Positions 1 through 56,211 of a stretch of 56,211 nucleotides of DNA are shown here, in pieces. This DNA comes from Actinoallomurus sp. (GTDB taxonomy: Bacteria > Actinomycetota > Actinomycetes > Streptosporangiales > Streptosporangiaceae). A program made the translations under genes and the position numbers. Numbering within the stretch: position 1 is the first letter of the stretch; the number at the start of each line of letters is the position of its first letter. The stretch spans positions 1-56,211 of the forward strand of contig JAOPYL010000313.1 in assembly GCA_025964625.1 (NCBI GenBank). The letters are read 5' to 3'. The notes below the pieces were generated by a model. It saw nothing but the letters and a program-made list of their open reading frames with translations, did not search any database and was not told the origin of the DNA.

Positions 1-384
1 AAGATCAAGAACATGGTCGGTTCGGCGCGCGGCACCATCCAGGTGCCGGGGAAGAACGTGCGGGCCAAGGCCGGGTTGAACCGGTCCATCCACGCGGCCG
101 GGTGGGGCCGGCTCGTGACCCGCCTGGAGGACAAGGCTGCTGGGCGGGTGGAAAGGGTCGATCCCGCGTACACGTCCCAGACCTGCAACCCCTGCGGGTA
201 TCGCGATGCGAGAAACCGTCAGAGCCAAGCGGTTTTTTGTTGTCGCGTCTGCGGGCATGTAGATCATGCGGATGTGAACGCGGCCAAGAACATCGCCGTC
301 GGGCGGACGGTGACCGCGCGGGGAGGCCGGCCGATGGGCGGGCCTGTGAACCGCGAACCCCAACTCGTTCCCTCCTCCGCGTAG
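1..384 (+). CDS. tnpB: TnpB-type RNA-guided nuclease of an IS200/IS605 element, C-terminal part only
   Basis: The reading frame is already open at base 1, so this is the 3' third of a gene that begins outside the window. The visible 127 codons hold the four-cysteine zinc finger (CNPCG, then CRVCG about 18 residues later), followed by ADVNAAKNI, whose Asp matches the last RuvC-like catalytic residue of TnpB/OrfB proteins. The NRxSQ signature between the two cysteine pairs is also present. The rest of the RuvC-like core is outside the window. TnpB is a programmable nuclease guided by an RNA made from the right end of its own element. The stop is followed directly by the element's right-end hairpin. 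Whether the complete gene is intact cannot be judged here. Confidence 0.85.
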   Translation, partial: KIKNMVGSARGTIQVPGKNVRAKAGLNRSIHAAGWGRLVTRLEDKAAGRVERVDPAYTSQTCNPCGYRDARNRQSQAVFCCRVCGHVDHADVNAAKNIAVGRTVTARGGRPMGGPVNREPQLVPSSA

Positions 385-428
385 GGAGGGGTTGGAATCC
401 CCCGCCTTCAGGCGGGGGAGGACGTCAA
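385..428 (+). mobile_element. Right end (RE) of the IS200/IS605-type element, with hairpin
   Basis: Immediately after the tnpB stop there is a perfect hairpin: TCCCCCGCC (398-406), loop TTCA, GGCGGGGGA (411-419). The sequence then reads GGACGTCAA and ends near base 428. Subterminal hairpins of this type are recognised by TnpA, and in TnpB systems this end forms the scaffold of the guide RNA, with the guide read from flanking DNA. The element stops about 4 bases before the ppx stop codon. The exact boundary is inferred from the TCAA-like end; the left end lies outside the window. Confidence 0.7.
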
Positions 429-432
429 CGGG

Positions 433-1389
433 TCACACCAGCGACCAGGCGATGCCGTCCAGGATGTCGTGCTCGCTCACGACGACGTCGGCGAAGCCGT
501 ACTCACGCATGATGCGGTCGAGGATGAGCGCGCCGGCGCCGATCACGTCGACCCTGCCGGGATGCATGACGCCGATCGCGCTGCGTTCGTCATGCGTCGA
601 GTGCAGCAGCATCCGCGTCACGTCGTGCACCTGCCGCACCTTGATACGGGAGAGGTGGATGCGCTCGGAGTCGTAGTCGGGAAGGCCGAGGGCGATGCCG
701 GCCACGGTCGTCACCGAGCCGGCCAGCCCCACGAGGGTGCGTGCCCGGTCGACCGGCACGCCGGCCTCACCGGGGCCACGCCCCGCCGGCCCGCCGCGCA
801 CGGCGGCCAGGGCCGCGTCGATGTCGGCCACGGCCGCCGCGACCTGCTCCGGCGAGGGCGGATCGGAGCGCAGATGCCGTTCGGTCATCCGCACGCAGCC
901 GATGTCGACCGACCGGGCGGCCTCGACGTCGGAGGTGCCGAGGACGAACTCGGTCGACCCGCCGCCGATGTCGACGACGAGGTAGGGCCGCATGGGCCGG
1001 AGAGCGGCGAGGTCCTTGGTGGCGCCGACGAAGGAGAGGTGGGCCTCCTCCTCGCCGGAGACCACCTCCGGCTCGACGCCGAAGATCTCGACGACACCGC
1101 GGACGAAGTCATCACGGTTGGCGGCATCACGGGTCGCGCTGGTGGCCACGACACGGATCTTGTCGGCCCCGTGGCCCGCGACGAGCTTCGCGTAGCCCCG
1201 CATGGCCGTGAACGTGCGGTCGAGAGCCTCGGGGGCGAGCCGCCCGGTCTCGTCCACGCCCTGACCGAGCCGGACGATCTCCATCCGGCGTTCGAGCTCG
1301 GTCAGCTCCCCGCCGTCGATGTCGGCGATCAGCAGGCGGACCGAGTTGGTCCCGCAGTCGATCGCGGCGACGCGCGTCGGTGTGCTCAC
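433..1389 (-). CDS. ppx: Ppx/GppA family phosphatase (exopolyphosphatase / pppGpp phosphohydrolase)
   Basis: This 318-residue protein belongs to the ASKHA-fold Ppx/GppA family, which removes terminal phosphates from inorganic polyphosphate or converts pppGpp to ppGpp in the cytoplasm. The N-terminal phosphate-binding loop reads IDCGTNSVRLL, and the second phosphate loop is VDIGGGSTEF near residue 150. The length matches the short actinobacterial form (about 310-320 aa), which lacks the C-terminal HD-like domain of the E. coli proteins. The GTG start overlaps the preceding gene's stop as GTGA, so the two are translationally coupled. The order eno-ftsB-DUF501-ppx is the conserved actinobacterial arrangement. 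A mobile element end lies right behind the stop codon. Which substrate is preferred cannot be told from the sequence. Confidence 0.93.
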   Translation of the reverse strand: MSTPTRVAAIDCGTNSVRLLIADIDGGELTELERRMEIVRLGQGVDETGRLAPEALDRTFTAMRGYAKLVAGHGADKIRVVATSATRDAANRDDFVRGVVEIFGVEPEVVSGEEEAHLSFVGATKDLAALRPMRPYLVVDIGGGSTEFVLGTSDVEAARSVDIGCVRMTERHLRSDPPSPEQVAAAVADIDAALAAVRGGPAGRGPGEAGVPVDRARTLVGLAGSVTTVAGIALGLPDYDSERIHLSRIKVRQVHDVTRMLLHSTHDERSAIGVMHPGRVDVIGAGALILDRIMREYGFADVVVSEHDILDGIAWSLV

Positions 1390-2054
1390 GATTCGGTCGC
1401 CTCCCGGCGTGCCTCGCCGGCGCGGTCGGGCCGTGACCTCGGTGTACGGACCACGTCGCGTGCCTCCGGATCACTCATGGTGCCTCCCGGGACCTCGGCC
1501 GTAACACCGATCATTACAGCTTCTTGACAAGAATGACAGATGGCGAGTGAAGTTTGCTCGGCTTCGACGCATCGCCCGGCTTGCCACCAGTCCGGCAATT
1601 CGTCGAGGGCCTCCCGGCCGAAGGGATTGACCCCCGGCACGACCAGTTCGTGGGCGACCAGCGCGTGCAGGCACTTCACCCGGGCCGGCATGCCGCCCGA
1701 GCTCTGCATGCCTTCAGGCAACGGCTCGACGCCCGCCGCCCGCGCGGCAGTGTCCCGGCGGTCGAGATAGTCGCGATGGGCGGCCTCGTACGCCTCCGCC
1801 AGCTCCGAGTCGGCGGCCAGCCGCCCGGTCATCTCGCGCATCAGCCCGCCGGCCTCCAGCGTGCCGATGGCAGACGCCGCCTTGGGGCAGGTCAGGTAGA
1901 ACAAGGTCGGGAACGGAGTGCCGTCCGGCAGCCGCGGCGCGGTCTCGACCACGTCGGGCAGCCCGCAGGGGCAGCGGTGGGCGACCGCCCGCAGCCCGCG
2001 CGGCTCGCGGCCGAGCTGGGCGGCCACCACCGCCACATCGCGTTCGTCGATCAC
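1386..2054 (-). CDS. DUF501 family protein
   Basis: This 222-residue protein matches the conserved actinobacterial DUF501 family, found between ftsB/divIC and ppx. Recognisable parts are the N-terminal CPCGLPDVVETAPRLPDGTPFPT segment, FYLTCP, and the MPARVKCLHALVAHELVVPGVNPFG stretch. The GTG start follows GGAGG by 7 bases. It contains several conserved Cys/His residues (CPCG, TCP, KCLH), which could bind a metal. The C-terminal tail of about 30 residues, rich in Arg and Glu, is probably not conserved. It overlaps ppx by 4 nt. No biochemical function is established for the family as far as I know; the context suggests a link to growth or cell division. Confidence 0.88.
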   Translation of the reverse strand: MIDERDVAVVAAQLGREPRGLRAVAHRCPCGLPDVVETAPRLPDGTPFPTLFYLTCPKAASAIGTLEAGGLMREMTGRLAADSELAEAYEAAHRDYLDRRDTAARAAGVEPLPEGMQSSGGMPARVKCLHALVAHELVVPGVNPFGREALDELPDWWQAGRCVEAEQTSLAICHSCQEAVMIGVTAEVPGGTMSDPEARDVVRTPRSRPDRAGEARREATES

Positions 2055-2127
2055 CGGTGCGCCCTCCGGATCCTGCGGTCAGATCTTCGTGCCGAACGAG
2101 CCGAGCATCAGCTGCAAGGTTATGTGC

Positions 2128-2550
2128 TCAGCGGCGGCGGTTCGCCGCGTCCACCGACCGCCAGAGGGTGACATACCAGGGCGGCGTGGCCGGCGCGCTC
2201 TTCCGGCCGGTTTCCAGACCGTCGTCCTGGCTGCCGCCGAGCACCACGTAGCACTTCGCACCCGGGTCGCACATGTGCAGGCGCCGCCGGGCCTCACGCC
2301 TGACGTAGGACTCGTCGCCCAGCCGCTGCTTCTGCGCGGCGAGCTGTTCGACCTGCTGCTGTTCCTGCCGCTGCTGGACCCCGAGCTGGGCGATCTCACG
2401 ACGCTGCGCGATGTACTCCCGGACCGGGTACGCGAGGCTCAGCGCGATGGCGCACGCGACGACCGCCAGGATCGCGGCGCGGCTCGTCAGCTGAGCCCGC
2501 CGCAGCTCCTTCGCGTCCACCTCGGGCGGTCGCCGCTTCTCCTCGGCCAT
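2128..2550 (-). CDS. Septum formation initiator (FtsB/DivIC-like) protein
   Basis: This is a 140-residue bitopic membrane protein. A charged cytoplasmic N-terminus (about 22 residues) is followed by one transmembrane helix (about 24-44) and a coiled coil rich in Gln and Glu (about 47-80). The family signature RREARRRLHMCDPGAKCYVVL comes next. FtsB/DivIC proteins join FtsL and FtsQ/DivIB in the divisome and help to activate septal peptidoglycan synthesis. It sits 10 bp behind eno and before DUF501, the usual actinobacterial order. The two cysteines in the extracytoplasmic domain are common in actinobacterial members. Gene names differ between genera (divIC, ftsB), so no symbol is fixed here. 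Confidence 0.88.
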   Translation of the reverse strand: MAEEKRRPPEVDAKELRRAQLTSRAAILAVVACAIALSLAYPVREYIAQRREIAQLGVQQRQEQQQVEQLAAQKQRLGDESYVRREARRRLHMCDPGAKCYVVLGGSQDDGLETGRKSAPATPPWYVTLWRSVDAANRRR

Positions 2551-2560
2551 CAGGCGGGCT

Positions 2561-3856
<1,296 letters not shown>

Positions 3857-3862
3857 TCACTA

Positions 3863-3898
3863 CCGGGACGTTTTTCCCTCCGAGCCTAGCCGTCCCGG
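3863..3898. promoter_or_regulatory. Inverted repeat in the eno upstream region, possible operator
   Basis: CCGGGACG (3863-3870) and CGTCCCGG (3891-3898) are perfect 8-bp inverted arms around a 20-bp spacer. Read on the minus strand, the spacer contains GCTAGGCTCGG, which has a TAGGCT match to a -10 box for eno. The placement over a probable promoter fits an operator, but a structured 5' leader is equally possible. Confidence 0.35.
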
Positions 3899-4041
3899 AC
3901 ATGCCCGCCGTGCAACGCCACCCGCGTTTCCGATTCGCCGGTGAGCGAGTTGCGGGGAGCGGCGCCTCGGCGGCACTTTCCTTCTGTGGTCGTCCGGTTA
4001 CACCACGCTTGCGTGGACTTGACGTTCACTTCGCCTGCATT

Positions 4042-4065
4042 GTCTACTTAGGCGACCAATCAGAC
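4042..4065 (+). promoter_or_regulatory. GTCT...AGAC motif upstream of the sulfonate importer
   Basis: GTCTACTTAGGC (4042-4053), followed by AGAC at 4062-4065, forms a weak inverted repeat about 28 bases before the ssuA-like start. The core CTACTTAG recurs before the tauE-like gene as GTCCTACTTAGCC (19464-19476). Both genes concern sulfur compounds, so a shared sulfur-responsive regulator is possible. The similarity was found by eye. Confidence 0.35.
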
Positions 4066-4092
4066 ATGTTTGATCGACAATAGGGAGTTGCG

Positions 4093-5130
4093 ATGAAAAC
4101 GCGGCTCGCTGCCCTCGGCCTCTCCCTCCTCGCCGGGACCGGGCTGCTCGCTGCCTGTGGCGGCTCATCCTCGTCCTCGTCCTCGGACGCGGGCACAACC
4201 GTCAGGCTCGGCTTCTTCCCCAACATCACCCACGCCACGGCGCTCGTCGGCGTGCGGAAGGGCATCTTCGCCAAGTACCTCGGCAAGGCGCCCACGACGC
4301 TGACCTTCAACGCCGGCCCGGCGGCCACCGAGGCCGTCTTCTCCGGCGCCGTGGACGCCACGTACGTCGGACCGAATCCGGCGATCAACGCGTTCGCGAA
4401 GTCGCACGGGCAGGCCATCAAGATCATCTCCGGTGCGGCCAGTGGCGGCGCGGCCCTCATCGTCAAGCCGTCCATCAGGACGGCCGCCGATCTCAGGGGC
4501 AAGAAGATCGCCACGCCGCAGCTCGGCAACACCCAGGACGTCGCACTGCGGTACTGGCTCAAGCAGCAGGGCTACAAGACGGACAAGAGCGGCGGCGGCG
4601 ACGTGCACGTCGTCCCGCAGGACAACTCCCAGACCCTGCAGGCCTTCCAGCAGGGGCAGATCGACGGCGCGTGGGTGCCGGAACCGTACGCCTCCCGGCT
4701 CGTCCTGGAGGACAAGGGCAAGAAGCTCGTCGACGAGGCCTCGCTATGGCCGGGCGGCAAGTTCGTGATCACCAACCTGATCGTGCGGACCGAGTTCCTG
4801 AAAGAACACCCCACCCTCGTGAAGAAGCTCCTCCAGGGCCAGGTGGAGGCGAATGACTACATCAACACCCACAAGGCCGAGGCCGAGAAGGCCGCCGACG
4901 ACGAACTGAGGTCGCTGACCGGCAAGCCTCTCGCTCAGGCCGTCCTGGACGGCACGTTCAAGAACGTGACCTTCACCAACGACCCGATCGCCTCGTCGCT
5001 GAAGGCCAGCGCCCAGCACGCCGAGGAGGTCGGCCTGCTCGACCACGTCGACCTGAACGGCATCTATGACCTGGGACCCCTGAACGAGGTGCTCAAGGCC
5101 GACGGCAAGCCGGCGGTGAGTGAGTCGTGA
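4093..5130 (+). CDS. ssuA: ABC transporter substrate-binding lipoprotein, sulfonate/taurine type
   Basis: This 345-residue protein has a lipoprotein signal peptide with the lipobox LAAC (Cys22), then a Ser-rich linker. The mature domain is of the NMT1/SsuA periplasmic-binding family: VRLGFFPNITHATALVG, the FNAGPAATEAVFSGAVDATYVGPNPAINAF stretch, and QGQIDGAWVPEPYASRL. It would capture an organosulfur anion such as an aliphatic sulfonate or taurine, though nitrate, bicarbonate and pyrimidine binders share this fold. The ATG is preceded by GGGAG at 5 bases. It starts a three-gene operon and overlaps the ATPase gene by 4 nt. Sulfur-related genes elsewhere in the window support a sulfur substrate, but this is inference. 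Confidence 0.85.
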   Translation: MKTRLAALGLSLLAGTGLLAACGGSSSSSSSDAGTTVRLGFFPNITHATALVGVRKGIFAKYLGKAPTTLTFNAGPAATEAVFSGAVDATYVGPNPAINAFAKSHGQAIKIISGAASGGAALIVKPSIRTAADLRGKKIATPQLGNTQDVALRYWLKQQGYKTDKSGGGDVHVVPQDNSQTLQAFQQGQIDGAWVPEPYASRLVLEDKGKKLVDEASLWPGGKFVITNLIVRTEFLKEHPTLVKKLLQGQVEANDYINTHKAEAEKAADDELRSLTGKPLAQAVLDGTFKNVTFTNDPIASSLKASAQHAEEVGLLDHVDLNGIYDLGPLNEVLKADGKPAVSES

Positions 5131-5906
5131 GCATCACGATGCGGACGCCGGTGAGCACGACCGCGCCCGAGGTAAGGCTCACCGAGGTCTCGAAGGCGTA
5201 CGGCGCCGGCGGAAACGCGCTCCTCGCACTCGACCACGTCTCCCTGGACGTCCCCGGCGGGGAGTTCGTCTGCATCCTGGGCGCCTCCGGCTGCGGCAAG
5301 AGCACGCTCCTGTCGCTGGTCGCCGGGCTGGACAGGCCGACGCTCGGCTCGGTCGACGTGGGCGGCGCGCGGGTCGGTCTGATGTTCCAGGAGCCCGCGC
5401 TGTTCCCGTGGCTGACCGTCAGCGGCAACGTCGAGCTGGCCCTGCGCACCCGCGGGGTCGCGAAGGCCGAGCGCAGGGCGCGCACCGCCGAGCTGCTGGA
5501 GTCGGTGCATCTGGGCGGCTTCGGCGTGAAACGGCCGCACGAACTGTCCGGCGGCATGCGCCAGCGGGTCGCCATCGCACGGGCGCTCGCTCAGGACAGC
5601 GACGTACTGCTGATGGACGAGCCGTTCGGGGCGCTGGACGCGATGACCCGCGACCTGCTCCACGACGAGCTCGAACGGATCTGGTCCGAGCGCTCACTGA
5701 CGGTCATGTTCGTGACCCACAACGTGCGCGAGGCCGTACGCCTCGGCAACCGGGTCGTGCTGCTGTCGAGCCGTCCCGGCAAGGTGGTCGAGGAGTTCGC
5801 GGTGCCGCTGGACCGGCCCCGGCGCATCGACTCCGCCGAGGTCTCCCGGCTCGCCGCGAGCATCACTGACCGGCTCCGCGAGGAGGTCGGACGCCATGGA
5901 TCCTGA
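5127..5906 (+). CDS. ssuB: ABC transporter ATPase, sulfonate/taurine/nitrate type
   Basis: This 259-residue nucleotide-binding subunit would power the importer. Walker A is GASGCGKST (52-60), the signature is LSGGMRQ (140-146), Walker B ends in MDEPFGALD (163-171), and the H-loop is FVTHN. The short Q-loop phrase MFQEPALFPWLTV is typical of the SsuB/TauB/NrtD group. The GTG start overlaps the ssuA-like stop (GTGA), and the 3' end overlaps the permease gene by 11 nt, so all three are translated together. The importer type (SsuB against TauB) cannot be settled from the sequence. Confidence 0.92.
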   Translation: MSITMRTPVSTTAPEVRLTEVSKAYGAGGNALLALDHVSLDVPGGEFVCILGASGCGKSTLLSLVAGLDRPTLGSVDVGGARVGLMFQEPALFPWLTVSGNVELALRTRGVAKAERRARTAELLESVHLGGFGVKRPHELSGGMRQRVAIARALAQDSDVLLMDEPFGALDAMTRDLLHDELERIWSERSLTVMFVTHNVREAVRLGNRVVLLSSRPGKVVEEFAVPLDRPRRIDSAEVSRLAASITDRLREEVGRHGS

Positions 5907-6810
5907 CATTCGCACCAGCATGGGCTCGGGCTCCGGCCCCGCCGCCGGATCGCCGATGGCGGACAGCGCCATCAGCCGTCAGATCGCCGGGCTCGACGCG
6001 CTGGAGATGGTGGCGCGGTCGCGCCCCGGCCCGCTGCGCCGCGTGTGGGCGTCGCTCTGGCCGGTACTGGCCGCGGTCGCCATCGCGGTGGGCGTGTGGG
6101 AGGTGGTCGTGCTCAGCGGCTGGAAGCCCACCTACGTGCTGCCCGGGCCGGCCGACGTCTTCCCGCAGCTCTGGAAGGACGTGCGGGAGTCCGCGTTCTG
6201 GTCCGGACTGGGCTTGACCATGCGCCGGGCGATGATCGGTTTCGCTCTGGCGATCATCGTGGGGGCGGCCATCGGCGCCGTCGTCTCACGTGTCCGGTTC
6301 CTGCGAGTGGCGTTCGGCTCGCTGATCACCGGCCTGCAGACCATGCCGTCGATCGCGTGGTTTCCGCTCGCCATCCTGCTGTTCCAGATCAGCGAGAGCG
6401 CGATCCTGTTCGTCATCGTGCTCGGTGCGGCGCCGTCGATCGCCAATGGCCTCATCGCGGGCGTCGACTACACGCCACCGATCCTGCTGCGCGCCGGGAA
6501 GATCCTTGGATTGCGCGGCATCGCCCTGTACCGGCACCTGATCCTGCCCGCGTCGCTTCCGGCCTTCGTGACCGGGCTCAAGCAGGGCTGGGCGTTCGCC
6601 TGGCGCAGCCTGATGGCCGGCGAACTGCTGGTGATCATCGGACACCACACGTCGCTCGGCGTCCGGCTGGAGTATGCCCGGGAGAACATCGACGCCCCCG
6701 ACATGATCGCGACGATGATCGTGATCCTGGTGATCGGCATCGTGATCGACCGGCTCTTCTCCGCCGCCGATCGCACCCTGCGTGCCCGGCGCGGCCTGGA
6801 GCCGAGCTGA
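5896..6810 (+). CDS. ssuC: ABC transporter permease, sulfonate/taurine type
   Basis: This 304-residue inner-membrane permease has about six transmembrane helices, beginning near residue 48 after a hydrophilic N-terminus. The BPD_transp_1 domain carries an EAA-like loop, KILGLRGIALYRHLILPASLP, which contacts the ATPase. The N-terminal part of the domain (PTYVLPGPADVFPQLW) is typical of SsuC/TauC permeases. The hydrophilic N-terminal 45 residues are longer than in E. coli SsuC. It is the last gene of the importer operon and converges on the PBP gene, with a hairpin between them at 6878-6901. Confidence 0.9.
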   Translation: MDPDIRTSMGSGSGPAAGSPMADSAISRQIAGLDALEMVARSRPGPLRRVWASLWPVLAAVAIAVGVWEVVVLSGWKPTYVLPGPADVFPQLWKDVRESAFWSGLGLTMRRAMIGFALAIIVGAAIGAVVSRVRFLRVAFGSLITGLQTMPSIAWFPLAILLFQISESAILFVIVLGAAPSIANGLIAGVDYTPPILLRAGKILGLRGIALYRHLILPASLPAFVTGLKQGWAFAWRSLMAGELLVIIGHHTSLGVRLEYARENIDAPDMIATMIVILVIGIVIDRLFSAADRTLRARRGLEPS

Positions 6811-6877
6811 CGACCGTCCGCGGCGGCCGGCCTCCCCGCTGAAGCACCGTCCATCCGCGTGACGCCGGTCCACCATG

Positions 6878-6901
6878 CCCGGGCCACGGCTCGGGCCCGG
6901 G
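6878..6901. terminator. GC-rich hairpin between convergent genes
   Basis: CCCGGGCC (6878-6885), an 8-nt loop, then GGCCCGGG (6894-6901) form a perfect 8-bp stem. It lies between the end of the permease and the end of the convergent PBP gene, where a bidirectional terminator is expected. No T-tract follows on either strand. Confidence 0.45.
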
Positions 6902-6927
6902 AGGGCAGATCTAGCGGGACCCGGTCA

Positions 6928-9351
6928 TCACGGCTGGTCTCTGGCCGCGAAGACCGCCATGCTGGGCGCGCCTTGCGGGCGTGGCGGGAAGGCCGGCGGC
7001 GGGAAGCTCGGCGGCGGGAAGGTCGGTGGCGGTCCGTGGCCGGGCGGGCCACCGGGCGGCTTGGGGGCTCTGGCCTTGCCCTTGCTGACGTAGATGGTGA
7101 CCGTGGCGCCGGGCGCGACGGCGGCGCCGGCTGCTGGGCTGGTCCGGGCGACCGTGCCCTTGGGGTAGGTGTCCGAGGTGACGCTCGAGCCGAAGCTCAT
7201 GCTGAAGCCGGCCGCGGACAGCGTCGTGGCGGCGGCCGAGGGGCTGAGGCCGAGCACGTCCGGGACCTGGACCCGGTCCTCGCCGGAGCCCTCGCTGAAG
7301 TAGTCGCTCGGCGGGCTGTGGAAGTCGTGCGCGGGCACGCCGTCCAGCGCACCGAGCATGGTCTCCCGCCAGATCGGTGCCGGGATGTCGGCGCCGAACA
7401 CGTCGCCGAAGCAGCGTCCGCCGAGGCAGACGTTGCGCAGGGGATGGGCGTACCCGCCGCGCGGGTCGCCGACCCAGACCGCGCTCGCCAGGTCCGGCGT
7501 GTATCCGGCGAACCAGGCCGAGGAGAAGCCGTCCACGGTGCCGGTCTTGCCCGCCGCGGGCCGGCCGATGCCCATTCCCGCCGCGGTGCCCTGGGTCAGC
7601 ACGCCGCGCAGCACATGGTTGACACCGTCGGCGACACCCTTGGCGATGGCCTGGTGGCAGTTCGCCTGCGGCACCTTCAGGTCATGGCCGGTCGCGTCGG
7701 TGATCTTCGTCAGGACGACCGGTTCGCAGTACCTGCCGCGCGCGCCGAAGGCCGCGTACGCCGCCGCCAGGCGTACCGGGGACACCGTGTTGAAGCCGAG
7801 GGTGAACGAGGCGTACTGCTGCAGCGGCGAGCCGTCGGCACGCCGCATGCCCAGCTTCTCGGCCATCTTGACCGTGTCGCAGAGGCCGACCTGCTGCTCG
7901 AGGTGCAGGAAGAACGTGTTGACCGAATGCCAGGTGCCGGTGACCAGGCTGAACGTACGGCCGCCCTCGCCGTCGGCCGCGTTGTGGAGCGACTCCGTGG
8001 AGTTCACCGTCTTGCCCTGGCAGTCACGGAAGCCGGTGGGCGTGAAGCGGTCGGGGGCCATCAGCCGGTGGCCGAACGCCATGCCCTGCTCCAGGGCGGC
8101 GGCCAGTGTGAAGACCTTGAAGGTCGAGCCCGCCTGCATGCCGATGCTGGTGCCGTGGTCGGAGTCCGCGGCGAAGTTGACCCAGGTCTTGCCCTGCTTC
8201 TCGGAGGGCCCGAGGTCACGGTCGACGGCCATGGCCTTGACGGCTCCGGTGCCCGGCTCGACGAGCGCCTCGGCGGCCGCCTTGTGCCCGGAGTTCTTCG
8301 GCGGCACGTAGTGGTCGACCGCGCGCTGCGCGGCCCGCTGCATCCGGGGTTCCACAGTGGTGTGGATGGTCAGGCCGCCGCGCTGCAGGAGCAGTTTCCG
8401 CGCGTCCGCGGTGGCCCCGAAGATCGGGTTGATGAGGATCTCGCGCTGCACGTAGTCGCAGAAGAACGGCGCCGAGCTCTCGACGCACCCGTTCGGCGTC
8501 GACGTGACGTTCAGGTCCAGCGGCGCCCGCTCGGCGGCGGACGTCTCCGCCTTGCCGGCCCAGCCGAGCTGTGCCATGCGGAACAGCACGGTGTTGCGGC
8601 GCTGCGTGGCCAGCGCCGGATTCACGGCCGGGTCGTACGCGAACGGATAGCGCACGATGCCGGCGAGGAGCGCCGCGTCCGGCAGAGTGAGATCCGAGGC
8701 GGGCTTGCCGAAGTAGTGGCGGGCCGCCGCCTCGATGCCGTACGCGCCGTCGCCGAAATAGGCGATGTTGAGATAACGCTCGAGGATCTGGTCCTTGGTG
8801 AACTGCTTTTCCATCGCGACGGCGTAGCGCAGCTCCCGTAGCTTGCGCGCCGGCGTGGTCGCCCGGGCGGAGGTCCGCTCCTCGGCGGTGCTCGCGGTCT
8901 CCACGAGGAGGTTCTTGACGTACTGCTGGGTGATGCCCGAACCGCCTTGAGTCACCTGTCCGGCGACGATGTTGCTGGCCAGGGCGCGGACCGTGGCCTT
9001 GAAGTCGAGGCTGCCGTGTTGGTAGAACCGGTTGTCCTCGATGGCGAGGATCGCCTTGCGCATGACCGGAGCCACCTTGCTCAGGGGCACGTCCACGCGG
9101 TTCTCGTAGTAGAAGGTCGCCAGCTTCGAACCGTCCGCGGCGAGGATCAGCGATCGTTGCGGCACCGGCGGGGTTCGCAGATTTCCGGGGATCGCCTCGA
9201 ACCAGTCGGCCCCGTCGCGTGCGCTCACGCCGAGCATCCCGAGCGTGGAAAACCCGATAAGAGCCGCCAGCACCCCGGCGACCGCCCCCGTGCCCGCGAG
9301 GCGCCAGATGATGCGCAGGACGCCACGTCGCGGGGCCACCCCAGATGACAC
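6928..9351 (-). CDS. Class A penicillin-binding protein with C-terminal PASTA domain
   Basis: This 807-residue bifunctional peptidoglycan synthase is anchored by one transmembrane helix (about 11-44). The GT51 glycosyltransferase domain follows, with its catalytic Glu in AIEDNRFYQHG (Glu105) and GGSGITQQYVKN. The transpeptidase domain has STFK near residue 408, SVN in HSVNTFF, and KTGT near residue 602. After it come one PASTA repeat (VPDVLGLSPSAAATTLSAAG to VTIYVSKG) and a Pro-rich tail. It polymerises and cross-links cell wall outside the membrane. A close paralogue without PASTA lies directly upstream on the same strand, so this pair is a tandem duplication with different tails. Confidence 0.93.
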   Translation of the reverse strand: MSSGVAPRRGVLRIIWRLAGTGAVAGVLAALIGFSTLGMLGVSARDGADWFEAIPGNLRTPPVPQRSLILAADGSKLATFYYENRVDVPLSKVAPVMRKAILAIEDNRFYQHGSLDFKATVRALASNIVAGQVTQGGSGITQQYVKNLLVETASTAEERTSARATTPARKLRELRYAVAMEKQFTKDQILERYLNIAYFGDGAYGIEAAARHYFGKPASDLTLPDAALLAGIVRYPFAYDPAVNPALATQRRNTVLFRMAQLGWAGKAETSAAERAPLDLNVTSTPNGCVESSAPFFCDYVQREILINPIFGATADARKLLLQRGGLTIHTTVEPRMQRAAQRAVDHYVPPKNSGHKAAAEALVEPGTGAVKAMAVDRDLGPSEKQGKTWVNFAADSDHGTSIGMQAGSTFKVFTLAAALEQGMAFGHRLMAPDRFTPTGFRDCQGKTVNSTESLHNAADGEGGRTFSLVTGTWHSVNTFFLHLEQQVGLCDTVKMAEKLGMRRADGSPLQQYASFTLGFNTVSPVRLAAAYAAFGARGRYCEPVVLTKITDATGHDLKVPQANCHQAIAKGVADGVNHVLRGVLTQGTAAGMGIGRPAAGKTGTVDGFSSAWFAGYTPDLASAVWVGDPRGGYAHPLRNVCLGGRCFGDVFGADIPAPIWRETMLGALDGVPAHDFHSPPSDYFSEGSGEDRVQVPDVLGLSPSAAATTLSAAGFSMSFGSSVTSDTYPKGTVARTSPAAGAAVAPGATVTIYVSKGKARAPKPPGGPPGHGPPPTFPPPSFPPPAFPPRPQGAPSMAVFAARDQP

Positions 9352-9513
9352 GGGCTCAGCGTACGTCGAAGCGGCCCGCCATGGATCTCACTGGCCTAAC
9401 AAAATAGCCAGCAAATTGGCCAATACCGGACGAAATGGCGCTTAATAGACGTAATACCAACTCTTGCGGGCGTCAAAGGCGCGCACCCGTGCCCGCCCCC
9501 ATGCCCACGCTCG
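9352..9513. other. AT-richer spacer between the two PBP genes
   Basis: The 162-bp gap is clearly richer in A and T than its surroundings between about 9395 and 9465. It contains the palindrome TTGGCCAA near 9415 and a nearby TGGC...GCCA inverted pair. It probably holds a separate promoter for the downstream PASTA-PBP, implying that the two paralogues can be expressed independently. No clear terminator is seen. Confidence 0.4.
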
Positions 9514-11670
9514 CTACGGCGGGTACGTCGGCTCCGAATCCGGCGAGTCCAGCCCCTCGGCTTTCTTCTTGTCCTTGTCCTTGTCCTTGTCGTTCTTCTT
9601 GTCCTCTTCCTCGCCACTGCCCTGCCGGTAAAAGCTCCGGTCGGGCGCGTGGAATTGGTGCTCCGGGACGTCCTTCAGCGCCTCCGTCATGGTCTCGCGC
9701 CAGATCGGAGCCGGCACGTCCGCGCCGTACACCTGGCTGTAGCACCCGTCGCCGAGGCACACGTCCCGCAGCGGATGCTGGTATCCGCCGCGCGGGTCAC
9801 CGATCCAGACCGCGCTCGCCATGTCCGGGGTGTACCCGGCGAACCACGCCGAGGAGAAGTTGTCGACCGTGCCCGTCTTGCCCGCCGCCGGCCGCCCGAT
9901 CTCATTCCCCTTGGCGGTGCCCTTGGTCAGCACCCCGCCGAGGATGTGGTTCACCGCGTCGGCGACCTCGGGCTCGATGGCGCGGTGGCAGCCGGCGCTC
10001 GGCACCTGGAGCGGGCCGTGCGGGGTCCTGATACTCGTGATCGAGATCGGCGAGCAGTACTGCCCACGCGCCGCGAACGCCGCGTACGCCGCCGCGAGGC
10101 GCACCGGGGACACCGTGTTGAAGCCGAGGGTGAACGACGGGTACTGCTCCAGCTTCCCTCCGGTGGCCCGCCGCATGCCGAGCCGCGTGGCCGTCTTGTA
10201 GGTCTCGCAGAGACCGACCTTGCGTTCCAGGGCGAGGAAGAAGGTGTTCACCGAATGCCAGGTACCCGTTACCAGGGTGAAGTCGCGGCCTCCCTCGCCG
10301 TCGCCGGCGTTGCCGAGCGCCGTCGTGTCGCCGACCCGCTTGCCACCGCAGTCCCTGAAGCCGGTGGGAATGAACGCTTTCGGCGCGAACAGCTTGTGGC
10401 CGAACGCCATGCCCCTGTTCAGCGCCTCGGCGAGAGTGAACACCTTGAACGTCGAGCCCGCCTGCATGCCGAGGCTGGAGCCGTGGTCGGAGTCGGCGGC
10501 GAGGTTCACCCACATCTTGCCGGGTTCGCTGCTGTCGCCCAGCTTGCGGTCGATCGCCATCGCGGTGATCTCACCCGTCCCGGGCCGGACGAGGACTTCG
10601 GCCGCGGCCTTCCCCGAGGCGTTCTTCGGCGGCACGTGATGGTCCACCGCCTGCTGCGCGGCCTTTTGCATCGTCGGTTCGAGCGTGGTCCGGATCTCCA
10701 GGCCGCCACGCTGCAGCAGCGCCTTGCGCTGCTGCAGCGTGCGCCCGAACACCGGGTTGCCAAGGATCTCGCGCTGCACGTAGTCACAGAAGAACGGCGC
10801 GGAACTGCCCACGCAGCCGTTCGGCGTGCGGGTGATCCGGAGGCGGAGTGGCAGGGCCCTGGCCGCCGCGGCCTGCGCGGGCGTGATCACCTTGAGCTGG
10901 GCCATCCGGTTCAGCACGTGGTCCCGGCGCTCCCGGGCGTGGACGGGGTGCAGATGCGGGTTGTACGTCTGCGGGGAGCGCACGATGCCGGCCAGCATCG
11001 CGGCCTCCTCGAGGGTGAGCTTCGCGGCGTGCACGCCGAAGTAGTGCCGGGCCGCCGCCTCGACGCCGTACGCACCGTCACCGAAATAGGCGATGTTGAG
11101 GTAGCGCTCCAGAATCTGGTCCTTGGTGAACCGCTTCTCCAGGCCGATGGCGTAGCGGAGCTCCCGCAGCTTGCGGCCCGCGGTCGGCTCCAGCGCGCTG
11201 CGGCGCGCCGCGGCGTTGCCGGCCATCTCGGCCAGGGCGTTCTTGACGTACTGCTGGCTGAGCGTGGATCCACCCTGGATGACCATGCCGGCTCTCGTGT
11301 TGGCGATCACCGCGCGCACCGTGCCCTTGACGTCGAGCGCGCCGTGCTCGTAGAAGCGGCTGTCCTCGATCGCCACGATCGCGCGGCGCATGATCGGTGC
11401 GACGTCCGCGAGCGGCACCTCGACGCGGTTCTCGTAATAGAACGTGGCGAGCTTGGAACCGTTGGCGGCGAGGATGATCGACCTCTGCGGCAGCGCCGGC
11501 GTCACCAGCTCGGCGGGCAACGCCTGGAAGCTGTGGTTGGCGGCCCGGACGCCCAGCCCGGCGCTCACGGCGTACGGAAGCGCGACGCCCGCCGACAGCA
11601 CGCCTGCGACGAACGCGGTGATCGCCAGGTCTCGGACCCTGGCGAGCCTATGTTCCGATTTCGCCCCCAC
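9514..11670 (-). CDS. Class A penicillin-binding protein, no PASTA domain
   Basis: This 718-residue paralogue of the neighbouring PBP has a transmembrane helix (about 14-40). The GT51 domain has its catalytic Glu at 102 in AIEDSRFYEHG, and GGSTLSQQYVKN follows. The transpeptidase domain has GSTFKVF, HSVNTFF and GKTGTVDNFSSAWF. Instead of PASTA it ends in a low-complexity, Lys/Asp-rich tail (KNDKDKDKDKKK) and a short Pro end. The tail is encoded by repeated GTCCTT triplet pairs on the plus strand, which suggests replication slippage. It would make peptidoglycan; division of labour with the PASTA copy is inferred. Confidence 0.92.
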   Translation of the reverse strand: MGAKSEHRLARVRDLAITAFVAGVLSAGVALPYAVSAGLGVRAANHSFQALPAELVTPALPQRSIILAANGSKLATFYYENRVEVPLADVAPIMRRAIVAIEDSRFYEHGALDVKGTVRAVIANTRAGMVIQGGSTLSQQYVKNALAEMAGNAAARRSALEPTAGRKLRELRYAIGLEKRFTKDQILERYLNIAYFGDGAYGVEAAARHYFGVHAAKLTLEEAAMLAGIVRSPQTYNPHLHPVHARERRDHVLNRMAQLKVITPAQAAAARALPLRLRITRTPNGCVGSSAPFFCDYVQREILGNPVFGRTLQQRKALLQRGGLEIRTTLEPTMQKAAQQAVDHHVPPKNASGKAAAEVLVRPGTGEITAMAIDRKLGDSSEPGKMWVNLAADSDHGSSLGMQAGSTFKVFTLAEALNRGMAFGHKLFAPKAFIPTGFRDCGGKRVGDTTALGNAGDGEGGRDFTLVTGTWHSVNTFFLALERKVGLCETYKTATRLGMRRATGGKLEQYPSFTLGFNTVSPVRLAAAYAAFAARGQYCSPISITSIRTPHGPLQVPSAGCHRAIEPEVADAVNHILGGVLTKGTAKGNEIGRPAAGKTGTVDNFSSAWFAGYTPDMASAVWIGDPRGGYQHPLRDVCLGDGCYSQVYGADVPAPIWRETMTEALKDVPEHQFHAPDRSFYRQGSGEEEDKKNDKDKDKDKKKAEGLDSPDSEPTYPP

Positions 11671-11739
11671 AATTCGCGGTCATCCCCACACGGGTGGTAA
11701 CCGGAAACCTGGAGCGGCGTGTTGGCGACCCGGGTGGCT

Positions 11740-12675
11740 CTATGCGCTTCCCGAGTCTTCCCAGCGCCGCACCCGGCCGTGGAAGCGGCGGGAGGCGGCA
11801 CGCAGCTCGGCCTCCGGGTCGCGCCCTTCGGCCCGCAGCCTGCGGACCAGCGCGAACAGCTCCGCACCGGTGTCCTCATCGGTGAACAGCTCGTCCGGCG
11901 CATCGGCCTTGGCGGCGCGCCGCTGCAACTGGGCGGCGAGCGACAGCGCGGGCTGGCCCATCGGCACGCCGTGGAAGATCGACGCGTCGTCGCCGCGCTC
12001 CACGGACTTGATCTTGTCCCAGTTGGCGTTGACCTCGTCGGCGTCGGCCACGGTGACGTCGCCGAACACGTGCGGGTGCCGGCGTACGAGCTTGTCCACG
12101 ATGCCGGCGGCCACGTCGTCGACCGTGAAGTCGTCGGCCACCTCGGCGTGGAACGCGACCTGCATGAGCACGTCGCCGAGCTCCTCGCGCAGCGCCTCCA
12201 GGTCTCCGCTGTCGATCGTGTCGATGACCTCGTACGCCTCCTCGAGGAGGTACGGGGCGAGCGACGCGTGCGTCTGCTCGCGGTCCCAGGGGCACTCCCG
12301 GCGGAGCGTCTCCATCACCGCGACGAGGTCGAGCATGCGGGCGCCCGGCAGGTCGTACGCCCCGTGGACGACCTCGACCTCCGGCGGGTCCTCCATTCCG
12401 ATCAGGACCGCGCCGACCTCTCGCATCAGGGCCTCGTCACCGTCGGCGCCGGCCAGCCAGACGACCGTGCCGGACGACGTCTCACGTACGAGCGCGGCGG
12501 CATCCGGCTCGGCGACCTCGACATGGATCCCCGCCTCGCGGAGGTACGGCAGCTGCGGGTGATCGGCGGAGCCGGTAAGGACACGGCCGGCCGAACGCGT
12601 CGTGTCCCACGCACGCCAGGTGAGCTGGCCCGGCGCGACGCGCGGCGAGGACGCGAGGAAGATCAGACCTGGCAC
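11740..12675 (-). CDS. mazG: Nucleoside triphosphate pyrophosphohydrolase
   Basis: This 311-residue protein contains one clear MazG domain, running from ECPWDREQTHASLAPYLLEEAYEVIDTI through the ELGDVLMQVAFHAEVA segment. The metal-binding Glu and Asp residues EExxE...ELGD are visible. MazG proteins hydrolyse (d)NTPs to NMP and pyrophosphate, cleaning the nucleotide pool. The N-terminal 100 residues are a variable domain seen in actinobacterial members. The gene overlaps the SurA-like gene by 13 nt and stands in the conserved order mfd-mazG (with a lipoprotein gene) next to eno. The start is the upstream ATG inside that overlap. Confidence 0.93.
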   Translation of the reverse strand: MPGLIFLASSPRVAPGQLTWRAWDTTRSAGRVLTGSADHPQLPYLREAGIHVEVAEPDAAALVRETSSGTVVWLAGADGDEALMREVGAVLIGMEDPPEVEVVHGAYDLPGARMLDLVAVMETLRRECPWDREQTHASLAPYLLEEAYEVIDTIDSGDLEALREELGDVLMQVAFHAEVADDFTVDDVAAGIVDKLVRRHPHVFGDVTVADADEVNANWDKIKSVERGDDASIFHGVPMGQPALSLAAQLQRRAAKADAPDELFTDEDTGAELFALVRRLRAEGRDPEAELRAASRRFHGRVRRWEDSGSA

Positions 12676-13367
12676 TTGACCTCACTGGCCGAACCGCCGG
12701 GTGTGCCGGAGTCCGGAATCGACAGGTGCGGGCAGACCGGCCCGAAAGCCATGGTCCGGTCGTCGAACGATCCGTAGCGGGGATTCACGGTGATACCGAG
12801 CTTGCGCTTGGCGAGCACGTAGTCGCCGTAGAGCTGCTGGACGGCCTGCTGCTGCTTCACCTGGTCGGCGGGCCCGCCCGCCTGGACTCCATAGCGCTGC
12901 AGCATCGCCTGCTGCACCAGCAGGCGCCTGGCGTAGTCCTCGCCGTAACTCGTTGGCAGGCCCTCGGCCAGCACGTTGGCGTCGAGGACCTGCCGCCCGC
13001 CGTTCGCGGCGACGAGGGAGTCCACCTGGCCCGGGGCGATGCTGATGCCGTGCTCACGGGCCACCTCGTCCCACGCCCGTATCTCGATGAGCTGGTAGAG
13101 GGCGCTGCGCTGCGGCGATGAGGGGTCGAAGGGGATCTGCTGGCCCTGGCCCTGGCTCTGAGACTGGGACTGCTGGACGATCTGCTGCGCCGCGGGGTAC
13201 TCCGGGAGCTCCTTGGCCCACTGAGTGACGGCGGTGTCGAGCTTCACGACGGTGATGCGGTCGTGGTCGATGATGGCCGCGGCGCCGGTCTTGACAGGGC
13301 CACAGGCGGTCAGCGCGGTACCGGCGGCCAGCACGGCGACGGCGACCTTCAGAGACTTACGGAACAC
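12663..13367 (-). CDS. SurA N-terminal-like lipoprotein
   Basis: This 234-residue lipoprotein has lipobox LTAC (Cys22). The mature part begins AAIIDHDRITVVKLDTAVTQW and continues with helices rich in Gln, as in the chaperone N-domain of SurA/PrsA-type proteins; no parvulin isomerase domain follows. It probably acts outside the membrane in folding or cell-wall protein quality control. It overlaps mfd by 11 nt and mazG by 13 nt, so the three genes form one operon. A short QSQSQGQGQQ run sits in the middle. The family assignment is good, the exact role unknown. Confidence 0.8.
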   Translation of the reverse strand: MFRKSLKVAVAVLAAGTALTACGPVKTGAAAIIDHDRITVVKLDTAVTQWAKELPEYPAAQQIVQQSQSQSQGQGQQIPFDPSSPQRSALYQLIEIRAWDEVAREHGISIAPGQVDSLVAANGGRQVLDANVLAEGLPTSYGEDYARRLLVQQAMLQRYGVQAGGPADQVKQQQAVQQLYGDYVLAKRKLGITVNPRYGSFDDRTMAFGPVCPHLSIPDSGTPGGSASEVKCQV

Positions 13368-16300
13368 GAGCGTCCTTCTCGTTGGTGGCCACAGGGTCGG
13401 CGAGGAACAGCGCCTCGACGAGATCGGTAGACCATTTCAGCAGCTCCTGGTCGCGCAGCGGGCGGCCACCCAGCGGAGCCGTCTTCGGCATCGGCACCAG
13501 CAGCGTATTGGTCGCGGCCTTGATGATGCTCTTGGGGTACAGCCGCTGCAGCCGGACCTTGCGCGAGTCGGGGAGGTGGACCGGGGAGAAACGGATGTGA
13601 CTGCCCTGCAGGGTAACGTCCGTGAGCCCCGCCCGGCGCGCGACGGCACGGAACCGCGCCACCTCCAGCAGGTTCAGCACCGGCACCGGCAGCGGCCCGA
13701 AGCGGTCCGCCAGTTCCTCCCGGACGGCCGCGATCTCGTCGTGGTCCTCGATGCCCGCGATACGCCGGTACGCGTCCAGCCGGAGGCGTTCCCCCGGGAC
13801 GTACTCGTGCGGGATATGCGCGTCGACCGGCAACTCCACCTTGACCTCGGGCGTCTCGGCGGGGCCTTCGTCCCGCAGTTCGCGCACGGCCTCGCCGACC
13901 ATGCGGACGTAGAGGTCGAAGCCCACCCCGGCGATATGACCGGACTGCTCCGCGCCGAGGACGTTGCCGGCGCCGCGGATCTCCAGGTCCTTCATGGCCA
14001 CGAACATGCCGGCGCCCATCTCGGTGTGCTGGGCGATCGTCGCCAGCCGCTCGTGCGCCGTCTCGGTCAGCGGCGCCTCCGGCGGGTACAGGAAGTAGGA
14101 GTAGGCCCGCTCCCGGCCTCGCCCGACCCGGCCGCGAAGCTGGTGGAGCTGCGACAGGCCGTACATGTCGGCCCGGTCCACGATCAGCGTGTTGGCGTTC
14201 GGGATGTCCAGGCCGCTCTCCACGATCGTGGTGGCGACCAGGACGTCGTACTCGTTCTCCCAGAAGTCGACCATGATCTTCTCGAGCTGGTGCTCGTTCA
14301 TCTGGCCGTGCGCGACCCCGACCCGCGCCTCCGGCACGAGCTCGGAAAGATGCTTGGCGACCTTGTCGATCGAGCGCACGCGGTTGTGCACGAAGAAGAC
14401 CTGGCCTTCGCGGAGCATCTCCCGGCGGATGGCCGCGGCGATCTGCTTGTCGTCGTAGGGCCCGACGAATGTGAGCACCGGATGCCGCTCCTCCGGCGGG
14501 GTGAGGATCGTGGACATCTCCCTGATGCCGGTGAGCCCCATCTCCAGGCTGCGCGGGATCGGCGTGGCCGACATGGCGAGCACGTCGACCTGGGTACGCA
14601 TCGCCTTGAGACGCTCCTTGTGCTCGACGCCGAACCGCTGCTCCTCGTCGATGATGACCAGGCCGACGTTCTTGAACCGCGTCTCCGGGGACAGCAGGCG
14701 GTGCGTGCCGATGACGAGGTCGACGGAGCCGTCGGCCAGGCCGCGCAGCGTCTCGGCGACCTCCTTGTCGGTCTGGAACCGGCTGATCGGCTTGATGACC
14801 ACCGGGAAGGACGCGAACCGCTCGGTGAACGTGGACAGGTGCTGCTGCACGAGCAGCGTCGTGGGGACCAGCACGCCGACCTGCTTGCCGTCCTGAACCG
14901 CCTTGAAAGCCGCGCGCACCGCGATCTCGGTCTTGCCGTAGCCGACGTCACCGCAGATCAGCCGGTCCATCGGGACGGGCTTTTCCATGTCGGCCTTCAC
15001 CTCGTCGATGGCGCCGAGCTGGTCCGGCGTCTCGACATACGGGAAGGCGTCCTCCAGCTCGCGCTGCCAGGGCGTGTCCGCGGCGAACGCGTGCCCCGGA
15101 GACGCCTGACGCGCCGAATAGAGCCGGATCAGCTCACCGGCGATCTGGCGTACCGCCTTGCGCGCCCGGCCCTTCTGCTTCTGCCAGTCGGCGCCGCCGA
15201 GCCGGTGCAGGCTGGGCGCCTCGCCGCCGACGTAACGCGTGACCTCCTCGAGCTGGTCGGTGGGCACGAACAGCCGGTCGCCCTTGGCGTACTCGATGAT
15301 GAGGTACTCGCGGGTGGCACCCTGCACGGTGCGGCTCGCCATCTCGACGTAGCGGCCGACGCCGTGCTGCTCGTGCACGATGTAGTCGCCGACCGTGAGC
15401 TGCAGGGGGTCGATGCCACCACGCCGGCGTGACGGCATCCGCCGCATGTCCTTGGTGGATGACTTCTGCCCGGACAGGTCGGTCTCGGTGAGCACCGCCA
15501 GCTTGACCGCGTCCCACACGAAACCGTGGTCGAGCCGGCCGCACGCGACATGCACGACGGACGGCTCGGGCGGCCCGGGCAGGCCGGTGACCTTCGCCCC
15601 CAGGCCCTCCTCGCGTACGACCTCGGCGAGCCGCTCGGCCGGTCCGTGGCCCTCGGTGACGAGCACGACGCGCCACCCGTCGTGGATCCAGCCCTTGACG
15701 TCCGCCATCACCCGCTGGGTGTCCCCGCGGTACGACTGCGCCGCCCGCGCCCCGATCCGCAGGGCGTCCGCGTCCAGGTCGGCGGCGGCCTCGGTGACCT
15801 CCGTCAGCTCGCCGGTGGCCGCGGAGTACTCCCGGCGGGTCGAGGGCTCCGCGCTCGCGAACGGGGTGATGGTCCACCAGGGCAGGTTCGAGGCGGCCGC
15901 GTGGTCGCGGACCTCCGCGAGGCTCCTGTAGGCGGCCTCGCCGAGGTCGATCGGCGCCTCGCCGCCCGCCGCGGCGCTCACCCAGGACGCCTCGAGGAAC
16001 TCCTGACCGGTGCGGACCAGCTCGGCGGCACGGGTGCGGATGCGCTCCGGATCGCAGACGACGACGGAGGCGGAGGCGGGCAGCACGTCGAGCAGCAGCT
16101 CCATCCGGTCGGCGAGCACCGGCGCGAACGCCTCCATGCCCTCGACCGCCGCGCCGTCGGCGATCTGGTCGAGGACCTCGGCGAGCGCCGGGTGCTCCCG
16201 GGCCAGATCCTTGGCGCGCTCGCGTACGGAGTCCGTCAGCGGCAGCTCGCGGCACGGGGGCGCCCACAACCCGTCCTGGGCGACCTCCAGGGAGCGCTGG

Positions 16301-16947
16301 TCGGCCGCCTTGAAGTAGCGGACCTCCTCCACCTGGTCGCCCCAGAACTCCACCCGCAGCGGATGCTCCTCGGTGGGCGGGAAGACGTCGAGGATGCCGC
16401 CGCGCACCGCGATCTCGCCACGCTTCTCCACCAGGTCCACGCGGTGGTACCCGGCGTCGACGAGGTGCCGCACGACCTCGTCGAGGTCCACCTCGTCCTG
16501 GGCCCGCAGGCGCACCGGGTCCAGGTCGCCCAGGCCGGACACGATCGGCTGCAGCACCGCGCGGATCGGCGCGACCACGACCTGGAGCGGTCCGGCCGCC
16601 GGGTCGTCCGGATCCCCGTGCGCCAGCCGGCGCAGCACCGCGAGGCGCTGGCCGACGGTGTCGGAGCGCGGCGACAGCCGCTCGTGGGGCAGGGTCTCCC
16701 AGGCCGGGAAGCCCGCGACACCGGCCGGGTCGAGCAGGCTCGTCAGGGCCGCGGTGAGGTCCTCGGCCTCCCGCTCGGTCGCGGTGACCATCAGGACGGT
16801 GTGTCCTCGGTCGCGGGCGAGCGCGGCGCCCAGGAGCGGCCGCAGCGCGGGGGGTGCGACCAGGTCGAGCCGGCCGTCCGCGCTTTTCAGGGCGCGGGCG
16901 AGCGCGGGATCGGCGGAAGCGACGTCGAGCAGTCCAGAAAGGGTCAT
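13357..16947 (-). CDS. mfd: Transcription-repair coupling factor
   Basis: Mfd removes RNA polymerase stalled at DNA damage and recruits UvrA. The 1196-residue protein has the full architecture. A UvrB-like N-terminal module (TATEREAEDL, HERLSPRSDT) is followed by a CarD-like RNA-polymerase-interaction domain around residue 520 (VGDYIVHEQHGVGRY). The RecG-like translocase has Walker A GDVGYGKTE (near 669) and the DEEQRFGV box (near 764). Motif VI reads LRGRVGRGRERAYSY, and a C-terminal TRCF domain closes the protein. Its 3' end overlaps the SurA-like gene. It faces the divergent methyltransferase gene across 184 bp. Confidence 0.97.
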   Translation of the reverse strand: MTLSGLLDVASADPALARALKSADGRLDLVAPPALRPLLGAALARDRGHTVLMVTATEREAEDLTAALTSLLDPAGVAGFPAWETLPHERLSPRSDTVGQRLAVLRRLAHGDPDDPAAGPLQVVVAPIRAVLQPIVSGLGDLDPVRLRAQDEVDLDEVVRHLVDAGYHRVDLVEKRGEIAVRGGILDVFPPTEEHPLRVEFWGDQVEEVRYFKAADQRSLEVAQDGLWAPPCRELPLTDSVRERAKDLAREHPALAEVLDQIADGAAVEGMEAFAPVLADRMELLLDVLPASASVVVCDPERIRTRAAELVRTGQEFLEASWVSAAAGGEAPIDLGEAAYRSLAEVRDHAAASNLPWWTITPFASAEPSTRREYSAATGELTEVTEAAADLDADALRIGARAAQSYRGDTQRVMADVKGWIHDGWRVVLVTEGHGPAERLAEVVREEGLGAKVTGLPGPPEPSVVHVACGRLDHGFVWDAVKLAVLTETDLSGQKSSTKDMRRMPSRRRGGIDPLQLTVGDYIVHEQHGVGRYVEMASRTVQGATREYLIIEYAKGDRLFVPTDQLEEVTRYVGGEAPSLHRLGGADWQKQKGRARKAVRQIAGELIRLYSARQASPGHAFAADTPWQRELEDAFPYVETPDQLGAIDEVKADMEKPVPMDRLICGDVGYGKTEIAVRAAFKAVQDGKQVGVLVPTTLLVQQHLSTFTERFASFPVVIKPISRFQTDKEVAETLRGLADGSVDLVIGTHRLLSPETRFKNVGLVIIDEEQRFGVEHKERLKAMRTQVDVLAMSATPIPRSLEMGLTGIREMSTILTPPEERHPVLTFVGPYDDKQIAAAIRREMLREGQVFFVHNRVRSIDKVAKHLSELVPEARVGVAHGQMNEHQLEKIMVDFWENEYDVLVATTIVESGLDIPNANTLIVDRADMYGLSQLHQLRGRVGRGRERAYSYFLYPPEAPLTETAHERLATIAQHTEMGAGMFVAMKDLEIRGAGNVLGAEQSGHIAGVGFDLYVRMVGEAVRELRDEGPAETPEVKVELPVDAHIPHEYVPGERLRLDAYRRIAGIEDHDEIAAVREELADRFGPLPVPVLNLLEVARFRAVARRAGLTDVTLQGSHIRFSPVHLPDSRKVRLQRLYPKSIIKAATNTLLVPMPKTAPLGGRPLRDQELLKWSTDLVEALFLADPVATNEKDARVP

Positions 16948-17131
16948 CAGCTCATAAAGGGTCAGGCAGCACGAAGACCCGGGAGTGATCTCACCCCGGG
17001 GTTACCACCCTACGCGCCCTGCGATACCACAGGCCGCCATCGCCCCAGCCGAACGGGTAAGACGAAACGCACCACACGGACAAAGCCGAATGTGAGCACG
17101 ATCCACAACCAGGCGACTACGCTCCGAGGTT

Positions 17132-17836
17132 GTGACCGACCTGCGAACGCCACCGATTCATGACGGTGACCTTTTACGGGCGCGCGTTCGCGAGTACGCC
17201 CATGAAAGGCCCTTGCAGCGGCTCTGCGTCCTGGAGGCCGGCTGCGGGTGGAACGAGGAGCTCGACCTCGGTTCCGTCGAGTGCAGCGTCATCGGGGTCG
17301 ACGACGACCTCCCGGAGCTGCGCGCGCGCACGCGCACCCGCCGTGACCTGGACGCATGGCATCTCGGCGACCTGCGCACGGTCCCGATGCCGCCGCGCGT
17401 GTACGACGTGGTGCACGCGTCGCACCTGATCGAGCGGATCCCGCACGCGGAGCTGGTGCTCGACCGGTTCGTCGCCGCGCTGAAGCCCGGTGGGCTGATG
17501 CTGATGCGGTTCCGCGACCGCCACACCGCGTTCGGCTACCTCGACCGCCGGCTGCCGCAGTGGCTGCGGCGCCTGCTCTGGCATGCGGAGCAGCCGCCGC
17601 CGGCGGTGTACGAGCGGGTCGCCTCCGCGGAGGGCATGCGCTGGTACTCCATGATGCGCGGCCTGGTCATCTCGGAGGAGTACACCTCACGGGACACGAT
17701 GACCGGCTTCGGCGCTCTCATGAGCGTGCTGTTCCGCGCGGTGTCCGCCCTTTCCCACAACCGGCTGCCTTCGGCGTACAGCGAGGTCACCATGGTGATC
17801 CGCAAACCGGAGAACCGCTTCGCCCGCATCCTCTGA
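17132..17836 (+). CDS. SAM-dependent class I methyltransferase
   Basis: This 234-residue protein has a Rossmann-type methyltransferase core. Motif I is VLEAGCGWNEE (near residue 33), the acidic end of strand 2 is VIGVDDD, and the post-II region is LRTVPMPPRVYDVVHASHLIERIPH. The line ALKPGGLMLMRFRDR is motif III. The substrate is not identifiable. The GTG start is only weakly supported by an upstream GAGG that almost touches it; a leaderless message is possible. It is divergent from mfd and followed after 59 bp by the sulfate-activation fusion gene. Whether it belongs functionally to that group or to the exopolysaccharide genes is unknown. Confidence 0.78.
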   Translation: MTDLRTPPIHDGDLLRARVREYAHERPLQRLCVLEAGCGWNEELDLGSVECSVIGVDDDLPELRARTRTRRDLDAWHLGDLRTVPMPPRVYDVVHASHLIERIPHAELVLDRFVAALKPGGLMLMRFRDRHTAFGYLDRRLPQWLRRLLWHAEQPPPAVYERVASAEGMRWYSMMRGLVISEEYTSRDTMTGFGALMSVLFRAVSALSHNRLPSAYSEVTMVIRKPENRFARIL

Positions 17837-17895
17837 GGTGTCCGGCGCAGCGCGTACAGTGCAAGAGCAAACGGTCGAAACCACGATCGGAGTCC

Positions 17896-19422
17896 GTGTT
17901 GACCACCGAAGCCGGCGAGTTGCGTGACCTGCCCACCCTCACGCCGGGCCCGGCGGAGCTGGCCGATCTCGAGCTCCTGCTGAACGGCGCCTTCCATCCA
18001 CTCACCGGCTTCCTCGGCGCGGTCGACTCCGCGACCGTGGCGGCGGCCGGGCGGCTGGTGGACGGCACGCCCTGGCCCGCGCAGGTGACACTCACCGTGC
18101 CGGACGACCTCGTCAAGGAGGAGCGGCTCGTCCTGGTCGATCCGGAGGGTGTGCCGCTGGCCGTCCTTCAGGTCACCGAGACCTGGAAGGATCCAGCGCC
18201 CCCCGACGGCTTCGGCGACACCGACCCGCTGCGCCCCTCGTCGGCGCCCGGGTGGCGGATGGCCGGCACGGTCACGGCGCTGCGGACGCCCGAGCACGGC
18301 CCGTTCCGCGGGCTCCGCCGGCACCCGCAGGACGTAGGCGCCGAGCTCGCGGGCGTGACGACGCTCGCGATCGCCACCCGCACGCCGCTGCACCGGCGGC
18401 ACCTCGGGCAGCTTCGCCAGCTCTCCGAGAAGCTCGCCGCACGGGTCCTGGTCCTGCCGCTACTGGGCGACGGCGACGCCGACGCCGACGCGCTGGTACG
18501 CGCGCTGCTGACCGTACGCCGGGAGCTTCCGCCGGACACCCTCATCGTGCCGGTCCCGCTGGCCGAGCGGCCGGGCCGCGACCTGCTGCTCAGCGCGCAC
18601 GTCGCCGCGGCGTACGGCGCCACTCACCTGTTCGCGGCGGAGTTCACCGAGGCCGACGCCGAAATCGCGCCCCTGCGACTCGTCGCGCCGGAGCCGTGGG
18701 CGTACGACGAGAGCGTCGAGGTCTGGCGGCCCACCGCGAAGATCGACCCCGAGCATGTGCGCCCGGAGCCCACCGAGGCCGAGCTGGCCCGGCTGCTGGC
18801 CCACGGCGAGGAGATCCCCCAGTGGTTCACACCGCGCGCGGTGGCGGAGGAGCTGCGCCGGGCCAACCCGCCGCGGCACGAACGCGGCATCACGGTCTTC
18901 TTCACCGGGCTGTCCGGCTCGGGCAAGTCGACCATCGCGCGCGGGCTGGCGGACCTCCTCGTCGAGCGCGGCGGCCGGAAGGTCACGCTCCTCGACGGCG
19001 ACGTCGTACGGCGGCTGCTGTCGGCCGGCCTGACGTTCTCCCGTGACGACCGCGATCTCAACATCCGCCGGATCGGATACGTCGCCGCCGAGATCACCCG
19101 GCACGGCGGCGTGGCGATCTGCGCGCCCATCGCCCCCTACGCGCGGACCCGCGCGGAGGTCCGCCGCATGGTGGACGCCGCCGGCGACTTCGTGCTCGTC
19201 CACGTGGCCACGCCCCTGGAGGAGTGCGAGCGCCGGGACCGCAAGGGGCTGTACGCGAAGGCACGCGCCGGCCTCATCCCCGAGTTCACCGGCATCTCCG
19301 ATCCGTACGAGGTGCCCGAGGACGCGGAGCTGGTCCTGGACACCTCCGAGCTGAGCCCCGACGAGGCGGTCGCGCGGGTATTCGGACTGCTGGTCGCCGG
19401 CGGCTGGGTGCGCACCGAATAG
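17896..19422 (+). CDS. cysC: APS kinase with an N-terminal ATP-sulfurylase-like domain
   Basis: The fusion has 508 residues. The C-terminal APS kinase is complete: Walker A FTGLSGSGKST (336-346), LDGDVVRRLLS, FSRDDRDLNIRRIGYVA, and RKGLYAKARAG. It would phosphorylate APS to PAPS. The N-terminal part has the PUA-like and sulfurylase folds (LLNGAFHPLTGFLG, FRGLRRHPQDVGAEL). But the active-site QxRN signature reads ATRT (160-163), and the GRDHAG loop expected after GATH (241-244) reads LFAAEFTE. HRRH (166-169) is retained. The sulfurylase half is therefore probably not catalytic. I chose GTG 17896, with GGAG just upstream; TTG 17899 is an alternative with better spacing. CysD/CysN elsewhere in the window can supply APS. 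Confidence 0.9.
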   Translation: MLTTEAGELRDLPTLTPGPAELADLELLLNGAFHPLTGFLGAVDSATVAAAGRLVDGTPWPAQVTLTVPDDLVKEERLVLVDPEGVPLAVLQVTETWKDPAPPDGFGDTDPLRPSSAPGWRMAGTVTALRTPEHGPFRGLRRHPQDVGAELAGVTTLAIATRTPLHRRHLGQLRQLSEKLAARVLVLPLLGDGDADADALVRALLTVRRELPPDTLIVPVPLAERPGRDLLLSAHVAAAYGATHLFAAEFTEADAEIAPLRLVAPEPWAYDESVEVWRPTAKIDPEHVRPEPTEAELARLLAHGEEIPQWFTPRAVAEELRRANPPRHERGITVFFTGLSGSGKSTIARGLADLLVERGGRKVTLLDGDVVRRLLSAGLTFSRDDRDLNIRRIGYVAAEITRHGGVAICAPIAPYARTRAEVRRMVDAAGDFVLVHVATPLEECERRDRKGLYAKARAGLIPEFTGISDPYEVPEDAELVLDTSELSPDEAVARVFGLLVAGGWVRTE

Positions 19423-19462
19423 GCCCTGCTCTTGCGCTCTTCGCGGTGGCGCATACCCTGAG

Positions 19463-19494
19463 TGTCCTACTTAGCCTATTTCTTCGGTAGGACA
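19463..19494 (+). promoter_or_regulatory. Perfect 8-bp inverted repeat before the tauE-like gene
   Basis: TGTCCTAC (19463-19470) and GTAGGACA (19487-19494) are perfect inverted arms around a 16-bp AT-rich spacer. The right arm contains AGGA, the only plausible ribosome-binding site, 8 bases before the ATG at 19500. The element could be an operator over the promoter or an RNA hairpin that hides the ribosome-binding site. Part of the left side (CTACTTAG) resembles the region before the ssuA-like gene. Confidence 0.5.
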
Positions 19495-19499
19495 TACGC

Positions 19500-20543
19500 A
19501 TGCACTTTGATTACGTGATGTCAGTGGGGGCGTTCCTGGTCGCGGTCGTCGTCGGCCTGACCGGCATGGGCGGCGGCGCCCTGATGACCCCGATGCTCAC
19601 CGTCTTCTTCGGGGTCCCCCCGCTCACGGCCGTCTCGAGCGACCTGGTCGCCGCTGCCGTGATGAAGCCGGTGGGCAGCTTCGTGCACCTCCGGCGTGGC
19701 ACGGTCAATCTGCGGCTCGTCGGCTGGCTGTGCGCGGGCTCGGTGCCCGCCGCCTTCTGCGGGGTCCTGGCCGCCCGGGCACTGGGCCACGGCGAGCGGG
19801 TCCAGGACGTCATCGGCAAGGCCATGGGAGTGGCCCTGCTCATCGCGGCGGCCGGCCTCGCCGTGCGCGGCTATCTGGCGATGGTCGACCGGGCATCGCA
19901 ACGCGGGGAGCGGCGCACCGCCGCCCCTGGCGCACCCGCCGCGGAGAAGCCGGCAGCCGTTTCCGTTCGCCCCATCCCGACACTCCTGGTCGGCATGGTG
20001 GGGGGTCTGCTCGTCGGGATGACCTCGGTCGGCTCCGGCTCCCTGATCATCGTCGCGCTGCTCGCACTGTACCCCTCGCTGAAGGCCAACCAGCTCGTCG
20101 GCACGGACCTGTTGCAGGCGGTGCCGCTGGTCTGGTCGGCGGCGTTCGGCCACATCCTGTTCGGGGACTTCAAGCTCGAGGTCACCGCCGCACTGCTGGT
20201 CGGCTCCATCCCTGGCGTCTACCTCGGCTCCCTCATCTCCTCACGCGCACCGGGCGGGCTGGTCCGGCGGGCGCTGGCGTTCGTTCTGCTGGCCTCCGCT
20301 CTGAAGATGTTCGGCGTCGGCACCACCGCGATGGTGTGGACCCTGCTCGCCGTGGCGGTCGCCGCCACGGCGGTGTGGATGCTCCTCCGCAGGCGGCACG
20401 GCCTGCACCCCCTCGCCTTCCTCCACCATGACGCGCCCTCCGGCGTCTCCGGCCCGCAGGACCGCGGCTCCCCCGCGCCCGCTGACATCGACACGGAGCT
20501 CTCGAACGCCGGCAGGGCCCGCCGCCGTCCCCCGGCCGCGTAG
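19500..20543 (+). CDS. TauE/SafE family sulfite/anion exporter
   Basis: This 347-residue polytopic membrane protein has about eight transmembrane helices in two related halves. The repeat signatures are VVVGLTGMGGGALMTPML with TAVSSDLVAAAVMKPVGSF in the first half, and GGLLVGMTSVGSGSLII with QLVGTDLLQAVPLV in the second. TauE/SafE proteins export sulfite, sulfoacetate or related organic anions. A hydrophilic linker of about 35 residues joins the halves. The position behind the APS kinase fusion supports a sulfur anion as substrate. A Pro-rich cytoplasmic tail closes the protein. Expression may be controlled by the inverted repeat touching its start. Confidence 0.88.
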   Translation: MHFDYVMSVGAFLVAVVVGLTGMGGGALMTPMLTVFFGVPPLTAVSSDLVAAAVMKPVGSFVHLRRGTVNLRLVGWLCAGSVPAAFCGVLAARALGHGERVQDVIGKAMGVALLIAAAGLAVRGYLAMVDRASQRGERRTAAPGAPAAEKPAAVSVRPIPTLLVGMVGGLLVGMTSVGSGSLIIVALLALYPSLKANQLVGTDLLQAVPLVWSAAFGHILFGDFKLEVTAALLVGSIPGVYLGSLISSRAPGGLVRRALAFVLLASALKMFGVGTTAMVWTLLAVAVAATAVWMLLRRRHGLHPLAFLHHDAPSGVSGPQDRGSPAPADIDTELSNAGRARRRPPAA

Positions 20544-20548
20544 TCATC

Positions 20549-20564
20549 CCGGGCGTGCGCCCGG
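20549..20564 (+). terminator. Short GC hairpin after the tauE-like gene
   Basis: CCGGGC (20549-20554), loop GTGC, GCCCGG (20559-20564) form a 6-bp stem that starts 5 bases after the stop codon at 20541-20543. There is no T-run. It is a plausible but weak terminator. Confidence 0.35.
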
Positions 20565-20629
20565 TCGAGTCGTGACCCACTCGAGGCGATCAGCCGACTA
20601 CGAGACCGGCATCGTGCCAAGCTGACGTC

Positions 20630-21487
20630 GTGATCGTAGGGGTCCTCATCGGAGTGCTCTGCGTCGCCGTGATTCTGGCCATCGGCGGCGTGGCCGTCGC
20701 CCGTCCGGGACTACTGCCCGACCCGGCGGCCTGGGTGAGTTCGCGGCGGTGGCTCGGCCTGGACCGGCTTCGGCTCGCCCGTACCCAGCTCGCCGAGTCA
20801 CTCGGATCGCTCGGCGCGTTCGTCATGCTGCTCGGCGGCGGCGTGCTGGTGGTAACGGCTGTCGGCGTCGTCTTCGGGTTCGGCGTCGCGACGCTGGAGC
20901 ACCCGGTGGACTGGTGGGCGTTCCACCTCGCCGACCGGCTGCGCGGCCGCGGCTGGGCACAGCTCATGGACATCGTCACGCGGATGGGCGACCTTCCTGA
21001 GACGCGCACCATCGGCGTGCTCTTCGCCGTGCTGCTGGCCTTCGCGGCCCGGCCGCGCCGGTGGTCACCTGCCGCCCTCATCCTCGGCGTCATCGTCGTG
21101 GAGAAATACCAGCAGTCGCTGCTCGCCACCATCGTCGGCCGCGGGCACCCGCCGACGACACTGGGCACCTACCCGTCGGGGGGTTGCGCCCGCCTGATCA
21201 GCATCTACGGCATCATCCTCTTCCTGGCCCTGGAGCTCACGCGCGCCGGCCGCCGTACCCGTGCCGTGGCGTGGACGCTTCTGTGGGCCGCGGCCTTCGC
21301 CGAGGGCTACAGCCGGTGGTACCTCAACAAGCACTGGCTCACCGACGTGCTCGGCGGCTGGTTCTACGGCGGGGCGCTGCTCGCGGTGGCCGTGTTCGCC
21401 GGCCGTGCTCTGACGGACCGGAACCCACATACCGCCATGCGATCCGAAGCGGGCAGCGAATTGACCCAATCGATTTCCCGTATTTGA
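20630..21487 (+). CDS. PAP2-superfamily membrane phosphatase
   Basis: This 285-residue membrane protein has about six helices and the three phosphatase motifs in altered form: EKYQQSLLATIVGRGHPP (motif 1, Lys and Arg kept), YPSGG at 181-185 (motif 2, usually PSGH), and SRWYLNKHWLTDVLGG (motif 3, Arg, His and Asp kept). PAP2 enzymes dephosphorylate lipid phosphates such as phosphatidate or undecaprenyl pyrophosphate at the outer membrane face. Its place just before the exopolysaccharide block would fit recycling of the lipid carrier. The histidine of PSGH is replaced by Gly, so activity is uncertain. The start is GTG 20630; no strong ribosome-binding site is visible. Confidence 0.8.
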   Translation: MIVGVLIGVLCVAVILAIGGVAVARPGLLPDPAAWVSSRRWLGLDRLRLARTQLAESLGSLGAFVMLLGGGVLVVTAVGVVFGFGVATLEHPVDWWAFHLADRLRGRGWAQLMDIVTRMGDLPETRTIGVLFAVLLAFAARPRRWSPAALILGVIVVEKYQQSLLATIVGRGHPPTTLGTYPSGGCARLISIYGIILFLALELTRAGRRTRAVAWTLLWAAAFAEGYSRWYLNKHWLTDVLGGWFYGGALLAVAVFAGRALTDRNPHTAMRSEAGSELTQSISRI

Positions 21488-21593
21488 GACGACATCACGC
21501 GCGGAGTGCAACGATGCGTTCTCGATCCATGTCGTCGCCTCAGGCGGGTGATGGACAAGCTCGGTTCACGGGGTAAGAAATGGGAGCAAAGTT

Positions 21594-22868
21594 ATGCGCC
21601 GACGCGTGCTCAGTGTCGCGGCAGCCGCTGCGGCCGCCGTCGCCGGGGGGGCCACCATACCCGCGGCCGACGCCGACATCCAGCAGAACGCAATTGTTTC
21701 TGAAAACCCGGTCGACTGGACCCCGCACGTCCTTGACGGCACGGTGCGCGCGATCGCCGTCGTCGGCAAAAAGGTTGTCGTCGCCGGAAATTTCGACCAG
21801 GTCAAGGAGGCGGGCGCCAACAAGCCGACGATCTCCCGCCACAACATCTTCTCCTTCGACCTCGGCACCGGGAAGATCGACACCAAGTTCGTCCCCAAGG
21901 TCGACGGCACGGTGTACGCCCTGCAGCCGGGCGACGCGAGCAGCGTGTACGCCGGCGGCTCGTTCACCCAGACCAACGGGGCCACGCTCGGCTCGCTGAC
22001 ACGGCTGAGCGTCGCCGACGGCACTGCCGTGAAGGCCTTTGACGCGCGCATCGGCCACGGGCCGGTCTTCGCGATGATCCGGCGCGGCAGCCGCGTCTAC
22101 ATCGGCGGTGAGTTCACCACGATCGCCGGTAAGGCACACTCTCCGCTCGCCCGGGTGGACGCCACCACGGGCGCCGCCGACTCGGGTCTGGACCTCTCGG
22201 TCACCGACCCGCGGCAGGGCGCGCTCAAGGTCTTCAAGATGGCGGTCGACCCGGCCGACTCGCGACTGGTCATCGACGGCACGTTCACCAAGGTCGCCGG
22301 TCAGCGCCGCTACCAGATCGCGATGATCGACACCGCGTCGAAGCCGGCCAGGCTCACCACCTGGGCCACCGAGCGGTACGCCACACCGTGCAACCGAGAC
22401 GCCTTCGACACCTACATGCGCGGCATCGACTTCGCCCCCGACGGGTCCTACTTCGTGGTCGTCACCACCGGCGGCCCGTTCGGGAACACCCAGCTGTGCG
22501 ACTCCGCGGCACGCTGGGAGACGAACAGGACCGGCACCGGCCAGAACCCGACCTGGGTCAACTGGACCGGCGGCGACACCCTCCTGGCCGTGTCGGTCAC
22601 CGGCGCGGCCGTCTACGTCGGCGGTCACCAGCGCTGGCAGGACAACCCGTACGGGAGTGACAGTCCCGGCCCCGGCGCCGTCTCACGGCCCGGCATCGCG
22701 GCGCTGAACCCGGTCGGCGGCAAGGCCCTGTCATGGAACCCGACCCGCACCCGCGGGCACGGCGTCGAGACCCTGGTCGCCACCCCGACCGGCCTGCTGG
22801 TCGGCAGCGACACCGACGAGCTCGGCCACGAATACCATGCCAAGCTCGGAATGTTCCCGCTTTCGTAG
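21594..22868 (+). CDS. Secreted beta-propeller protein (delta-60/DUF5122-like repeats)
   Basis: This 424-residue protein has a Sec signal peptide: MRRR, then an Ala-rich hydrophobic stretch with probable cleavage after ADA near residue 28. The mature part is a chain of about 50-60-residue repeats. These combine VRAIAVVGKKVVVAGNF, VYALQPGDASSVYAGGSF, VFAMIRRGSRVYIGGEF, and later AVYVGGHQRW, each followed by a LDxxTG-like turn. Such repeats fold into a beta-propeller. ATG 21594 has GGGAG 7 bases upstream. No catalytic residues are obvious; binding to the polysaccharide made by neighbouring genes is a guess. The upstream gap holds an 8-bp inverted repeat (21488-21495 with 21529-21536). Confidence 0.8.
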   Translation: MRRRVLSVAAAAAAAVAGGATIPAADADIQQNAIVSENPVDWTPHVLDGTVRAIAVVGKKVVVAGNFDQVKEAGANKPTISRHNIFSFDLGTGKIDTKFVPKVDGTVYALQPGDASSVYAGGSFTQTNGATLGSLTRLSVADGTAVKAFDARIGHGPVFAMIRRGSRVYIGGEFTTIAGKAHSPLARVDATTGAADSGLDLSVTDPRQGALKVFKMAVDPADSRLVIDGTFTKVAGQRRYQIAMIDTASKPARLTTWATERYATPCNRDAFDTYMRGIDFAPDGSYFVVVTTGGPFGNTQLCDSAARWETNRTGTGQNPTWVNWTGGDTLLAVSVTGAAVYVGGHQRWQDNPYGSDSPGPGAVSRPGIAALNPVGGKALSWNPTRTRGHGVETLVATPTGLLVGSDTDELGHEYHAKLGMFPLS

Positions 22869-23118
22869 CATTTTCCGCTTGAAGAGAACGACGCCGCCGG
22901 TGGTGGTGGTGGCTGGGGCAAATCGGCAACATCCGCATAATGCGGTCACCTTTCAATGCCAAATGCCCAGGAAACGTGTTCCATTCCTGAAATCGGCAGT
23001 GGTGGTTATAGTTCGCTGCCACTCAGCCGACGACCAGAATTCAACATAAGACGCCGAGTACGCCCCGACGGAAGTACCCTCTGAATTCTGCAGGCGGACA
23101 TAAGGCAGGGCGTCGAGG
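22869..23118 (+). promoter_or_regulatory. Low-GC spacer with inverted repeats ahead of the polysaccharide operon
   Basis: This 250-bp gap is clearly less GC-rich than its surroundings. It contains CCGCAT-A-ATGCGG (22933-22945). It also has CAGAATTCA (23035-23043) with its inverted partner TGAATTCTG (23082-23090), and the direct repeat ACATAAG (23044-23050 and 23098-23104). These positions suit operators or a structured leader for the first polysaccharide operon. No promoter can be assigned with confidence. Confidence 0.4.
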
Positions 23119-24483
23119 GTGGGCACTACAAGAGTCGTCCCGGCACGGGTGGCGGCACGGCCGGCGGCATGGCGGCCGCGGCCGGCGGCATGGCGGCCGC
23201 GGCCAGGCTGGCCGCTCAGCGCGATCTTCCTCGGCTTCCCCGTCTGGTGGCTGCTCGGCCTGGGCTTGCTGATCTTCCTCGTCATGACCGTGCCGATGGC
23301 CGTCTACCTGTACAGACACCGGTCCCGGTTGCTCGCTCCGCGCGGCTTCGGCGCGTGGCTGCTGTTCCTCGTCTGGGTATCGCTCGGGGCGGGCGTGCTG
23401 GTGGCGAACGCACCCGGTGCGGTGCCCGGCGGCAGCCTCGGCCGCCTGCTCCCGTACGGCTGGCGCCTCGCCTGGTACATCGCCGCGACCGTCGTCCTGC
23501 TCTACATCGCCAACCTCAGTGACGAGGAACTGCCGGCGGACCGCGTCGGACGGCTGCTCGGCTACATGTTCGTCGTCACCACTGCGGGTGGCCTGCTCGG
23601 CACGTTCGTCCCGCACCTGCAGCCGACCTCCCCGCTGGAGATGCTGCTGCGCACGCACAACCCCTTCCTGCTCGATGCCATCCATCCCAAGACGGCCGAG
23701 ATCGCGACGATCCTCGGGTACGAGCAGTCGCGTCCGATGGCGCCTTTCGCCTACGCCAACACGTGGGGCGCCGCCTACGCGTTCTTCCTGCCCTTCTTCG
23801 CCATCACCTGGCTGGTGCGCGTCGACCGCAGGCGGCGGATCCTCGGCATCCTGATCCTGCTCGCCTCCCTCTGGCCGGTCGTCTACTCCCTCGACCGGGG
23901 ACTGTGGATCGCACTCGGCGTGACAGGTTGCTTCGCCGGTCTCAAGGCCGTCGCAGAGGGCGGCGCGCGGGCGCTGCGCCTGACGATCAGCGGCATCGCT
24001 GTGGGCGCTCTCGTTTTCATGGTCTCGCCCCTGCCCGGCATGATCCAGGCGCGCCTGGAGCGTCCCCACAGCAACAACCGGCGCACCCTGCTCGCCGAGG
24101 AGACCACGCGCAGCGCGCTGACCGGCTCACCGATCGTCGGCTTCGGGACGACGCGCAAGGTGCAGGGCAACCTGACCTCGCTCGCGGGCGGTGACCGGCC
24201 CGGCTGCAAGGCCTGCGGCGCGCCCCCGCTCGGCACCCAGGGCCACCTCTGGCTGCTGCTCTTCGCGAACGGCCTGGTCGGCACCGTCGCCTTCGCCGCG
24301 TTCTTCGCCGTACGGTTCGTCTCTCACCGGCGTGAGCGCTCCGCCTATGCCGTGGCCGGGTGCTGTGTCCTGCTGGCGTTCGGACTGTTCCTCTTCGTCT
24401 ACGACCTGGTGGAGGTCCCGCTGTACACGGTGATGATCGCGGTTGCGCTGATGTGGCGTGCCCGGCGCGAGGCCCTCGCGTGA
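23119..24483 (+). CDS. Wzy/O-antigen ligase-like polysaccharide polymerase
   Basis: This 454-residue integral membrane protein has about ten to eleven helices. A large extracytoplasmic loop lies in the last third (ERPHSNNRRTLLAEETTRSALT to GAPPLGTQGHL). The segment GTQGHLWLLLFANGLVGTVAFAAFF resembles the conserved end of O-antigen ligase/polymerase proteins. It would join lipid-linked repeat units into a chain outside the membrane. The N-terminus is uncertain: the GTG at 23119 gives an Arg/Pro-rich leader encoded partly by a perfect 21-bp tandem repeat, and a GTG at 23149 is an alternative. The last codon overlaps the next gene's GTG. It opens an operon of five or six plus-strand genes. Confidence 0.75.
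   Translation: MGTTRVVPARVAARPAAWRPRPAAWRPRPGWPLSAIFLGFPVWWLLGLGLLIFLVMTVPMAVYLYRHRSRLLAPRGFGAWLLFLVWVSLGAGVLVANAPGAVPGGSLGRLLPYGWRLAWYIAATVVLLYIANLSDEELPADRVGRLLGYMFVVTTAGGLLGTFVPHLQPTSPLEMLLRTHNPFLLDAIHPKTAEIATILGYEQSRPMAPFAYANTWGAAYAFFLPFFAITWLVRVDRRRRILGILILLASLWPVVYSLDRGLWIALGVTGCFAGLKAVAEGGARALRLTISGIAVGALVFMVSPLPGMIQARLERPHSNNRRTLLAEETTRSALTGSPIVGFGTTRKVQGNLTSLAGGDRPGCKACGAPPLGTQGHLWLLLFANGLVGTVAFAAFFAVRFVSHRRERSAYAVAGCCVLLAFGLFLFVYDLVEVPLYTVMIAVALMWRARREALA
23160..23201 (+). repeat. Perfect 21-bp tandem duplication
   Basis: Two identical 21-bp units (23160-23180 and 23181-23201) lie at the 5' end of the polymerase frame and encode AAWRPRP twice. Because 21 is a multiple of three, the frame is kept. 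It is probably a slippage product. Confidence 0.9.
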
Positions 24484-25616
24484 AGGCGTGGGTGGAGGCG
24501 GTGGCCGGGCTGTGGCCCGACGCGGAGGTCGGTCCCGGCCGCGACCCGCGAGCGGTACGCGAGTTCGCCTTCCTGCCCAGCGCCGACCGGCCACGGCTGC
24601 TCCTGCCCGCCGGACTGCCCGCCGCAGCGGCGGCCGCGCTGCGCCGCTACAGCCACGACCTGGGCACGCGGCAGCGTGCGACCCGGGTGGTGGCGGCGAC
24701 GGCGGTACGTGCCGGGCTCGCCGACCGGGCGCTGCGCGACCGACTCCACGCCAGCGGCGACGGCGACGGCGAGTCGATCGAAGACCGCCTCACCGAGCTG
24801 CTGGGAAGACCGGTCGTGGTCAGCGTCAGCCTCGGCCCGGCGCGGGCCAACCGGAAGCCGATCCTGCACGCGCTCACGCCGCGAGGCGAGCCCGTGGCGT
24901 TCGTGAAGGTCGGCGACACGGCGATGGCCCGCGACCTGATCGAGGGCGAGGCGGCGGCCCTCGGGCACCTCGCCCGGCGATCCCTCCGCGCACTACGCGT
25001 TCCCGAGATCCTCCATCACGGTGACTGGCGCGGTCTCAGCCTGCTGGTCCTGTCGCCCCTGCGGACCGGCGCGCTGTCGTTCCGTCCCCGGCGCACCGCG
25101 CCGGTGGCGGCGATGCGGGAGCTGACCGGCGACACGCGCCGCGGTCCGCTCGGGGCGAGCGCGTTCTGGGCCCGCTTTCAGGACGTTCCGCTCGACGATC
25201 CCGAGCAGCGGAAGCGGCTCACCGACGCCGTCGAACGCATCGGCGTGGCGTACGGCGCGGACGAACTGGAGTTCGGCGCCTGGCACGGCGACTGGACCCC
25301 ATGGAACATGGCCTGGCACGGTGGCCGCGTCCAGCTCTGGGATTGGGAGCGGTTCGACCCGGATGTTCCCGCCGGCCTGGATCTGCTGCACTACCGGCTA
25401 CAGGCCGGTGGCGGCTACGGCACCTGGCCGGACGCCGCGCTCGTCACCCCCGCCGGTCCGTCCGGCCGGACCGCCGCGATGACGGTCGAGCTCTATCTGC
25501 TGGAGATGAGCCGTCGTTATCTCACCGCCGCGCAGGGCGCTCTGGGCGAGCCGCTGCGGCCGCAGGCGGAGAGCCTGCTCGAACTGCTGTACGCCAACGC
25601 CGGGAGGACGGCTTGA
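24480..25616 (+). CDS. APH/choline-kinase-like phosphotransferase
   Basis: This 378-residue protein has the C-terminal catalytic signature of the aminoglycoside-phosphotransferase/choline-kinase fold: WHGDWTPWNMAW near residue 268 (HGDxxxxN) and LWDWERFDPDVPAGLDLLHY near 288. A Lys in VAFVKVGDTAMARDLIEGEAAAL would bind ATP, and the Glu about 13 residues later would pair with it. The substrate is unknown; in this operon a sugar, alditol or other glycan substituent could be phosphorylated. GTG 24480 overlaps the polymerase stop (GTGA); the longer frame from 24360 would lie inside the polymerase gene. It ends overlapping the sulfotransferase start. Confidence 0.72.
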   Translation: MKAWVEAVAGLWPDAEVGPGRDPRAVREFAFLPSADRPRLLLPAGLPAAAAAALRRYSHDLGTRQRATRVVAATAVRAGLADRALRDRLHASGDGDGESIEDRLTELLGRPVVVSVSLGPARANRKPILHALTPRGEPVAFVKVGDTAMARDLIEGEAAALGHLARRSLRALRVPEILHHGDWRGLSLLVLSPLRTGALSFRPRRTAPVAAMRELTGDTRRGPLGASAFWARFQDVPLDDPEQRKRLTDAVERIGVAYGADELEFGAWHGDWTPWNMAWHGGRVQLWDWERFDPDVPAGLDLLHYRLQAGGGYGTWPDAALVTPAGPSGRTAAMTVELYLLEMSRRYLTAAQGALGEPLRPQAESLLELLYANAGRTA

Positions 25617-26455
25617 TCTCGCGACGCGACGCCCCTCAATGGGTCAAGGAGGGCGGCCGGGGTGTCAGCCGCACCGCGGGGCGGATCACCTCCGGTGTGC
25701 GGATGCTGCCGGACTTCTTGATGGTCGGCACGCAGCGGGGCGGCACGACGTCGCTGTTCCGCGCGCTCGCCGCGCACCCGGGCACCGCCCAGCCCAATCT
25801 TCACAAGGGCGTGCACTACTTCGACGTGAACTACGCGCGCGGGCCGGCCTGGTACCGCGGGCACTTCCCGCTGCGCCGGGGATCCCGGCTGGCCTTCGAG
25901 TCGGCCGGCTACTACATGCACCATCCGCTGGCCCCCGAGCGCATCGTCCGTGACCTGCCCGGCGTGAAGCTGCTCGTCCTGCTGCGCGACCCGGTGGAGC
26001 GCGCCTTCTCCGCGTACAAGCACGAGCTGGCCCGCGGCTTCGAGACCGAGACGTCGTTCGAGCGGGCGCTGGCACTCGAGCCCCAGCGCCTCGATGGCGA
26101 GACCGGCCGGATCACCGCCGACGCCGGCTACCTGAGTGACAGCCACCGGCACCACTCCTACCTCGACCGGGGCCACTACTCCGAGCAGCTGGAGGTCCTG
26201 TTCGGGCTCTTCGGCCGCGATCGCGTACACGTGACGTTCGCGGAGGCCTTCTTCGCCGAACCCGAGCCGCACTATGACGCGATCACCGGCTTCCTGGGCC
26301 TGCCCCGCTGGCGGCCCGCCGCGTTCGAACGGCACAACGCCCGCCCGAGCCCGCCGCTGCCCGTGGCCCTGCGGACGCGCCTGACCGAACACTTCGAGCC
26401 GTACGACGAGCGGCTCGCCGCCCTGCTGGGCGAGGCTCCGCCATGGCGCCGCTGA
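25613..26455 (+). CDS. PAPS-dependent sulfotransferase (carbohydrate type)
   Basis: This 280-residue cytoplasmic enzyme would move a sulfo group from PAPS to a sugar. The 5'-phosphosulfate loop is MVGTQRGGTTSLFRAL (37-52), and the 3'-phosphate site is LLRDPVERAFSAYKHEL. The region GHYSEQLEVLFGLFGRDRVHVTFAEAFFAEP is typical of heparan N-deacetylase/sulfotransferase-like bacterial enzymes. The TTG at 25613 overlaps the kinase stop as TTGA, so coupling supports this rare start. The longer frame from 25301 would lie within the kinase gene. It overlaps the Wzz-like gene by 13 nt. The acceptor is presumably the neighbouring polysaccharide or its lipid-linked precursor. Confidence 0.87.
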   Translation: MISRRDAPQWVKEGGRGVSRTAGRITSGVRMLPDFLMVGTQRGGTTSLFRALAAHPGTAQPNLHKGVHYFDVNYARGPAWYRGHFPLRRGSRLAFESAGYYMHHPLAPERIVRDLPGVKLLVLLRDPVERAFSAYKHELARGFETETSFERALALEPQRLDGETGRITADAGYLSDSHRHHSYLDRGHYSEQLEVLFGLFGRDRVHVTFAEAFFAEPEPHYDAITGFLGLPRWRPAAFERHNARPSPPLPVALRTRLTEHFEPYDERLAALLGEAPPWRR

Positions 26456-27861
26456 CCGTGGTGCGCGACCCGCCGCCCCCCGCATCGGGCCGCCCGCGTC
26501 GGCCGGGCGATCCGGACGCGGCGCCGCTCGACCGCTACACCCGGTTCGTCAGGCGCCAGTGGCCGGTCCTGCTCCTCGGCATCGCGGCCGGCGGTGCGCT
26601 CGGAGCCATGCGGTCCGCGACGGTGCAGCACATGTACACCTCGAGGGTGACGGTGGTCGCGCCGCCGGTCGCGCTCGAAGCCGGCCTGCCGCCGATCTCG
26701 GAGGGACCGTTCGCGCAGGTCGATCAGAGGCCGGTGCTGAACACGGTGGACACGGAGGCTCAGCTGGTCAGCTCCGGCGCCGTGCTCTCGCAGCTGAAGA
26801 AGGTCCCCGGCTTCAACGTTCCCGCCGACCGGCTCCCCGACCGCGTCAGCATCACCGCGCCGCCCAACTCCCGCATCCTCATCATCGGCGTCCGGGCGCA
26901 GCGGCCGGGCAGCGCGCGCGCGGGCGCCCGCGTGATCGCCAGGGCCTACATCGAACTGCGCGCCCGTCTCATCGGGCAGTACCAGGTCCGCAACCGCCAG
27001 GCGATCAACCGCCGCCTCGTCATCCTGGACGCCGAGCTGAAGGCGCTGCCACCCGACCCCGCCGCCGTCGCCCGCGTCACCGCGCGCACCCGCCCCCAGG
27101 CCGTCCTGAGGCAGATATTCGACGCGCGCCGGCAACTGGCCTTCGCCGACCAGTTCGCCCAGGTGGTGCGCGCCCCCGACCGGCCCAGCCATCCGGACGA
27201 CCCGGGATCCGCGGTGAACCGGACGTCCGGGATGGGCCTCGGGCTGCTCGGCGGGCTGTTGGTAGGCCTGGTCCGCGACCGGCGCCCCCGTCGACTCCGA
27301 TACAGGCGGGACATACGGCGACGGATCGCGGTGCCGATCCTGACCGAGGTCGGCCGGGACGACCTCGCCAATGCCGGACGGCGGCTGCGCAACCTGGCCT
27401 TCGCGGAGAACGCACGGACGGTGCTGGTCACGGGGATGCCCGGTGCGACCGCGGACCCGGTCGCGGTCAGCGTGGCAGCCGCGTTCGCGCACGGTGGCGC
27501 ACCCACCACCCTGCTGCGCGTCGGCGCTGGTCCGGTGCCTGCCTACCCGGGCGAGCGCGATGCCCGCGATCCCGATCTGGGAGCGTTCCTGGTTGAGGCC
27601 CTGGCGGCGGACGATGGCGACCGCGGCCTGGCCGACGCGGTCGAACGCGCCCACCGCGACTCGGGCGTGGTCGTGATCTCCGGCCCCGCCCTGGCCACCG
27701 CCGAGGCGGTGACCCTGGCCGCCATCGCCGACCTGACGGTGGTGACGGTCGCGCTGAAGCGGGTCACCGACCGGCCGCTCACCGCCGCCATCGCACACCT
27801 GGAGAAGGCCGGCGCTGCGCCGCGCGGAATCGTGATCACCCTTGCGAAGAAAGGGTCATGA
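26443..27861 (+). CDS. Wzz-like polysaccharide co-polymerase with degenerate kinase-like domain
   Basis: This 472-residue protein has a transmembrane helix near residues 43-61, an extracytoplasmic region starting MYTSRVTVVAPP, and a second helix near 262-275 (MGLGLLGGLLVGLV). The layout is that of chain-length regulators (Wzz/PCP-2). The C-terminal 190 residues resemble a BY-kinase/ParA-like fold. The P-loop position, however, reads TGMPGATADPVAVSVAAAF, with no Gly-Lys-Ser/Thr, and the Walker B position reads VVVISGPAL, without Asp. It is thus probably a regulator rather than a kinase. It overlaps the sulfotransferase gene by 13 nt. Confidence 0.75.
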   Translation: MAPLTVVRDPPPPASGRPRRPGDPDAAPLDRYTRFVRRQWPVLLLGIAAGGALGAMRSATVQHMYTSRVTVVAPPVALEAGLPPISEGPFAQVDQRPVLNTVDTEAQLVSSGAVLSQLKKVPGFNVPADRLPDRVSITAPPNSRILIIGVRAQRPGSARAGARVIARAYIELRARLIGQYQVRNRQAINRRLVILDAELKALPPDPAAVARVTARTRPQAVLRQIFDARRQLAFADQFAQVVRAPDRPSHPDDPGSAVNRTSGMGLGLLGGLLVGLVRDRRPRRLRYRRDIRRRIAVPILTEVGRDDLANAGRRLRNLAFAENARTVLVTGMPGATADPVAVSVAAAFAHGGAPTTLLRVGAGPVPAYPGERDARDPDLGAFLVEALAADDGDRGLADAVERAHRDSGVVVISGPALATAEAVTLAAIADLTVVTVALKRVTDRPLTAAIAHLEKAGAAPRGIVITLAKKGS

Positions 27862-27865
27862 CCCC

Positions 27866-28777
27866 ATGCGATCCCCGTCCGTCTCCGTGATCATCGCCAC
27901 TCGCGACCGTCCGCGGCTGCTCGCCAAGGCGATCGAGGCCGTCCTCGGGCAGGAATACCCAGGGCCGATCGAGTGCGTCGTCGTATTCGACCAGGCCGAG
28001 CCCGACGTCGCCCTGGACCGTACGACCCCGCGCCGTATGGTCGCCGTCGTGGCCAACGACCGGACACCCGGTCTGGCCGGCGCCCGCAACGCGGGAGCGG
28101 CGGCATCCTCGGGCGAACTCCTGGCCTTCTGCGACGACGACGACGAATGGCTGCCCGAAAAGCTGCGCCGTCAGGTCGGGTGGCTGCAGGAGACCGGTTC
28201 GGACGTGGTGGTGTCCGGCATCCACGTCAACTACGGCGATAAGACGATCACCCGGGTGCCGCGTCCGGAGGACGTGACGCACGCCGAACTGCTGCGCCGA
28301 CGGGTGATGGAGGCGCATCCTTCCACGGTGGTCGTACGCCGTGAGGCCTTCTTCCAGGCGATCGGCCTGGTCGACGAGGAGATCCCGGGAAGTTACGGCG
28401 AGGACTACGACTGGATCCTGCGCGCCGCGGCGGCCGGACCGATCGCGGTCGTGCCCGAACCTCTCGTGACGGTGCTGTGGGGCCGGACCTCCCATTTCGA
28501 CCGCAAGTGGCGCACGATCAGCGACGCCCTGCAGTACCTGCTGCGCAAGCACCCGGGGTTCGCGGACGACCCACGCGGCATGGCCCGTGTGCAGGGGCAG
28601 ATCGCCTTCGCCCACGCCGCCCTCGGTGAACACCCCGAGGCCCGTGCATGGGCGTTCCGCGCGCTCCGCCTGTCCTGGCGAGAACGGCGTGCCTACGTCG
28701 CCCTGCTCGTCACGCTGCGCCTGCTGACCGCCGACCGCGTACTCCGCCTCGCCCACGCCACCGGCCGTGGCATCTAG
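27866..28777 (+). CDS. Family 2 glycosyltransferase
   Basis: This 303-residue protein has the GT-A fold of family 2. It begins SVSVIIATRDRPRLL, continues with GLAGARNAGAAASSGELLAF, and has the acidic metal-binding run CDDDDEW (89-95). GEDYDWILRAAAAGP contains the later conserved ED motif. It would add one sugar to the lipid-linked repeat unit at the cytoplasmic membrane face. I use ATG 27866 because AAAGGG lies about 9 bases upstream; TTG 27842 falls inside the previous gene. It converges on the GH26-like gene, and both stop codons share one CTAG. Confidence 0.85.
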   Translation: MRSPSVSVIIATRDRPRLLAKAIEAVLGQEYPGPIECVVVFDQAEPDVALDRTTPRRMVAVVANDRTPGLAGARNAGAAASSGELLAFCDDDDEWLPEKLRRQVGWLQETGSDVVVSGIHVNYGDKTITRVPRPEDVTHAELLRRRVMEAHPSTVVVRREAFFQAIGLVDEEIPGSYGEDYDWILRAAAAGPIAVVPEPLVTVLWGRTSHFDRKWRTISDALQYLLRKHPGFADDPRGMARVQGQIAFAHAALGEHPEARAWAFRALRLSWRERRAYVALLVTLRLLTADRVLRLAHATGRGI

Positions 28778-29901
28778 CCACCAGGCTTGGGCGTGCGGCG
28801 CCGACGGTACTCGAAGGCGATGAGTCCGGCGATGCCCAGGGCGGCGGCGCCCCCGCCGACCTGGGCGGACACGATGCGGCTACGGCCTGCGGCGCAACGG
28901 TCGCCGGAGCAGGACGGGGCGGTGGCGAAGACCGGGGACGCGGCCATCGCCCGCCACGCCGCGAGGGCGCTGGGCGACGTCCGATAGTCGAAGTCACAGG
29001 ACGTCCCGGCCATGAGCCCGGTATGCCGATCGTCCCAATGCAGAATGGCCCTGTACTGCCGGTAAGCCGTGCCGGCGAACAGCCGGGTCGCATCGGTAAT
29101 CCACTGTGCCTTGCGGCCCGGTCGCGCGGGATCCTCCACCGATCCCCATTCGAGCAGCATCAGCCCCTCCTGGGGATGTCTCAGCCCGAATCGCCGTTGA
29201 GGCTCGATCAGTTCCGCCAGGGACTTCCAGGTACCGGCCCGACCGCGGCAGGTGTACCAGTTGTAGACGTCCGCGGCGATGTCGTCGACGTACGCGTCGC
29301 CGGGATAGTACGCGTACGCGCCCCGGCCGAACGCCCAGTCGGTCATCGTCCAGACGTAGCGGGCATTCGTCACCCCCGCGGCGCGATAGGTGCTCACGAG
29401 GCGCCGCCACGCCGCGACGAAGTCCGCCGGCCCTCCGAGCGACCGGGAGGCACGGGCGTCCGGCTCATGGTTGAAGGCGATGTAGACCAGCGAGCCGAAC
29501 CGCTTTATCTCAGCGGCCTGGCGCACCATGTCCTGGGCGAGACGGCTGCCGGCAGGCGCGTTCGCCAGGTCCCGCCAGCCGACCGCCGACCCGTCCGCGC
29601 GCCGCGACTTGACGGACAGGAACACGGTATGGCCGGTCTTCTGTGCCCAGCGCTGGTCGGCGTCGATGAGCGGCTGGTCCCAACGCCGGAAGACGCGGAC
29701 TCCGGTGAGGTGATGACCCGTCTCCCGCTCGCGTTCCTGGCTCTCCTCGCGGGTCTGCGCGACTGTCCCGAGGATGACACGACCGTGATCACCTGCTGGC
29801 GCGGGGGCCTTCGTGCCGATCGTCACACCCAGGAGCAGCACCACCAGACAGGCGGATCGGAAAACGGCCGTCACGCTGGTGCGCGAGTGGGCCGTCGGCA
29901 T
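28774..29901 (-). CDS. GH26-like secreted glycoside hydrolase with C-terminal membrane anchor
   Basis: This 375-residue protein starts with a signal or anchor helix (about 14-30). The catalytic domain resembles family 26 glycosidases (beta-mannanase/lichenase type). The proposed acid/base Glu lies in IAFNHEPD (Glu146) and the nucleophile in LMLLEWGS (Glu251). A second hydrophobic helix near the C-terminus, followed by EYRRRRTPKPGG, suggests anchoring with the enzyme outside. In exopolysaccharide operons such hydrolases trim or release the polymer. It is the last gene of a three-gene minus-strand operon with wzx and a wzz-like gene. Confidence 0.72.
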   Translation of the reverse strand: MPTAHSRTSVTAVFRSACLVVLLLGVTIGTKAPAPAGDHGRVILGTVAQTREESQERERETGHHLTGVRVFRRWDQPLIDADQRWAQKTGHTVFLSVKSRRADGSAVGWRDLANAPAGSRLAQDMVRQAAEIKRFGSLVYIAFNHEPDARASRSLGGPADFVAAWRRLVSTYRAAGVTNARYVWTMTDWAFGRGAYAYYPGDAYVDDIAADVYNWYTCRGRAGTWKSLAELIEPQRRFGLRHPQEGLMLLEWGSVEDPARPGRKAQWITDATRLFAGTAYRQYRAILHWDDRHTGLMAGTSCDFDYRTSPSALAAWRAMAASPVFATAPSCSGDRCAAGRSRIVSAQVGGGAAALGIAGLIAFEYRRRRTPKPGG

Positions 29902-29907
29902 CGAAGG

Positions 29908-31431
29908 TCACAGACCATGGACCACTCCTTGGTTCGGGGCCACGCTCCGCCGCCCCGGCAAGAGGGCCGCGAACGCGGTCAGGGCAAGCCGGGTGCGCCC
30001 GGCCCACAGCAGTCCGGCGTAGGCGAGCGCGCCGACGGCGACTCCGGCGAGGGTTGCCATGGTGCCCATACTCAATCCGGCGATGAGCGGAAGCACGCCG
30101 AAGCACGCGACAGTGGATGTGGCGGCCAGCCCCAGACCGAGGCCCGCGGGGCTCATGCCGAGCAGTCTGCGGACCTGCACGAGCGGTAGGACGTTGCCGA
30201 CGACGAGCGCGGCGGCCCACGCTGTCGCCGCGCCGGTGAGCCCCAGCCGCGGGATGAGCGCTACGTTGAGCGCCAGATCCACCGTGAGCGCGGCGGCGTT
30301 GTTCGCGAGGCTCAGCGCACTTCGGCCGGCCATCAGCAACATGACGTCCACGGGACCGGACCCGGTGGCCAGCAGCATGGCCATGGCGAGGATCACCGTG
30401 GCGTACTCGCCCGCGCCGGTGTAGCCGGGACCGAACGCGGACAGGTAGATGGGCGCCGCCACCGCCACCGCCAGATGGACCGGCCAGGTGAGCGTGACCG
30501 TCCAGGTCGTGCAGCCGGCGAAGATCCTCGCCGTCCCCTCGCGGTCCTCGAGAGCGAGCAGTCGGCTGACCGCGGGCTGCATCGCCTGCTGCACGGCCTG
30601 CGTGCCGAGCTGGCCGATCACCATGAAACGGGTGGCCGCGGTGTAGATCGCGGCCTCGCGCGGAGAGGCGAGCGCGGCGATCAGCACGATGTCGGCGCGC
30701 TGCAGGACGCTCTGGCAGACCTGCGCGATCGCGCGCGGGGCCGTGTAACGCCAGAACTCACCGGCGAGCGCCCTGGTCGGGGCCGCACCCCGATGATCCA
30801 GGCGGCCCACGATGCGGCGGTACCAGGCGATGGCCACGACCAGCCCGGCCGGGTACGGGAGCGCCCAGGCGAGGGCCAGCGCGACCGGACCGTCGGTGAG
30901 CTGTGAGGCGATCAGCACGCCGGCGACCTGTGCCGTCTGGCGGAAGACCTTCTCGATCACCACAGTGGGCCGCATGGTGGCGTGCCCGCGGGTCGCCGCG
31001 AGGATGGCATCGTGTGTGGCGGCGATCGGCAGGAACACCGCGAGCACCCGTAGCATCGGCGTGACCTGCGGGTCGCCGATCCGGGCGGACAACCACGGCG
31101 CGGTGAACCCGAGCACGAGCGCCGCCAGACAGGCGACGGCGACGACCGCGACGAGGGCGATCGGCACCGTGCGGCGTGCCGCGGCGTGGTCGCCGAACGC
31201 GAGATGCCGGGGCAGCCAGCGCAGCAGCCCCGCATCGCTCCCCAGCCCCGAGACGGCGTTCAGGATGACGAAGAGTGACGTGGCCGCGAAGAACGCGCCC
31301 GCGACGTGCTGCGCGTAGCCGTGCGCGACCGCGAAAACGAGCGCGAGCCCCATGATTCCGGCAGATGCGGCGCCGACCAGATTGAGCGCGCCGCCCCGCG
31401 CGAGACGGGCCAGATGAGGCTCGGCGCTCAT
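29908..31431 (-). CDS. Wzx-type polysaccharide flippase
   Basis: This 507-residue polytopic protein of the MOP (MATE/MviN/Wzx) exporter superfamily has about 12-14 transmembrane helices. It begins GGALNLVGAASAGIMGLALVFA and continues with the RGHATMRPTVVIEKVFRQTAQVAG stretch, and GLTGAATAWAAALVVGNVLPLVQVRRLLG near the end. It would flip lipid-linked repeat units across the membrane. It overlaps the upstream wzz-like gene by 4 nt and is 6 bp from the hydrolase gene. The presence of both Wzx- and Wzy-like proteins marks a Wzx/Wzy-dependent pathway. Confidence 0.87.
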   Translation of the reverse strand: MSAEPHLARLARGGALNLVGAASAGIMGLALVFAVAHGYAQHVAGAFFAATSLFVILNAVSGLGSDAGLLRWLPRHLAFGDHAAARRTVPIALVAVVAVACLAALVLGFTAPWLSARIGDPQVTPMLRVLAVFLPIAATHDAILAATRGHATMRPTVVIEKVFRQTAQVAGVLIASQLTDGPVALALAWALPYPAGLVVAIAWYRRIVGRLDHRGAAPTRALAGEFWRYTAPRAIAQVCQSVLQRADIVLIAALASPREAAIYTAATRFMVIGQLGTQAVQQAMQPAVSRLLALEDREGTARIFAGCTTWTVTLTWPVHLAVAVAAPIYLSAFGPGYTGAGEYATVILAMAMLLATGSGPVDVMLLMAGRSALSLANNAAALTVDLALNVALIPRLGLTGAATAWAAALVVGNVLPLVQVRRLLGMSPAGLGLGLAATSTVACFGVLPLIAGLSMGTMATLAGVAVGALAYAGLLWAGRTRLALTAFAALLPGRRSVAPNQGVVHGL

Positions 31432-33089
31432 GCTTCGATCGCCTTGTGCACGGTGGTCTGTGTCGAATCGGACTCGCCGTCGGCGGCCTGCTGTGAGTCA
31501 TCGTCACCGGAGCACCGCGACCAGTCGGGCGACGTCGCGGTCAAGCTGGTGTTCTTCGCGGGCTGCCGCGTGGCCGCGCGCGTGCTGTGGTCCGGCTCGC
31601 GGCTCTGCGCGGACCGCGGGGAGCGGTCCTTGGAGGCGGCCCGGCAGCCCCTGGTGTCCTCCACCACCGTGCCGATGACGATGGCACCCGCGCGCTCCGC
31701 CTCGGCGCAGGCCTGGTCGATGTCCTGGCGGGTGGTCTGGCCGAGCGTGACGACCAGCACCACCGCGTCCGCGAGCGTGCAGAGCGCCTGCGCGTTGGCG
31801 TCATGCACGCTCGGGGCGTTGATGAGGACATATTCGGCCTTGTCACGGAGGAGTCGCACGGTCTCCCGCATGCGGGGTCCGCTGAACCGCTCCGCGGCGG
31901 CGCCCGCGCCGGATCCGCGCGGCAGGAGCCGCAGCTGGGAGTCGGCGTTCACCAGTAACTGTGCCGGGTCGGTGCCGCGCATGAGCACATCCGACAGGCC
32001 CGCCGACTGGCCCAGCCCGAACAAGGCCGACGGGCTCGTCTCGGACAAGCCGGCGTCCACCATGATCGTCGCGGAGCCGGCATGGGCGAGCGCGACCGCC
32101 AGGTTCGAGCTGGTCAGCGTGGCGGAGGCCGCGGGAGTCGCACTCGTCACCAGCAGCGTCACCGGCCGTTCCCGCACGGAGGCCACGACCGCGGCACGGA
32201 GGCGGCGGTATGCCTCACCCGACCCGCTCTTCGGCGCGGTCACCAGCACCAGGCCGCCAGCGGACGAGACGGTGCTGAGCACCGGCACGCCAAGACGCTG
32301 GACCGCGCGGACGTCCCGCAACCGGCGGTCGGAGCGCTCGAGGGACAGCGCGAGGAGCACTCCGGCAAAAAGGCCGACCGCGAGCCCTGCCCCACCGAAC
32401 ATCGCGATCCGCCCGGTGATCGAACCGGTGGGCGGCTGGGCCGGGGTGATGACCGAACCCGCGTTGACCGGCGTGGAGGAGATGTCGTTGTTCTGCTCGT
32501 CGATCACGCCGAGTTGATTGTTGTAGGCGGTGATCCGCTGGCGGAGGAAGCTCTTCTGCTCCGCCGGTGCGGTGGCCAGCCTCTTGGTGGTCACCGTCAG
32601 CTGCTGCTGGACCTGCTTCTCCTGATCGCGCAGCTTACGGGCCCGTTCGTCGAGTACACCCTGCGCCTGTTGCTTGCGGTAGTCGAGGTAGCCGGCGGCG
32701 AAGGCCTGCGCGCCATCGCGCGCGGCGGTGGCGCTGGGGCCCGTGTAGGAGATCAGGAGAACCTGCGTGTTCGGCGGCACGGTCACCGAGACCTTCGACC
32801 GGTCGGCGCCGCGCAGCTTCTGCCGCACCACCTGCTGGACCGCGTCCGCGGTGACCAACTGCGCCTCCGACTGAAGGTTCGTCAGATCGTCACCCCGGCC
32901 GTTCGGCGAATAGGGATTGCCGTCGAGAGGGCTGATGAGCACGGTTGCGGTCGCCTTGGCGTCGGCCGGCGACAGCAGGCCACCCGCGACCCCGGCCGCT
33001 GTCGCGAAGGCGGCCAATGAACAGACGAATTTGAGATGGCGGCGCGCCACCCCAGTCAATTTGTCCTGTGCATCCTGATCAGCCGCCAT
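31428..33089 (-). CDS. Second Wzz-like co-polymerase with degenerate kinase-like domain
   Basis: This 553-residue protein has a helix near residues 19-38, an extracytoplasmic domain (TATVLISPLDGNPYSPNG), a coiled coil (about 140-205), and a second helix near 228-248. The C-terminal half follows the BY-kinase layout, RAVQRLGVPVLSTVSS to ADAVVLVVTLGQTTRQDID. The Walker A position reads TSATPAASATLTSSNLAVAL with no Lys, Walker A' reads IMVDAGLSE, and Walker B reads YVLINAPSV with Asn for Asp. A Ser/Asp/Thr-rich tail of about 80 residues ends the protein instead of a Tyr cluster. It is the first gene of the minus-strand wzx operon. Confidence 0.78.
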   Translation of the reverse strand: MAADQDAQDKLTGVARRHLKFVCSLAAFATAAGVAGGLLSPADAKATATVLISPLDGNPYSPNGRGDDLTNLQSEAQLVTADAVQQVVRQKLRGADRSKVSVTVPPNTQVLLISYTGPSATAARDGAQAFAAGYLDYRKQQAQGVLDERARKLRDQEKQVQQQLTVTTKRLATAPAEQKSFLRQRITAYNNQLGVIDEQNNDISSTPVNAGSVITPAQPPTGSITGRIAMFGGAGLAVGLFAGVLLALSLERSDRRLRDVRAVQRLGVPVLSTVSSAGGLVLVTAPKSGSGEAYRRLRAAVVASVRERPVTLLVTSATPAASATLTSSNLAVALAHAGSATIMVDAGLSETSPSALFGLGQSAGLSDVLMRGTDPAQLLVNADSQLRLLPRGSGAGAAAERFSGPRMRETVRLLRDKAEYVLINAPSVHDANAQALCTLADAVVLVVTLGQTTRQDIDQACAEAERAGAIVIGTVVEDTRGCRAASKDRSPRSAQSREPDHSTRAATRQPAKNTSLTATSPDWSRCSGDDDSQQAADGESDSTQTTVHKAIEA

Positions 33090-33200
33090 GCCCGATCTCC
33101 CTCGAATTGCACCATTCCCAAGGTCATGCGCTTGTCACGACACTAGCCTCCATTCGCAAATTGATAGTCCGGTCTTGGCTTTCCGCTTAGATTCATCGCC
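33090..33200. promoter_or_regulatory. Divergent promoter region between the two exopolysaccharide operons
   Basis: The 111-bp gap separates the minus-strand wzz-wzx-GH26 operon from the plus-strand Alg14/Alg13 pair. It is AT-richer than its surroundings. A TTAGAT/TAGATT match to a -10 box lies about 12 bases before the plus-strand ATG. No operator-like repeat is clear. Confidence 0.4.
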
Positions 33201-33665
33201 ATGCGTTTAGATCGGGAACACGCGCTCCTTGTTGCCTCCAGTGGAGGCCACCTCGCTCAGCTGCTGGCACTCGAGCCCTGGTGGCGGGAGCGCGGCCGCA
33301 CGTGGGTCACCTTCGGCACCGAGGACGCGCGTTCGCAGCTCGACGGCGAGCGGGCCGTGTGGGCGCACCACCCGACAACACGGAATGTCCGAAACCTGCT
33401 GCGCAATCTTCTGCTGGCGGTGCGCGTCATGCGCAGCGGCCGTCCCGACATCGTCATCTCCACCGGTGCCGCGGTCGCCTTCCCGTTCTTTCTCGTGGCG
33501 AAGGCGATGCGGGTGCCGACCGTCTACATCGAGGTGTACGACCGGCTGGACTCGCCGACGCTCACCGGCCGGCTCTGCCGGCCCATCACCGACCTGTTCT
33601 GCGTCCAGTGGGAGGAGCAGACGCGCTTCTACCCGCGCGCGCAGGTCATCGGGAGCCTGCTGTGA
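33201..33665 (+). CDS. Alg14/PssD-like glycosyltransferase membrane subunit
   Basis: This 154-residue protein is the N-terminal half of a split GT28/GT1-type glycosyltransferase. It begins LLVASSGGHLAQLLAL (9-24; SGGHL is the family signature) and contains RPDIVISTGAAVAFPFFLVAKAMRVPTVYIE and the terminal TDLFCVQWEEQTRFYP. Alg14-type subunits anchor the catalytic Alg13-type partner at the membrane and bind the lipid acceptor. The partner gene follows with a 4-nt overlap (GTGA). In bacteria these pairs add glucuronic acid, galactose or GlcNAc in exopolysaccharide synthesis; the sugar here is unknown. Confidence 0.87.
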   Translation: MRLDREHALLVASSGGHLAQLLALEPWWRERGRTWVTFGTEDARSQLDGERAVWAHHPTTRNVRNLLRNLLLAVRVMRSGRPDIVISTGAAVAFPFFLVAKAMRVPTVYIEVYDRLDSPTLTGRLCRPITDLFCVQWEEQTRFYPRAQVIGSLL

Positions 33666-34165
33666 GTGCGCTGGTCTTCGTGTCCGTCGGCACGGACCAC
33701 CATCCGTTCGACCGGCTCATCGGGTGGGTCGACGCATGGCTTCCGGACGGAGTCCAGTGCGTCGTGCAGTACGGCACCTCGGCCCCGCCGCTCCGGGCCG
33801 AGGGCGTCGCGTACCTCTCACATGGTGCGCTCACCGGGCTGCTCGAGGAGGCGGCCGTGGTGGTGTGCCACGGCGGCCCGGCCACCATCACCGAGAGCCG
33901 CCGCCACGGCCGCCGCCCCATCGTGGTGCCCCGCTCGCCGGACCTGGGGGAGCACGTCGACGACCACCAGCAGCGCTTCTGCGCCCGGATGGCGGCCAAG
34001 GGGCTGATCAGCACGGCGGCCGACGAAGACGCCTTTCCCGGGCTGCTGAACCACGCGCTCCGCTCTCCCGGCGACTTCGCGGTCGAGGTCGGCGGCGGCG
34101 ATGTCGCCGAGTCCATCGCGCGCTTCGGGAGCCTTGTCGACGACCTCCTCGGCCGCCGAGCGTGA
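33662..34165 (+). CDS. Alg13/PssE-like glycosyltransferase catalytic subunit
   Basis: This 167-residue protein is the sugar-nucleotide-binding half of the split enzyme. It begins LVFVSVGTDHHPFDRLI and has the glycosyltransferase 28 C-domain signature VVVCHGGPATITESRR and PIVVPRSPDLGEHVDDHQ. GTG 33662 overlaps the Alg14-like stop by 4 nt; the longer frame from 33281 lies inside that gene. With the partner it would transfer one sugar to the undecaprenyl-linked intermediate. It converges on the sulfotransferase gene after 25 bp. Confidence 0.87.
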   Translation: MSALVFVSVGTDHHPFDRLIGWVDAWLPDGVQCVVQYGTSAPPLRAEGVAYLSHGALTGLLEEAAVVVCHGGPATITESRRHGRRPIVVPRSPDLGEHVDDHQQRFCARMAAKGLISTAADEDAFPGLLNHALRSPGDFAVEVGGGDVAESIARFGSLVDDLLGRRA

Positions 34166-34190
34166 CCGTCCCCGGCGGCGGACACACGTT

Positions 34191-35153
34191 TCAGCTGCCT
34201 GCGGGCAGGTAGCCGTAGCGCGCCAGCAGCGGCAGGGTCATGCCCGCCACCAAGTACCGCCGCAGGGCGCCCAGCTCCGACTTCCATGCGTCATCCACGC
34301 GTAGTTCTATCCGGCCTGTCCGGAATCTCAGCGGATTCCCGGCCACCTGGTGATTCGGACCGAGCTCGGCCGACTCCCCGGAAAGGGGCAGCGGCACCGT
34401 CTCGCCAAGGCCGGCGAACGCCGCTACCTCACGGAGCGTCGCGGCCGGAGATCGCATGAAGTCCTCGTAGCGTACGCGCATGGTGGGGACGCCCCGCCGA
34501 GCCAGCAGACCGAAACCCAGATTCTGCACATTCCAGTACAGAGCCGTCTTTCCCGGAGACCAACGCGCCATATGCGTGCCCTCCGCCGATCCGGCCACGG
34601 CCTCAGGGCGGACAACGGTCTTGGACCAGGAGTACGCGACGGCGCGCGGGTCACGGACGACATGGACCACCCTCAGGTCGATCGCCTCGGACCAGCGCAG
34701 GCAGAAGGCCAGCGAAATGTGCTTGCTCGAATCCACGAGGACCTCACACCCACTGACGTTCCGCACGGCCTCGTACAGGCGGCGGTACACGTCGTCGTAC
34801 GCGCTGACGCGGCGCCGGGTGTCATCGGCGGCCGTCGCCCTGGCGAGTGCGGGAACGAAGCGGGTTCGGTCGATCGACTCCTTGAGGGCGCGGAATTCCT
34901 CGACGTCGAAGTTCACCCAGCCACCGAACGCGGCTTCGCCGACATTCCGCCAGAACGGGCATTGGCGGAATGCCGCGCCACAGCCGCAGCGCTCGTCGTC
35001 GACCAGTCCGCGCTGCCATAGGTGCACGACCTCTCCAATGCCACAGACTCCGGGCAACTCGGACAGGAGCCGTTCCAGAAGGGTCGAGCCGCTGCGCCCC
35101 AGCCCGCCGACGAATAGCACCCGGATGGGGATCTCCCTGACTTTATCCGACAT
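34191..35153 (-). CDS. Second PAPS-dependent sulfotransferase
   Basis: This 320-residue sulfotransferase has the 5'-phosphosulfate loop VGGLGRSGSTLLERLL (15-30). The 3'-phosphate site is VVHVVRDPRAVAYSWSK. A cysteine-rich insert, CGCGAAFRQCPFW, is common in actinobacterial sulfotransferases. It belongs to a different subgroup from the enzyme at 25613. I chose ATG 35153, next to the P-loop, because the longer frame to 35438 runs over the divergent neighbour and has poor coding character. GGAG lies 10 bases upstream. Two distinct sulfotransferases may modify two positions of one glycan. Confidence 0.87.
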   Translation of the reverse strand: MSDKVREIPIRVLFVGGLGRSGSTLLERLLSELPGVCGIGEVVHLWQRGLVDDERCGCGAAFRQCPFWRNVGEAAFGGWVNFDVEEFRALKESIDRTRFVPALARATAADDTRRRVSAYDDVYRRLYEAVRNVSGCEVLVDSSKHISLAFCLRWSEAIDLRVVHVVRDPRAVAYSWSKTVVRPEAVAGSAEGTHMARWSPGKTALYWNVQNLGFGLLARRGVPTMRVRYEDFMRSPAATLREVAAFAGLGETVPLPLSGESAELGPNHQVAGNPLRFRTGRIELRVDDAWKSELGALRRYLVAGMTLPLLARYGYLPAGS

Positions 35154-35307
35154 TGGGAACAATCTCCGAGATCGTTTACTTGAGGGCCCGGGACACCTCA
35201 CGATATCCGGCCGAATGATGGGCCGCTTTGTCAATACCCCGAAGCCGTACGCACGGTAATCGCTAAGCTCGCTACCAGTCATGAGACTCAAAAGGAGCGG
35301 ACCTCCC

Positions 35308-36015
35308 ATGGAAATGCGCGTACGCCGTGCCTGGTCGTCCGCCGCACTCGCAGCCGTGTTCCTCCTGCTGCCGGGCTGGCGCGCCATACCCGCCCGGGCG
35401 GTGAGCGTCGACCCGGATCTCGTCGCGGAGTCCGTCACCGAGGACGGCTACTACGTCGACTCCAACGCGTCCTGTCTCAGGTCCGACAGCGATCTCGACA
35501 AGCTGCGAGCGGCTCTTCGGCAGGCCGGTCGGGCGGGCGTCGTCGTGCTCCCCGCCGGCACCGCCGCCGGCCCGGTGCTCCACAAGCTGCTGCAGTCGCC
35601 GAACCGCGACGCCACATACGTGGTACTCAGCGGCACCACACTGCGTGCCGCCTCCACCAGCCTCTCCATGTCCGCGGTGAACAAGCTGGTCGCGAGGGCC
35701 ACGAAGACGGGCGCCCCCGAGTCGCAGGTGCTGACCTTCCTCGACCTGATGAACCCCGGGCACAGCCGTAAGAGCGGCGGGGCGCGGAAGGGCGGCGACC
35801 TTCCCCCGGCCCAGCCGTCGTCCGATGCGCGGCCCGGCACGGTGAACTCCGCGCCGGTCGCGGCCAGGAAGAACGACTCCGGCGGCGGTAACGGCCTGCT
35901 CTACGGCGTCGGCGGAGGCATCGTGGTCGCCGCGCTGGCGGCCGTGAGCGGCGTGCTGTGGCGGCGTAAGCGGGCCGCGTCCACACCGGATGGCAGCGCA
36001 CCGGGGATCGAGTGA
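35308..36015 (+). CDS. Membrane-anchored extracellular protein, Rv1476-like
   Basis: This protein of about 235 residues has a signal peptide (RRAWSSAALAAVFLLLPGWRAIPARA). A compact alpha/beta domain follows (DLDKLRAALRQAGRAGVVVLPAGTA, DATYVVLSGTTLRAAS). After a Gly/Pro-rich linker come one transmembrane helix (NGLLYGVGGGIVVAALAAVSGVLW) and a short basic tail. The layout and the alpha/beta domain recall the mycobacterial Rv1476 family, whose function is not known to me. I chose ATG 35308 because AAAGGAG lies 10 bases upstream; ATG 35281 would put that site inside the gene. It is divergent from the sulfotransferase. Confidence 0.6.
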   Translation: MEMRVRRAWSSAALAAVFLLLPGWRAIPARAVSVDPDLVAESVTEDGYYVDSNASCLRSDSDLDKLRAALRQAGRAGVVVLPAGTAAGPVLHKLLQSPNRDATYVVLSGTTLRAASTSLSMSAVNKLVARATKTGAPESQVLTFLDLMNPGHSRKSGGARKGGDLPPAQPSSDARPGTVNSAPVAARKNDSGGGNGLLYGVGGGIVVAALAAVSGVLWRRKRAASTPDGSAPGIE

Positions 36016-36167
36016 CGGGCCGGGCCCACCTCCCGTCACACGATCGCGGCCGCGCCGGTAAGCGCCGGGGCGGACCCAGGTGCCTCCAGCGGGCCGTGGA
36101 AGGATCTGATCCCACCCACGAAATCAACCGGCTCCCGGCCAGAGCCGGCATTCCGGAAAGGATGCTC

Positions 36168-36632
36168 ATGTCTCCGAGGATCGCGACCGCTCAGCAGGTC
36201 GACCGGCTCGAACTGCTCGACTTTCTGCGCCCGCGCCACCACGGCCTGCTGGCCACCACCCGGTCCGACGGGCGGCCGCAGCTCTCACCGGTCGCGTGCG
36301 GCGTCGACGCTGAGAGCCGGATCCTGGTCTCGACCTACCCCGAGCGTGCGAAGGCCCGGAACGCCCGCCGCGACGACCGGGCGTCGATCTGTGTGCTGTC
36401 CGACGACTGGGACGGCCCATACGTCCAGGTCGACGGGCACGCCGAGGTGCTCGACATGCCTGACGCCGTGGAGGATTTCGTCGAGTACTACCGGTGCATC
36501 GCCGGGGAGCACCCCGACTGGGACGAATACCGCCAGGCCATGCACCGGCAGAACAAGTCGTTGATCCGGATTCACATCGACCGCTGGGGTCCGATCGCCA
36601 CCGGCGGATTCCCCCCGGATCACCAGCTGTGA
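36168..36632 (+). CDS. PPOX-class split-barrel flavin/F420 enzyme
   Basis: This 154-residue protein has the split-barrel fold of the pyridoxamine-phosphate-oxidase-like family. It contains LLDFLRPRHHGLLATTRSDGRPQLSPVACGVD, RILVSTYPERAKARNARRDDRASICVLSDDW, and YVQVDGHAEVLDMPDAVEDFVEYYRCIAGEH. The K-A-R-N motif is typical of F420-dependent actinobacterial members. The substrate is unknown. GGAAAGG lies 6 bases before the ATG at 36168, which I prefer to the ATG 6 bases earlier. It converges on rmlB after 7 bp. Confidence 0.82.
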   Translation: MSPRIATAQQVDRLELLDFLRPRHHGLLATTRSDGRPQLSPVACGVDAESRILVSTYPERAKARNARRDDRASICVLSDDWDGPYVQVDGHAEVLDMPDAVEDFVEYYRCIAGEHPDWDEYRQAMHRQNKSLIRIHIDRWGPIATGGFPPDHQL

Positions 36633-36639
36633 TCGTTGG

Positions 36640-37629
36640 TCACGCCACTTCGGCGAGGAGGGGCTTCCACCATTCCGGGTGAGCCGTGTACCAGGCGATG
36701 ACCTCGGCCAAGCCGTCCTCGAACGCGATGCGCGGCGCGTGGCCGAGGGCGCGCAGCTTGGCATCGGCGAGCGAGTAGCGCCGGTCATGCCCCGGGCGGT
36801 CGGGGACGTACTCCACCGCGGACCAGTCGGCGCCCAGCGCCTTGAGCAGCTGCCCGGTGAGCTCGCGGTTCGTCAGCTCGGCGGTGCCCGCGACGTGGTA
36901 GACCTCGCCCGGTTCGCCGTGTTCGGCCACGAGCCGGATCCCCCGGCAGTGGTCGTCGACGTGGATCCAGTCGCGCACGTTACCGCCGTCGCCGTACAAC
37001 GGCAGCGGCCGGCCGGTCAGCAGGTTCGTGACGAACCGCGGGATGACCTTCTCGGGATACTGGTACGGCCCGTAGTTGTTGCCGCAGCGGGTGATGCAGA
37101 CCGGCAGCCCGTGCGTGCGGGCGTACGCCAGAGCGATCAGGTCGCCGCCCGCTTTCGAGGCCGCGTACGGGGAGTTCGGCGACAGCGGGGCGTCCTCCGC
37201 CCACGAGCCCGTCTCGATACTGCCGTAGACCTCATCGGTGGAGACCTGCACGACCTTGGGCACCCGTGCGTCAAGGCAGGCGCGCAACAGCATCTCGGTG
37301 CCCAGCACGTTGGTGCGGATGAACTCGGCGGCGCAGTCGATGGAGGCGTCGACGTGCGACTCCGCGGCGAAGTGGACCACCAGGTCGTGGCCGGGCACGA
37401 CGCGGGCCAGCAGGCCGGCGTCGCAGATGTCGCCGTGCACGAACCCGGCGTCCGCGCCTTCCAGATTGGCGCGGTTGCCGGCATAGGTGAGCCGGTCGAG
37501 CACGGTCACGGCGACGCCGGGCCAGGCCGCGTTCATCGTCCGCACGAAGTGCGAGCCGATGAATCCGGCGCCGCCGGTGACCAGTACGCGGGAGCCCTCG
37601 CGGATGGGGCCGTCCGCGCGTGCCGTCAG
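36640..37629 (-). CDS. rmlB: dTDP-glucose 4,6-dehydratase, probable CTG start
   Basis: RmlB converts dTDP-glucose to dTDP-4-keto-6-deoxyglucose, precursor of rhamnose and other deoxysugars. No ATG, GTG or TTG lies upstream of the NAD-binding loop in this frame. The first standard codon (GTG 37545) would remove VTGGAGFIGSHF. A CTG at 37629 overlaps the cysN stop as CTGA and has GGAG 5 bases before it, giving 329 residues, the normal length. With that start the loop is VTGGAGFIG (17-25), the active site T131-D132-E133, and Y155xxxK159. The last part is GGNVRDWIHVDDHCRGI to the C-terminus. rmlA, rmlC and rmlD are not in the window. Confidence 0.85.
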   Translation of the reverse strand: MTARADGPIREGSRVLVTGGAGFIGSHFVRTMNAAWPGVAVTVLDRLTYAGNRANLEGADAGFVHGDICDAGLLARVVPGHDLVVHFAAESHVDASIDCAAEFIRTNVLGTEMLLRACLDARVPKVVQVSTDEVYGSIETGSWAEDAPLSPNSPYAASKAGGDLIALAYARTHGLPVCITRCGNNYGPYQYPEKVIPRFVTNLLTGRPLPLYGDGGNVRDWIHVDDHCRGIRLVAEHGEPGEVYHVAGTAELTNRELTGQLLKALGADWSAVEYVPDRPGHDRRYSLADAKLRALGHAPRIAFEDGLAEVIAWYTAHPEWWKPLLAEVA

Positions 37630-38888
37630 CGGCTCTCCATGATCATTCCTGCTCCCACAGTGGCGTTCGTGGCCTCGTCGATGAGGATGAACCCGCCCGT
37701 GGAGCGGTTCCGGCGGTAGTCGTCGGCGAACAGCGGCTGGGTGACCCGGAGCGTGACCCGGCCGATCTCGTTGAGCTCCAGCCGGTCGGCGTCCTCGTGG
37801 CGGTGCAGCGTGTTGACGTCGAGCCGGTAGTGCAGGTCCTTCACCATCGTCCGCGCGGTCCGCGTGGTGTGCTTGATGATCAGTTTGCCGCGCGGAGTGA
37901 GTGTCCGCTCGTCGGACATCCAGCAGACCATCGCGTCGATGTCCTGGGTCACCTGCGGCCGGTTGTGCGGCCGGCAGATCATGTCGCCCCGGGAGATGTC
38001 GATGTCGTCCTCCAGCAGGAGCGTCACCGACATCGGCGCGTACGCCTCGTCGACCGGGCCGTCCGCGGTGTCGATCCGCTTGATCCGCGTGGTCAGCCCG
38101 GACGGCAGGTGCATGACCTCGTCACGGGGCTTGAGCACACCGCCCGCGACCTGGCCCGCGTAGCCGCGGTAGTCGTGCAGTTCGGGGTCGGTCGACTTGT
38201 GGGGCCGGATGACGTACTGCACCGGGAACCGCACGTCGATGAGGTTGCGGTCGGAGGCGATGTGGAGGTTCTCCAGGTGGTGCAGCAGAGACGGCCCGTC
38301 GTACCAGGGCATGTTCGCCGACCGGTCGACCACGTTGTCGCCGTGCAGCGCCGACACGGGGATGAAGGTCAGGTCGCCGACGGACAACTTGGCGGCGAAC
38401 GCGGTGAACTCCTCCTTGATCCGCTCGAAAACCCCCTGGTCGTAGTCGACGAGGTCCATCTTGTTGACCGCGAGCACGAGATGCGGCACCCGCAGCAGCG
38501 TGGTCAGGAACGCGTGCCGCCGCGACTGTTCCAGCAGCCCCTTGCGCGCGTCGATCAGGATGATCGCCAGGTCGGCCGTTGACGCGCCGGTCACCATGTT
38601 CCGGGTGTACTGAATGTGCCCCGGAGTATCGGCGATGATGAACTTGCGCTTTGGCGTGGCGAAGTAGCGATACGCGACGTCGATCGTGATGCCCTGCTCG
38701 CGCTCGGCGCGCAGGCCGTCGGTCAGTAGAGCCAGGTTGGTGTACTCCTCACCGCGATCCCGGCTGGTGCGCTCGACGGCCTCCATCTGGTCTTCGAAGA
38801 TCGACTTGGAGTCGTACAGCAACCGCCCGATGAGCGTCGACTTGCCGTCGTCCACCGAGCCCGCGGTGGCGAGCCTCAGGATGTCCAT
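37626..38888 (-). CDS. cysN: ATP sulfurylase GTPase subunit
   Basis: CysN is the GTPase of the heterodimeric ATP sulfurylase that makes APS from sulfate and ATP with CysD. The 420-residue protein has GSVDDGKST (G1, 10-18), DTPGH (G3), and NKMD (G4), followed by the two translation-factor beta-barrels. It ends with the family sequence GGFILIDEATNATVGAGMI. No APS-kinase domain is fused to it, unlike mycobacterial CysNC; the kinase lies at 17896-19422. ATG 38888 is preceded by GAGGA. The stop overlaps the CTG start of rmlB by 4 nt. A 163-bp spacer separates it from cysD. Confidence 0.95.
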   Translation of the reverse strand: MDILRLATAGSVDDGKSTLIGRLLYDSKSIFEDQMEAVERTSRDRGEEYTNLALLTDGLRAEREQGITIDVAYRYFATPKRKFIIADTPGHIQYTRNMVTGASTADLAIILIDARKGLLEQSRRHAFLTTLLRVPHLVLAVNKMDLVDYDQGVFERIKEEFTAFAAKLSVGDLTFIPVSALHGDNVVDRSANMPWYDGPSLLHHLENLHIASDRNLIDVRFPVQYVIRPHKSTDPELHDYRGYAGQVAGGVLKPRDEVMHLPSGLTTRIKRIDTADGPVDEAYAPMSVTLLLEDDIDISRGDMICRPHNRPQVTQDIDAMVCWMSDERTLTPRGKLIIKHTTRTARTMVKDLHYRLDVNTLHRHEDADRLELNEIGRVTLRVTQPLFADDYRRNRSTGGFILIDEATNATVGAGMIMESR

Positions 38889-39051
38889 GCCATCACTTCC
38901 TCACCACTCCTCGCCCGCTCCGCGGCGCGGGACACTCCGCGCGACGCGCGGGGCCGCTCCATGCTCACTGGTCGCTCACCGCTCCTTACTCGCTTCGTGG
39001 GCTGCGCTTGGCACCCCGACAGCCCACGCCGCTCACCGCGTCGGGTTCGCA
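38889..39051 (-). other. Unusual GAGCGG/GTGAGCG-rich spacer between cysD and cysN
   Basis: The two subunit genes usually lie very close together. Here 163 bp separate them. On the minus strand the spacer repeats short words such as GCGGTGAGCG, GGAGCGG and AGTGAGCA, and holds the inverted pair CGCGCGacGCGCGG. No coding signal or hairpin with T-run is clear. It may be a dispersed repeat or the remnant of an insertion. Confidence 0.4.
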
Positions 39052-39981
39052 CTAGAAGTAGCCCTCCCGCTTGCGGTCCTCCATCGCGGCCTCACTGGTC
39101 CGGTCGTCGGCGCGGGTCTGGCCGCGCTCGGTGACGCGGGTGGCCGCGATCTCGCCGATCACCTCGTCGAGGGTCACCGCGGTCGACTCGACGGCGCCGG
39201 TGCAGCTCATGTCGCCGACGGTCCGGTAGCGGACCATGGTCTCGAAAGCCGGCTCGTCCTCACCCCGGTTGGAGTACGGGCTGTCGGCGAGCAGCATCCC
39301 GTCGCGCTCGAACACCGTGCGGCTGTGCGCGAAGTAGATCGAGGGGATCTCCAGCTTCTCGCGCTTCAGGTAGTCCCAGATGTCGAGCTCGGTCCAGTTG
39401 GACAGTGGGAAGACGCGGATGTGCTCCCCTTGGCGGATCCGGGTGTTGTAGAGGCTCCACAGCTCCGGCCGCTGACTCTTCGGGTCCCACTGGCCGAAGT
39501 CGTCGCGGAAGGAGAAGACCCGCTCCTTCGCGCGCGCCTTCTCCTCGTCACGGCGGGCGCCGCCGAAGGCCGCGTCGTACCGGTTCTCCTCGATCGCGTC
39601 CAGCAGAGTGGTGGTCTGCAGCCGGTTCCGGCTGGCCCGCCGTCCGGTCTCCTCGACGACGCGGCCCTTGTCGATGGACTCCTGGACCGAGGCGACGACG
39701 AGACGGACACCGATCTCGGAGACACGGCGGTCGCGGTATTCGATGACCTCGGGAAAGTTGTGCCCGGTGTCGACGTGCATGACCGGAAACGGGATCCGGC
39801 CCGGCCAGAACGCCTTCTCCGCGAGACGCACCATCACGATGCTGTCCTTGCCGCCGGAGAACAGCAGGACCGGCCGTTCGAACTCTGCCGCCACCTCCCG
39901 GATGATGTGGATCGACTCTGCTTCCAGCACGTCGAGCTGAGACGTACGGTAGTCACATGCGTCAGCGGTGCTGCGCTGCAT
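39052..39981 (-). CDS. cysD: ATP sulfurylase adenylyltransferase subunit
   Basis: CysD forms APS from sulfate and ATP, driven by GTP hydrolysis in CysN. The 309-residue protein has the pyrophosphate-loop motif LLFSGGKDSIVM (40-51), HVDTGHNFPEVIEYRDRRV, and AFGGARRDEEKARAKERVFSFRD. It ends WDPKSQRPELW...HIRVFPLSNWTELDIW, MVRYRTVGDMSCTGAVES and KREGYF, all diagnostic of CysD rather than PAPS reductase. ATG 39981 has GGGAG 9 bases upstream. It follows cysQ by 24 bp, which places PAPS supply and PAP recycling in one transcript. Confidence 0.96.
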   Translation of the reverse strand: MQRSTADACDYRTSQLDVLEAESIHIIREVAAEFERPVLLFSGGKDSIVMVRLAEKAFWPGRIPFPVMHVDTGHNFPEVIEYRDRRVSEIGVRLVVASVQESIDKGRVVEETGRRASRNRLQTTTLLDAIEENRYDAAFGGARRDEEKARAKERVFSFRDDFGQWDPKSQRPELWSLYNTRIRQGEHIRVFPLSNWTELDIWDYLKREKLEIPSIYFAHSRTVFERDGMLLADSPYSNRGEDEPAFETMVRYRTVGDMSCTGAVESTAVTLDEVIGEIAATRVTERGQTRADDRTSEAAMEDRKREGYF

Positions 39982-40005
39982 AAGGAAACGCTCCCGGGTC
40001 GGCTC

Positions 40006-40773
40006 TTACAGGACGGCCCGGATGCCGGCGAGCAGCGACGACGCCAGTTCCGGGTGGCAGACCAGAATATCGGGCAGGTTGGTGTCCTCCTGGTTGTAGG
40101 TCAGGGGTGACCCGTCGATCCGGGAGGCATGGGCACCCGCCGCGTGCGCGACCGCCACCGGAGCGGCCGAGTCCCATTCGTGCTGGCCGCCCGCGTGCAC
40201 ATAGGCATCGACGTCGCCCACCAGCACCGCCGCGACCTTGGCGCCGGCCGATCCGATCTGCACCAGCTCGACGTCCGCATGGAGGTGATCGGCGAGCCGC
40301 CGCGCGAACTCCGGCGGGCGGCTGCGGCTCACGGCGACGCGGATGTGCCCCGCATCGAGTTGTGGCAGCGGCGGAGGCTCGGCGGTGGAGAGAGTGCGGC
40401 CCTTGGCCGGCAGGGCGACGGCACCCGCCCGAAGCTCTCCCGCTGAGCCTTCGGCCCGGTGCCAGAGGGCGACGTGCACGGCCCAGTCGCCGCGTCCCTC
40501 CTCGGCGTACTCTCGTGTGCCGTCGAGTGGGTCGACGATCCACACGCGCTCGGCGGCGAGCCGGGAGAGATCGTCCTTACCCTCCTCGCTGAGCACCGCG
40601 TCGCCTGGCCGCTGTCGCGCGAGCGCGTCCATCAGGTAGAGGTGCGACTCTTGGTCGCCGGCGTCGCGCAGTGCCTTGGTGTCGGTGAAACCGCGGTCGG
40701 AGCGGAGGTGCAGCAGCAGGGCGCCCGCCTCGGCTGCCAGGTCCCGGGCGAGGGCATGGTCGTCGTGCGTCAC
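40006..40773 (-). CDS. cysQ: 3'(2'),5'-bisphosphate nucleotidase (PAP phosphatase)
   Basis: CysQ hydrolyses PAP, the by-product of sulfotransferases, to AMP and so prevents product inhibition. The 255-residue protein has the inositol-monophosphatase-fold motifs: LSEEGKDD (61-68), WIVDPLDGTREY (78-89) and HEWDSAAPVAVAHAAGAHASRIDG, all binding metal and phosphate. GTG 40773 has GAGGA 6 bases upstream and lies 14 bp after the glycosylphosphotransferase stop. The close link with cysDN and a glycan-initiating enzyme supports active sulfotransfer in this pathway. A role in inositol phosphate turnover is less likely. Confidence 0.92.
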   Translation of the reverse strand: MTHDDHALARDLAAEAGALLLHLRSDRGFTDTKALRDAGDQESHLYLMDALARQRPGDAVLSEEGKDDLSRLAAERVWIVDPLDGTREYAEEGRGDWAVHVALWHRAEGSAGELRAGAVALPAKGRTLSTAEPPPLPQLDAGHIRVAVSRSRPPEFARRLADHLHADVELVQIGSAGAKVAAVLVGDVDAYVHAGGQHEWDSAAPVAVAHAAGAHASRIDGSPLTYNQEDTNLPDILVCHPELASSLLAGIRAVL

Positions 40774-40787
40774 GTACTTCCTCTACG

Positions 40788-42260
40788 TCAGTAGGCCCCG
40801 GAGCCGCGGGCCACCGCGGACCAGGTCTTCCACAGGATCTGCAGGTCGAGGGTCAAGGACCAGTTCTCGACATAACGCAGATCGAGACGGACCGATTCCT
40901 CCCAGGACAGATCCGCCCGGCCGCTCACCTGCCAGAGGCCGGTCATGCCCGGCCGCACGACGAGACGGCGGCGCACGTCGTCGCCGTACTGGACGACCTC
41001 TTCGGGCAGCGGAGGACGCGGCCCGACCAGCGACATGTCGCCCCGCAGTACGTTGATGAGCTGGGGCAGCTCGTCGAGGGAGTAGCGGCGCAGCCAGGCG
41101 CCCGCGCGAGTCACCCGGGGATCGTCCCGGATCTTGAACAGGACGCCGTCGTGGTCGTTGTACCGCGTCAGGCCGGCCTTACGCTCTTCCGCGTCGGCCA
41201 CCATCGTGCGGAACTTCAGCACGGTGAACTCGCGGCCGTCGCGGCCCACCCGGACCTGGCGGAACAGCGCGGGCCCGTTGCTGCCGGCGCGGACGGCGAT
41301 CGCGATGGCCGCCAGCATGGGCGCGAGGACGATCAGTACGAGGCCGGCGCCGGCGCGGTCGAAGACGCTCTTCACGATCCGGCGGCCGCCGGACAGCTCC
41401 GGGTGCTCCACGTGCAGCAGCGGCAGGCCCGCGACCGGACGTATCGACGTGCGGGGACCGGCCACCTCCATCAGCGCGGGCGCTACGACGAGGTCGACGT
41501 CATCCTTCTCCAGCCGCCAGGCGAGCCGGCGCAGCGCCACGCCGTCCAGCTCGGGACAGGCCAGCACGGCGACGGTGCACGCCCGGGTCGCCTCGACGAC
41601 GCCGCCGACCCCGGCGAAATCGCCGGCGACCGGCACGCCCTCGACCTCGGCTACCGCGTCGTCACCGATGGCGAGCATCCGCGGCAGGCAGGCCGCCACG
41701 ATGTCCATGCCGTGGTAGCGCTCACGGCGCAGCTGCCGGATCAGGTCGGCGACGGCGGCCCGGTGCCCGACCGCGACGACCCGGCGCATGTACCGGCCGG
41801 TGCTCCGGCCCCGGTGCAGCCGCTTGCGCAGCTGGTAGCGGCCGTACAGGCCGAACGTCGTCGCCAGGGGCAGCGCCGCGATGACGTACCCGCGGGCCAC
41901 CTCGATCTTCGTCGCGTACGCGAGGATGGCCACCGTCGCGGTCAGTGTGAAGCCGGCCTGCAGGATCCGGCGGAACTCCTCCGGCCCCACGCCGAACAGC
42001 CGCTGCTCGTACGCCCGGGCCAGCCCGAGCACCCCGATCCACAGGAAGGGGAGGGCGAGGCTGAGCGCGATGTACGGTGCGTTCCACGGGCTGCCGACGG
42101 ACGGGAAACGGATCCCGAAGGCGAAGAGCCCGGCGATCAGGGCGGCCGCGAAGTCGGCGCAGAGGGCCTGCCGGGCGTAGTCGGACGTCCAGGCCGCGAC
42201 CTGCTCCCGACTGCCCTCCACGGCCCGAGCCTTCGGCCGCACCTTGTCCACGGCCGCCAT
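40788..42260 (-). CDS. Exopolysaccharide polyprenyl-phosphate sugar phosphotransferase (WbaP/CpsE-like)
   Basis: This 490-residue membrane enzyme starts repeat-unit synthesis by moving a sugar-1-phosphate to undecaprenyl phosphate. Four N-terminal helices (about 30-150) precede a CoA-binding-like domain (RRVVAVGHRAAVADLIRQL). A helix hairpin and the catalytic bacterial sugar transferase domain come next: PALFRQVRVGRDGREFTVLKFRTM, WLRRYSLDELPQLINVLRGDMSLVGPRPPLP and VRPGMTGLWQVSGR. I start at ATG 42260 because AAGGGG lies 6 bases upstream; the frame to 42386 has no coding character. It heads the operon with cysQ-cysD-cysN-rmlB. Confidence 0.92.
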   Translation of the reverse strand: MAAVDKVRPKARAVEGSREQVAAWTSDYARQALCADFAAALIAGLFAFGIRFPSVGSPWNAPYIALSLALPFLWIGVLGLARAYEQRLFGVGPEEFRRILQAGFTLTATVAILAYATKIEVARGYVIAALPLATTFGLYGRYQLRKRLHRGRSTGRYMRRVVAVGHRAAVADLIRQLRRERYHGMDIVAACLPRMLAIGDDAVAEVEGVPVAGDFAGVGGVVEATRACTVAVLACPELDGVALRRLAWRLEKDDVDLVVAPALMEVAGPRTSIRPVAGLPLLHVEHPELSGGRRIVKSVFDRAGAGLVLIVLAPMLAAIAIAVRAGSNGPALFRQVRVGRDGREFTVLKFRTMVADAEERKAGLTRYNDHDGVLFKIRDDPRVTRAGAWLRRYSLDELPQLINVLRGDMSLVGPRPPLPEEVVQYGDDVRRRLVVRPGMTGLWQVSGRADLSWEESVRLDLRYVENWSLTLDLQILWKTWSAVARGSGAY

Positions 42261-42535
42261 CTCACCCCTTACCGAACGTCTCTGTGGTCCTCTGTAAGCA
42301 GGACGCCCGATAGCCATCTCAGGTCCACGTGTCCGTACTACGCATCGGGAACATGGTTCGATAGACGCCAAGGGATGCCATGTCATCGATATCCCCGTCG
42401 GCGCCGATCAACACCATTGGCCACACTACGCTCACATCTGGCGACGCTACGTGAGCAGTCCTGGCCGGACACGGACACCGGCACGATAGACCGGCAGCGA
42501 TGCCCGCCGCGGGTGATTGCCGGGATTTCCGCGGC
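42261..42535 (-). promoter_or_regulatory. Upstream region of the glycan/sulfation operon
   Basis: The 275-bp gap between the pth stop and the sugar transferase start holds no convincing gene. It must contain the operon promoter. GTCCT (42287-42291) and AGGAC (42300-42304) form a short inverted pair; further up, GCTCAC and GTGAGC flank a 15-bp spacer near 42430-42455. None is strong enough to name a regulator. Confidence 0.35.
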
Positions 42536-43117
42536 TCACGGCTCGGTGTGAAAAGTGTTCTGTGCCCGGTCGAGGCCCTCGGTGAGCAGCGCCTCGACCG
42601 CGTCGGCGGCGCGGCCCACGTTCAGGTCCAGCTCCTTGCGCTCGGTCCCGGAGAAGTCGCGCAACACGAATGCGGCGGCGTCCATCCGCCCCGGCGGCCG
42701 GCCGATGCCGAACCGTACCCGGAGATACTCGCGGCCGCCCAGGGCCTTACTGATCGAACGCAGCCCGTTGTGCCCGTTGTCGCCGCCGCCCCGCTTGAGC
42801 CGCAGCGTGCCGTACGGGATGTCCAGCTCGTCGTGGACGACGATGACGCGCTCGACCGGCACCTTGTAGAAGTCGCAGAGGGCCTTCACCGGGCCGCCGG
42901 ACTCGTTCATGTACGACCGCGGCTTCGCGAGCACCACCCGGCTACCCGCCAGGCGCCCCTCCACGACCTCGGCCCGTGCCCGGTGCGCCTTGAAACGGCC
43001 GCTCGCCCATCCGGCCAGGACGTCGAGGACCATGAATCCCGCGTTGTGCCGGTTGCCGGCGTACTCCGGCCCGGGATTGCCCAGGCCGACCACGAGCCAC
43101 GGATCTTCCGAGGCCAT
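42536..43117 (-). CDS. pth: Peptidyl-tRNA hydrolase
   Basis: Pth releases peptides from peptidyl-tRNA that falls off ribosomes. The 193-residue protein has [22 protein letters not shown] with the catalytic His24 and conserved Asn14. It also has [20 protein letters not shown] and [30 protein letters not shown] choose ATG 43117 because the family begins close to the LVVGLGNPG strand; the longer frame to 43249 is an Arg/Pro-rich run over the rplY terminator. It follows rplY on the same strand, the conserved actinobacterial order, but behind a terminator. Confidence 0.95.
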
Positions 43118-43138
43118 CTCTCTGACCACCCTCCAACG

Positions 43139-43163
43139 CGAAAAGCGCCCCCGAAGGGGCGCT
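43139..43163 (-). terminator. Rho-independent terminator after rplY
   Basis: AGCGCCCC (43144-43151), loop CGAA, GGGGCGCT (43156-43163) form a perfect 8-bp stem. On the minus strand it is followed by TTTTCGCG. It lies 19 bases behind the rplY stop, so pth is probably reached by read-through or has its own promoter. Confidence 0.8.
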
Positions 43164-43181
43164 CGCCGCACTCGTGAGCCG

Positions 43182-43817
43182 TTACTCCGCTTCGGCCTCG
43201 GCGGTGGCCTCCGCTTCGCCCTCGGCCTCGGTGGCGGGCTCGCCCTCACCGGCGATCTCGGCCTCCAGGTCCTCGGCCGTCGGCGCCGCGATGACGTGCA
43301 GCACCAGCGCCTCCTCGTCGGCGCCCAGAGAGGCGCCGGGCGGCAGCCGGAGGTCCTTGGCGTGGACCGCGGTGCCGATCGCCATGCCCTCGACGTCGAT
43401 CTCGACGGCCTGCGGGATGTGGGTGGCCTCGGCCTCGAGCGAGACCTGGACGAGCTGCTGGTCGAGCATGCCGCCCGGCACGACGTCGCCGGTCACCAGG
43501 ACCGGGACCTCGACGGTGACCTTCTCGCCGCTCTTCACGACGAGCAGGTCGACGTGCTCCAGGACGCCCCTGAGCGGGTCGCGCTGGACGTCCTTCGGCA
43601 GTGCCAGCTCCTCGCCGCCGTCGAGCCCCTGCACACGCAGGAGCACGTTGGCGGACTTCAGAGCGAGCATCAGCTCGTGGCCCGGCAGCGAAATGTGGCG
43701 CGGGTCGGTGCCGTGCCCGTACAGAACGGCTGGCACCTTGCCGGACCGGCGAGTGCGCCGTGCAGGGCCCTTACCGAACTCGGTGCGGGGCTCAGCGGCG
43801 ATGCGTACCTCGGACAC
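43182..43817 (-). CDS. rplY: 50S ribosomal protein L25/general stress protein Ctc
   Basis: This 211-residue protein is the two-domain (Ctc-type) L25 that binds 5S rRNA. It begins [44 protein letters not shown] and continues to [11 protein letters not shown] with the TL5/Ctc beta domain ([42 protein letters not shown]). An acidic EAE/ATA repeat forms the last 25 residues, which is usual in actinobacteria. The GTG start has GAGGAG 8 bases upstream. It ends at a good terminator. Confidence 0.95.
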
Positions 43818-44004
43818 GGCAAAAACTCCTCGCTGAAATGAAGCTTGTCAGTAGTACCTGGACGTGTGACACGTCGAAAATCGGTGGTGCTCCTCGCGGC
43901 GCACGGACTCGCGTGATCGGAGCCCTACGGCGCAGCGTCGGACGCACACGGTCCACCAAGCTTAGCCGATCGGCGTTCCGTTTCGTGCCGTCAGGCCGTC
44001 AATA

Positions 44005-44985
44005 TCAGCTGTGGCCGCCGAAGAGGCTGGTCACGGAGCCATCGCTGAACACCTCATTGATCGCACGGGCGAGCAGCGGCGCGATCGACAGCACCGTCAG
44101 CTTGTCGAATCGCTTGTTGTCCGGGATCGGCAGCGTGTTGGTGAGGACCACCTCGGAGATCCGGGAGTTCTTCAGCCGGTCGATCGCGGGCCCGGACAGC
44201 ACGCCGTGCGTCGCGGCGACGACCACCGTGGCGGCCCCCTCCTCGAACAGCGCCTCGGCCGCCTTCACGATCGTGCCGCCCGTGTCGATCATGTCGTCGA
44301 CGATCACGCAGGTACGGTCCTTGACCTCACCGACGACGTCGAACACCTTGACCTCGTTGGCGACCTCGGGATCGCGGCGCTTGTGGATGATCGCCATCGG
44401 GCAGCCGCCGAGCTCGTCGCTCCAGCGCTCCGCGACGCGGACCCGCCCCGCGTCGGGGGCGACGACGGTCACCTGCCCGGTGTCGAGCTTGGACATGATG
44501 TAGTCCGTGAGGAGCGGCAGCGCGAACAGGTGGTCCACCGGGCCGTTGAAGAAGCCCTGGATCTGCGCGGTGTGCAGGTCCACGACCATCAGCCGGTCGG
44601 CGCCCGCGGTCTTGAACAGATCGGCCATCAGCCGGGCGGAGATCGGCTCGCGCCCGCGATGCTTCTTGTCCTGCCGGGCGTAGCCGAAGAACGGCGCGAC
44701 CACCGTGATGCGCTTGGCCGACGCGCGCTTGAGCGCATCGACCATGATCAGCTGCTCCATGATCCACTGGTTGATCGGAGCGGTGTGGCTCTGCAGGACG
44801 AACGCGTCGGAGCCGCGCACCGACTCGTTGAACCGGACGAAGGTCTCGCCGTTCGCGAAGTCATACGCCGAGGTGGGCGTGGGCTCCACGCCGAGACCCT
44901 CGGCCACCTCCTCGGCCAGCTCGGGATACGCCCGGCCTGAGAAGAGCATCAGCTTCTTCTCACCCGTCGTCTTGATCCCAGTCAC
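44005..44985 (-). CDS. prs: Ribose-phosphate pyrophosphokinase
   Basis: Prs makes PRPP from ribose 5-phosphate and ATP for nucleotide, His and Trp synthesis. The 326-residue protein has FSGRAYPELAEEVA, FANGETFVRFNESVRG, RQDKKHRGREPISARLMADL, DLHTAQIQGFFNGPVDHL, and the PRPP loop VIVDDMIDTGGT. GTG 44985 has AGGGGGG 8 bases upstream, just behind the glmU stop; GTG 45006 would overlap glmU and lacks such a site. It directly follows glmU in one transcript. Confidence 0.96.
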   Translation of the reverse strand: MTGIKTTGEKKLMLFSGRAYPELAEEVAEGLGVEPTPTSAYDFANGETFVRFNESVRGSDAFVLQSHTAPINQWIMEQLIMVDALKRASAKRITVVAPFFGYARQDKKHRGREPISARLMADLFKTAGADRLMVVDLHTAQIQGFFNGPVDHLFALPLLTDYIMSKLDTGQVTVVAPDAGRVRVAERWSDELGGCPMAIIHKRRDPEVANEVKVFDVVGEVKDRTCVIVDDMIDTGGTIVKAAEALFEEGAATVVVAATHGVLSGPAIDRLKNSRISEVVLTNTLPIPDNKRFDKLTVLSIAPLLARAINEVFSDGSVTSLFGGHS

Positions 44986-44998
44986 GCGTTCGCCCCCC

Positions 44999-46447
44999 CT
45001 ACTCACTCTGCTGTCCAGTCTGCGCCTGGGCGCCTCGTGCCGCCTCCGCGGAGGGGGTGCCGGGGCGCTTGCGCTCGACCCATCCCTCGACGTTGCGCTG
45101 CCGTCCGCGGGCCACCGCCATCGCGCCGGGTGTCACCGCCTGGACCACGACCGATCCCGCGGCGACGTACGCGCCGTCACCGACGGCGACCGGCGCGACC
45201 AGCACCGAGTCACTGCCCACGAACGCGTGGCTGCCGACGTCGGTGTGGTGCTTGGAGACGCCGTCGTAGTTGGCGAAGATCGTGCCGGCGCCGATATTGC
45301 TGCCCTCGCCGATGTCGGCGTCGCCGACGTAGGTCAGGTGCGGCACTTTGGCGCCCTCCCCGACCACGGCCTTCTTCATCTCGACGTACGCGCCCGCCTT
45401 GGCCTTGCGCGCGAGTCGCGTGCCCGGCCGGAGGTAGGTGAAGGGCCCGACACTCACCTCGGGACCGATCTCGGCGGAGTCGCACACGGCGTTGACGACC
45501 ACTGCGTCCTCGCCCACGGACGTGCCGGTGAGAGTGCAGTTGGGGCCGACGCGCGCGCCGGCCGCGATGTGCGTGCCGCCGTGCAGCTGGGTGTTGGGCT
45601 CGATGACGGCGTCCGGCTCGAACGTCACCTGGACGTCGACCCAGGTGGACTGCGGGTCGACGATGGTGACGCCCGCGCGCATGTGCGCCTCGAGGATGCG
45701 GTCGTTGAGCTGCCGGCGCGCCTGGGCGAGCTGCACCCGGTCGTTGACGCCCTGCGTCTCCACCCAGTCGGCCGCCTTGTACGCGCCGGCGCGGTGGCCG
45801 TCCTCGCGCAGGATGCCGACGACGTCGGTGAGGTACTCCTCGCCGCTGGCGTTGTCGGTGGTCACCCGCTTCAGCGCGTCGGCGAGGAGCAGGCCGTCGA
45901 AGACGTACATCCCGACGTTGATCTCCGGGATGGCGCGCTGGTCCGGACCGGCGTCCTTGTGCTCGACGATCGCGGTGACGTCCCCGCCCGGGCCGCGGAC
46001 GATCCGGCCGTACCCGGTCGGATCGGGGATGTCGGTGCTGAGGACGGTGACCGCGTTGCTTTCCTCGTGGTGCGTGCGCACGAGCTCGGCGAGGGTCTCG
46101 CCGCGCAGCAGCGGATGGTCGCCGTTGGTGACGACGACCGTGCCGCCCGCGATGCCGGCCGTCTCCAGGGCGATGCGTACCGCGTGGCCGGTGCCGTTCT
46201 GCTCCGCCTGCGTGACGGGCAGCGCGTCGGGGTCGACGCGGGCGAGATGCTCCACGACCTTGTCGCGGCCGTGGCCGACCACGACGATCAGCCGGTCGGG
46301 TTCGAGCCTGCGGGCGGCGGCGAGGACGTGCCCCACCATGCTGCGGCCGCACAGCTCGTGCAGGACCTTCGGGGTCGTGCGGGACTTCATCCGGGTGCCC
46401 TCGCCCGCGGCGAGGACGATAACGGCAGCAGGGCGGCTTGCGCTCAT
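44999..46447 (-). CDS. glmU: Bifunctional GlcN-1-P acetyltransferase/GlcNAc-1-P uridyltransferase
   Basis: GlmU makes UDP-GlcNAc, precursor of peptidoglycan and of many surface glycans. The 482-residue protein has the uridyltransferase loop VIVLAAGEGTRMKS, QNGTGHAV, and VVTNGDHPLL. A left-handed beta-helix of hexapeptide repeats follows, with the acetyltransferase residues in RPGTRLARKAKAGAYVEMKKAVVG and the HLTYVGDADIGEGSNIGAGTIFANYDG stretch. ATG 46447 has GAGG 7 bases upstream and I use it instead of the upstream frame to 46480. It ends 14 bp before prs. Confidence 0.96.
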   Translation of the reverse strand: MSASRPAAVIVLAAGEGTRMKSRTTPKVLHELCGRSMVGHVLAAARRLEPDRLIVVVGHGRDKVVEHLARVDPDALPVTQAEQNGTGHAVRIALETAGIAGGTVVVTNGDHPLLRGETLAELVRTHHEESNAVTVLSTDIPDPTGYGRIVRGPGGDVTAIVEHKDAGPDQRAIPEINVGMYVFDGLLLADALKRVTTDNASGEEYLTDVVGILREDGHRAGAYKAADWVETQGVNDRVQLAQARRQLNDRILEAHMRAGVTIVDPQSTWVDVQVTFEPDAVIEPNTQLHGGTHIAAGARVGPNCTLTGTSVGEDAVVVNAVCDSAEIGPEVSVGPFTYLRPGTRLARKAKAGAYVEMKKAVVGEGAKVPHLTYVGDADIGEGSNIGAGTIFANYDGVSKHHTDVGSHAFVGSDSVLVAPVAVGDGAYVAAGSVVVQAVTPGAMAVARGRQRNVEGWVERKRPGTPSAEAARGAQAQTGQQSE

Positions 46448-46750
46448 GCGACCACCTCGCCTGACGGCTCGGTGGTGCATTCACGACATGGCTGCGCCCG
46501 GTGGCTCGCTCCGCTCACTGGAGGAGGCTCCTCGGCGTCGCTGACAGGTTGAAGCCGGGCTGCGGAACGCCTGAAAAAGACCTCCGGCTGAGCTGAGACC
46601 TGCGGAAACATTGGGGCCGCAGGCTCGTTACCCGCCCGACACCCGAAGGATACCGTCCGGACGCCCGGCACGTGCGCCCCGGTGGCAAGAGCGCGATCAA
46701 CGGGTGCCGGCGCACCGTGTCGGCCACCGGGATCGGAGAGCCCGGCCAAG
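46448..46750 (-). promoter_or_regulatory. Spacer between tRNA-Gln and glmU
   Basis: This 303-bp stretch lies between the tRNA 3' end and the glmU start and should hold the glmU promoter. Small repeated words such as GCTCGCTCCGCTCACTGG occur. I see no gene in it; a possible terminator of the tRNA is listed separately. Confidence 0.5.
46722..46748 (-). terminator. Possible terminator behind tRNA-Gln
   Basis: On the minus strand GGCCGGG, a 9-nt loop and CCCGG-T-GGCC can form a bulged GC-rich stem starting two bases after the tRNA. No T-run follows, so the call is tentative. Confidence 0.35.
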
Positions 46751-46822
46751 CTCCGGCGTCTGGGCTCGAACCAGAAATAGAGGGACCAAAACCCTCCGTG
46801 ATGCCTATTTCACCACGCCGGA
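46751..46822 (-). tRNA. tRNA-Gln (anticodon UUG)
   Basis: The 72-nt gene folds as a full cloverleaf. The acceptor stem is TCCGGCG (46822-46816) with CGCCGGA (46758-46752), and the D-stem is GTGA/TCAC. The anticodon stem is GAGGG/CCCTC with loop TTTTGGT, giving anticodon TTG, which reads CAA. The T-stem is TCTGG/CCAGA with loop TTCGAGC. The discriminator is G. CCA is not encoded. A tRNA-Gln gene upstream of glmU is a familiar actinobacterial arrangement. Confidence 0.92.
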
Positions 46823-46830
46823 TTGCACAG

Positions 46831-47117
46831 CAGACGTCATGGTCGCCGTGGCACCTCTAACGATAGCGGCTGCCCCCTTCGGGGAGCCCACACATTGATC
46901 ACGAAGAGGCCGGGCCCGCAGGAGGGACCGCCGCGCGCCCGCGGACGCCTCCCTACCGGTGACATATGTCACGAATCGGCGGGCTTGCGAGGTGGAAACC
47001 GGGGTGTGGCCGACGCGACACGTTTGGTCGAATTCACCTGGGTATCTTGCCTAACCTACGGCGCCGTAGGTTACGGTTGCGTAGCCGTAAGTTCCCCGCT
47101 AGGCAGGAGGAAGCCGC
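46831..47117 (+). promoter_or_regulatory. Region between tRNA-Gln and the desaturase gene
   Basis: This 287-bp intergenic region carries the tRNA promoter on one side and the desaturase promoter on the other. GGCTGCCCC-CTTC-GGGGAGCC (46869-46890) forms a bulged hairpin. The desaturase side holds a strong 22-bp palindrome (listed separately) and a weaker TTACGG...CCGTAA repeat at 47071-47090. No gene is visible. Confidence 0.55.
47052..47073 (+). promoter_or_regulatory. Perfect 22-bp palindrome, probable TetR operator
   Basis: The half site TAACCTACGGC is followed at once by its exact reverse complement GCCGTAGGTTA. It lies 44 bases before the desaturase start and is followed by a second, imperfect repeat (TTACGG, 8 bases, CCGTAA; 47071-47090). 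A TetR-family gene stands just behind the desaturase. TetR-type control of fatty-acid desaturase genes through such palindromes is known in bacteria, so binding by this TetR is a reasonable inference. Confidence 0.7.
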
Positions 47118-48059
47118 ATGACCATAGCCCCACCCGCACCGTCCCGGCCGCAGCCGCTACCCGACCTCGAACCAGAGCCCAAGGGCAATTTCGAACGGGT
47201 TCTGCTGGCCGCCTTCATCGCGATCCCGCTTGTCGCCGTGGTGGCGGCCGTACCGTTCGCGTGGGGCTGGGGACTCGGCTGGAGCGACGTCGCGATCACC
47301 GTCGTCCTGTACACCGTGTCCGGCCTCGGGGTCACGGTCGGATACCACCGGCACTTCACCCACGGATCGTTCAAGGCCAAGCGAGCGCTGCGCGTGGCGC
47401 TGGCCCTCGCCGGCAGCCTCTCGATCGAGATGAGCGTGATCGACTGGGTGGCCACCCACCGGCGCCACCACAAGTACTCCGACAAGGAGGGCGACCCGCA
47501 CTCGCCGTGGCGCTTCGGCAGTGACTGGCGCGCGCTCACCAAGGGCCTCGTGTGGGCCCACATGGGATGGCTGTTCGACAGCGGCCGCACCTCTCCGCAG
47601 AAGTTCTGCCCGGACCTGGTGGCCGACAAGGACATCAACCGGATCAGCCGCTTCTTCCCCGGCCTGGTCGCCGTCTCACTGCTGCTCCCGGCGGCACTGG
47701 GCGGCCTGCTGACCATGTCGTGGTGGGGCGCCGCCACCGGGTTCTTCTGGGGCGCGCTCGTCCGGATCTCCCTGCTTCACCACGTCACGTGGTGCATCAA
47801 CTCGATCTGCCACGCCATGGGCGAGGAGGAGTTCGAGGCCAGGGACAAGTCCCGCAACGTGTGGTGGCTGGCGATCCCGTCCTTCGGGGAGTCGTGGCAC
47901 AACCTCCACCACGCCGACCCCACCTGCGCCCGGCACGGCGTGCTCAAGGGCCAGGTCGACTCGAGCGCCCGGACCATCTGGGTCTTCGAGAAGCTCGGCT
48001 GGGCGTCGAACGTCCGGTGGCCGGACGCCGAACGCCTCGCCACGAAACGGATATCGTAA
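47118..48059 (+). CDS. Membrane acyl-CoA (delta-9 type) fatty acid desaturase
   Basis: This 313-residue di-iron membrane desaturase adds a double bond to acyl chains and so adjusts membrane fluidity. The three His boxes are present: HRHFTH (77-82), HRRHH (114-118) and HNLHHADP near residue 252. Four hydrophobic segments surround them, as in stearoyl-CoA desaturases. AGGAGG lies close upstream of ATG 47118. A Pro-rich N-terminus of about 20 residues precedes the first helix. Regulation by the palindrome at 47052-47073 and the TetR gene downstream is likely. An electron donor is not encoded nearby. Confidence 0.93.
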   Translation: MTIAPPAPSRPQPLPDLEPEPKGNFERVLLAAFIAIPLVAVVAAVPFAWGWGLGWSDVAITVVLYTVSGLGVTVGYHRHFTHGSFKAKRALRVALALAGSLSIEMSVIDWVATHRRHHKYSDKEGDPHSPWRFGSDWRALTKGLVWAHMGWLFDSGRTSPQKFCPDLVADKDINRISRFFPGLVAVSLLLPAALGGLLTMSWWGAATGFFWGALVRISLLHHVTWCINSICHAMGEEEFEARDKSRNVWWLAIPSFGESWHNLHHADPTCARHGVLKGQVDSSARTIWVFEKLGWASNVRWPDAERLATKRIS

Positions 48060-48132
48060 GTACGACTGACAACCCGCCGCCTGCGGCCGCTCGTCCGTGG
48101 CCGCCAGGCGCGGAGTACCCCCGCGAGCGAAG

Positions 48133-48152
48133 CGCTCACCGCCTCGTGAGCG
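48133..48152 (+). terminator. Hairpin behind the desaturase gene
   Basis: CGCTCAC (48133-48139), loop CGCCTC, GTGAGCG (48146-48152) form a perfect 7-bp stem 73 bases after the desaturase stop. There is no T-run. It may end the desaturase transcript before the TetR gene. Confidence 0.4.
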
Positions 48153-48220
48153 GGGCCGACCATTCATGTACGGCACCGCCTGCGGTCACGCGTTGACGAG
48201 CCGCCAGGCGAGGAGAACGC

Positions 48221-48976
48221 GTGACCGTCACAATCGACGATGTGAGCGAACCCCCTCGGTCCCCGCGAAAGCGCATGACCGGAAAAGAACGGCGGGAGCA
48301 ACTGCTCGACATAGGCCGGACCCTCTTCGCCGAGCGCGGCTTCGACGGCACCTCCATCGAGGAGATCGCCACCGTGGCCGGGGTGTCGAAACCCGTGGTG
48401 TACGAGCACTTCGGCGGCAAGGAGGGCCTGTACGCGGTCGTCGTCGACCGCGAGATGGAGCGGCTGCTCGACACGGTCACCAAGGCCCTGGTCGGCGGGC
48501 ACCCCCGGCAGAAGATCGAACGCGCCGCCCTCGCCCTGCTGGAGTACATCGAGAACAGCAGCCAGGGCTTCCGCATCCTCGTCCGCGACTCGCACGCCGC
48601 GTCGGCGACCGGCACGTTCGCGAGCCTGCTCAGCGATATCGCCGGTCAGGTCGAACACATCCTCGGCGACGAGTTCAAGGACAAGGGGTATGACCCGAAG
48701 AGCGCGCCGCTGTACGCGCAGGCGCTCATCGGCATGGTCGCCATGACCGGGACCTACTGGCTGGACGTCCGGAAGCCGAAGCGTGAGGAGGTCGCCGCGC
48801 ACCTGGTGAACCTCGCGTGGAACGGCCTGTCCGGCCTGGAGCCGAAGCCGTACCTCACCACCGACCACAAGGCCCGCCAGAGGGAGCTCAAGGCCAAGGC
48901 CAAGGAGGCGGCGAAGGAGGCCAAGGAGAACGCCCGCGCCGCCCGGCGGTCGGGCACCGAACCCGAGCCGAACTGA
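48221..48976 (+). CDS. TetR-family regulator, probable regulator of the desaturase
   Basis: This 251-residue TetR regulator has its helix-turn-helix at about 44-68 (TSIEEIATVAGVSKPVVYEHFGGKEGLY), preceded by the usual RREQLLDIGRTLFAERGFDG. The ligand domain follows (IERAALALLEYIENSSQGFRIL). The last 35 residues are a Lys/Ala/Glu-rich helix (ELKAKAKEAAKEAKENARAARR), longer than usual. GTG 48221 has GAGGAG 5 bases upstream. A TetR gene near glmU also occurs in Mycobacterium. I infer that it binds the palindrome before the desaturase and senses acyl-CoA or fatty acids. Confidence 0.85.
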   Translation: MTVTIDDVSEPPRSPRKRMTGKERREQLLDIGRTLFAERGFDGTSIEEIATVAGVSKPVVYEHFGGKEGLYAVVVDREMERLLDTVTKALVGGHPRQKIERAALALLEYIENSSQGFRILVRDSHAASATGTFASLLSDIAGQVEHILGDEFKDKGYDPKSAPLYAQALIGMVAMTGTYWLDVRKPKREEVAAHLVNLAWNGLSGLEPKPYLTTDHKARQRELKAKAKEAAKEAKENARAARRSGTEPEPN

Positions 48977-49043
48977 CCCTCCGTAGCCGTACTGTCACAC
49001 CCTCGCCCTATCGTCGAACCCGCGTTCGAGGAAAGGACGAGCC

Positions 49044-49346
49044 ATGTGGCACCCATTCGGCGATCCCAGCCCCTCCCGGCGGCACATCGACTGGAAGAGG
49101 CGACGGACGGAGACGCGGCGCTTCGACGAGCAGCGCGCACGGCAGGGGCACGACAACGAGGCGGACGCCTGCGCGACGAGATTCGCCCAGAGCCTGGAAG
49201 ACGCGGTCTTAGACCTGGAGACCCGGAAGGACGGCTTCGAGCACGCCACCCGCAAGTCCGACCACGTCGAGGAGCTGCGCCGGGTGCTGGGCATCCTGCT
49301 CGACATACTCGCCGACTGGGAGATGCTCGCGGAGCGGATGGGCTAG
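49044..49346 (+). CDS. Small hypothetical protein, charged
   Basis: This 100-residue protein is highly charged (WKRRRTETRRFDEQRARQGHDNEADACATRFAQSLEDAVLDLETRKDGFEHATRKSD) and probably mostly helical. The C-terminal third is a leucine-rich amphipathic helix (VEELRRVLGILLDILADWEMLAERM). GGAAAGGACGAG lies close before the ATG. It shows good codon bias. I do not recognise a family. Its stop shares one CTAG with the convergent glyoxalase gene. Confidence 0.6.
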   Translation: MWHPFGDPSPSRRHIDWKRRRTETRRFDEQRARQGHDNEADACATRFAQSLEDAVLDLETRKDGFEHATRKSDHVEELRRVLGILLDILADWEMLAERMG

Positions 49347-49717
49347 CGCGCCTTCGCCGGCTCCAGCAGCTCCAGCCGGTTGCCGGCCGGGTCGTCGATG
49401 TAGAACCGTCGGAATCCTGGCAGCAGGTCATCGGGGCGCACCTGGTGGCCTGCGGCCCGGAGCCGTTCGGCCATGGCGTCGAGGTCGCGCACGAGGATGC
49501 CCGGATGCGCCTTCCTGGCGGCCCTGAAGCCCTCCTCCACACCGATGTGGATCTCGATCCCGGGCGCGCGAAACCACACGCCGCCGCGCGCGGCGAGCAC
49601 GGGCGGCTTGGGCACTTCGGCGAGGCCCAGAGTCCCGGCGTAGAACTCCCGCATCAGCGGCTCCGTGCCGGGCGGGGCGGCGAGCTGCACGTGGTGGATG
49701 CCGGTCAGAAGGGTCAT
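49343..49717 (-). CDS. Glyoxalase/bleomycin-resistance (VOC) family protein
   Basis: This 124-residue single-domain VOC protein has two beta-alpha-beta-beta-beta modules. It begins GIHHVQLAAPPGTEPLMREFYAGTLGL and ends FRRFYIDDPAGNRLELLEPA. His in HHVQL and Glu in RLELLEP are the expected metal ligands. ATG 49717 overlaps the stop of the upstream methyltransferase as ATGA; the longer frame lies within that gene. The substrate is unknown; coupling to tam suggests a shared regulon controlled by the MarR gene. Confidence 0.85.
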   Translation of the reverse strand: MTLLTGIHHVQLAAPPGTEPLMREFYAGTLGLAEVPKPPVLAARGGVWFRAPGIEIHIGVEEGFRAARKAHPGILVRDLDAMAERLRAAGHQVRPDDLLPGFRRFYIDDPAGNRLELLEPAKAR

Positions 49718-50583
49718 CGGACCACATTCCTCGACTGTGAGGGCCGGGCAGGTGAGGTCGCCTTCCCGGCGATGACGAATATCCGCCGGAACGGAAACAC
49801 CGTGCCGTGCGGGCCGCGCGGGTACACCTCGCGCAGCCGGCCGGCGAGCTCGGCGATGAACTCCTCGCTCTCGGCCGCGTCGGGCAGCGCGTCGAGCACG
49901 GGCCGCAGCGCGGTGCCCCTCATCCAGTCGAGCACCGGGTCCGCGCCCGGCAGCACCTGCAGGTAGGTCGTCTCCCACGCGTCGACGCCGCACCCGAGGC
50001 CGCTCAGCAGCCGGAGGTAGTCCGCGGGCGCCGCCACCACGTCGTGCCGGACCGCTTGGGCGAGCCGGTCCCGCCAGCGCGGCGACTCGCACAGCTCGCG
50101 GAGGATGATGTGACTGGGGGCGTCGAAGTTGCCGGGCATGCTGAACGCGAGCCGCCCGCCGGGGACGAGGGCCTCGGCCCACCGGGGCAGCAGCCGCTGG
50201 TGACCGGGGACCCACTGCAACGCCGCGTTGGAGAAGATGACGTCGACCGGCCGGTCCGGCGCCCACTCGGCGAGGTCTCCGACCGAGAACCGCGGCCCCG
50301 CGGCGAGCCCGTGCGCTCCCCCGCGCACTCTCTCCGCGGCCGCGTGCGGCCGGTCCCGGCCCTGACCGGCCCGTCGCGCCTCGGCGATCATCTGCTCGGA
50401 GCTGTCGATCCCCTCGACCACGGCGTCCGGCCAGCGCGCGGCCAGGTCGGCGGTGCGCTCCCCCGGCCCGCAGCCGAGGTCGACGACATAGGCCGGGGCG
50501 TCGACGTCGATTCGGGCGAGCAGCTCGAAGAACGGCCGGGCGCGTTCGGAGGCGTACACCCGGTACTGTCGCGGGTTCCACAT
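49714..50583 (-). CDS. tam: Trans-aconitate 2-methyltransferase
   Basis: Tam methylates trans-aconitate, an inhibitor of aconitase, using SAM. The 289-residue protein begins MWNPRQYRVYASERARPFFELLARI, typical of Tam. Motif I is VVDLGCGPGERT and the next acidic site is VEGIDSSEQMI. The sequences FSNAALQWVPGH and LAFSMPGNFDAPSH are Tam-like. I start at ATG 50583, after an operator-like repeat; the TTG and ATG upstream lie inside it. The -35 TTGACA (50632-50627), 17-bp spacer and -10 AATGAT (50609-50604) on the minus strand are a strong promoter. It is divergent from a MarR gene. Confidence 0.88.
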   Translation of the reverse strand: MWNPRQYRVYASERARPFFELLARIDVDAPAYVVDLGCGPGERTADLAARWPDAVVEGIDSSEQMIAEARRAGQGRDRPHAAAERVRGGAHGLAAGPRFSVGDLAEWAPDRPVDVIFSNAALQWVPGHQRLLPRWAEALVPGGRLAFSMPGNFDAPSHIILRELCESPRWRDRLAQAVRHDVVAAPADYLRLLSGLGCGVDAWETTYLQVLPGADPVLDWMRGTALRPVLDALPDAAESEEFIAELAGRLREVYPRGPHGTVFPFRRIFVIAGKATSPARPSQSRNVVR

Positions 50584-50586
50584 ATC

Positions 50587-50634
50587 TCTTGACATCAAGA
50601 CAAATCATTCCCGGTAGATATCTCGATGTCAAGA
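50587..50634. promoter_or_regulatory. Two TamR-type operator sites with the tam promoter
   Basis: Site 1 TCTTGACATCAAGA (50587-50600) has perfect 6-bp arms. Site 2 TCTCGATGTCAAGA (50621-50634) has one mismatch. Their centres are 34 bp apart, about three helical turns. Site 2 covers the tam -35 box and site 1 the expected transcription start, so binding by the divergent MarR protein would block tam. The TamR/tam pair of Streptomyces has this layout. Confidence 0.8.
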
Positions 50635-50652
50635 CAGGTAAAGTGATCGATT

Positions 50653-51153
50653 ATGGAGGACGAGGTGGATCGGCTGGTCGCGGCCTGGCGCACGGAACGG
50701 CCAGACCTCGACACCGAGCCCCTGCACGTCCTGAGCCGGGTGTCACGGCTGGCCCGCCACCTCGACCGCGCGCGCCGCGCGGTGTTCGCCGCGCACGACA
50801 TCGAGTCCTGGGAGTTCGACGTGCTGACCGCACTGCGACGCGCCGGGCCGCCGTACCAGCTCAGTCCCGGTCGGCTGCTGCGCGCCACCCTGGTCACCTC
50901 GGGCACCATGACCAACCGGATCGACCGGCTGGAGAGCGCCGGGCTCGTCCGCCGGAGCCCCGACCCGCAGGACAAGCGGGGCGTCCTCGTGCGACTGACG
51001 GACGCGGGCCGCAGTCGCGTCGACGCCACCTTCGCCGACCTGATCGACCGCGAGCGCGAGCTGCTCGACTCGCTCAGCGCCACCGACCGGATCACGCTCG
51101 CCGGCCTCCTGCGCTCCCTGCTCGTGCCGTTCGACGCCGACCCCACGGCCTGA
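50653..51153 (+). CDS. tamR: MarR-family regulator, TamR-like
   Basis: This 166-residue MarR protein has the winged helix-turn-helix QLSPGRLLRATLVTSGTMTNRIDRLESAGLVRRSPDPQDKRGVLVRLTDAG, preceded by helices for dimerisation. It is divergent from tam and the two palindromes lie between them. In Streptomyces, TamR represses tam and responds to aconitate and related acids; I assign the name from this context. A TAAAGT -10 box (50639-50644) lies just before ATG 50653, so the message has almost no leader. Confidence 0.82.
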   Translation: MEDEVDRLVAAWRTERPDLDTEPLHVLSRVSRLARHLDRARRAVFAAHDIESWEFDVLTALRRAGPPYQLSPGRLLRATLVTSGTMTNRIDRLESAGLVRRSPDPQDKRGVLVRLTDAGRSRVDATFADLIDRERELLDSLSATDRITLAGLLRSLLVPFDADPTA

Positions 51154-51197
51154 GGCTCCGGCGACGTCCGCGCCGCGTGGCCGTCTCGGCCGCCCGG

Positions 51198-51728
51198 TCA
51201 GAGAACCGGCTCCTGGCCGCCGTCGTAGACGAGGAGTCCGTCCTCACGCATCCGCGCGCCCGCAGTGGGCTCGTGCCGCACGATGCGGCCGTCATGCATG
51301 AGGTGGTCGGCCGGCACGTCACGGGCGAGCACGAGGAAGTCCGCGACCATCCGCCGGTGGCAGCGCCACCAGACGCTCTCACTGCACATCACGGCCTGGT
51401 CGCGGTCCTCCCGCAGCAGTTCGTCGACGGCCGAGACGAACTCCGGGGTCCGCATGTGGGCGGCGTAGCCGCGGAACATCTCCTCCCGCCAGAAGACGTC
51501 CGGGGAGTCGGGGGGCGGCCGCCGGAACCCGCCGAGACGTTTGTCCCAGCGGTAGCCGATACCGTGCTCGGGCAGCCACCGCTCGAGCTCCGCGCGGGAG
51601 ACGTGCGGGTTGCGCCGGCTGCCCGGAGCCGTGCGCACGTCGACCACCAGCTCCACGCCCGCCCCCCGGAGCAGGCCGGCGATCTCCTCCTGAGCCGCCG
51701 TCCCATGGCCGAACGTCAGCATGCGCAT
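51198..51728 (-). CDS. DUF488 family protein
   Basis: This 176-residue protein belongs to the DUF488 family. It begins MLTFGHGTAAQEEIAGLLRGAGVELVVDVRTAPGSRRNPHVSR and contains WLPEHGIGYRWDKRLGGFR, FRGYAAHMRTPEFVSAVDELL and MCSESVWWRCHRRMVADFL. The CSExxWWRCHR motif with conserved Cys and His residues is the family's hallmark. No function is established to my knowledge. It overlaps the amidase gene by 1 base (TGATG), so the two are co-translated. Confidence 0.85.
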   Translation of the reverse strand: MRMLTFGHGTAAQEEIAGLLRGAGVELVVDVRTAPGSRRNPHVSRAELERWLPEHGIGYRWDKRLGGFRRPPPDSPDVFWREEMFRGYAAHMRTPEFVSAVDELLREDRDQAVMCSESVWWRCHRRMVADFLVLARDVPADHLMHDGRIVRHEPTAGARMREDGLLVYDGGQEPVL

Positions 51729-52846
51729 CAGCGCAGGGCCGCCTCGATCGCCGCCCCCGCTGCCAGCAGCCGTCCCTCACCGTTCGCCGGGGCGACCAGC
51801 TGCAGGGACCCGGGCAGCACCGATCCGTCCACCGGGATCGGCAGCGCGAGCGCCGGATCGCCGGACAGGTTGAACGGCAGGGTCAGCTCGGTGAGATCGA
51901 CTTCGCGCTCGGCGCCGATGCGCGGCGGCGCCTGTGAGAGCGTCGGCAGGGCCAGCACCGGGTACAGCTCGAAGAGCTTGCCCAGGAGGTCCCGCAACGT
52001 CGTACGGGCCGTGTACGCGTCATCGAGCATCCCATCGGTGATCTGCTCGCCGCGCTCGATGCGGCGGCGGATCCGCGCGCTGATCCGGTCGGGGTAGGCG
52101 AGCAGCCCGCGGTGCTCGCGGTAACCCTCGCCGAGGATGAGGGTGTTGCCCGCGGACAGCGACGCGGCCCAGCAGTCCACCGGCTCATCGGCGAAGGTGA
52201 GGCCCGCGGCGCGCAGTGCGGCGTCCACCGCGGCGTCGAGCGCCGGGTCGATCGCCACCCCGGCGGGCCGCAGCCGCCCGACCGTGGTCCGTGCGTCGTA
52301 CGGCTCCGCGGCGAAGCCCGGCTCGATCAGCCGCATGCCGAGCGCGACCGCCGCCACGTCGCGGCCGAGCGTCCCCACCGCGTCCAGCGACGGGGCCAGC
52401 GGGAAGACCCCTTCCAGAGACACCCGCCCGTGGGTGGTCTTGAGGCCCGTGACCCCGCAGCAGGCGGCCGGGACCCGGACCGAGCCGGCGGTGTCGGTGC
52501 CGAGCGCGACGTCCGCCTCGCCAAGGGCCACGGCCACCGCGGAGCCGCTGGACGACCCGCCCGGCACCCGCTCGGCGTCGACCGGGTTCTCCGGCGTGCC
52601 GGTCCAGGGGTTCACTCCGTCGGCGGCCCGGCACAGCTCGGTGAGGTTGGTCTTGCCGACGATACGCGCGCCCTGCGCGCGGGCCGCCGCGACGACGGAG
52701 GCGTCGCGTTCGGCGGGTGTCGCGTGATCGCCGATCACCGGGCAGGCCAGCGTCGTCGGCGTCCCCGCCACGTCGATGGCGTCCTTGACGGCGAGCCGTG
52801 GCCCGTCGCCCTTCGTGTCGAACTTCGCGAGCCAGGTAGTCACCAC
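51728..52846 (-). CDS. Amidase-signature family hydrolase
   Basis: This 372-residue protein has the Ser-cisSer-Lys triad of amidases. Lys21 lies in AVKDAID, the cis-Ser in VPGGSSSGSAVAVALG, and the nucleophile in GTDTAGSVRVPAACCG. The last third is shorter than in GatA-type enzymes. It hydrolyses an amide of unknown nature. The protein lacks the extended substrate domain of GatA, so a role in tRNA amidation is unlikely. GTG 52846 begins the gene, 39 bp from the ABC-F gene on the same strand. Confidence 0.85.
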   Translation of the reverse strand: MVTTWLAKFDTKGDGPRLAVKDAIDVAGTPTTLACPVIGDHATPAERDASVVAAARAQGARIVGKTNLTELCRAADGVNPWTGTPENPVDAERVPGGSSSGSAVAVALGEADVALGTDTAGSVRVPAACCGVTGLKTTHGRVSLEGVFPLAPSLDAVGTLGRDVAAVALGMRLIEPGFAAEPYDARTTVGRLRPAGVAIDPALDAAVDAALRAAGLTFADEPVDCWAASLSAGNTLILGEGYREHRGLLAYPDRISARIRRRIERGEQITDGMLDDAYTARTTLRDLLGKLFELYPVLALPTLSQAPPRIGAEREVDLTELTLPFNLSGDPALALPIPVDGSVLPGSLQLVAPANGEGRLLAAGAAIEAALR

Positions 52847-52885
52847 GACATCATGGCGTGCCGCGAATGGTTCAGGTAGCTCCCG

Positions 52886-54619
52886 TCAGACGCCTTCGGC
52901 GAGCTCGAGCCACTGTTCCTCGGCCTCCTCGCGCTCGGCGCGCACGGCCTTCAGCTCGTCGTCGAGCCGGAGCAGCTTCTCGTGGTCGGTGGCGTGCGAC
53001 GCCATCAGGTCGTGCAGCTCCGCCTCACGGTCCCCGAGCCTGTCGATCCGGCGCTCGAGCCGGTCGAGATCCTTCTTGGCCTGCCAGGCGTTCTTGGCGA
53101 CCTGCGGCTCGGCGGAGCGCACGGCGTCCGGCTCCGGAGCCGTACGCCGGCGTCGGTCGAGGTATTCGCCGACGCCCCCGGGCAGCATCGCCAGGCCGCC
53201 GTCGCCCAGCAGCGCGACGACGTGGTCGCTGACGCGCTCGAGGAAGTAGCGGTCGTGACTCACCAGCACGAGCGAACCCGGCCATCCGTCGAGCAGGTCC
53301 TCCAGTTCGGTGAGGGTCTCGATGTCCAGGTCGTTGGTCGGCTCGTCCAGCAGCAGGACGTTCGGCTCGGCCATCAGCAGCCGCAGCAGCTGCAGACGCC
53401 GCCGCTCGCCGCCGGACAGGTCACCGACCGGCGTCCACTGGGCGTCGCCGCGGAAGCCGAAGCGTTCGAGCATCTGGCCCGCGGTGAACTCCCGCTTTCC
53501 GATGGTGATGCGGCGCTTGACCTCCTCCACCGACTCGAGCACCCGGCGGGCCGGGTCGAGCTCACCCAGCTCCTGGGACAGGTGGGCGAGCTGCACGGTC
53601 TTGCCCCTGACCACCCGGCCGGACGCCGGCGCCACCGAACCCTCCAGCAGCCGCAGCAGAGTGGTCTTGCCGCTGCCGTTGACGCCGACGAGGCCGACCC
53701 GGTCGCCCGGGCCGAGCTGCCAGGTCAGATGCTCGAAGAGGGTACGGTCGCCGACGCGCACGGTGGCGTCCTCGACGTCGTACACGGTCTTGCCGAGCCG
53801 GGCGGTGGCGAACCGCACCAGTTCGACGCTGTCGCGCACCGGCGGCTCATCGGCGATGAGCGCGTTCGCCGCGTCGACCCGGAACTTCGGTTTGGTCGAA
53901 CGCGCCTGGGGGCCGCGCCGCAGCCAGGCCAGCTCCTTGCGGAGCAGGTTCTGCCGCTTCTCCTCGGTCGAGGCGGCGATGCGGGCGCGCTCCGCCTTGG
54001 CGAGGACGTACGCGGAGTAACCGCCCTCGTACCGGTGCACCTGACCGTCGGCCACCTCCCACGTCCGGTCGGTCACCTCGTCCAGGAACCAGCGGTCGTG
54101 GGTGACGACGATCAGCGTGCGGTCCTTCAGGTGCCCGGCGAGCCAGGCGATCGCCTCGATGTCGAGATGGTTGGTGGGCTCGTCCAGCACGATCAGGTCG
54201 GTCTCGGGCACGAGCAGCCGCGCGAGGGCCACGCGCCGCCGCTCACCGCCGGACATGCCGGCGATCGGAGCGTCGAGCGACACGTCGGGCAGCAGCCCGG
54301 CCAGGATGTCCCGGGCCCGGGCGTCGCCGGCCCAGTCGTGCTCGGCGCGGTCGCCGAGCACCACCGACCGGACAGTCGCGTCGCCGGGAAACTCATCGCG
54401 CTGGGTCAGATAGCCGACACGCAGGTCGCGCGTCCGGGTGGCCCGGCCCGAGTCGGGCTCGATCCGGCCCGCGAGGAGGGATACCAGCGTGGACTTGCCG
54501 CCGCCGTTGCGGCCGACGACGCCGATCCGATCGCCGGCGGCCACGCCGAGCGACACGCCATCGAGGAGGGGCTCCGGCCCGTACGCCTTACCGAGACCTT
54601 CAACATTGATGAGATTCAC
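52886..54619 (-). CDS. ABC-F family ATPase
   Basis: This 577-residue soluble protein has two ABC domains without membrane parts. Domain 1 has GRNGGGKSTLVSLLAG, LSGGERRRVALARLL and VLDEPTNHLDIEAIAWLAGHL. Domain 2 has GVNGSGKTTLLRLLEG, LSGGERRRLQLLRLLM and LLDEPTNDLDIETL. A charged interdomain linker (KAERARIAASTEEKRQNLLRKELAWLRRG) and a C-terminal coiled coil (LDRLERRIDRLGDREAEL...) follow the ABC-F (Uup-like) pattern. ABC-F proteins act on ribosomes or in antibiotic protection. I choose GTG 54619, near the first domain; the frame to 54688 runs over the vapB promoter. Confidence 0.92.
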   Translation of the reverse strand: MNLINVEGLGKAYGPEPLLDGVSLGVAAGDRIGVVGRNGGGKSTLVSLLAGRIEPDSGRATRTRDLRVGYLTQRDEFPGDATVRSVVLGDRAEHDWAGDARARDILAGLLPDVSLDAPIAGMSGGERRRVALARLLVPETDLIVLDEPTNHLDIEAIAWLAGHLKDRTLIVVTHDRWFLDEVTDRTWEVADGQVHRYEGGYSAYVLAKAERARIAASTEEKRQNLLRKELAWLRRGPQARSTKPKFRVDAANALIADEPPVRDSVELVRFATARLGKTVYDVEDATVRVGDRTLFEHLTWQLGPGDRVGLVGVNGSGKTTLLRLLEGSVAPASGRVVRGKTVQLAHLSQELGELDPARRVLESVEEVKRRITIGKREFTAGQMLERFGFRGDAQWTPVGDLSGGERRRLQLLRLLMAEPNVLLLDEPTNDLDIETLTELEDLLDGWPGSLVLVSHDRYFLERVSDHVVALLGDGGLAMLPGGVGEYLDRRRRTAPEPDAVRSAEPQVAKNAWQAKKDLDRLERRIDRLGDREAELHDLMASHATDHEKLLRLDDELKAVRAEREEAEEQWLELAEGV

Positions 54620-54678
54620 GACGTCACCAAGGTTAGTGGCTCGTACCACCAGGCCATGCCGCTCCGGGGCCGAATCGC

Positions 54679-54713
54679 CCGACATCACTTACGCGCACAT
54701 GTAAAATGCATGC
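54679..54713 (+). promoter_or_regulatory. Promoter of the VapBC operon, leaderless
   Basis: The -10 box TAAAAT (54702-54707) lies 6 bases before the ATG. Seventeen bases upstream CCGACA (54679-54684) resembles a -35 box. The transcript would start at or next to the start codon. ATGCATGCAT (54706-54715) is a perfect palindrome across the start and is a candidate autoregulatory site. Confidence 0.65.
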
Positions 54714-54974
54714 ATGAGTGTCGCTCTCCAGATCCGCGACGTCCCCGAAGACGTACGTGACATCCTCGCCGAACAGGCCCGCGCGCGCGGACAGTCTCTC
54801 CAGACCTACCTGCTGCTACTCATCAGGGCCGAAGCCCGCAGATCACGGAACGCGGACGCGCTCGCTCGCTTCGAGGACCGCGACGATGGCTACCGGGCAC
54901 AAGTCGGCGAAACCGCGGAGGAGATCCGCACCATGCGCGCCGATCGCGAGGCCCACGTAACGGGCGAAGCGTGA
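54714..54974 (+). CDS. VapB/FitA-type antitoxin
   Basis: This 86-residue protein starts with a ribbon-helix-helix domain, SVALQIRDVPEDVRDILAEQARARGQSLQTYLLLLI, typical of FitA/VapB antitoxins. The C-terminal 40 residues, charged and rich in Arg/Glu/Asp, should wrap around the toxin. Its stop overlaps the toxin start as GTGA. No ribosome-binding site precedes the ATG, in keeping with a leaderless message. Repression of its own promoter together with VapC is the usual mode. Confidence 0.82.
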   Translation: MSVALQIRDVPEDVRDILAEQARARGQSLQTYLLLLIRAEARRSRNADALARFEDRDDGYRAQVGETAEEIRTMRADREAHVTGEA

Positions 54975-55369
54975 TTGTCATCGACGCATCCGTGATGATC
55001 GACGCGCTCACGGCCGACGGGCCCGCGGGGCACAGGGCACGCAAGGCGGCGATGGCGGATCCGGCCTGGTGCGCACCGGCCCATCTGGTCACAGAGGTGA
55101 GTTCCGGCATCCGTGGCCGTCTCCTCGACGCCAAGATCACCCAGACCCGCGCGGATGAGGCGATGAGGACGCTCGCGGCGCTGGAGATCGAGCCGGCCGA
55201 CGTGCGTCCCCTGCTGCCGCGTATATGGGACCTACGAGCCAACCTGACCACCTACGACGCGGCGTACGTGGCACTCGCCGAAGCCTACGACTGCCCCCTG
55301 CTGACCGGGGACGCACGGCTGTCCGGCGCACCGGGCGTGCGCTGCGAGACGCAGGTCGTCGGCGAGTAG
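54971..55369 (+). CDS. VapC-type PIN-domain ribonuclease toxin
   Basis: This 132-residue PIN-domain toxin would cleave RNA, usually tRNA or rRNA, when free of antitoxin. The acidic residues are in IVIDASVMIDAL (Asp5), HLVTEVSSGI (Glu), TTYDAAYVALAEAY (Asp) and LLTGDARL (Asp), matching the four-residue metal site. GTG 54971 overlaps the antitoxin stop by 4 nt. The length is usual for VapC, and all active-site residues are present, so the toxin looks functional. Confidence 0.87.
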   Translation: MIVIDASVMIDALTADGPAGHRARKAAMADPAWCAPAHLVTEVSSGIRGRLLDAKITQTRADEAMRTLAALEIEPADVRPLLPRIWDLRANLTTYDAAYVALAEAYDCPLLTGDARLSGAPGVRCETQVVGE

Positions 55370-55442
55370 CGTCACGTCCTGGGTCGGCCCGTACGGTGGC
55401 GGCCGATCCGAAGCGGAGCCCGGACGCCACGGCATCGCCACA

Positions 55443-55850
55443 TTGCGAGATCCAGGAATCCACCGCTCACGCCGGCGACCGCCGGCACCCGGCGCGGCCG
55501 AGCCGATCGCCCGCACCGCTCGGTACGGCTCGGTACGGCTCGACGGAGCCGACGAGCCCGAGCGCGCCGGCCGCCGCTACACCGCCGAGACGACCACTGT
55601 CTGGCGTATGCCCGGCCAAAGCTATCCGGCGGAGCTGGTGGTCTCGGAAATGATCACAAATACGTTCCGCTACGGCAGACCGCCGATCGTTCTCACCTTG
55701 CGCCTGGACGACATGGACCGCCTGTTGATCGAGGTCAGCGACGGCGACCCGACCCCACCCATGTCAAGATCTCCTGGCGAGGACGGCGGCTTCGGCATGA
55801 GCGTCCTCCACGGCTACGCCGACGTCACCGTGGTCGCCTGTGCGACCTGA
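55443..55850 (+). pseudogene. HATPase_c (anti-sigma-factor kinase-like) gene, truncated
   Basis: This 135-residue frame has a recognisable GHKL ATPase segment: AGRRYTAETTTVWRMPG, the N-box ELVVSEMITNTFRYG and the G1 box LIEVSDGDPTPP. The G2 region is only partly conserved (GEDGGFGMSVLHG), and the protein ends before the last strands expected of RsbW-like proteins. The N-terminal 45 residues look unlike the family and probably are not translated. I regard it as truncated at its 3' end, where a convergent fragment overlaps it. It could alternatively be a divergent short protein. Confidence 0.5.
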
Positions 55851-56115
55851 ACAGCAGGTCTCCGGGGCTCAGTGCCGCTACGGGAGTCTTCGCGAGCGGC
55901 TTTCCGGTATGTAGATCCATAATGACAAGCCATGCCGGCAGCTTCGGCTGGTTGCCGACGAGCACGTAAACATGGCCATCCGCGACGCCGATCGGTCGCG
56001 ATGAGGGAATCACGAACGGCTTGGGCAACTGATACCGCCACAGCGTCCTGCCAGATCTCGGATCATTCGCGCATACCGGCAGAGCAACCGCGAAGGTGAC
56101 TAGACCATAAAACAA
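55825..56115 (-). pseudogene. PQQ-type beta-propeller protein fragment
   Basis: This 96-residue frame has two blades of a PQQ-like propeller: CANDPRSGRTLWRYQLPKP with GVADGHVYVLVG, then WLVIMDLHTGKPLAKTP. Complete proteins have six to eight blades, so this is a C-terminal remnant. The upstream (5') part is missing, and the sequence beyond 56116 does not continue it. The overlap with the ATPase remnant indicates rearrangement here. Confidence 0.5.
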
Positions 56116-56211
56116 GGTGACTGGTCAGCACCTGGAGGCTTGCCCGGTTTGATCTTGATGGCCTGAGTGTCGATCATGGTGGGGTGCCCGCTGATCCCCA
56201 GCCGTCGTATG
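56116..56211 (-). other. Window edge, possible fragment of another gene
   Basis: The minus-strand frame entering from the right reads RRLGISGHPTMIDTQAIKIK and stops near 56100. A phrase of the form HPTMIDTQAIK vaguely recalls IS5-type transposases. Nothing firmer can be said. Confidence 0.2.

Follow-up and report, generated by a model that had tools for sequence, protein, structure and literature searches.

Bacterial sulfated polysaccharides have been called exclusive to, or uncommon outside, cyanobacteria (PMC13390465, PMC8205485), and they have been reported in marine bacteria too (PMC11641403). In June 2026, Tezuka & Ohnishi described the wps-1 cluster of Actinoplanes missouriensis (AMIS_7280-7380 plus AMIS_7390), in which single deletions of the counterparts of the sulfotransferase (sulf1), kinase, Wzx, Wzy and Wzz genes studied here, and of the APS kinase (APSK) gene, resulted in abnormal sporangia, with few spores released (PMC13390465). 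Squashed sporangia were seen whether WpsH (the sulf1 counterpart), Wzx, Wzy or the entire cluster was deleted, and deletion of the APS kinase gene changed the sporangia and left macroscopic growth on the media used unchanged (PMC13390465). By the authors' own statement, sulfation of the wps-1 glycan still awaits proof, and they suggest that the single-gene phenotypes could also stem from stalled undecaprenyl-linked intermediates (PMC13390465); these phenotypes therefore do not prove sulfation.

Here we analyse a locus within a stretch of 56,211 nucleotides from Actinoallomurus sp. (contig JAOPYL010000313.1; hereafter the window), which is a further member of this very recently described wps-1 kind and very probably makes a sulfated, Wzx/Wzy-assembled surface polysaccharide. 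The window holds Wzx, Wzy (by position), Wzz (by weak matches), two sulfotransferases of two families, a GH26-like hydrolase (just above its cut-off) and a GT2 glycosyltransferase, all of which it has in common with wps-1, as it does a kinase-like protein, a methyltransferase and a SAT/APS kinase gene, the last lying in the locus here and adjacent to wps-1. Orthology between the two rests on the published A. missouriensis gene order and on relatives' loci; one of these, Dactylosporangium L097, has the order APSK-Wzz-Wzy-kinase-sulf-Wzx-methyltransferase-GH26-GT26-sulf-GT2, which is that published for A. missouriensis except for WpsD (PMC13390465).

Gene content of the locus

The genes mfd and pth flank a polysaccharide locus of the Wzx/Wzy type. 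It encodes two sulfotransferases and a GH26-like hydrolase, along with an APS kinase, CysD, CysN and a phosphatase resembling CysQ (Table 1). Names for mfd, eno, pth, rplY, prs, glmU and the penicillin-binding proteins were assigned by eye rather than by a family search. All the genes named in the original prediction, which was made from this DNA by a model without database searches, are present at their coordinates; CysD, CysN and RmlB score above curated NCBIfam cut-offs. Its list was incomplete, missing the APH-like kinase at 24480-25616 and the methyltransferase at 17132-17836.

Table 1 Features of the locus, with positions in the window. Counts of related loci refer to the best 80 of 422.
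Feature	Position	Strand	Evidence
SAM-dependent methyltransferase	17132..17836	+	Pfam Methyltransf_23 41.1 bits
Two-domain APS kinase, ATP-sulfurylase-like N-terminal domain	17896..19422	+	Pfam APS kinase PF01583 193.6 bits
TauE/SafE anion permease	19500..20543	+	Pfam TauE 142 bits
PAP2-superfamily membrane phosphatase	20630..21487	+	Pfam PAP2 39 bits; 6/80 related loci
Beta-propeller protein, secreted-looking (DUF5122)	21594..22868	+	58/80 related loci
Wzy-like polymerase	23119..24483	+	79/80 related loci; WpsJ position in published cluster
FN3K/APH-fold kinase (WpsI counterpart)	24480..25616	+	79/80 related loci; predicted fold
Sulfotransferase 1 (sulf1), heparan-sulfate-type fold (WpsH counterpart)	25613..26455	+	Pfam 36.1 bits (cut-off 22)
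Wzz-like co-polymerase A, kinase-like C-terminus without Walker A	26443..27861	+	Weak matches, motif search
GT2 glycosyltransferase (WpsA counterpart)	27842..28777	+	Pfam 80.9 bits; 63/80 related loci
GH26-like glycoside hydrolase (WpsE counterpart)	28774..29901	-	Pfam GH26 21.1 bits (cut-off 20.2; weak alone)
Wzx flippase	29908..31431	-	Pfam Polysacc_synt 44.6 bits
Wzz/BY-kinase-like co-polymerase B, without Walker A	31428..33089	-	Weak matches, motif search
PssD/Alg14-type glycosyltransferase subunit	33201..33665	+	Alg14 Pfam 49.6 bits; NF041549 116.7 bits (cut-off 110)
PssE/Alg13-type glycosyltransferase subunit	33662..34165	+	GT28_C Pfam 37.3 bits; NCBIfam matches (C-terminal half WelK-like) below cut-off
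Sulfotransferase 2 (sulf2, WpsB counterpart)	34191..35153	-	Pfam Sulfotransfer_3 59.1 bits (cut-off 27); 46/80 related loci
Small protein, secreted, membrane-anchored-looking	35281..36015	+	No Pfam match; 16/80 related loci
RmlB dTDP-glucose 4,6-dehydratase	36640..37623	-	TIGR01181 395 bits (cut-off 365)
CysN, ATP sulfurylase GTPase subunit, no fused APS kinase	37626..38888	-	TIGR02034 576.8 bits (cut-off 336)
CysD, ATP sulfurylase catalytic subunit	39052..39981	-	TIGR02039 455 bits (cut-off 397)
CysQ-like inositol-phosphatase-family enzyme	40006..40773	-	Pfam Inositol_P 116 bits; TIGR01331 91.9 bits (below cut-off 228.8)
Polyprenyl-phosphate sugar-1-phosphate transferase, WbaP type, initiating	40788..42386	-	Bac_transf 227.9 bits; TIGR03025 410 bits (cut-off 295.6)

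With the starts chosen here, wzy, the kinase gene, sulf1, wzzA and gt2 overlap by 4, 4, 13 and 20 bases and thus look like one operon. The run wbaP-cysQ-cysD-cysN-rmlB had been proposed as an operon, and these genes indeed lie on one strand with gaps of 14, 24 and 163 bases; its last member, rmlB, did not hold up as part of the core, since none of the stretches compared from 11 relatives contains it. The reading frame of rmlB stays open as far as the cysN stop codon and offers no ATG, GTG or TTG ahead of the nucleotide-binding motif, so its start is unclear. The start of sulf2 was picked by eye within a longer frame reaching 35438.

Wzy matched no Pfam or NCBIfam family and was named from its position and conservation, and both Wzz-like proteins gave weak profile matches only. 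When the GH26-like hydrolase of the window is aligned with 37 homologues, E146 and E251 are kept in 90% or more of the sequences, the window's included; by eye, the protein has a signal-like N-terminal and a membrane-anchor-like C-terminal segment. No GT26 (WecG/TagA) glycosyltransferase was matched among the 20 locus proteins, where PssD/PssE are found instead; we take GT26, which is present in L097, as a variable accessory that does not define a wps-1-type locus. The methyltransferase, possibly a glycan or small-molecule methylase, adjoins the two-domain APS kinase gene in six relatives (G002, G004-G007 and G033), and the TauE/SafE permease, possibly a sulfate or sulfite transporter, does so in five of the six congener loci, the contig of the sixth (G001) stopping short of that end. 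The PAP2 phosphatase may possibly recycle undecaprenyl-PP. The small protein beside sulf2 is kept in the congeners G002, G005 and G006.

Sulfate activation genes

The original prediction recognized the APS kinase and overlooked an ATP-sulfurylase-like domain on the same gene. While the kinase domain is intact, with the P-loop GLSGSGKST, the sulfurylase motifs, QXRN and GRDH, have been lost. The QTRN of 2gks and 1m8p is ATRT in the window, and the Q and N are missing, with no GRDH after YGATH/YGVTH, in all 19 distinct two-domain sequences (20 rows were compared, two of them one contig). These losses suggest that the sulfurylase half is inactive, in which case CysDN should make the APS; they also led us to reject this domain as a second ATP sulfurylase.

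No CysD or APS kinase gene other than those of the locus was found in the genome, whereas cysH and cysI were located on another contig, so that CysDN probably serves cysteine synthesis as well as sulfation. The proposal that the locus has its own PAPS supply needs amending accordingly, CysDN being probably shared. CysH passes two NCBIfam models named PAPS reductase (NF002537, TIGR00434) and hence the APS kinase too may serve cysteine; how specific that kinase is to sulfation turns on which of APS and PAPS is the CysH substrate. Furthermore, Sulfotransfer_3 matches on two other contigs of the genome mean that PAPS has other possible users. For the phosphatase, CysQ is the best named NCBIfam match, but the score falls under the equivalog cut-off, and we therefore call it CysQ-like, a probable PAP phosphatase of the inositol-phosphatase family, where the original prediction had simply CysQ.

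Sulfotransferases and the FN3K-like kinase

In a PDB comparison of the sulf1 AF2 model (pLDDT 89.6), the matches ranked 2-21 are 3-O- or N-sulfotransferases of heparan sulfate, with query TM of 0.68-0.74, and the SULT-type, tyrosylprotein and other enzymes that fill the remaining places among the 50 rows listed reach at most 0.46. The kinase gene product, which has no Pfam or NCBIfam match, gave an AF2 model (pLDDT 92.4) whose top Foldseek match is human FN3K (query TM 0.51), and H269-G270-D271, N276 and D288 are invariant across 31 sequences. The model indicates a fructosamine-3-kinase/APH-like fold, and the kinase is a near-constant partner of sulf1. It sits between Wzy and the heparan-type sulfotransferase in the window, as in the wps-1-type locus.

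Conservation in related genomes

Related loci were counted among the best 80 of 422 with flanks of at most 10 kb, so that counts of more distant genes (CysDNQ, wbaP, APS kinase) are low by construction. Wzy, the kinase and sulf1 are contiguous on one strand in 73 of these 80 loci, from many actinomycete genera, and sulf1 lies within 400 bases of the kinase, on the same strand, in 76 of the 79 that hold both, Wzy being next. Some contigs appear both here and among the relatives compared gene by gene (G005 = L034, G002 = L035, G033 = L076, G037 = L090). Among 200 genomes of the order, homologues of sulf1 and of the kinase occur in 175 and 181; at the thresholds used the two are apart in 16, sulf1 alone in 5 and the kinase alone in 11. 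The resulting table (170/11/5/14, Fisher) ignores genome relatedness, and five genomes without sulf1 were deduced from absence among the matches listed. The locus content and order thus recur in relatives, which indicates that the genes were not gathered by chance, and the neighbourhood comparison proposed at the outset came out positive.

This comparison also separates core from accessory genes. Neither rmlB nor sulf2 had a match in the six congeners' loci, which rules both out as core genes, and sulf2 alone as query for related loci gave no confirmed relative. A sulfated Wzx/Wzy-type polysaccharide, as first proposed, is still the best reading. A second WbaP gene of the genome (G000:C114) was considered as marking a second sulfated locus and rejected, as matches to the 36 window genes in the 40 kb analysed there were limited to wbaP itself and to rmlB- and glmU-like genes. 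The six congener loci come from seven congeners, since WbaP found no match in G003 (87% complete).

Of the 124 genomes with both sulf1 and CysD among the matches listed, 108 have the two within 35 kb (median 8.3 kb) and the remaining 16 have them on different contigs; where the sulf1 list gave two rows for a genome, as it did for seven, the nearest was used. CysDNQ adjoin wbaP in each of the 11 relatives compared, with a contig end truncating the CysN gene in one. These data bear on whether CysDN and CysQ are ordinary sulfur assimilation genes that happen to neighbour a polysaccharide locus in a gene-dense region. Cysteine synthesis requires APS or PAPS, the only CysD found is here, and the APS kinase would serve cysteine if CysH, encoded elsewhere with CysI, is what its PAPS reductase-named models suggest. 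However, CysDNQ stay beside wbaP and close to sulf1 across the order, even in G001, G004 and G007, whose polysaccharide genes are down to about 30-40% identity, and the A. missouriensis APS kinase deletion altered sporangia and not macroscopic growth on the media used (PMC13390465), so we consider mere neighbourhood unlikely. The best explanation includes a probable dual use of CysDN.

Related loci are also found in Micromonospora, Nocardioides, Blastococcus and Modestobacter, genera not known for sporangia of the A. missouriensis kind. It is therefore doubtful that the polysaccharide is a spore-case matrix specific to sporangia in every carrier, as the wps-1 phenotype of A. missouriensis might suggest (PMC13390465). 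Less probable still is an unsulfated Wzx/Wzy product, the sulfotransferases having a small molecule, peptide, quinone or lipid as substrate and being co-located through a common envelope or developmental stage: no chemistry exists for the wps-1 locus type (PMC13390465) and in mycobacteria PAPS is used for sulfolipid synthesis, but sulf1 is tightly linked to the kinase and Wzy, its model is far closer to polysaccharide sulfotransferases than to SULTs, and the WpsH deletion resembles those of Wzx, Wzy or the whole cluster (PMC13390465).

Proposed pathway and significance

For the sulfated polysaccharide, we infer from the computed gene content, order, conservation, folds and motifs that the glycan is the sulfate acceptor, and likewise the order of steps, the sugars and the kinase substrate. 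WbaP would place the first sugar phosphate on undecaprenyl phosphate, and GT2 and the PssD/PssE pair would extend the repeat. CysDN would make APS, which the two-domain kinase would convert to PAPS, its sulfurylase half having only a structural or regulatory role. The repeat unit would be sulfated in the cytoplasm by sulf1, of the heparan-sulfate type, and in this strain also by sulf2, with the FN3K-like kinase adding phosphate to a pathway sugar or protein and the CysQ-like enzyme removing PAP. Wzx would then flip the unit, Wzy polymerise it and the two Wzz proteins set chain length, and the membrane-anchored GH26 may trim the product. A bolder and rather improbable extension is that throughout Streptosporangiales a single ancient locus keeps the sole ATP sulfurylase and APS kinase genes because one glycosaminoglycan-like surface polymer consumes most of the PAPS. 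This polymer would be sulfated by the heparan-sulfate-type sulfotransferase and phosphorylated by the Pfam-less FN3K-like kinase, and the pseudo-sulfurylase domain would channel APS made by CysDN to the APS kinase.

If the locus makes a sulfated polysaccharide, the capacity to do so is widespread in one order of these soil bacteria and occurs here and there in other actinomycete orders. The PAPS analysis would also directly explain a finding described as unexpected by the A. missouriensis authors, since the wps-1-adjacent gene would be the APS kinase supplying the sulfotransferases. In the open-access literature searched, the step marked by the near-constant kinase is without an assigned substrate. 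Among the matches listed from that literature, there was nothing on point for Actinoallomurus polysaccharides, and for sulfated exopolysaccharides in actinomycetes mainly natural-product papers; the earlier view that such polymers are little described in actinomycetes was overtaken by the wps-1 paper (PMC13390465). Judged by these open-access searches only, the present analysis adds the Wzy-kinase-sulf1 contiguity, the sulf1-CysD linkage, the lost sulfurylase motifs, the sole CysD and APS kinase, the kinase partner, and the absence of rmlB and sulf2 from the loci of six congeners.

Comparison with known systems

The best solved-structure match to the APS kinase gene product is the two-domain enzyme of Thiobacillus denitrificans (PDB 3cr8, E 7.8e-103), in which, by the title of its paper, ATP sulfurylase activity is absent. 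The losses differ in detail: in 3cr8 the N and the second H of the motifs are both replaced by Q, whereas in the window Q becomes A and N becomes T.

Unlike wps-1 as published, the window has PssD/PssE in place of GT26, a second Wzz and WbaP-CysQ-CysD-CysN(-RmlB) within the locus; the main text of the wps-1 paper has no word starting with "cys" (PMC13390465). The Synechan xss cluster of Synechocystis 6803 resembles the window in its Wzx/Wzy/PCP system and two sulfotransferases of distinct subfamilies, but has eight glycosyltransferases and its own regulators and lies on a megaplasmid; sulfate was measured there, and neither "PAPS" nor "cysD" occurs in that paper (PMC8205485). The sulfated capsule locus of Vibrio sp. 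KMM 8419, in a Gram-negative and with a solved structure, differs in its ABC-transporter capsule system and in carrying second copies of cysNDC, and yet, like the window, it brings PAPS genes, there cysNDC, together with sulfotransferases in one polysaccharide locus (PMC11641403).

Conservation of the polysaccharide locus

The window is an entire contig of a 5.84 Mb genome (95% complete), and the polysaccharide locus lies in it between mfd and pth–rplY–prs–glmU. All the genes that the original prediction had named were found in the locus, and the gene set is real. Given the starts chosen, stop and start codons overlap in the operon wzy–kinase–sulf1–wzzA–gt2 on the left side of the locus. The genes wbaP–cysQ–cysD–cysN–rmlB, predicted to form one operon, do run along the minus strand with small gaps, but rmlB lacks a usual start codon, with no ATG, GTG or TTG upstream of its nucleotide-binding motif. 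The second WbaP-type locus of the genome (contig C114) carries an rmlB 67% identical to that of the window. Both Wzz-like co-polymerases have a tyrosine-kinase-like C-terminal part, and a motif search found no Walker A motif in either, which suggests that length control in the locus may not use autophosphorylation.

Coordinates of features in the window
Feature	Position	Remark
ORF	13-384	+ strand, contig start; putatively similar to the zinc-finger C-terminus of an IS605-type OrfB/TnpB protein
ABC transporter	4093-6810	with NMT1-like binding protein; between eno and two penicillin-binding-protein genes (flanks by eye); candidate, possibly for sulfonate uptake
mfd	13357-16947	left flank of locus, named by eye
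Two-domain APS kinase	17896-19422	
DUF5122 beta-propeller protein	21594-22868	
Wzy	23119-24483	
Kinase	24480-25616	
sulf1	25613-26455	
wzzA	26443-27861	
GT2	27842-28777	
wzzB	31428-33089	
sulf2	34191-35153	
orf35281	35281-36015	
rmlB	36640-37623	
CysN	37626-38888	
CysD	39052-39981	
CysQ-like	40006-40773	
wbaP	40788-42386	
pth–rplY–prs–glmU	42536-46480	right flank of locus, named by eye

We compared 36 window genes with the loci of 11 relatives, none of which had a match to rmlB. A close WbaP match was found in 6/7 congeners, and in all six the wbaP–cysQ–cysD–cysN block adjoins pth and sulf1 is also present. In three congeners (G001, G004 and G007) the polysaccharide genes are diverged (identity 40–41% for sulf1 and 28–30% for Wzy) whereas CysD and CysN are >90% identical, and thus the block keeps to the locus while the glycan genes change. 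DUF5122 beta-propeller proteins such as that of the window (another is at 6572-9475, minus strand, of related locus L016) occur in 58 of the best 80 of 422 related loci; a longer form is also present in congeners, and its G006 copy contains a PKD domain. Three congeners share a further gene family (4959-6164 of related locus L017) between orf35281 and a PPOX gene; the two members scanned are epoxide-hydrolase-like, and no counterpart was seen in the window.

Across 200 genomes of the order, the sulf1 profile had matches in 175 (own genome counted), the kinase in 181 and CysD in 199, with a single CysD match in 180 as read from the table. At the thresholds used, sulf1 occurred without the kinase in 5 genomes and the kinase without sulf1 in 11. 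Of the 124 genomes in which both genes were listed, 108 have sulf1 ≤35 kb from CysD (median 8.3 kb), 16 have the two on different contigs and none has them far apart on one contig. Under stricter criteria, 28 of 158 genomes from the class gave a match, 16 of them outside the family. Named relatives include Actinomadura, Thermomonospora, Planomonospora, Nonomuraea, Micromonospora, Dactylosporangium, Catellatospora, Nocardioides, Blastococcus, Modestobacter and Geodermatophilus. In the best 80 of 422 loci, with a flank of at most 10 kb, we found Wzy in 79, the kinase in 79, a wzzB-type gene in 74, Wzx in 72, GT2 in 63, and sulf2 and GH26 in 46 each; window genes at the margin of the locus or beyond it were rarer (abcA 1, tauE 5, glmU 0). 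Wzy–kinase–sulf1 is contiguous on one strand in 73 of these 80. The neighbourhood comparison proposed in the original prediction thus bears out the linkage of these genes and of sulf1 with CysD. Of the two sulfotransferases, sulf2 is patchy, without a match in the loci of 6 congeners and at 51–58% identity in the more distant genomes G033, G034 and G037.

Supply of PAPS

In a genome search CysD, an APS kinase and an ATP-sulfurylase-like domain each turned up once, the latter two in one protein. Where the Aquifex and Penicillium enzymes have QTRN, this protein has ATRT in the alignments, and GRDH, the motif looked for after YGATH in the sulfurylase domain, was not found. Both sulfurylase motifs are lost in 19/19 distinct two-domain proteins, window included, whereas all 19 retain the P-loop of the kinase, as GLSGSGKST or a close variant; identity to the window protein is 42–83% in the sulfurylase half and 66–91% in the kinase half. 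This pattern suggests that the protein probably makes PAPS from APS, and that CysDN is probably needed to supply the APS.

Should the CysH of this genome (contig C325) act on APS, it would share CysDN and leave the APS kinase to sulfation, whereas a CysH acting on PAPS would share both. CysH has the CC...CxxC pattern that marks the iron-sulfur, APS-using type. It scores better against TIGR02055 APS reductase (221 bits, cut-off 235) than against TIGR02057 PAPS reductase (176, cut-off 254), but falls below both cut-offs, and passes NF002537 (256, cut-off 154) and TIGR00434 (189, cut-off 165), both named phosphoadenylyl-sulfate reductase. Sulfotransfer_3 proteins matched on two further contigs may be PAPS users too. 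The locus was predicted to have its own PAPS supply; CysD and the APS kinase are indeed within it, but they are the only copies found in the genome, and CysDN is probably shared with cysteine synthesis.

Structural models of sulf1 and the kinase

For the model of sulf1 (pLDDT 89.6) the top match was a bacterial sulfotransferase, followed at ranks 2–21 by heparan sulfate 3-O- and N-sulfotransferases, with far lower scores for SULT and tyrosylprotein enzymes among the 50 matches listed. Searches with the kinase gave nothing in Pfam (E 0.001) or NCBIfam (E 0.01), and two relatives likewise gave nothing in Pfam at E 0.1. The structural model of the kinase (pLDDT 92.4) resembles human fructosamine-3-kinase (query TM 0.51) as well as aminoglycoside phosphotransferases, and 31 sequences all share K143, E157, H269-G270-D271, N276 and D288. 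These features make it probable that the kinase is active; its substrate, as a first guess, would be sugar-like or an amine.

Comparison with known sulfated systems

That the locus makes a sulfated Wzx/Wzy-type surface polysaccharide, the central inference of the original prediction, is likely right. Synechan (PMC8205485) has two sulfotransferases in one locus, as in the window, and the Vibrio KMM 8419 capsule (PMC11641403) has cysNDC and sulfotransferases in one locus; for these sulfate was measured or the structure solved. Further sulfated systems are reported from Cobetia (PMC11766843) and Pontiella (PMC7356697), and the word part 'sulf' is absent from the accessible text of PMC12691653.

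The closest published counterpart is wps-1 of Actinoplanes missouriensis, for which PMC13390465 gives WpsA (GT2), WpsB (sulfotransferase), WpsC (GT26), WpsD (DUF4262), WpsE (GH26), WpsF (methyltransferase), WpsG (Wzx), WpsH (heparan-type sulfotransferase), WpsI (kinase-like), WpsJ (Wzy) and WpsK (Wzz), adjoined by the SAT/APS kinase AMIS_7390. In locus L097 of Dactylosporangium fulvum the wps-1 gene order recurs except for WpsD, and the GT26 gene lies on the minus strand. In A. missouriensis, sporangia were squashed when wpsH, I, G, J, K, A or C was deleted, while wpsB deletion left sporangia normal in appearance with ~tenfold fewer spores released, a milder phenotype that fits the patchy presence of sulf2. 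Deletion of AMIS_7390 caused severe defects, termed unexpected by the authors; reading its window counterpart as an APS kinase would explain them. According to the authors, sulfation of the wps-1 product still awaits proof, and stalled lipid-linked intermediates are another possible cause of the phenotypes (PMC13390465). Sulfated surface polysaccharides had been called little described in actinomycetes of this type, a view overtaken by this June 2026 report: the window locus belongs to the kind already described there, and what is new here is the breadth of its conservation, the PAPS logic and a kinase without an assigned role.
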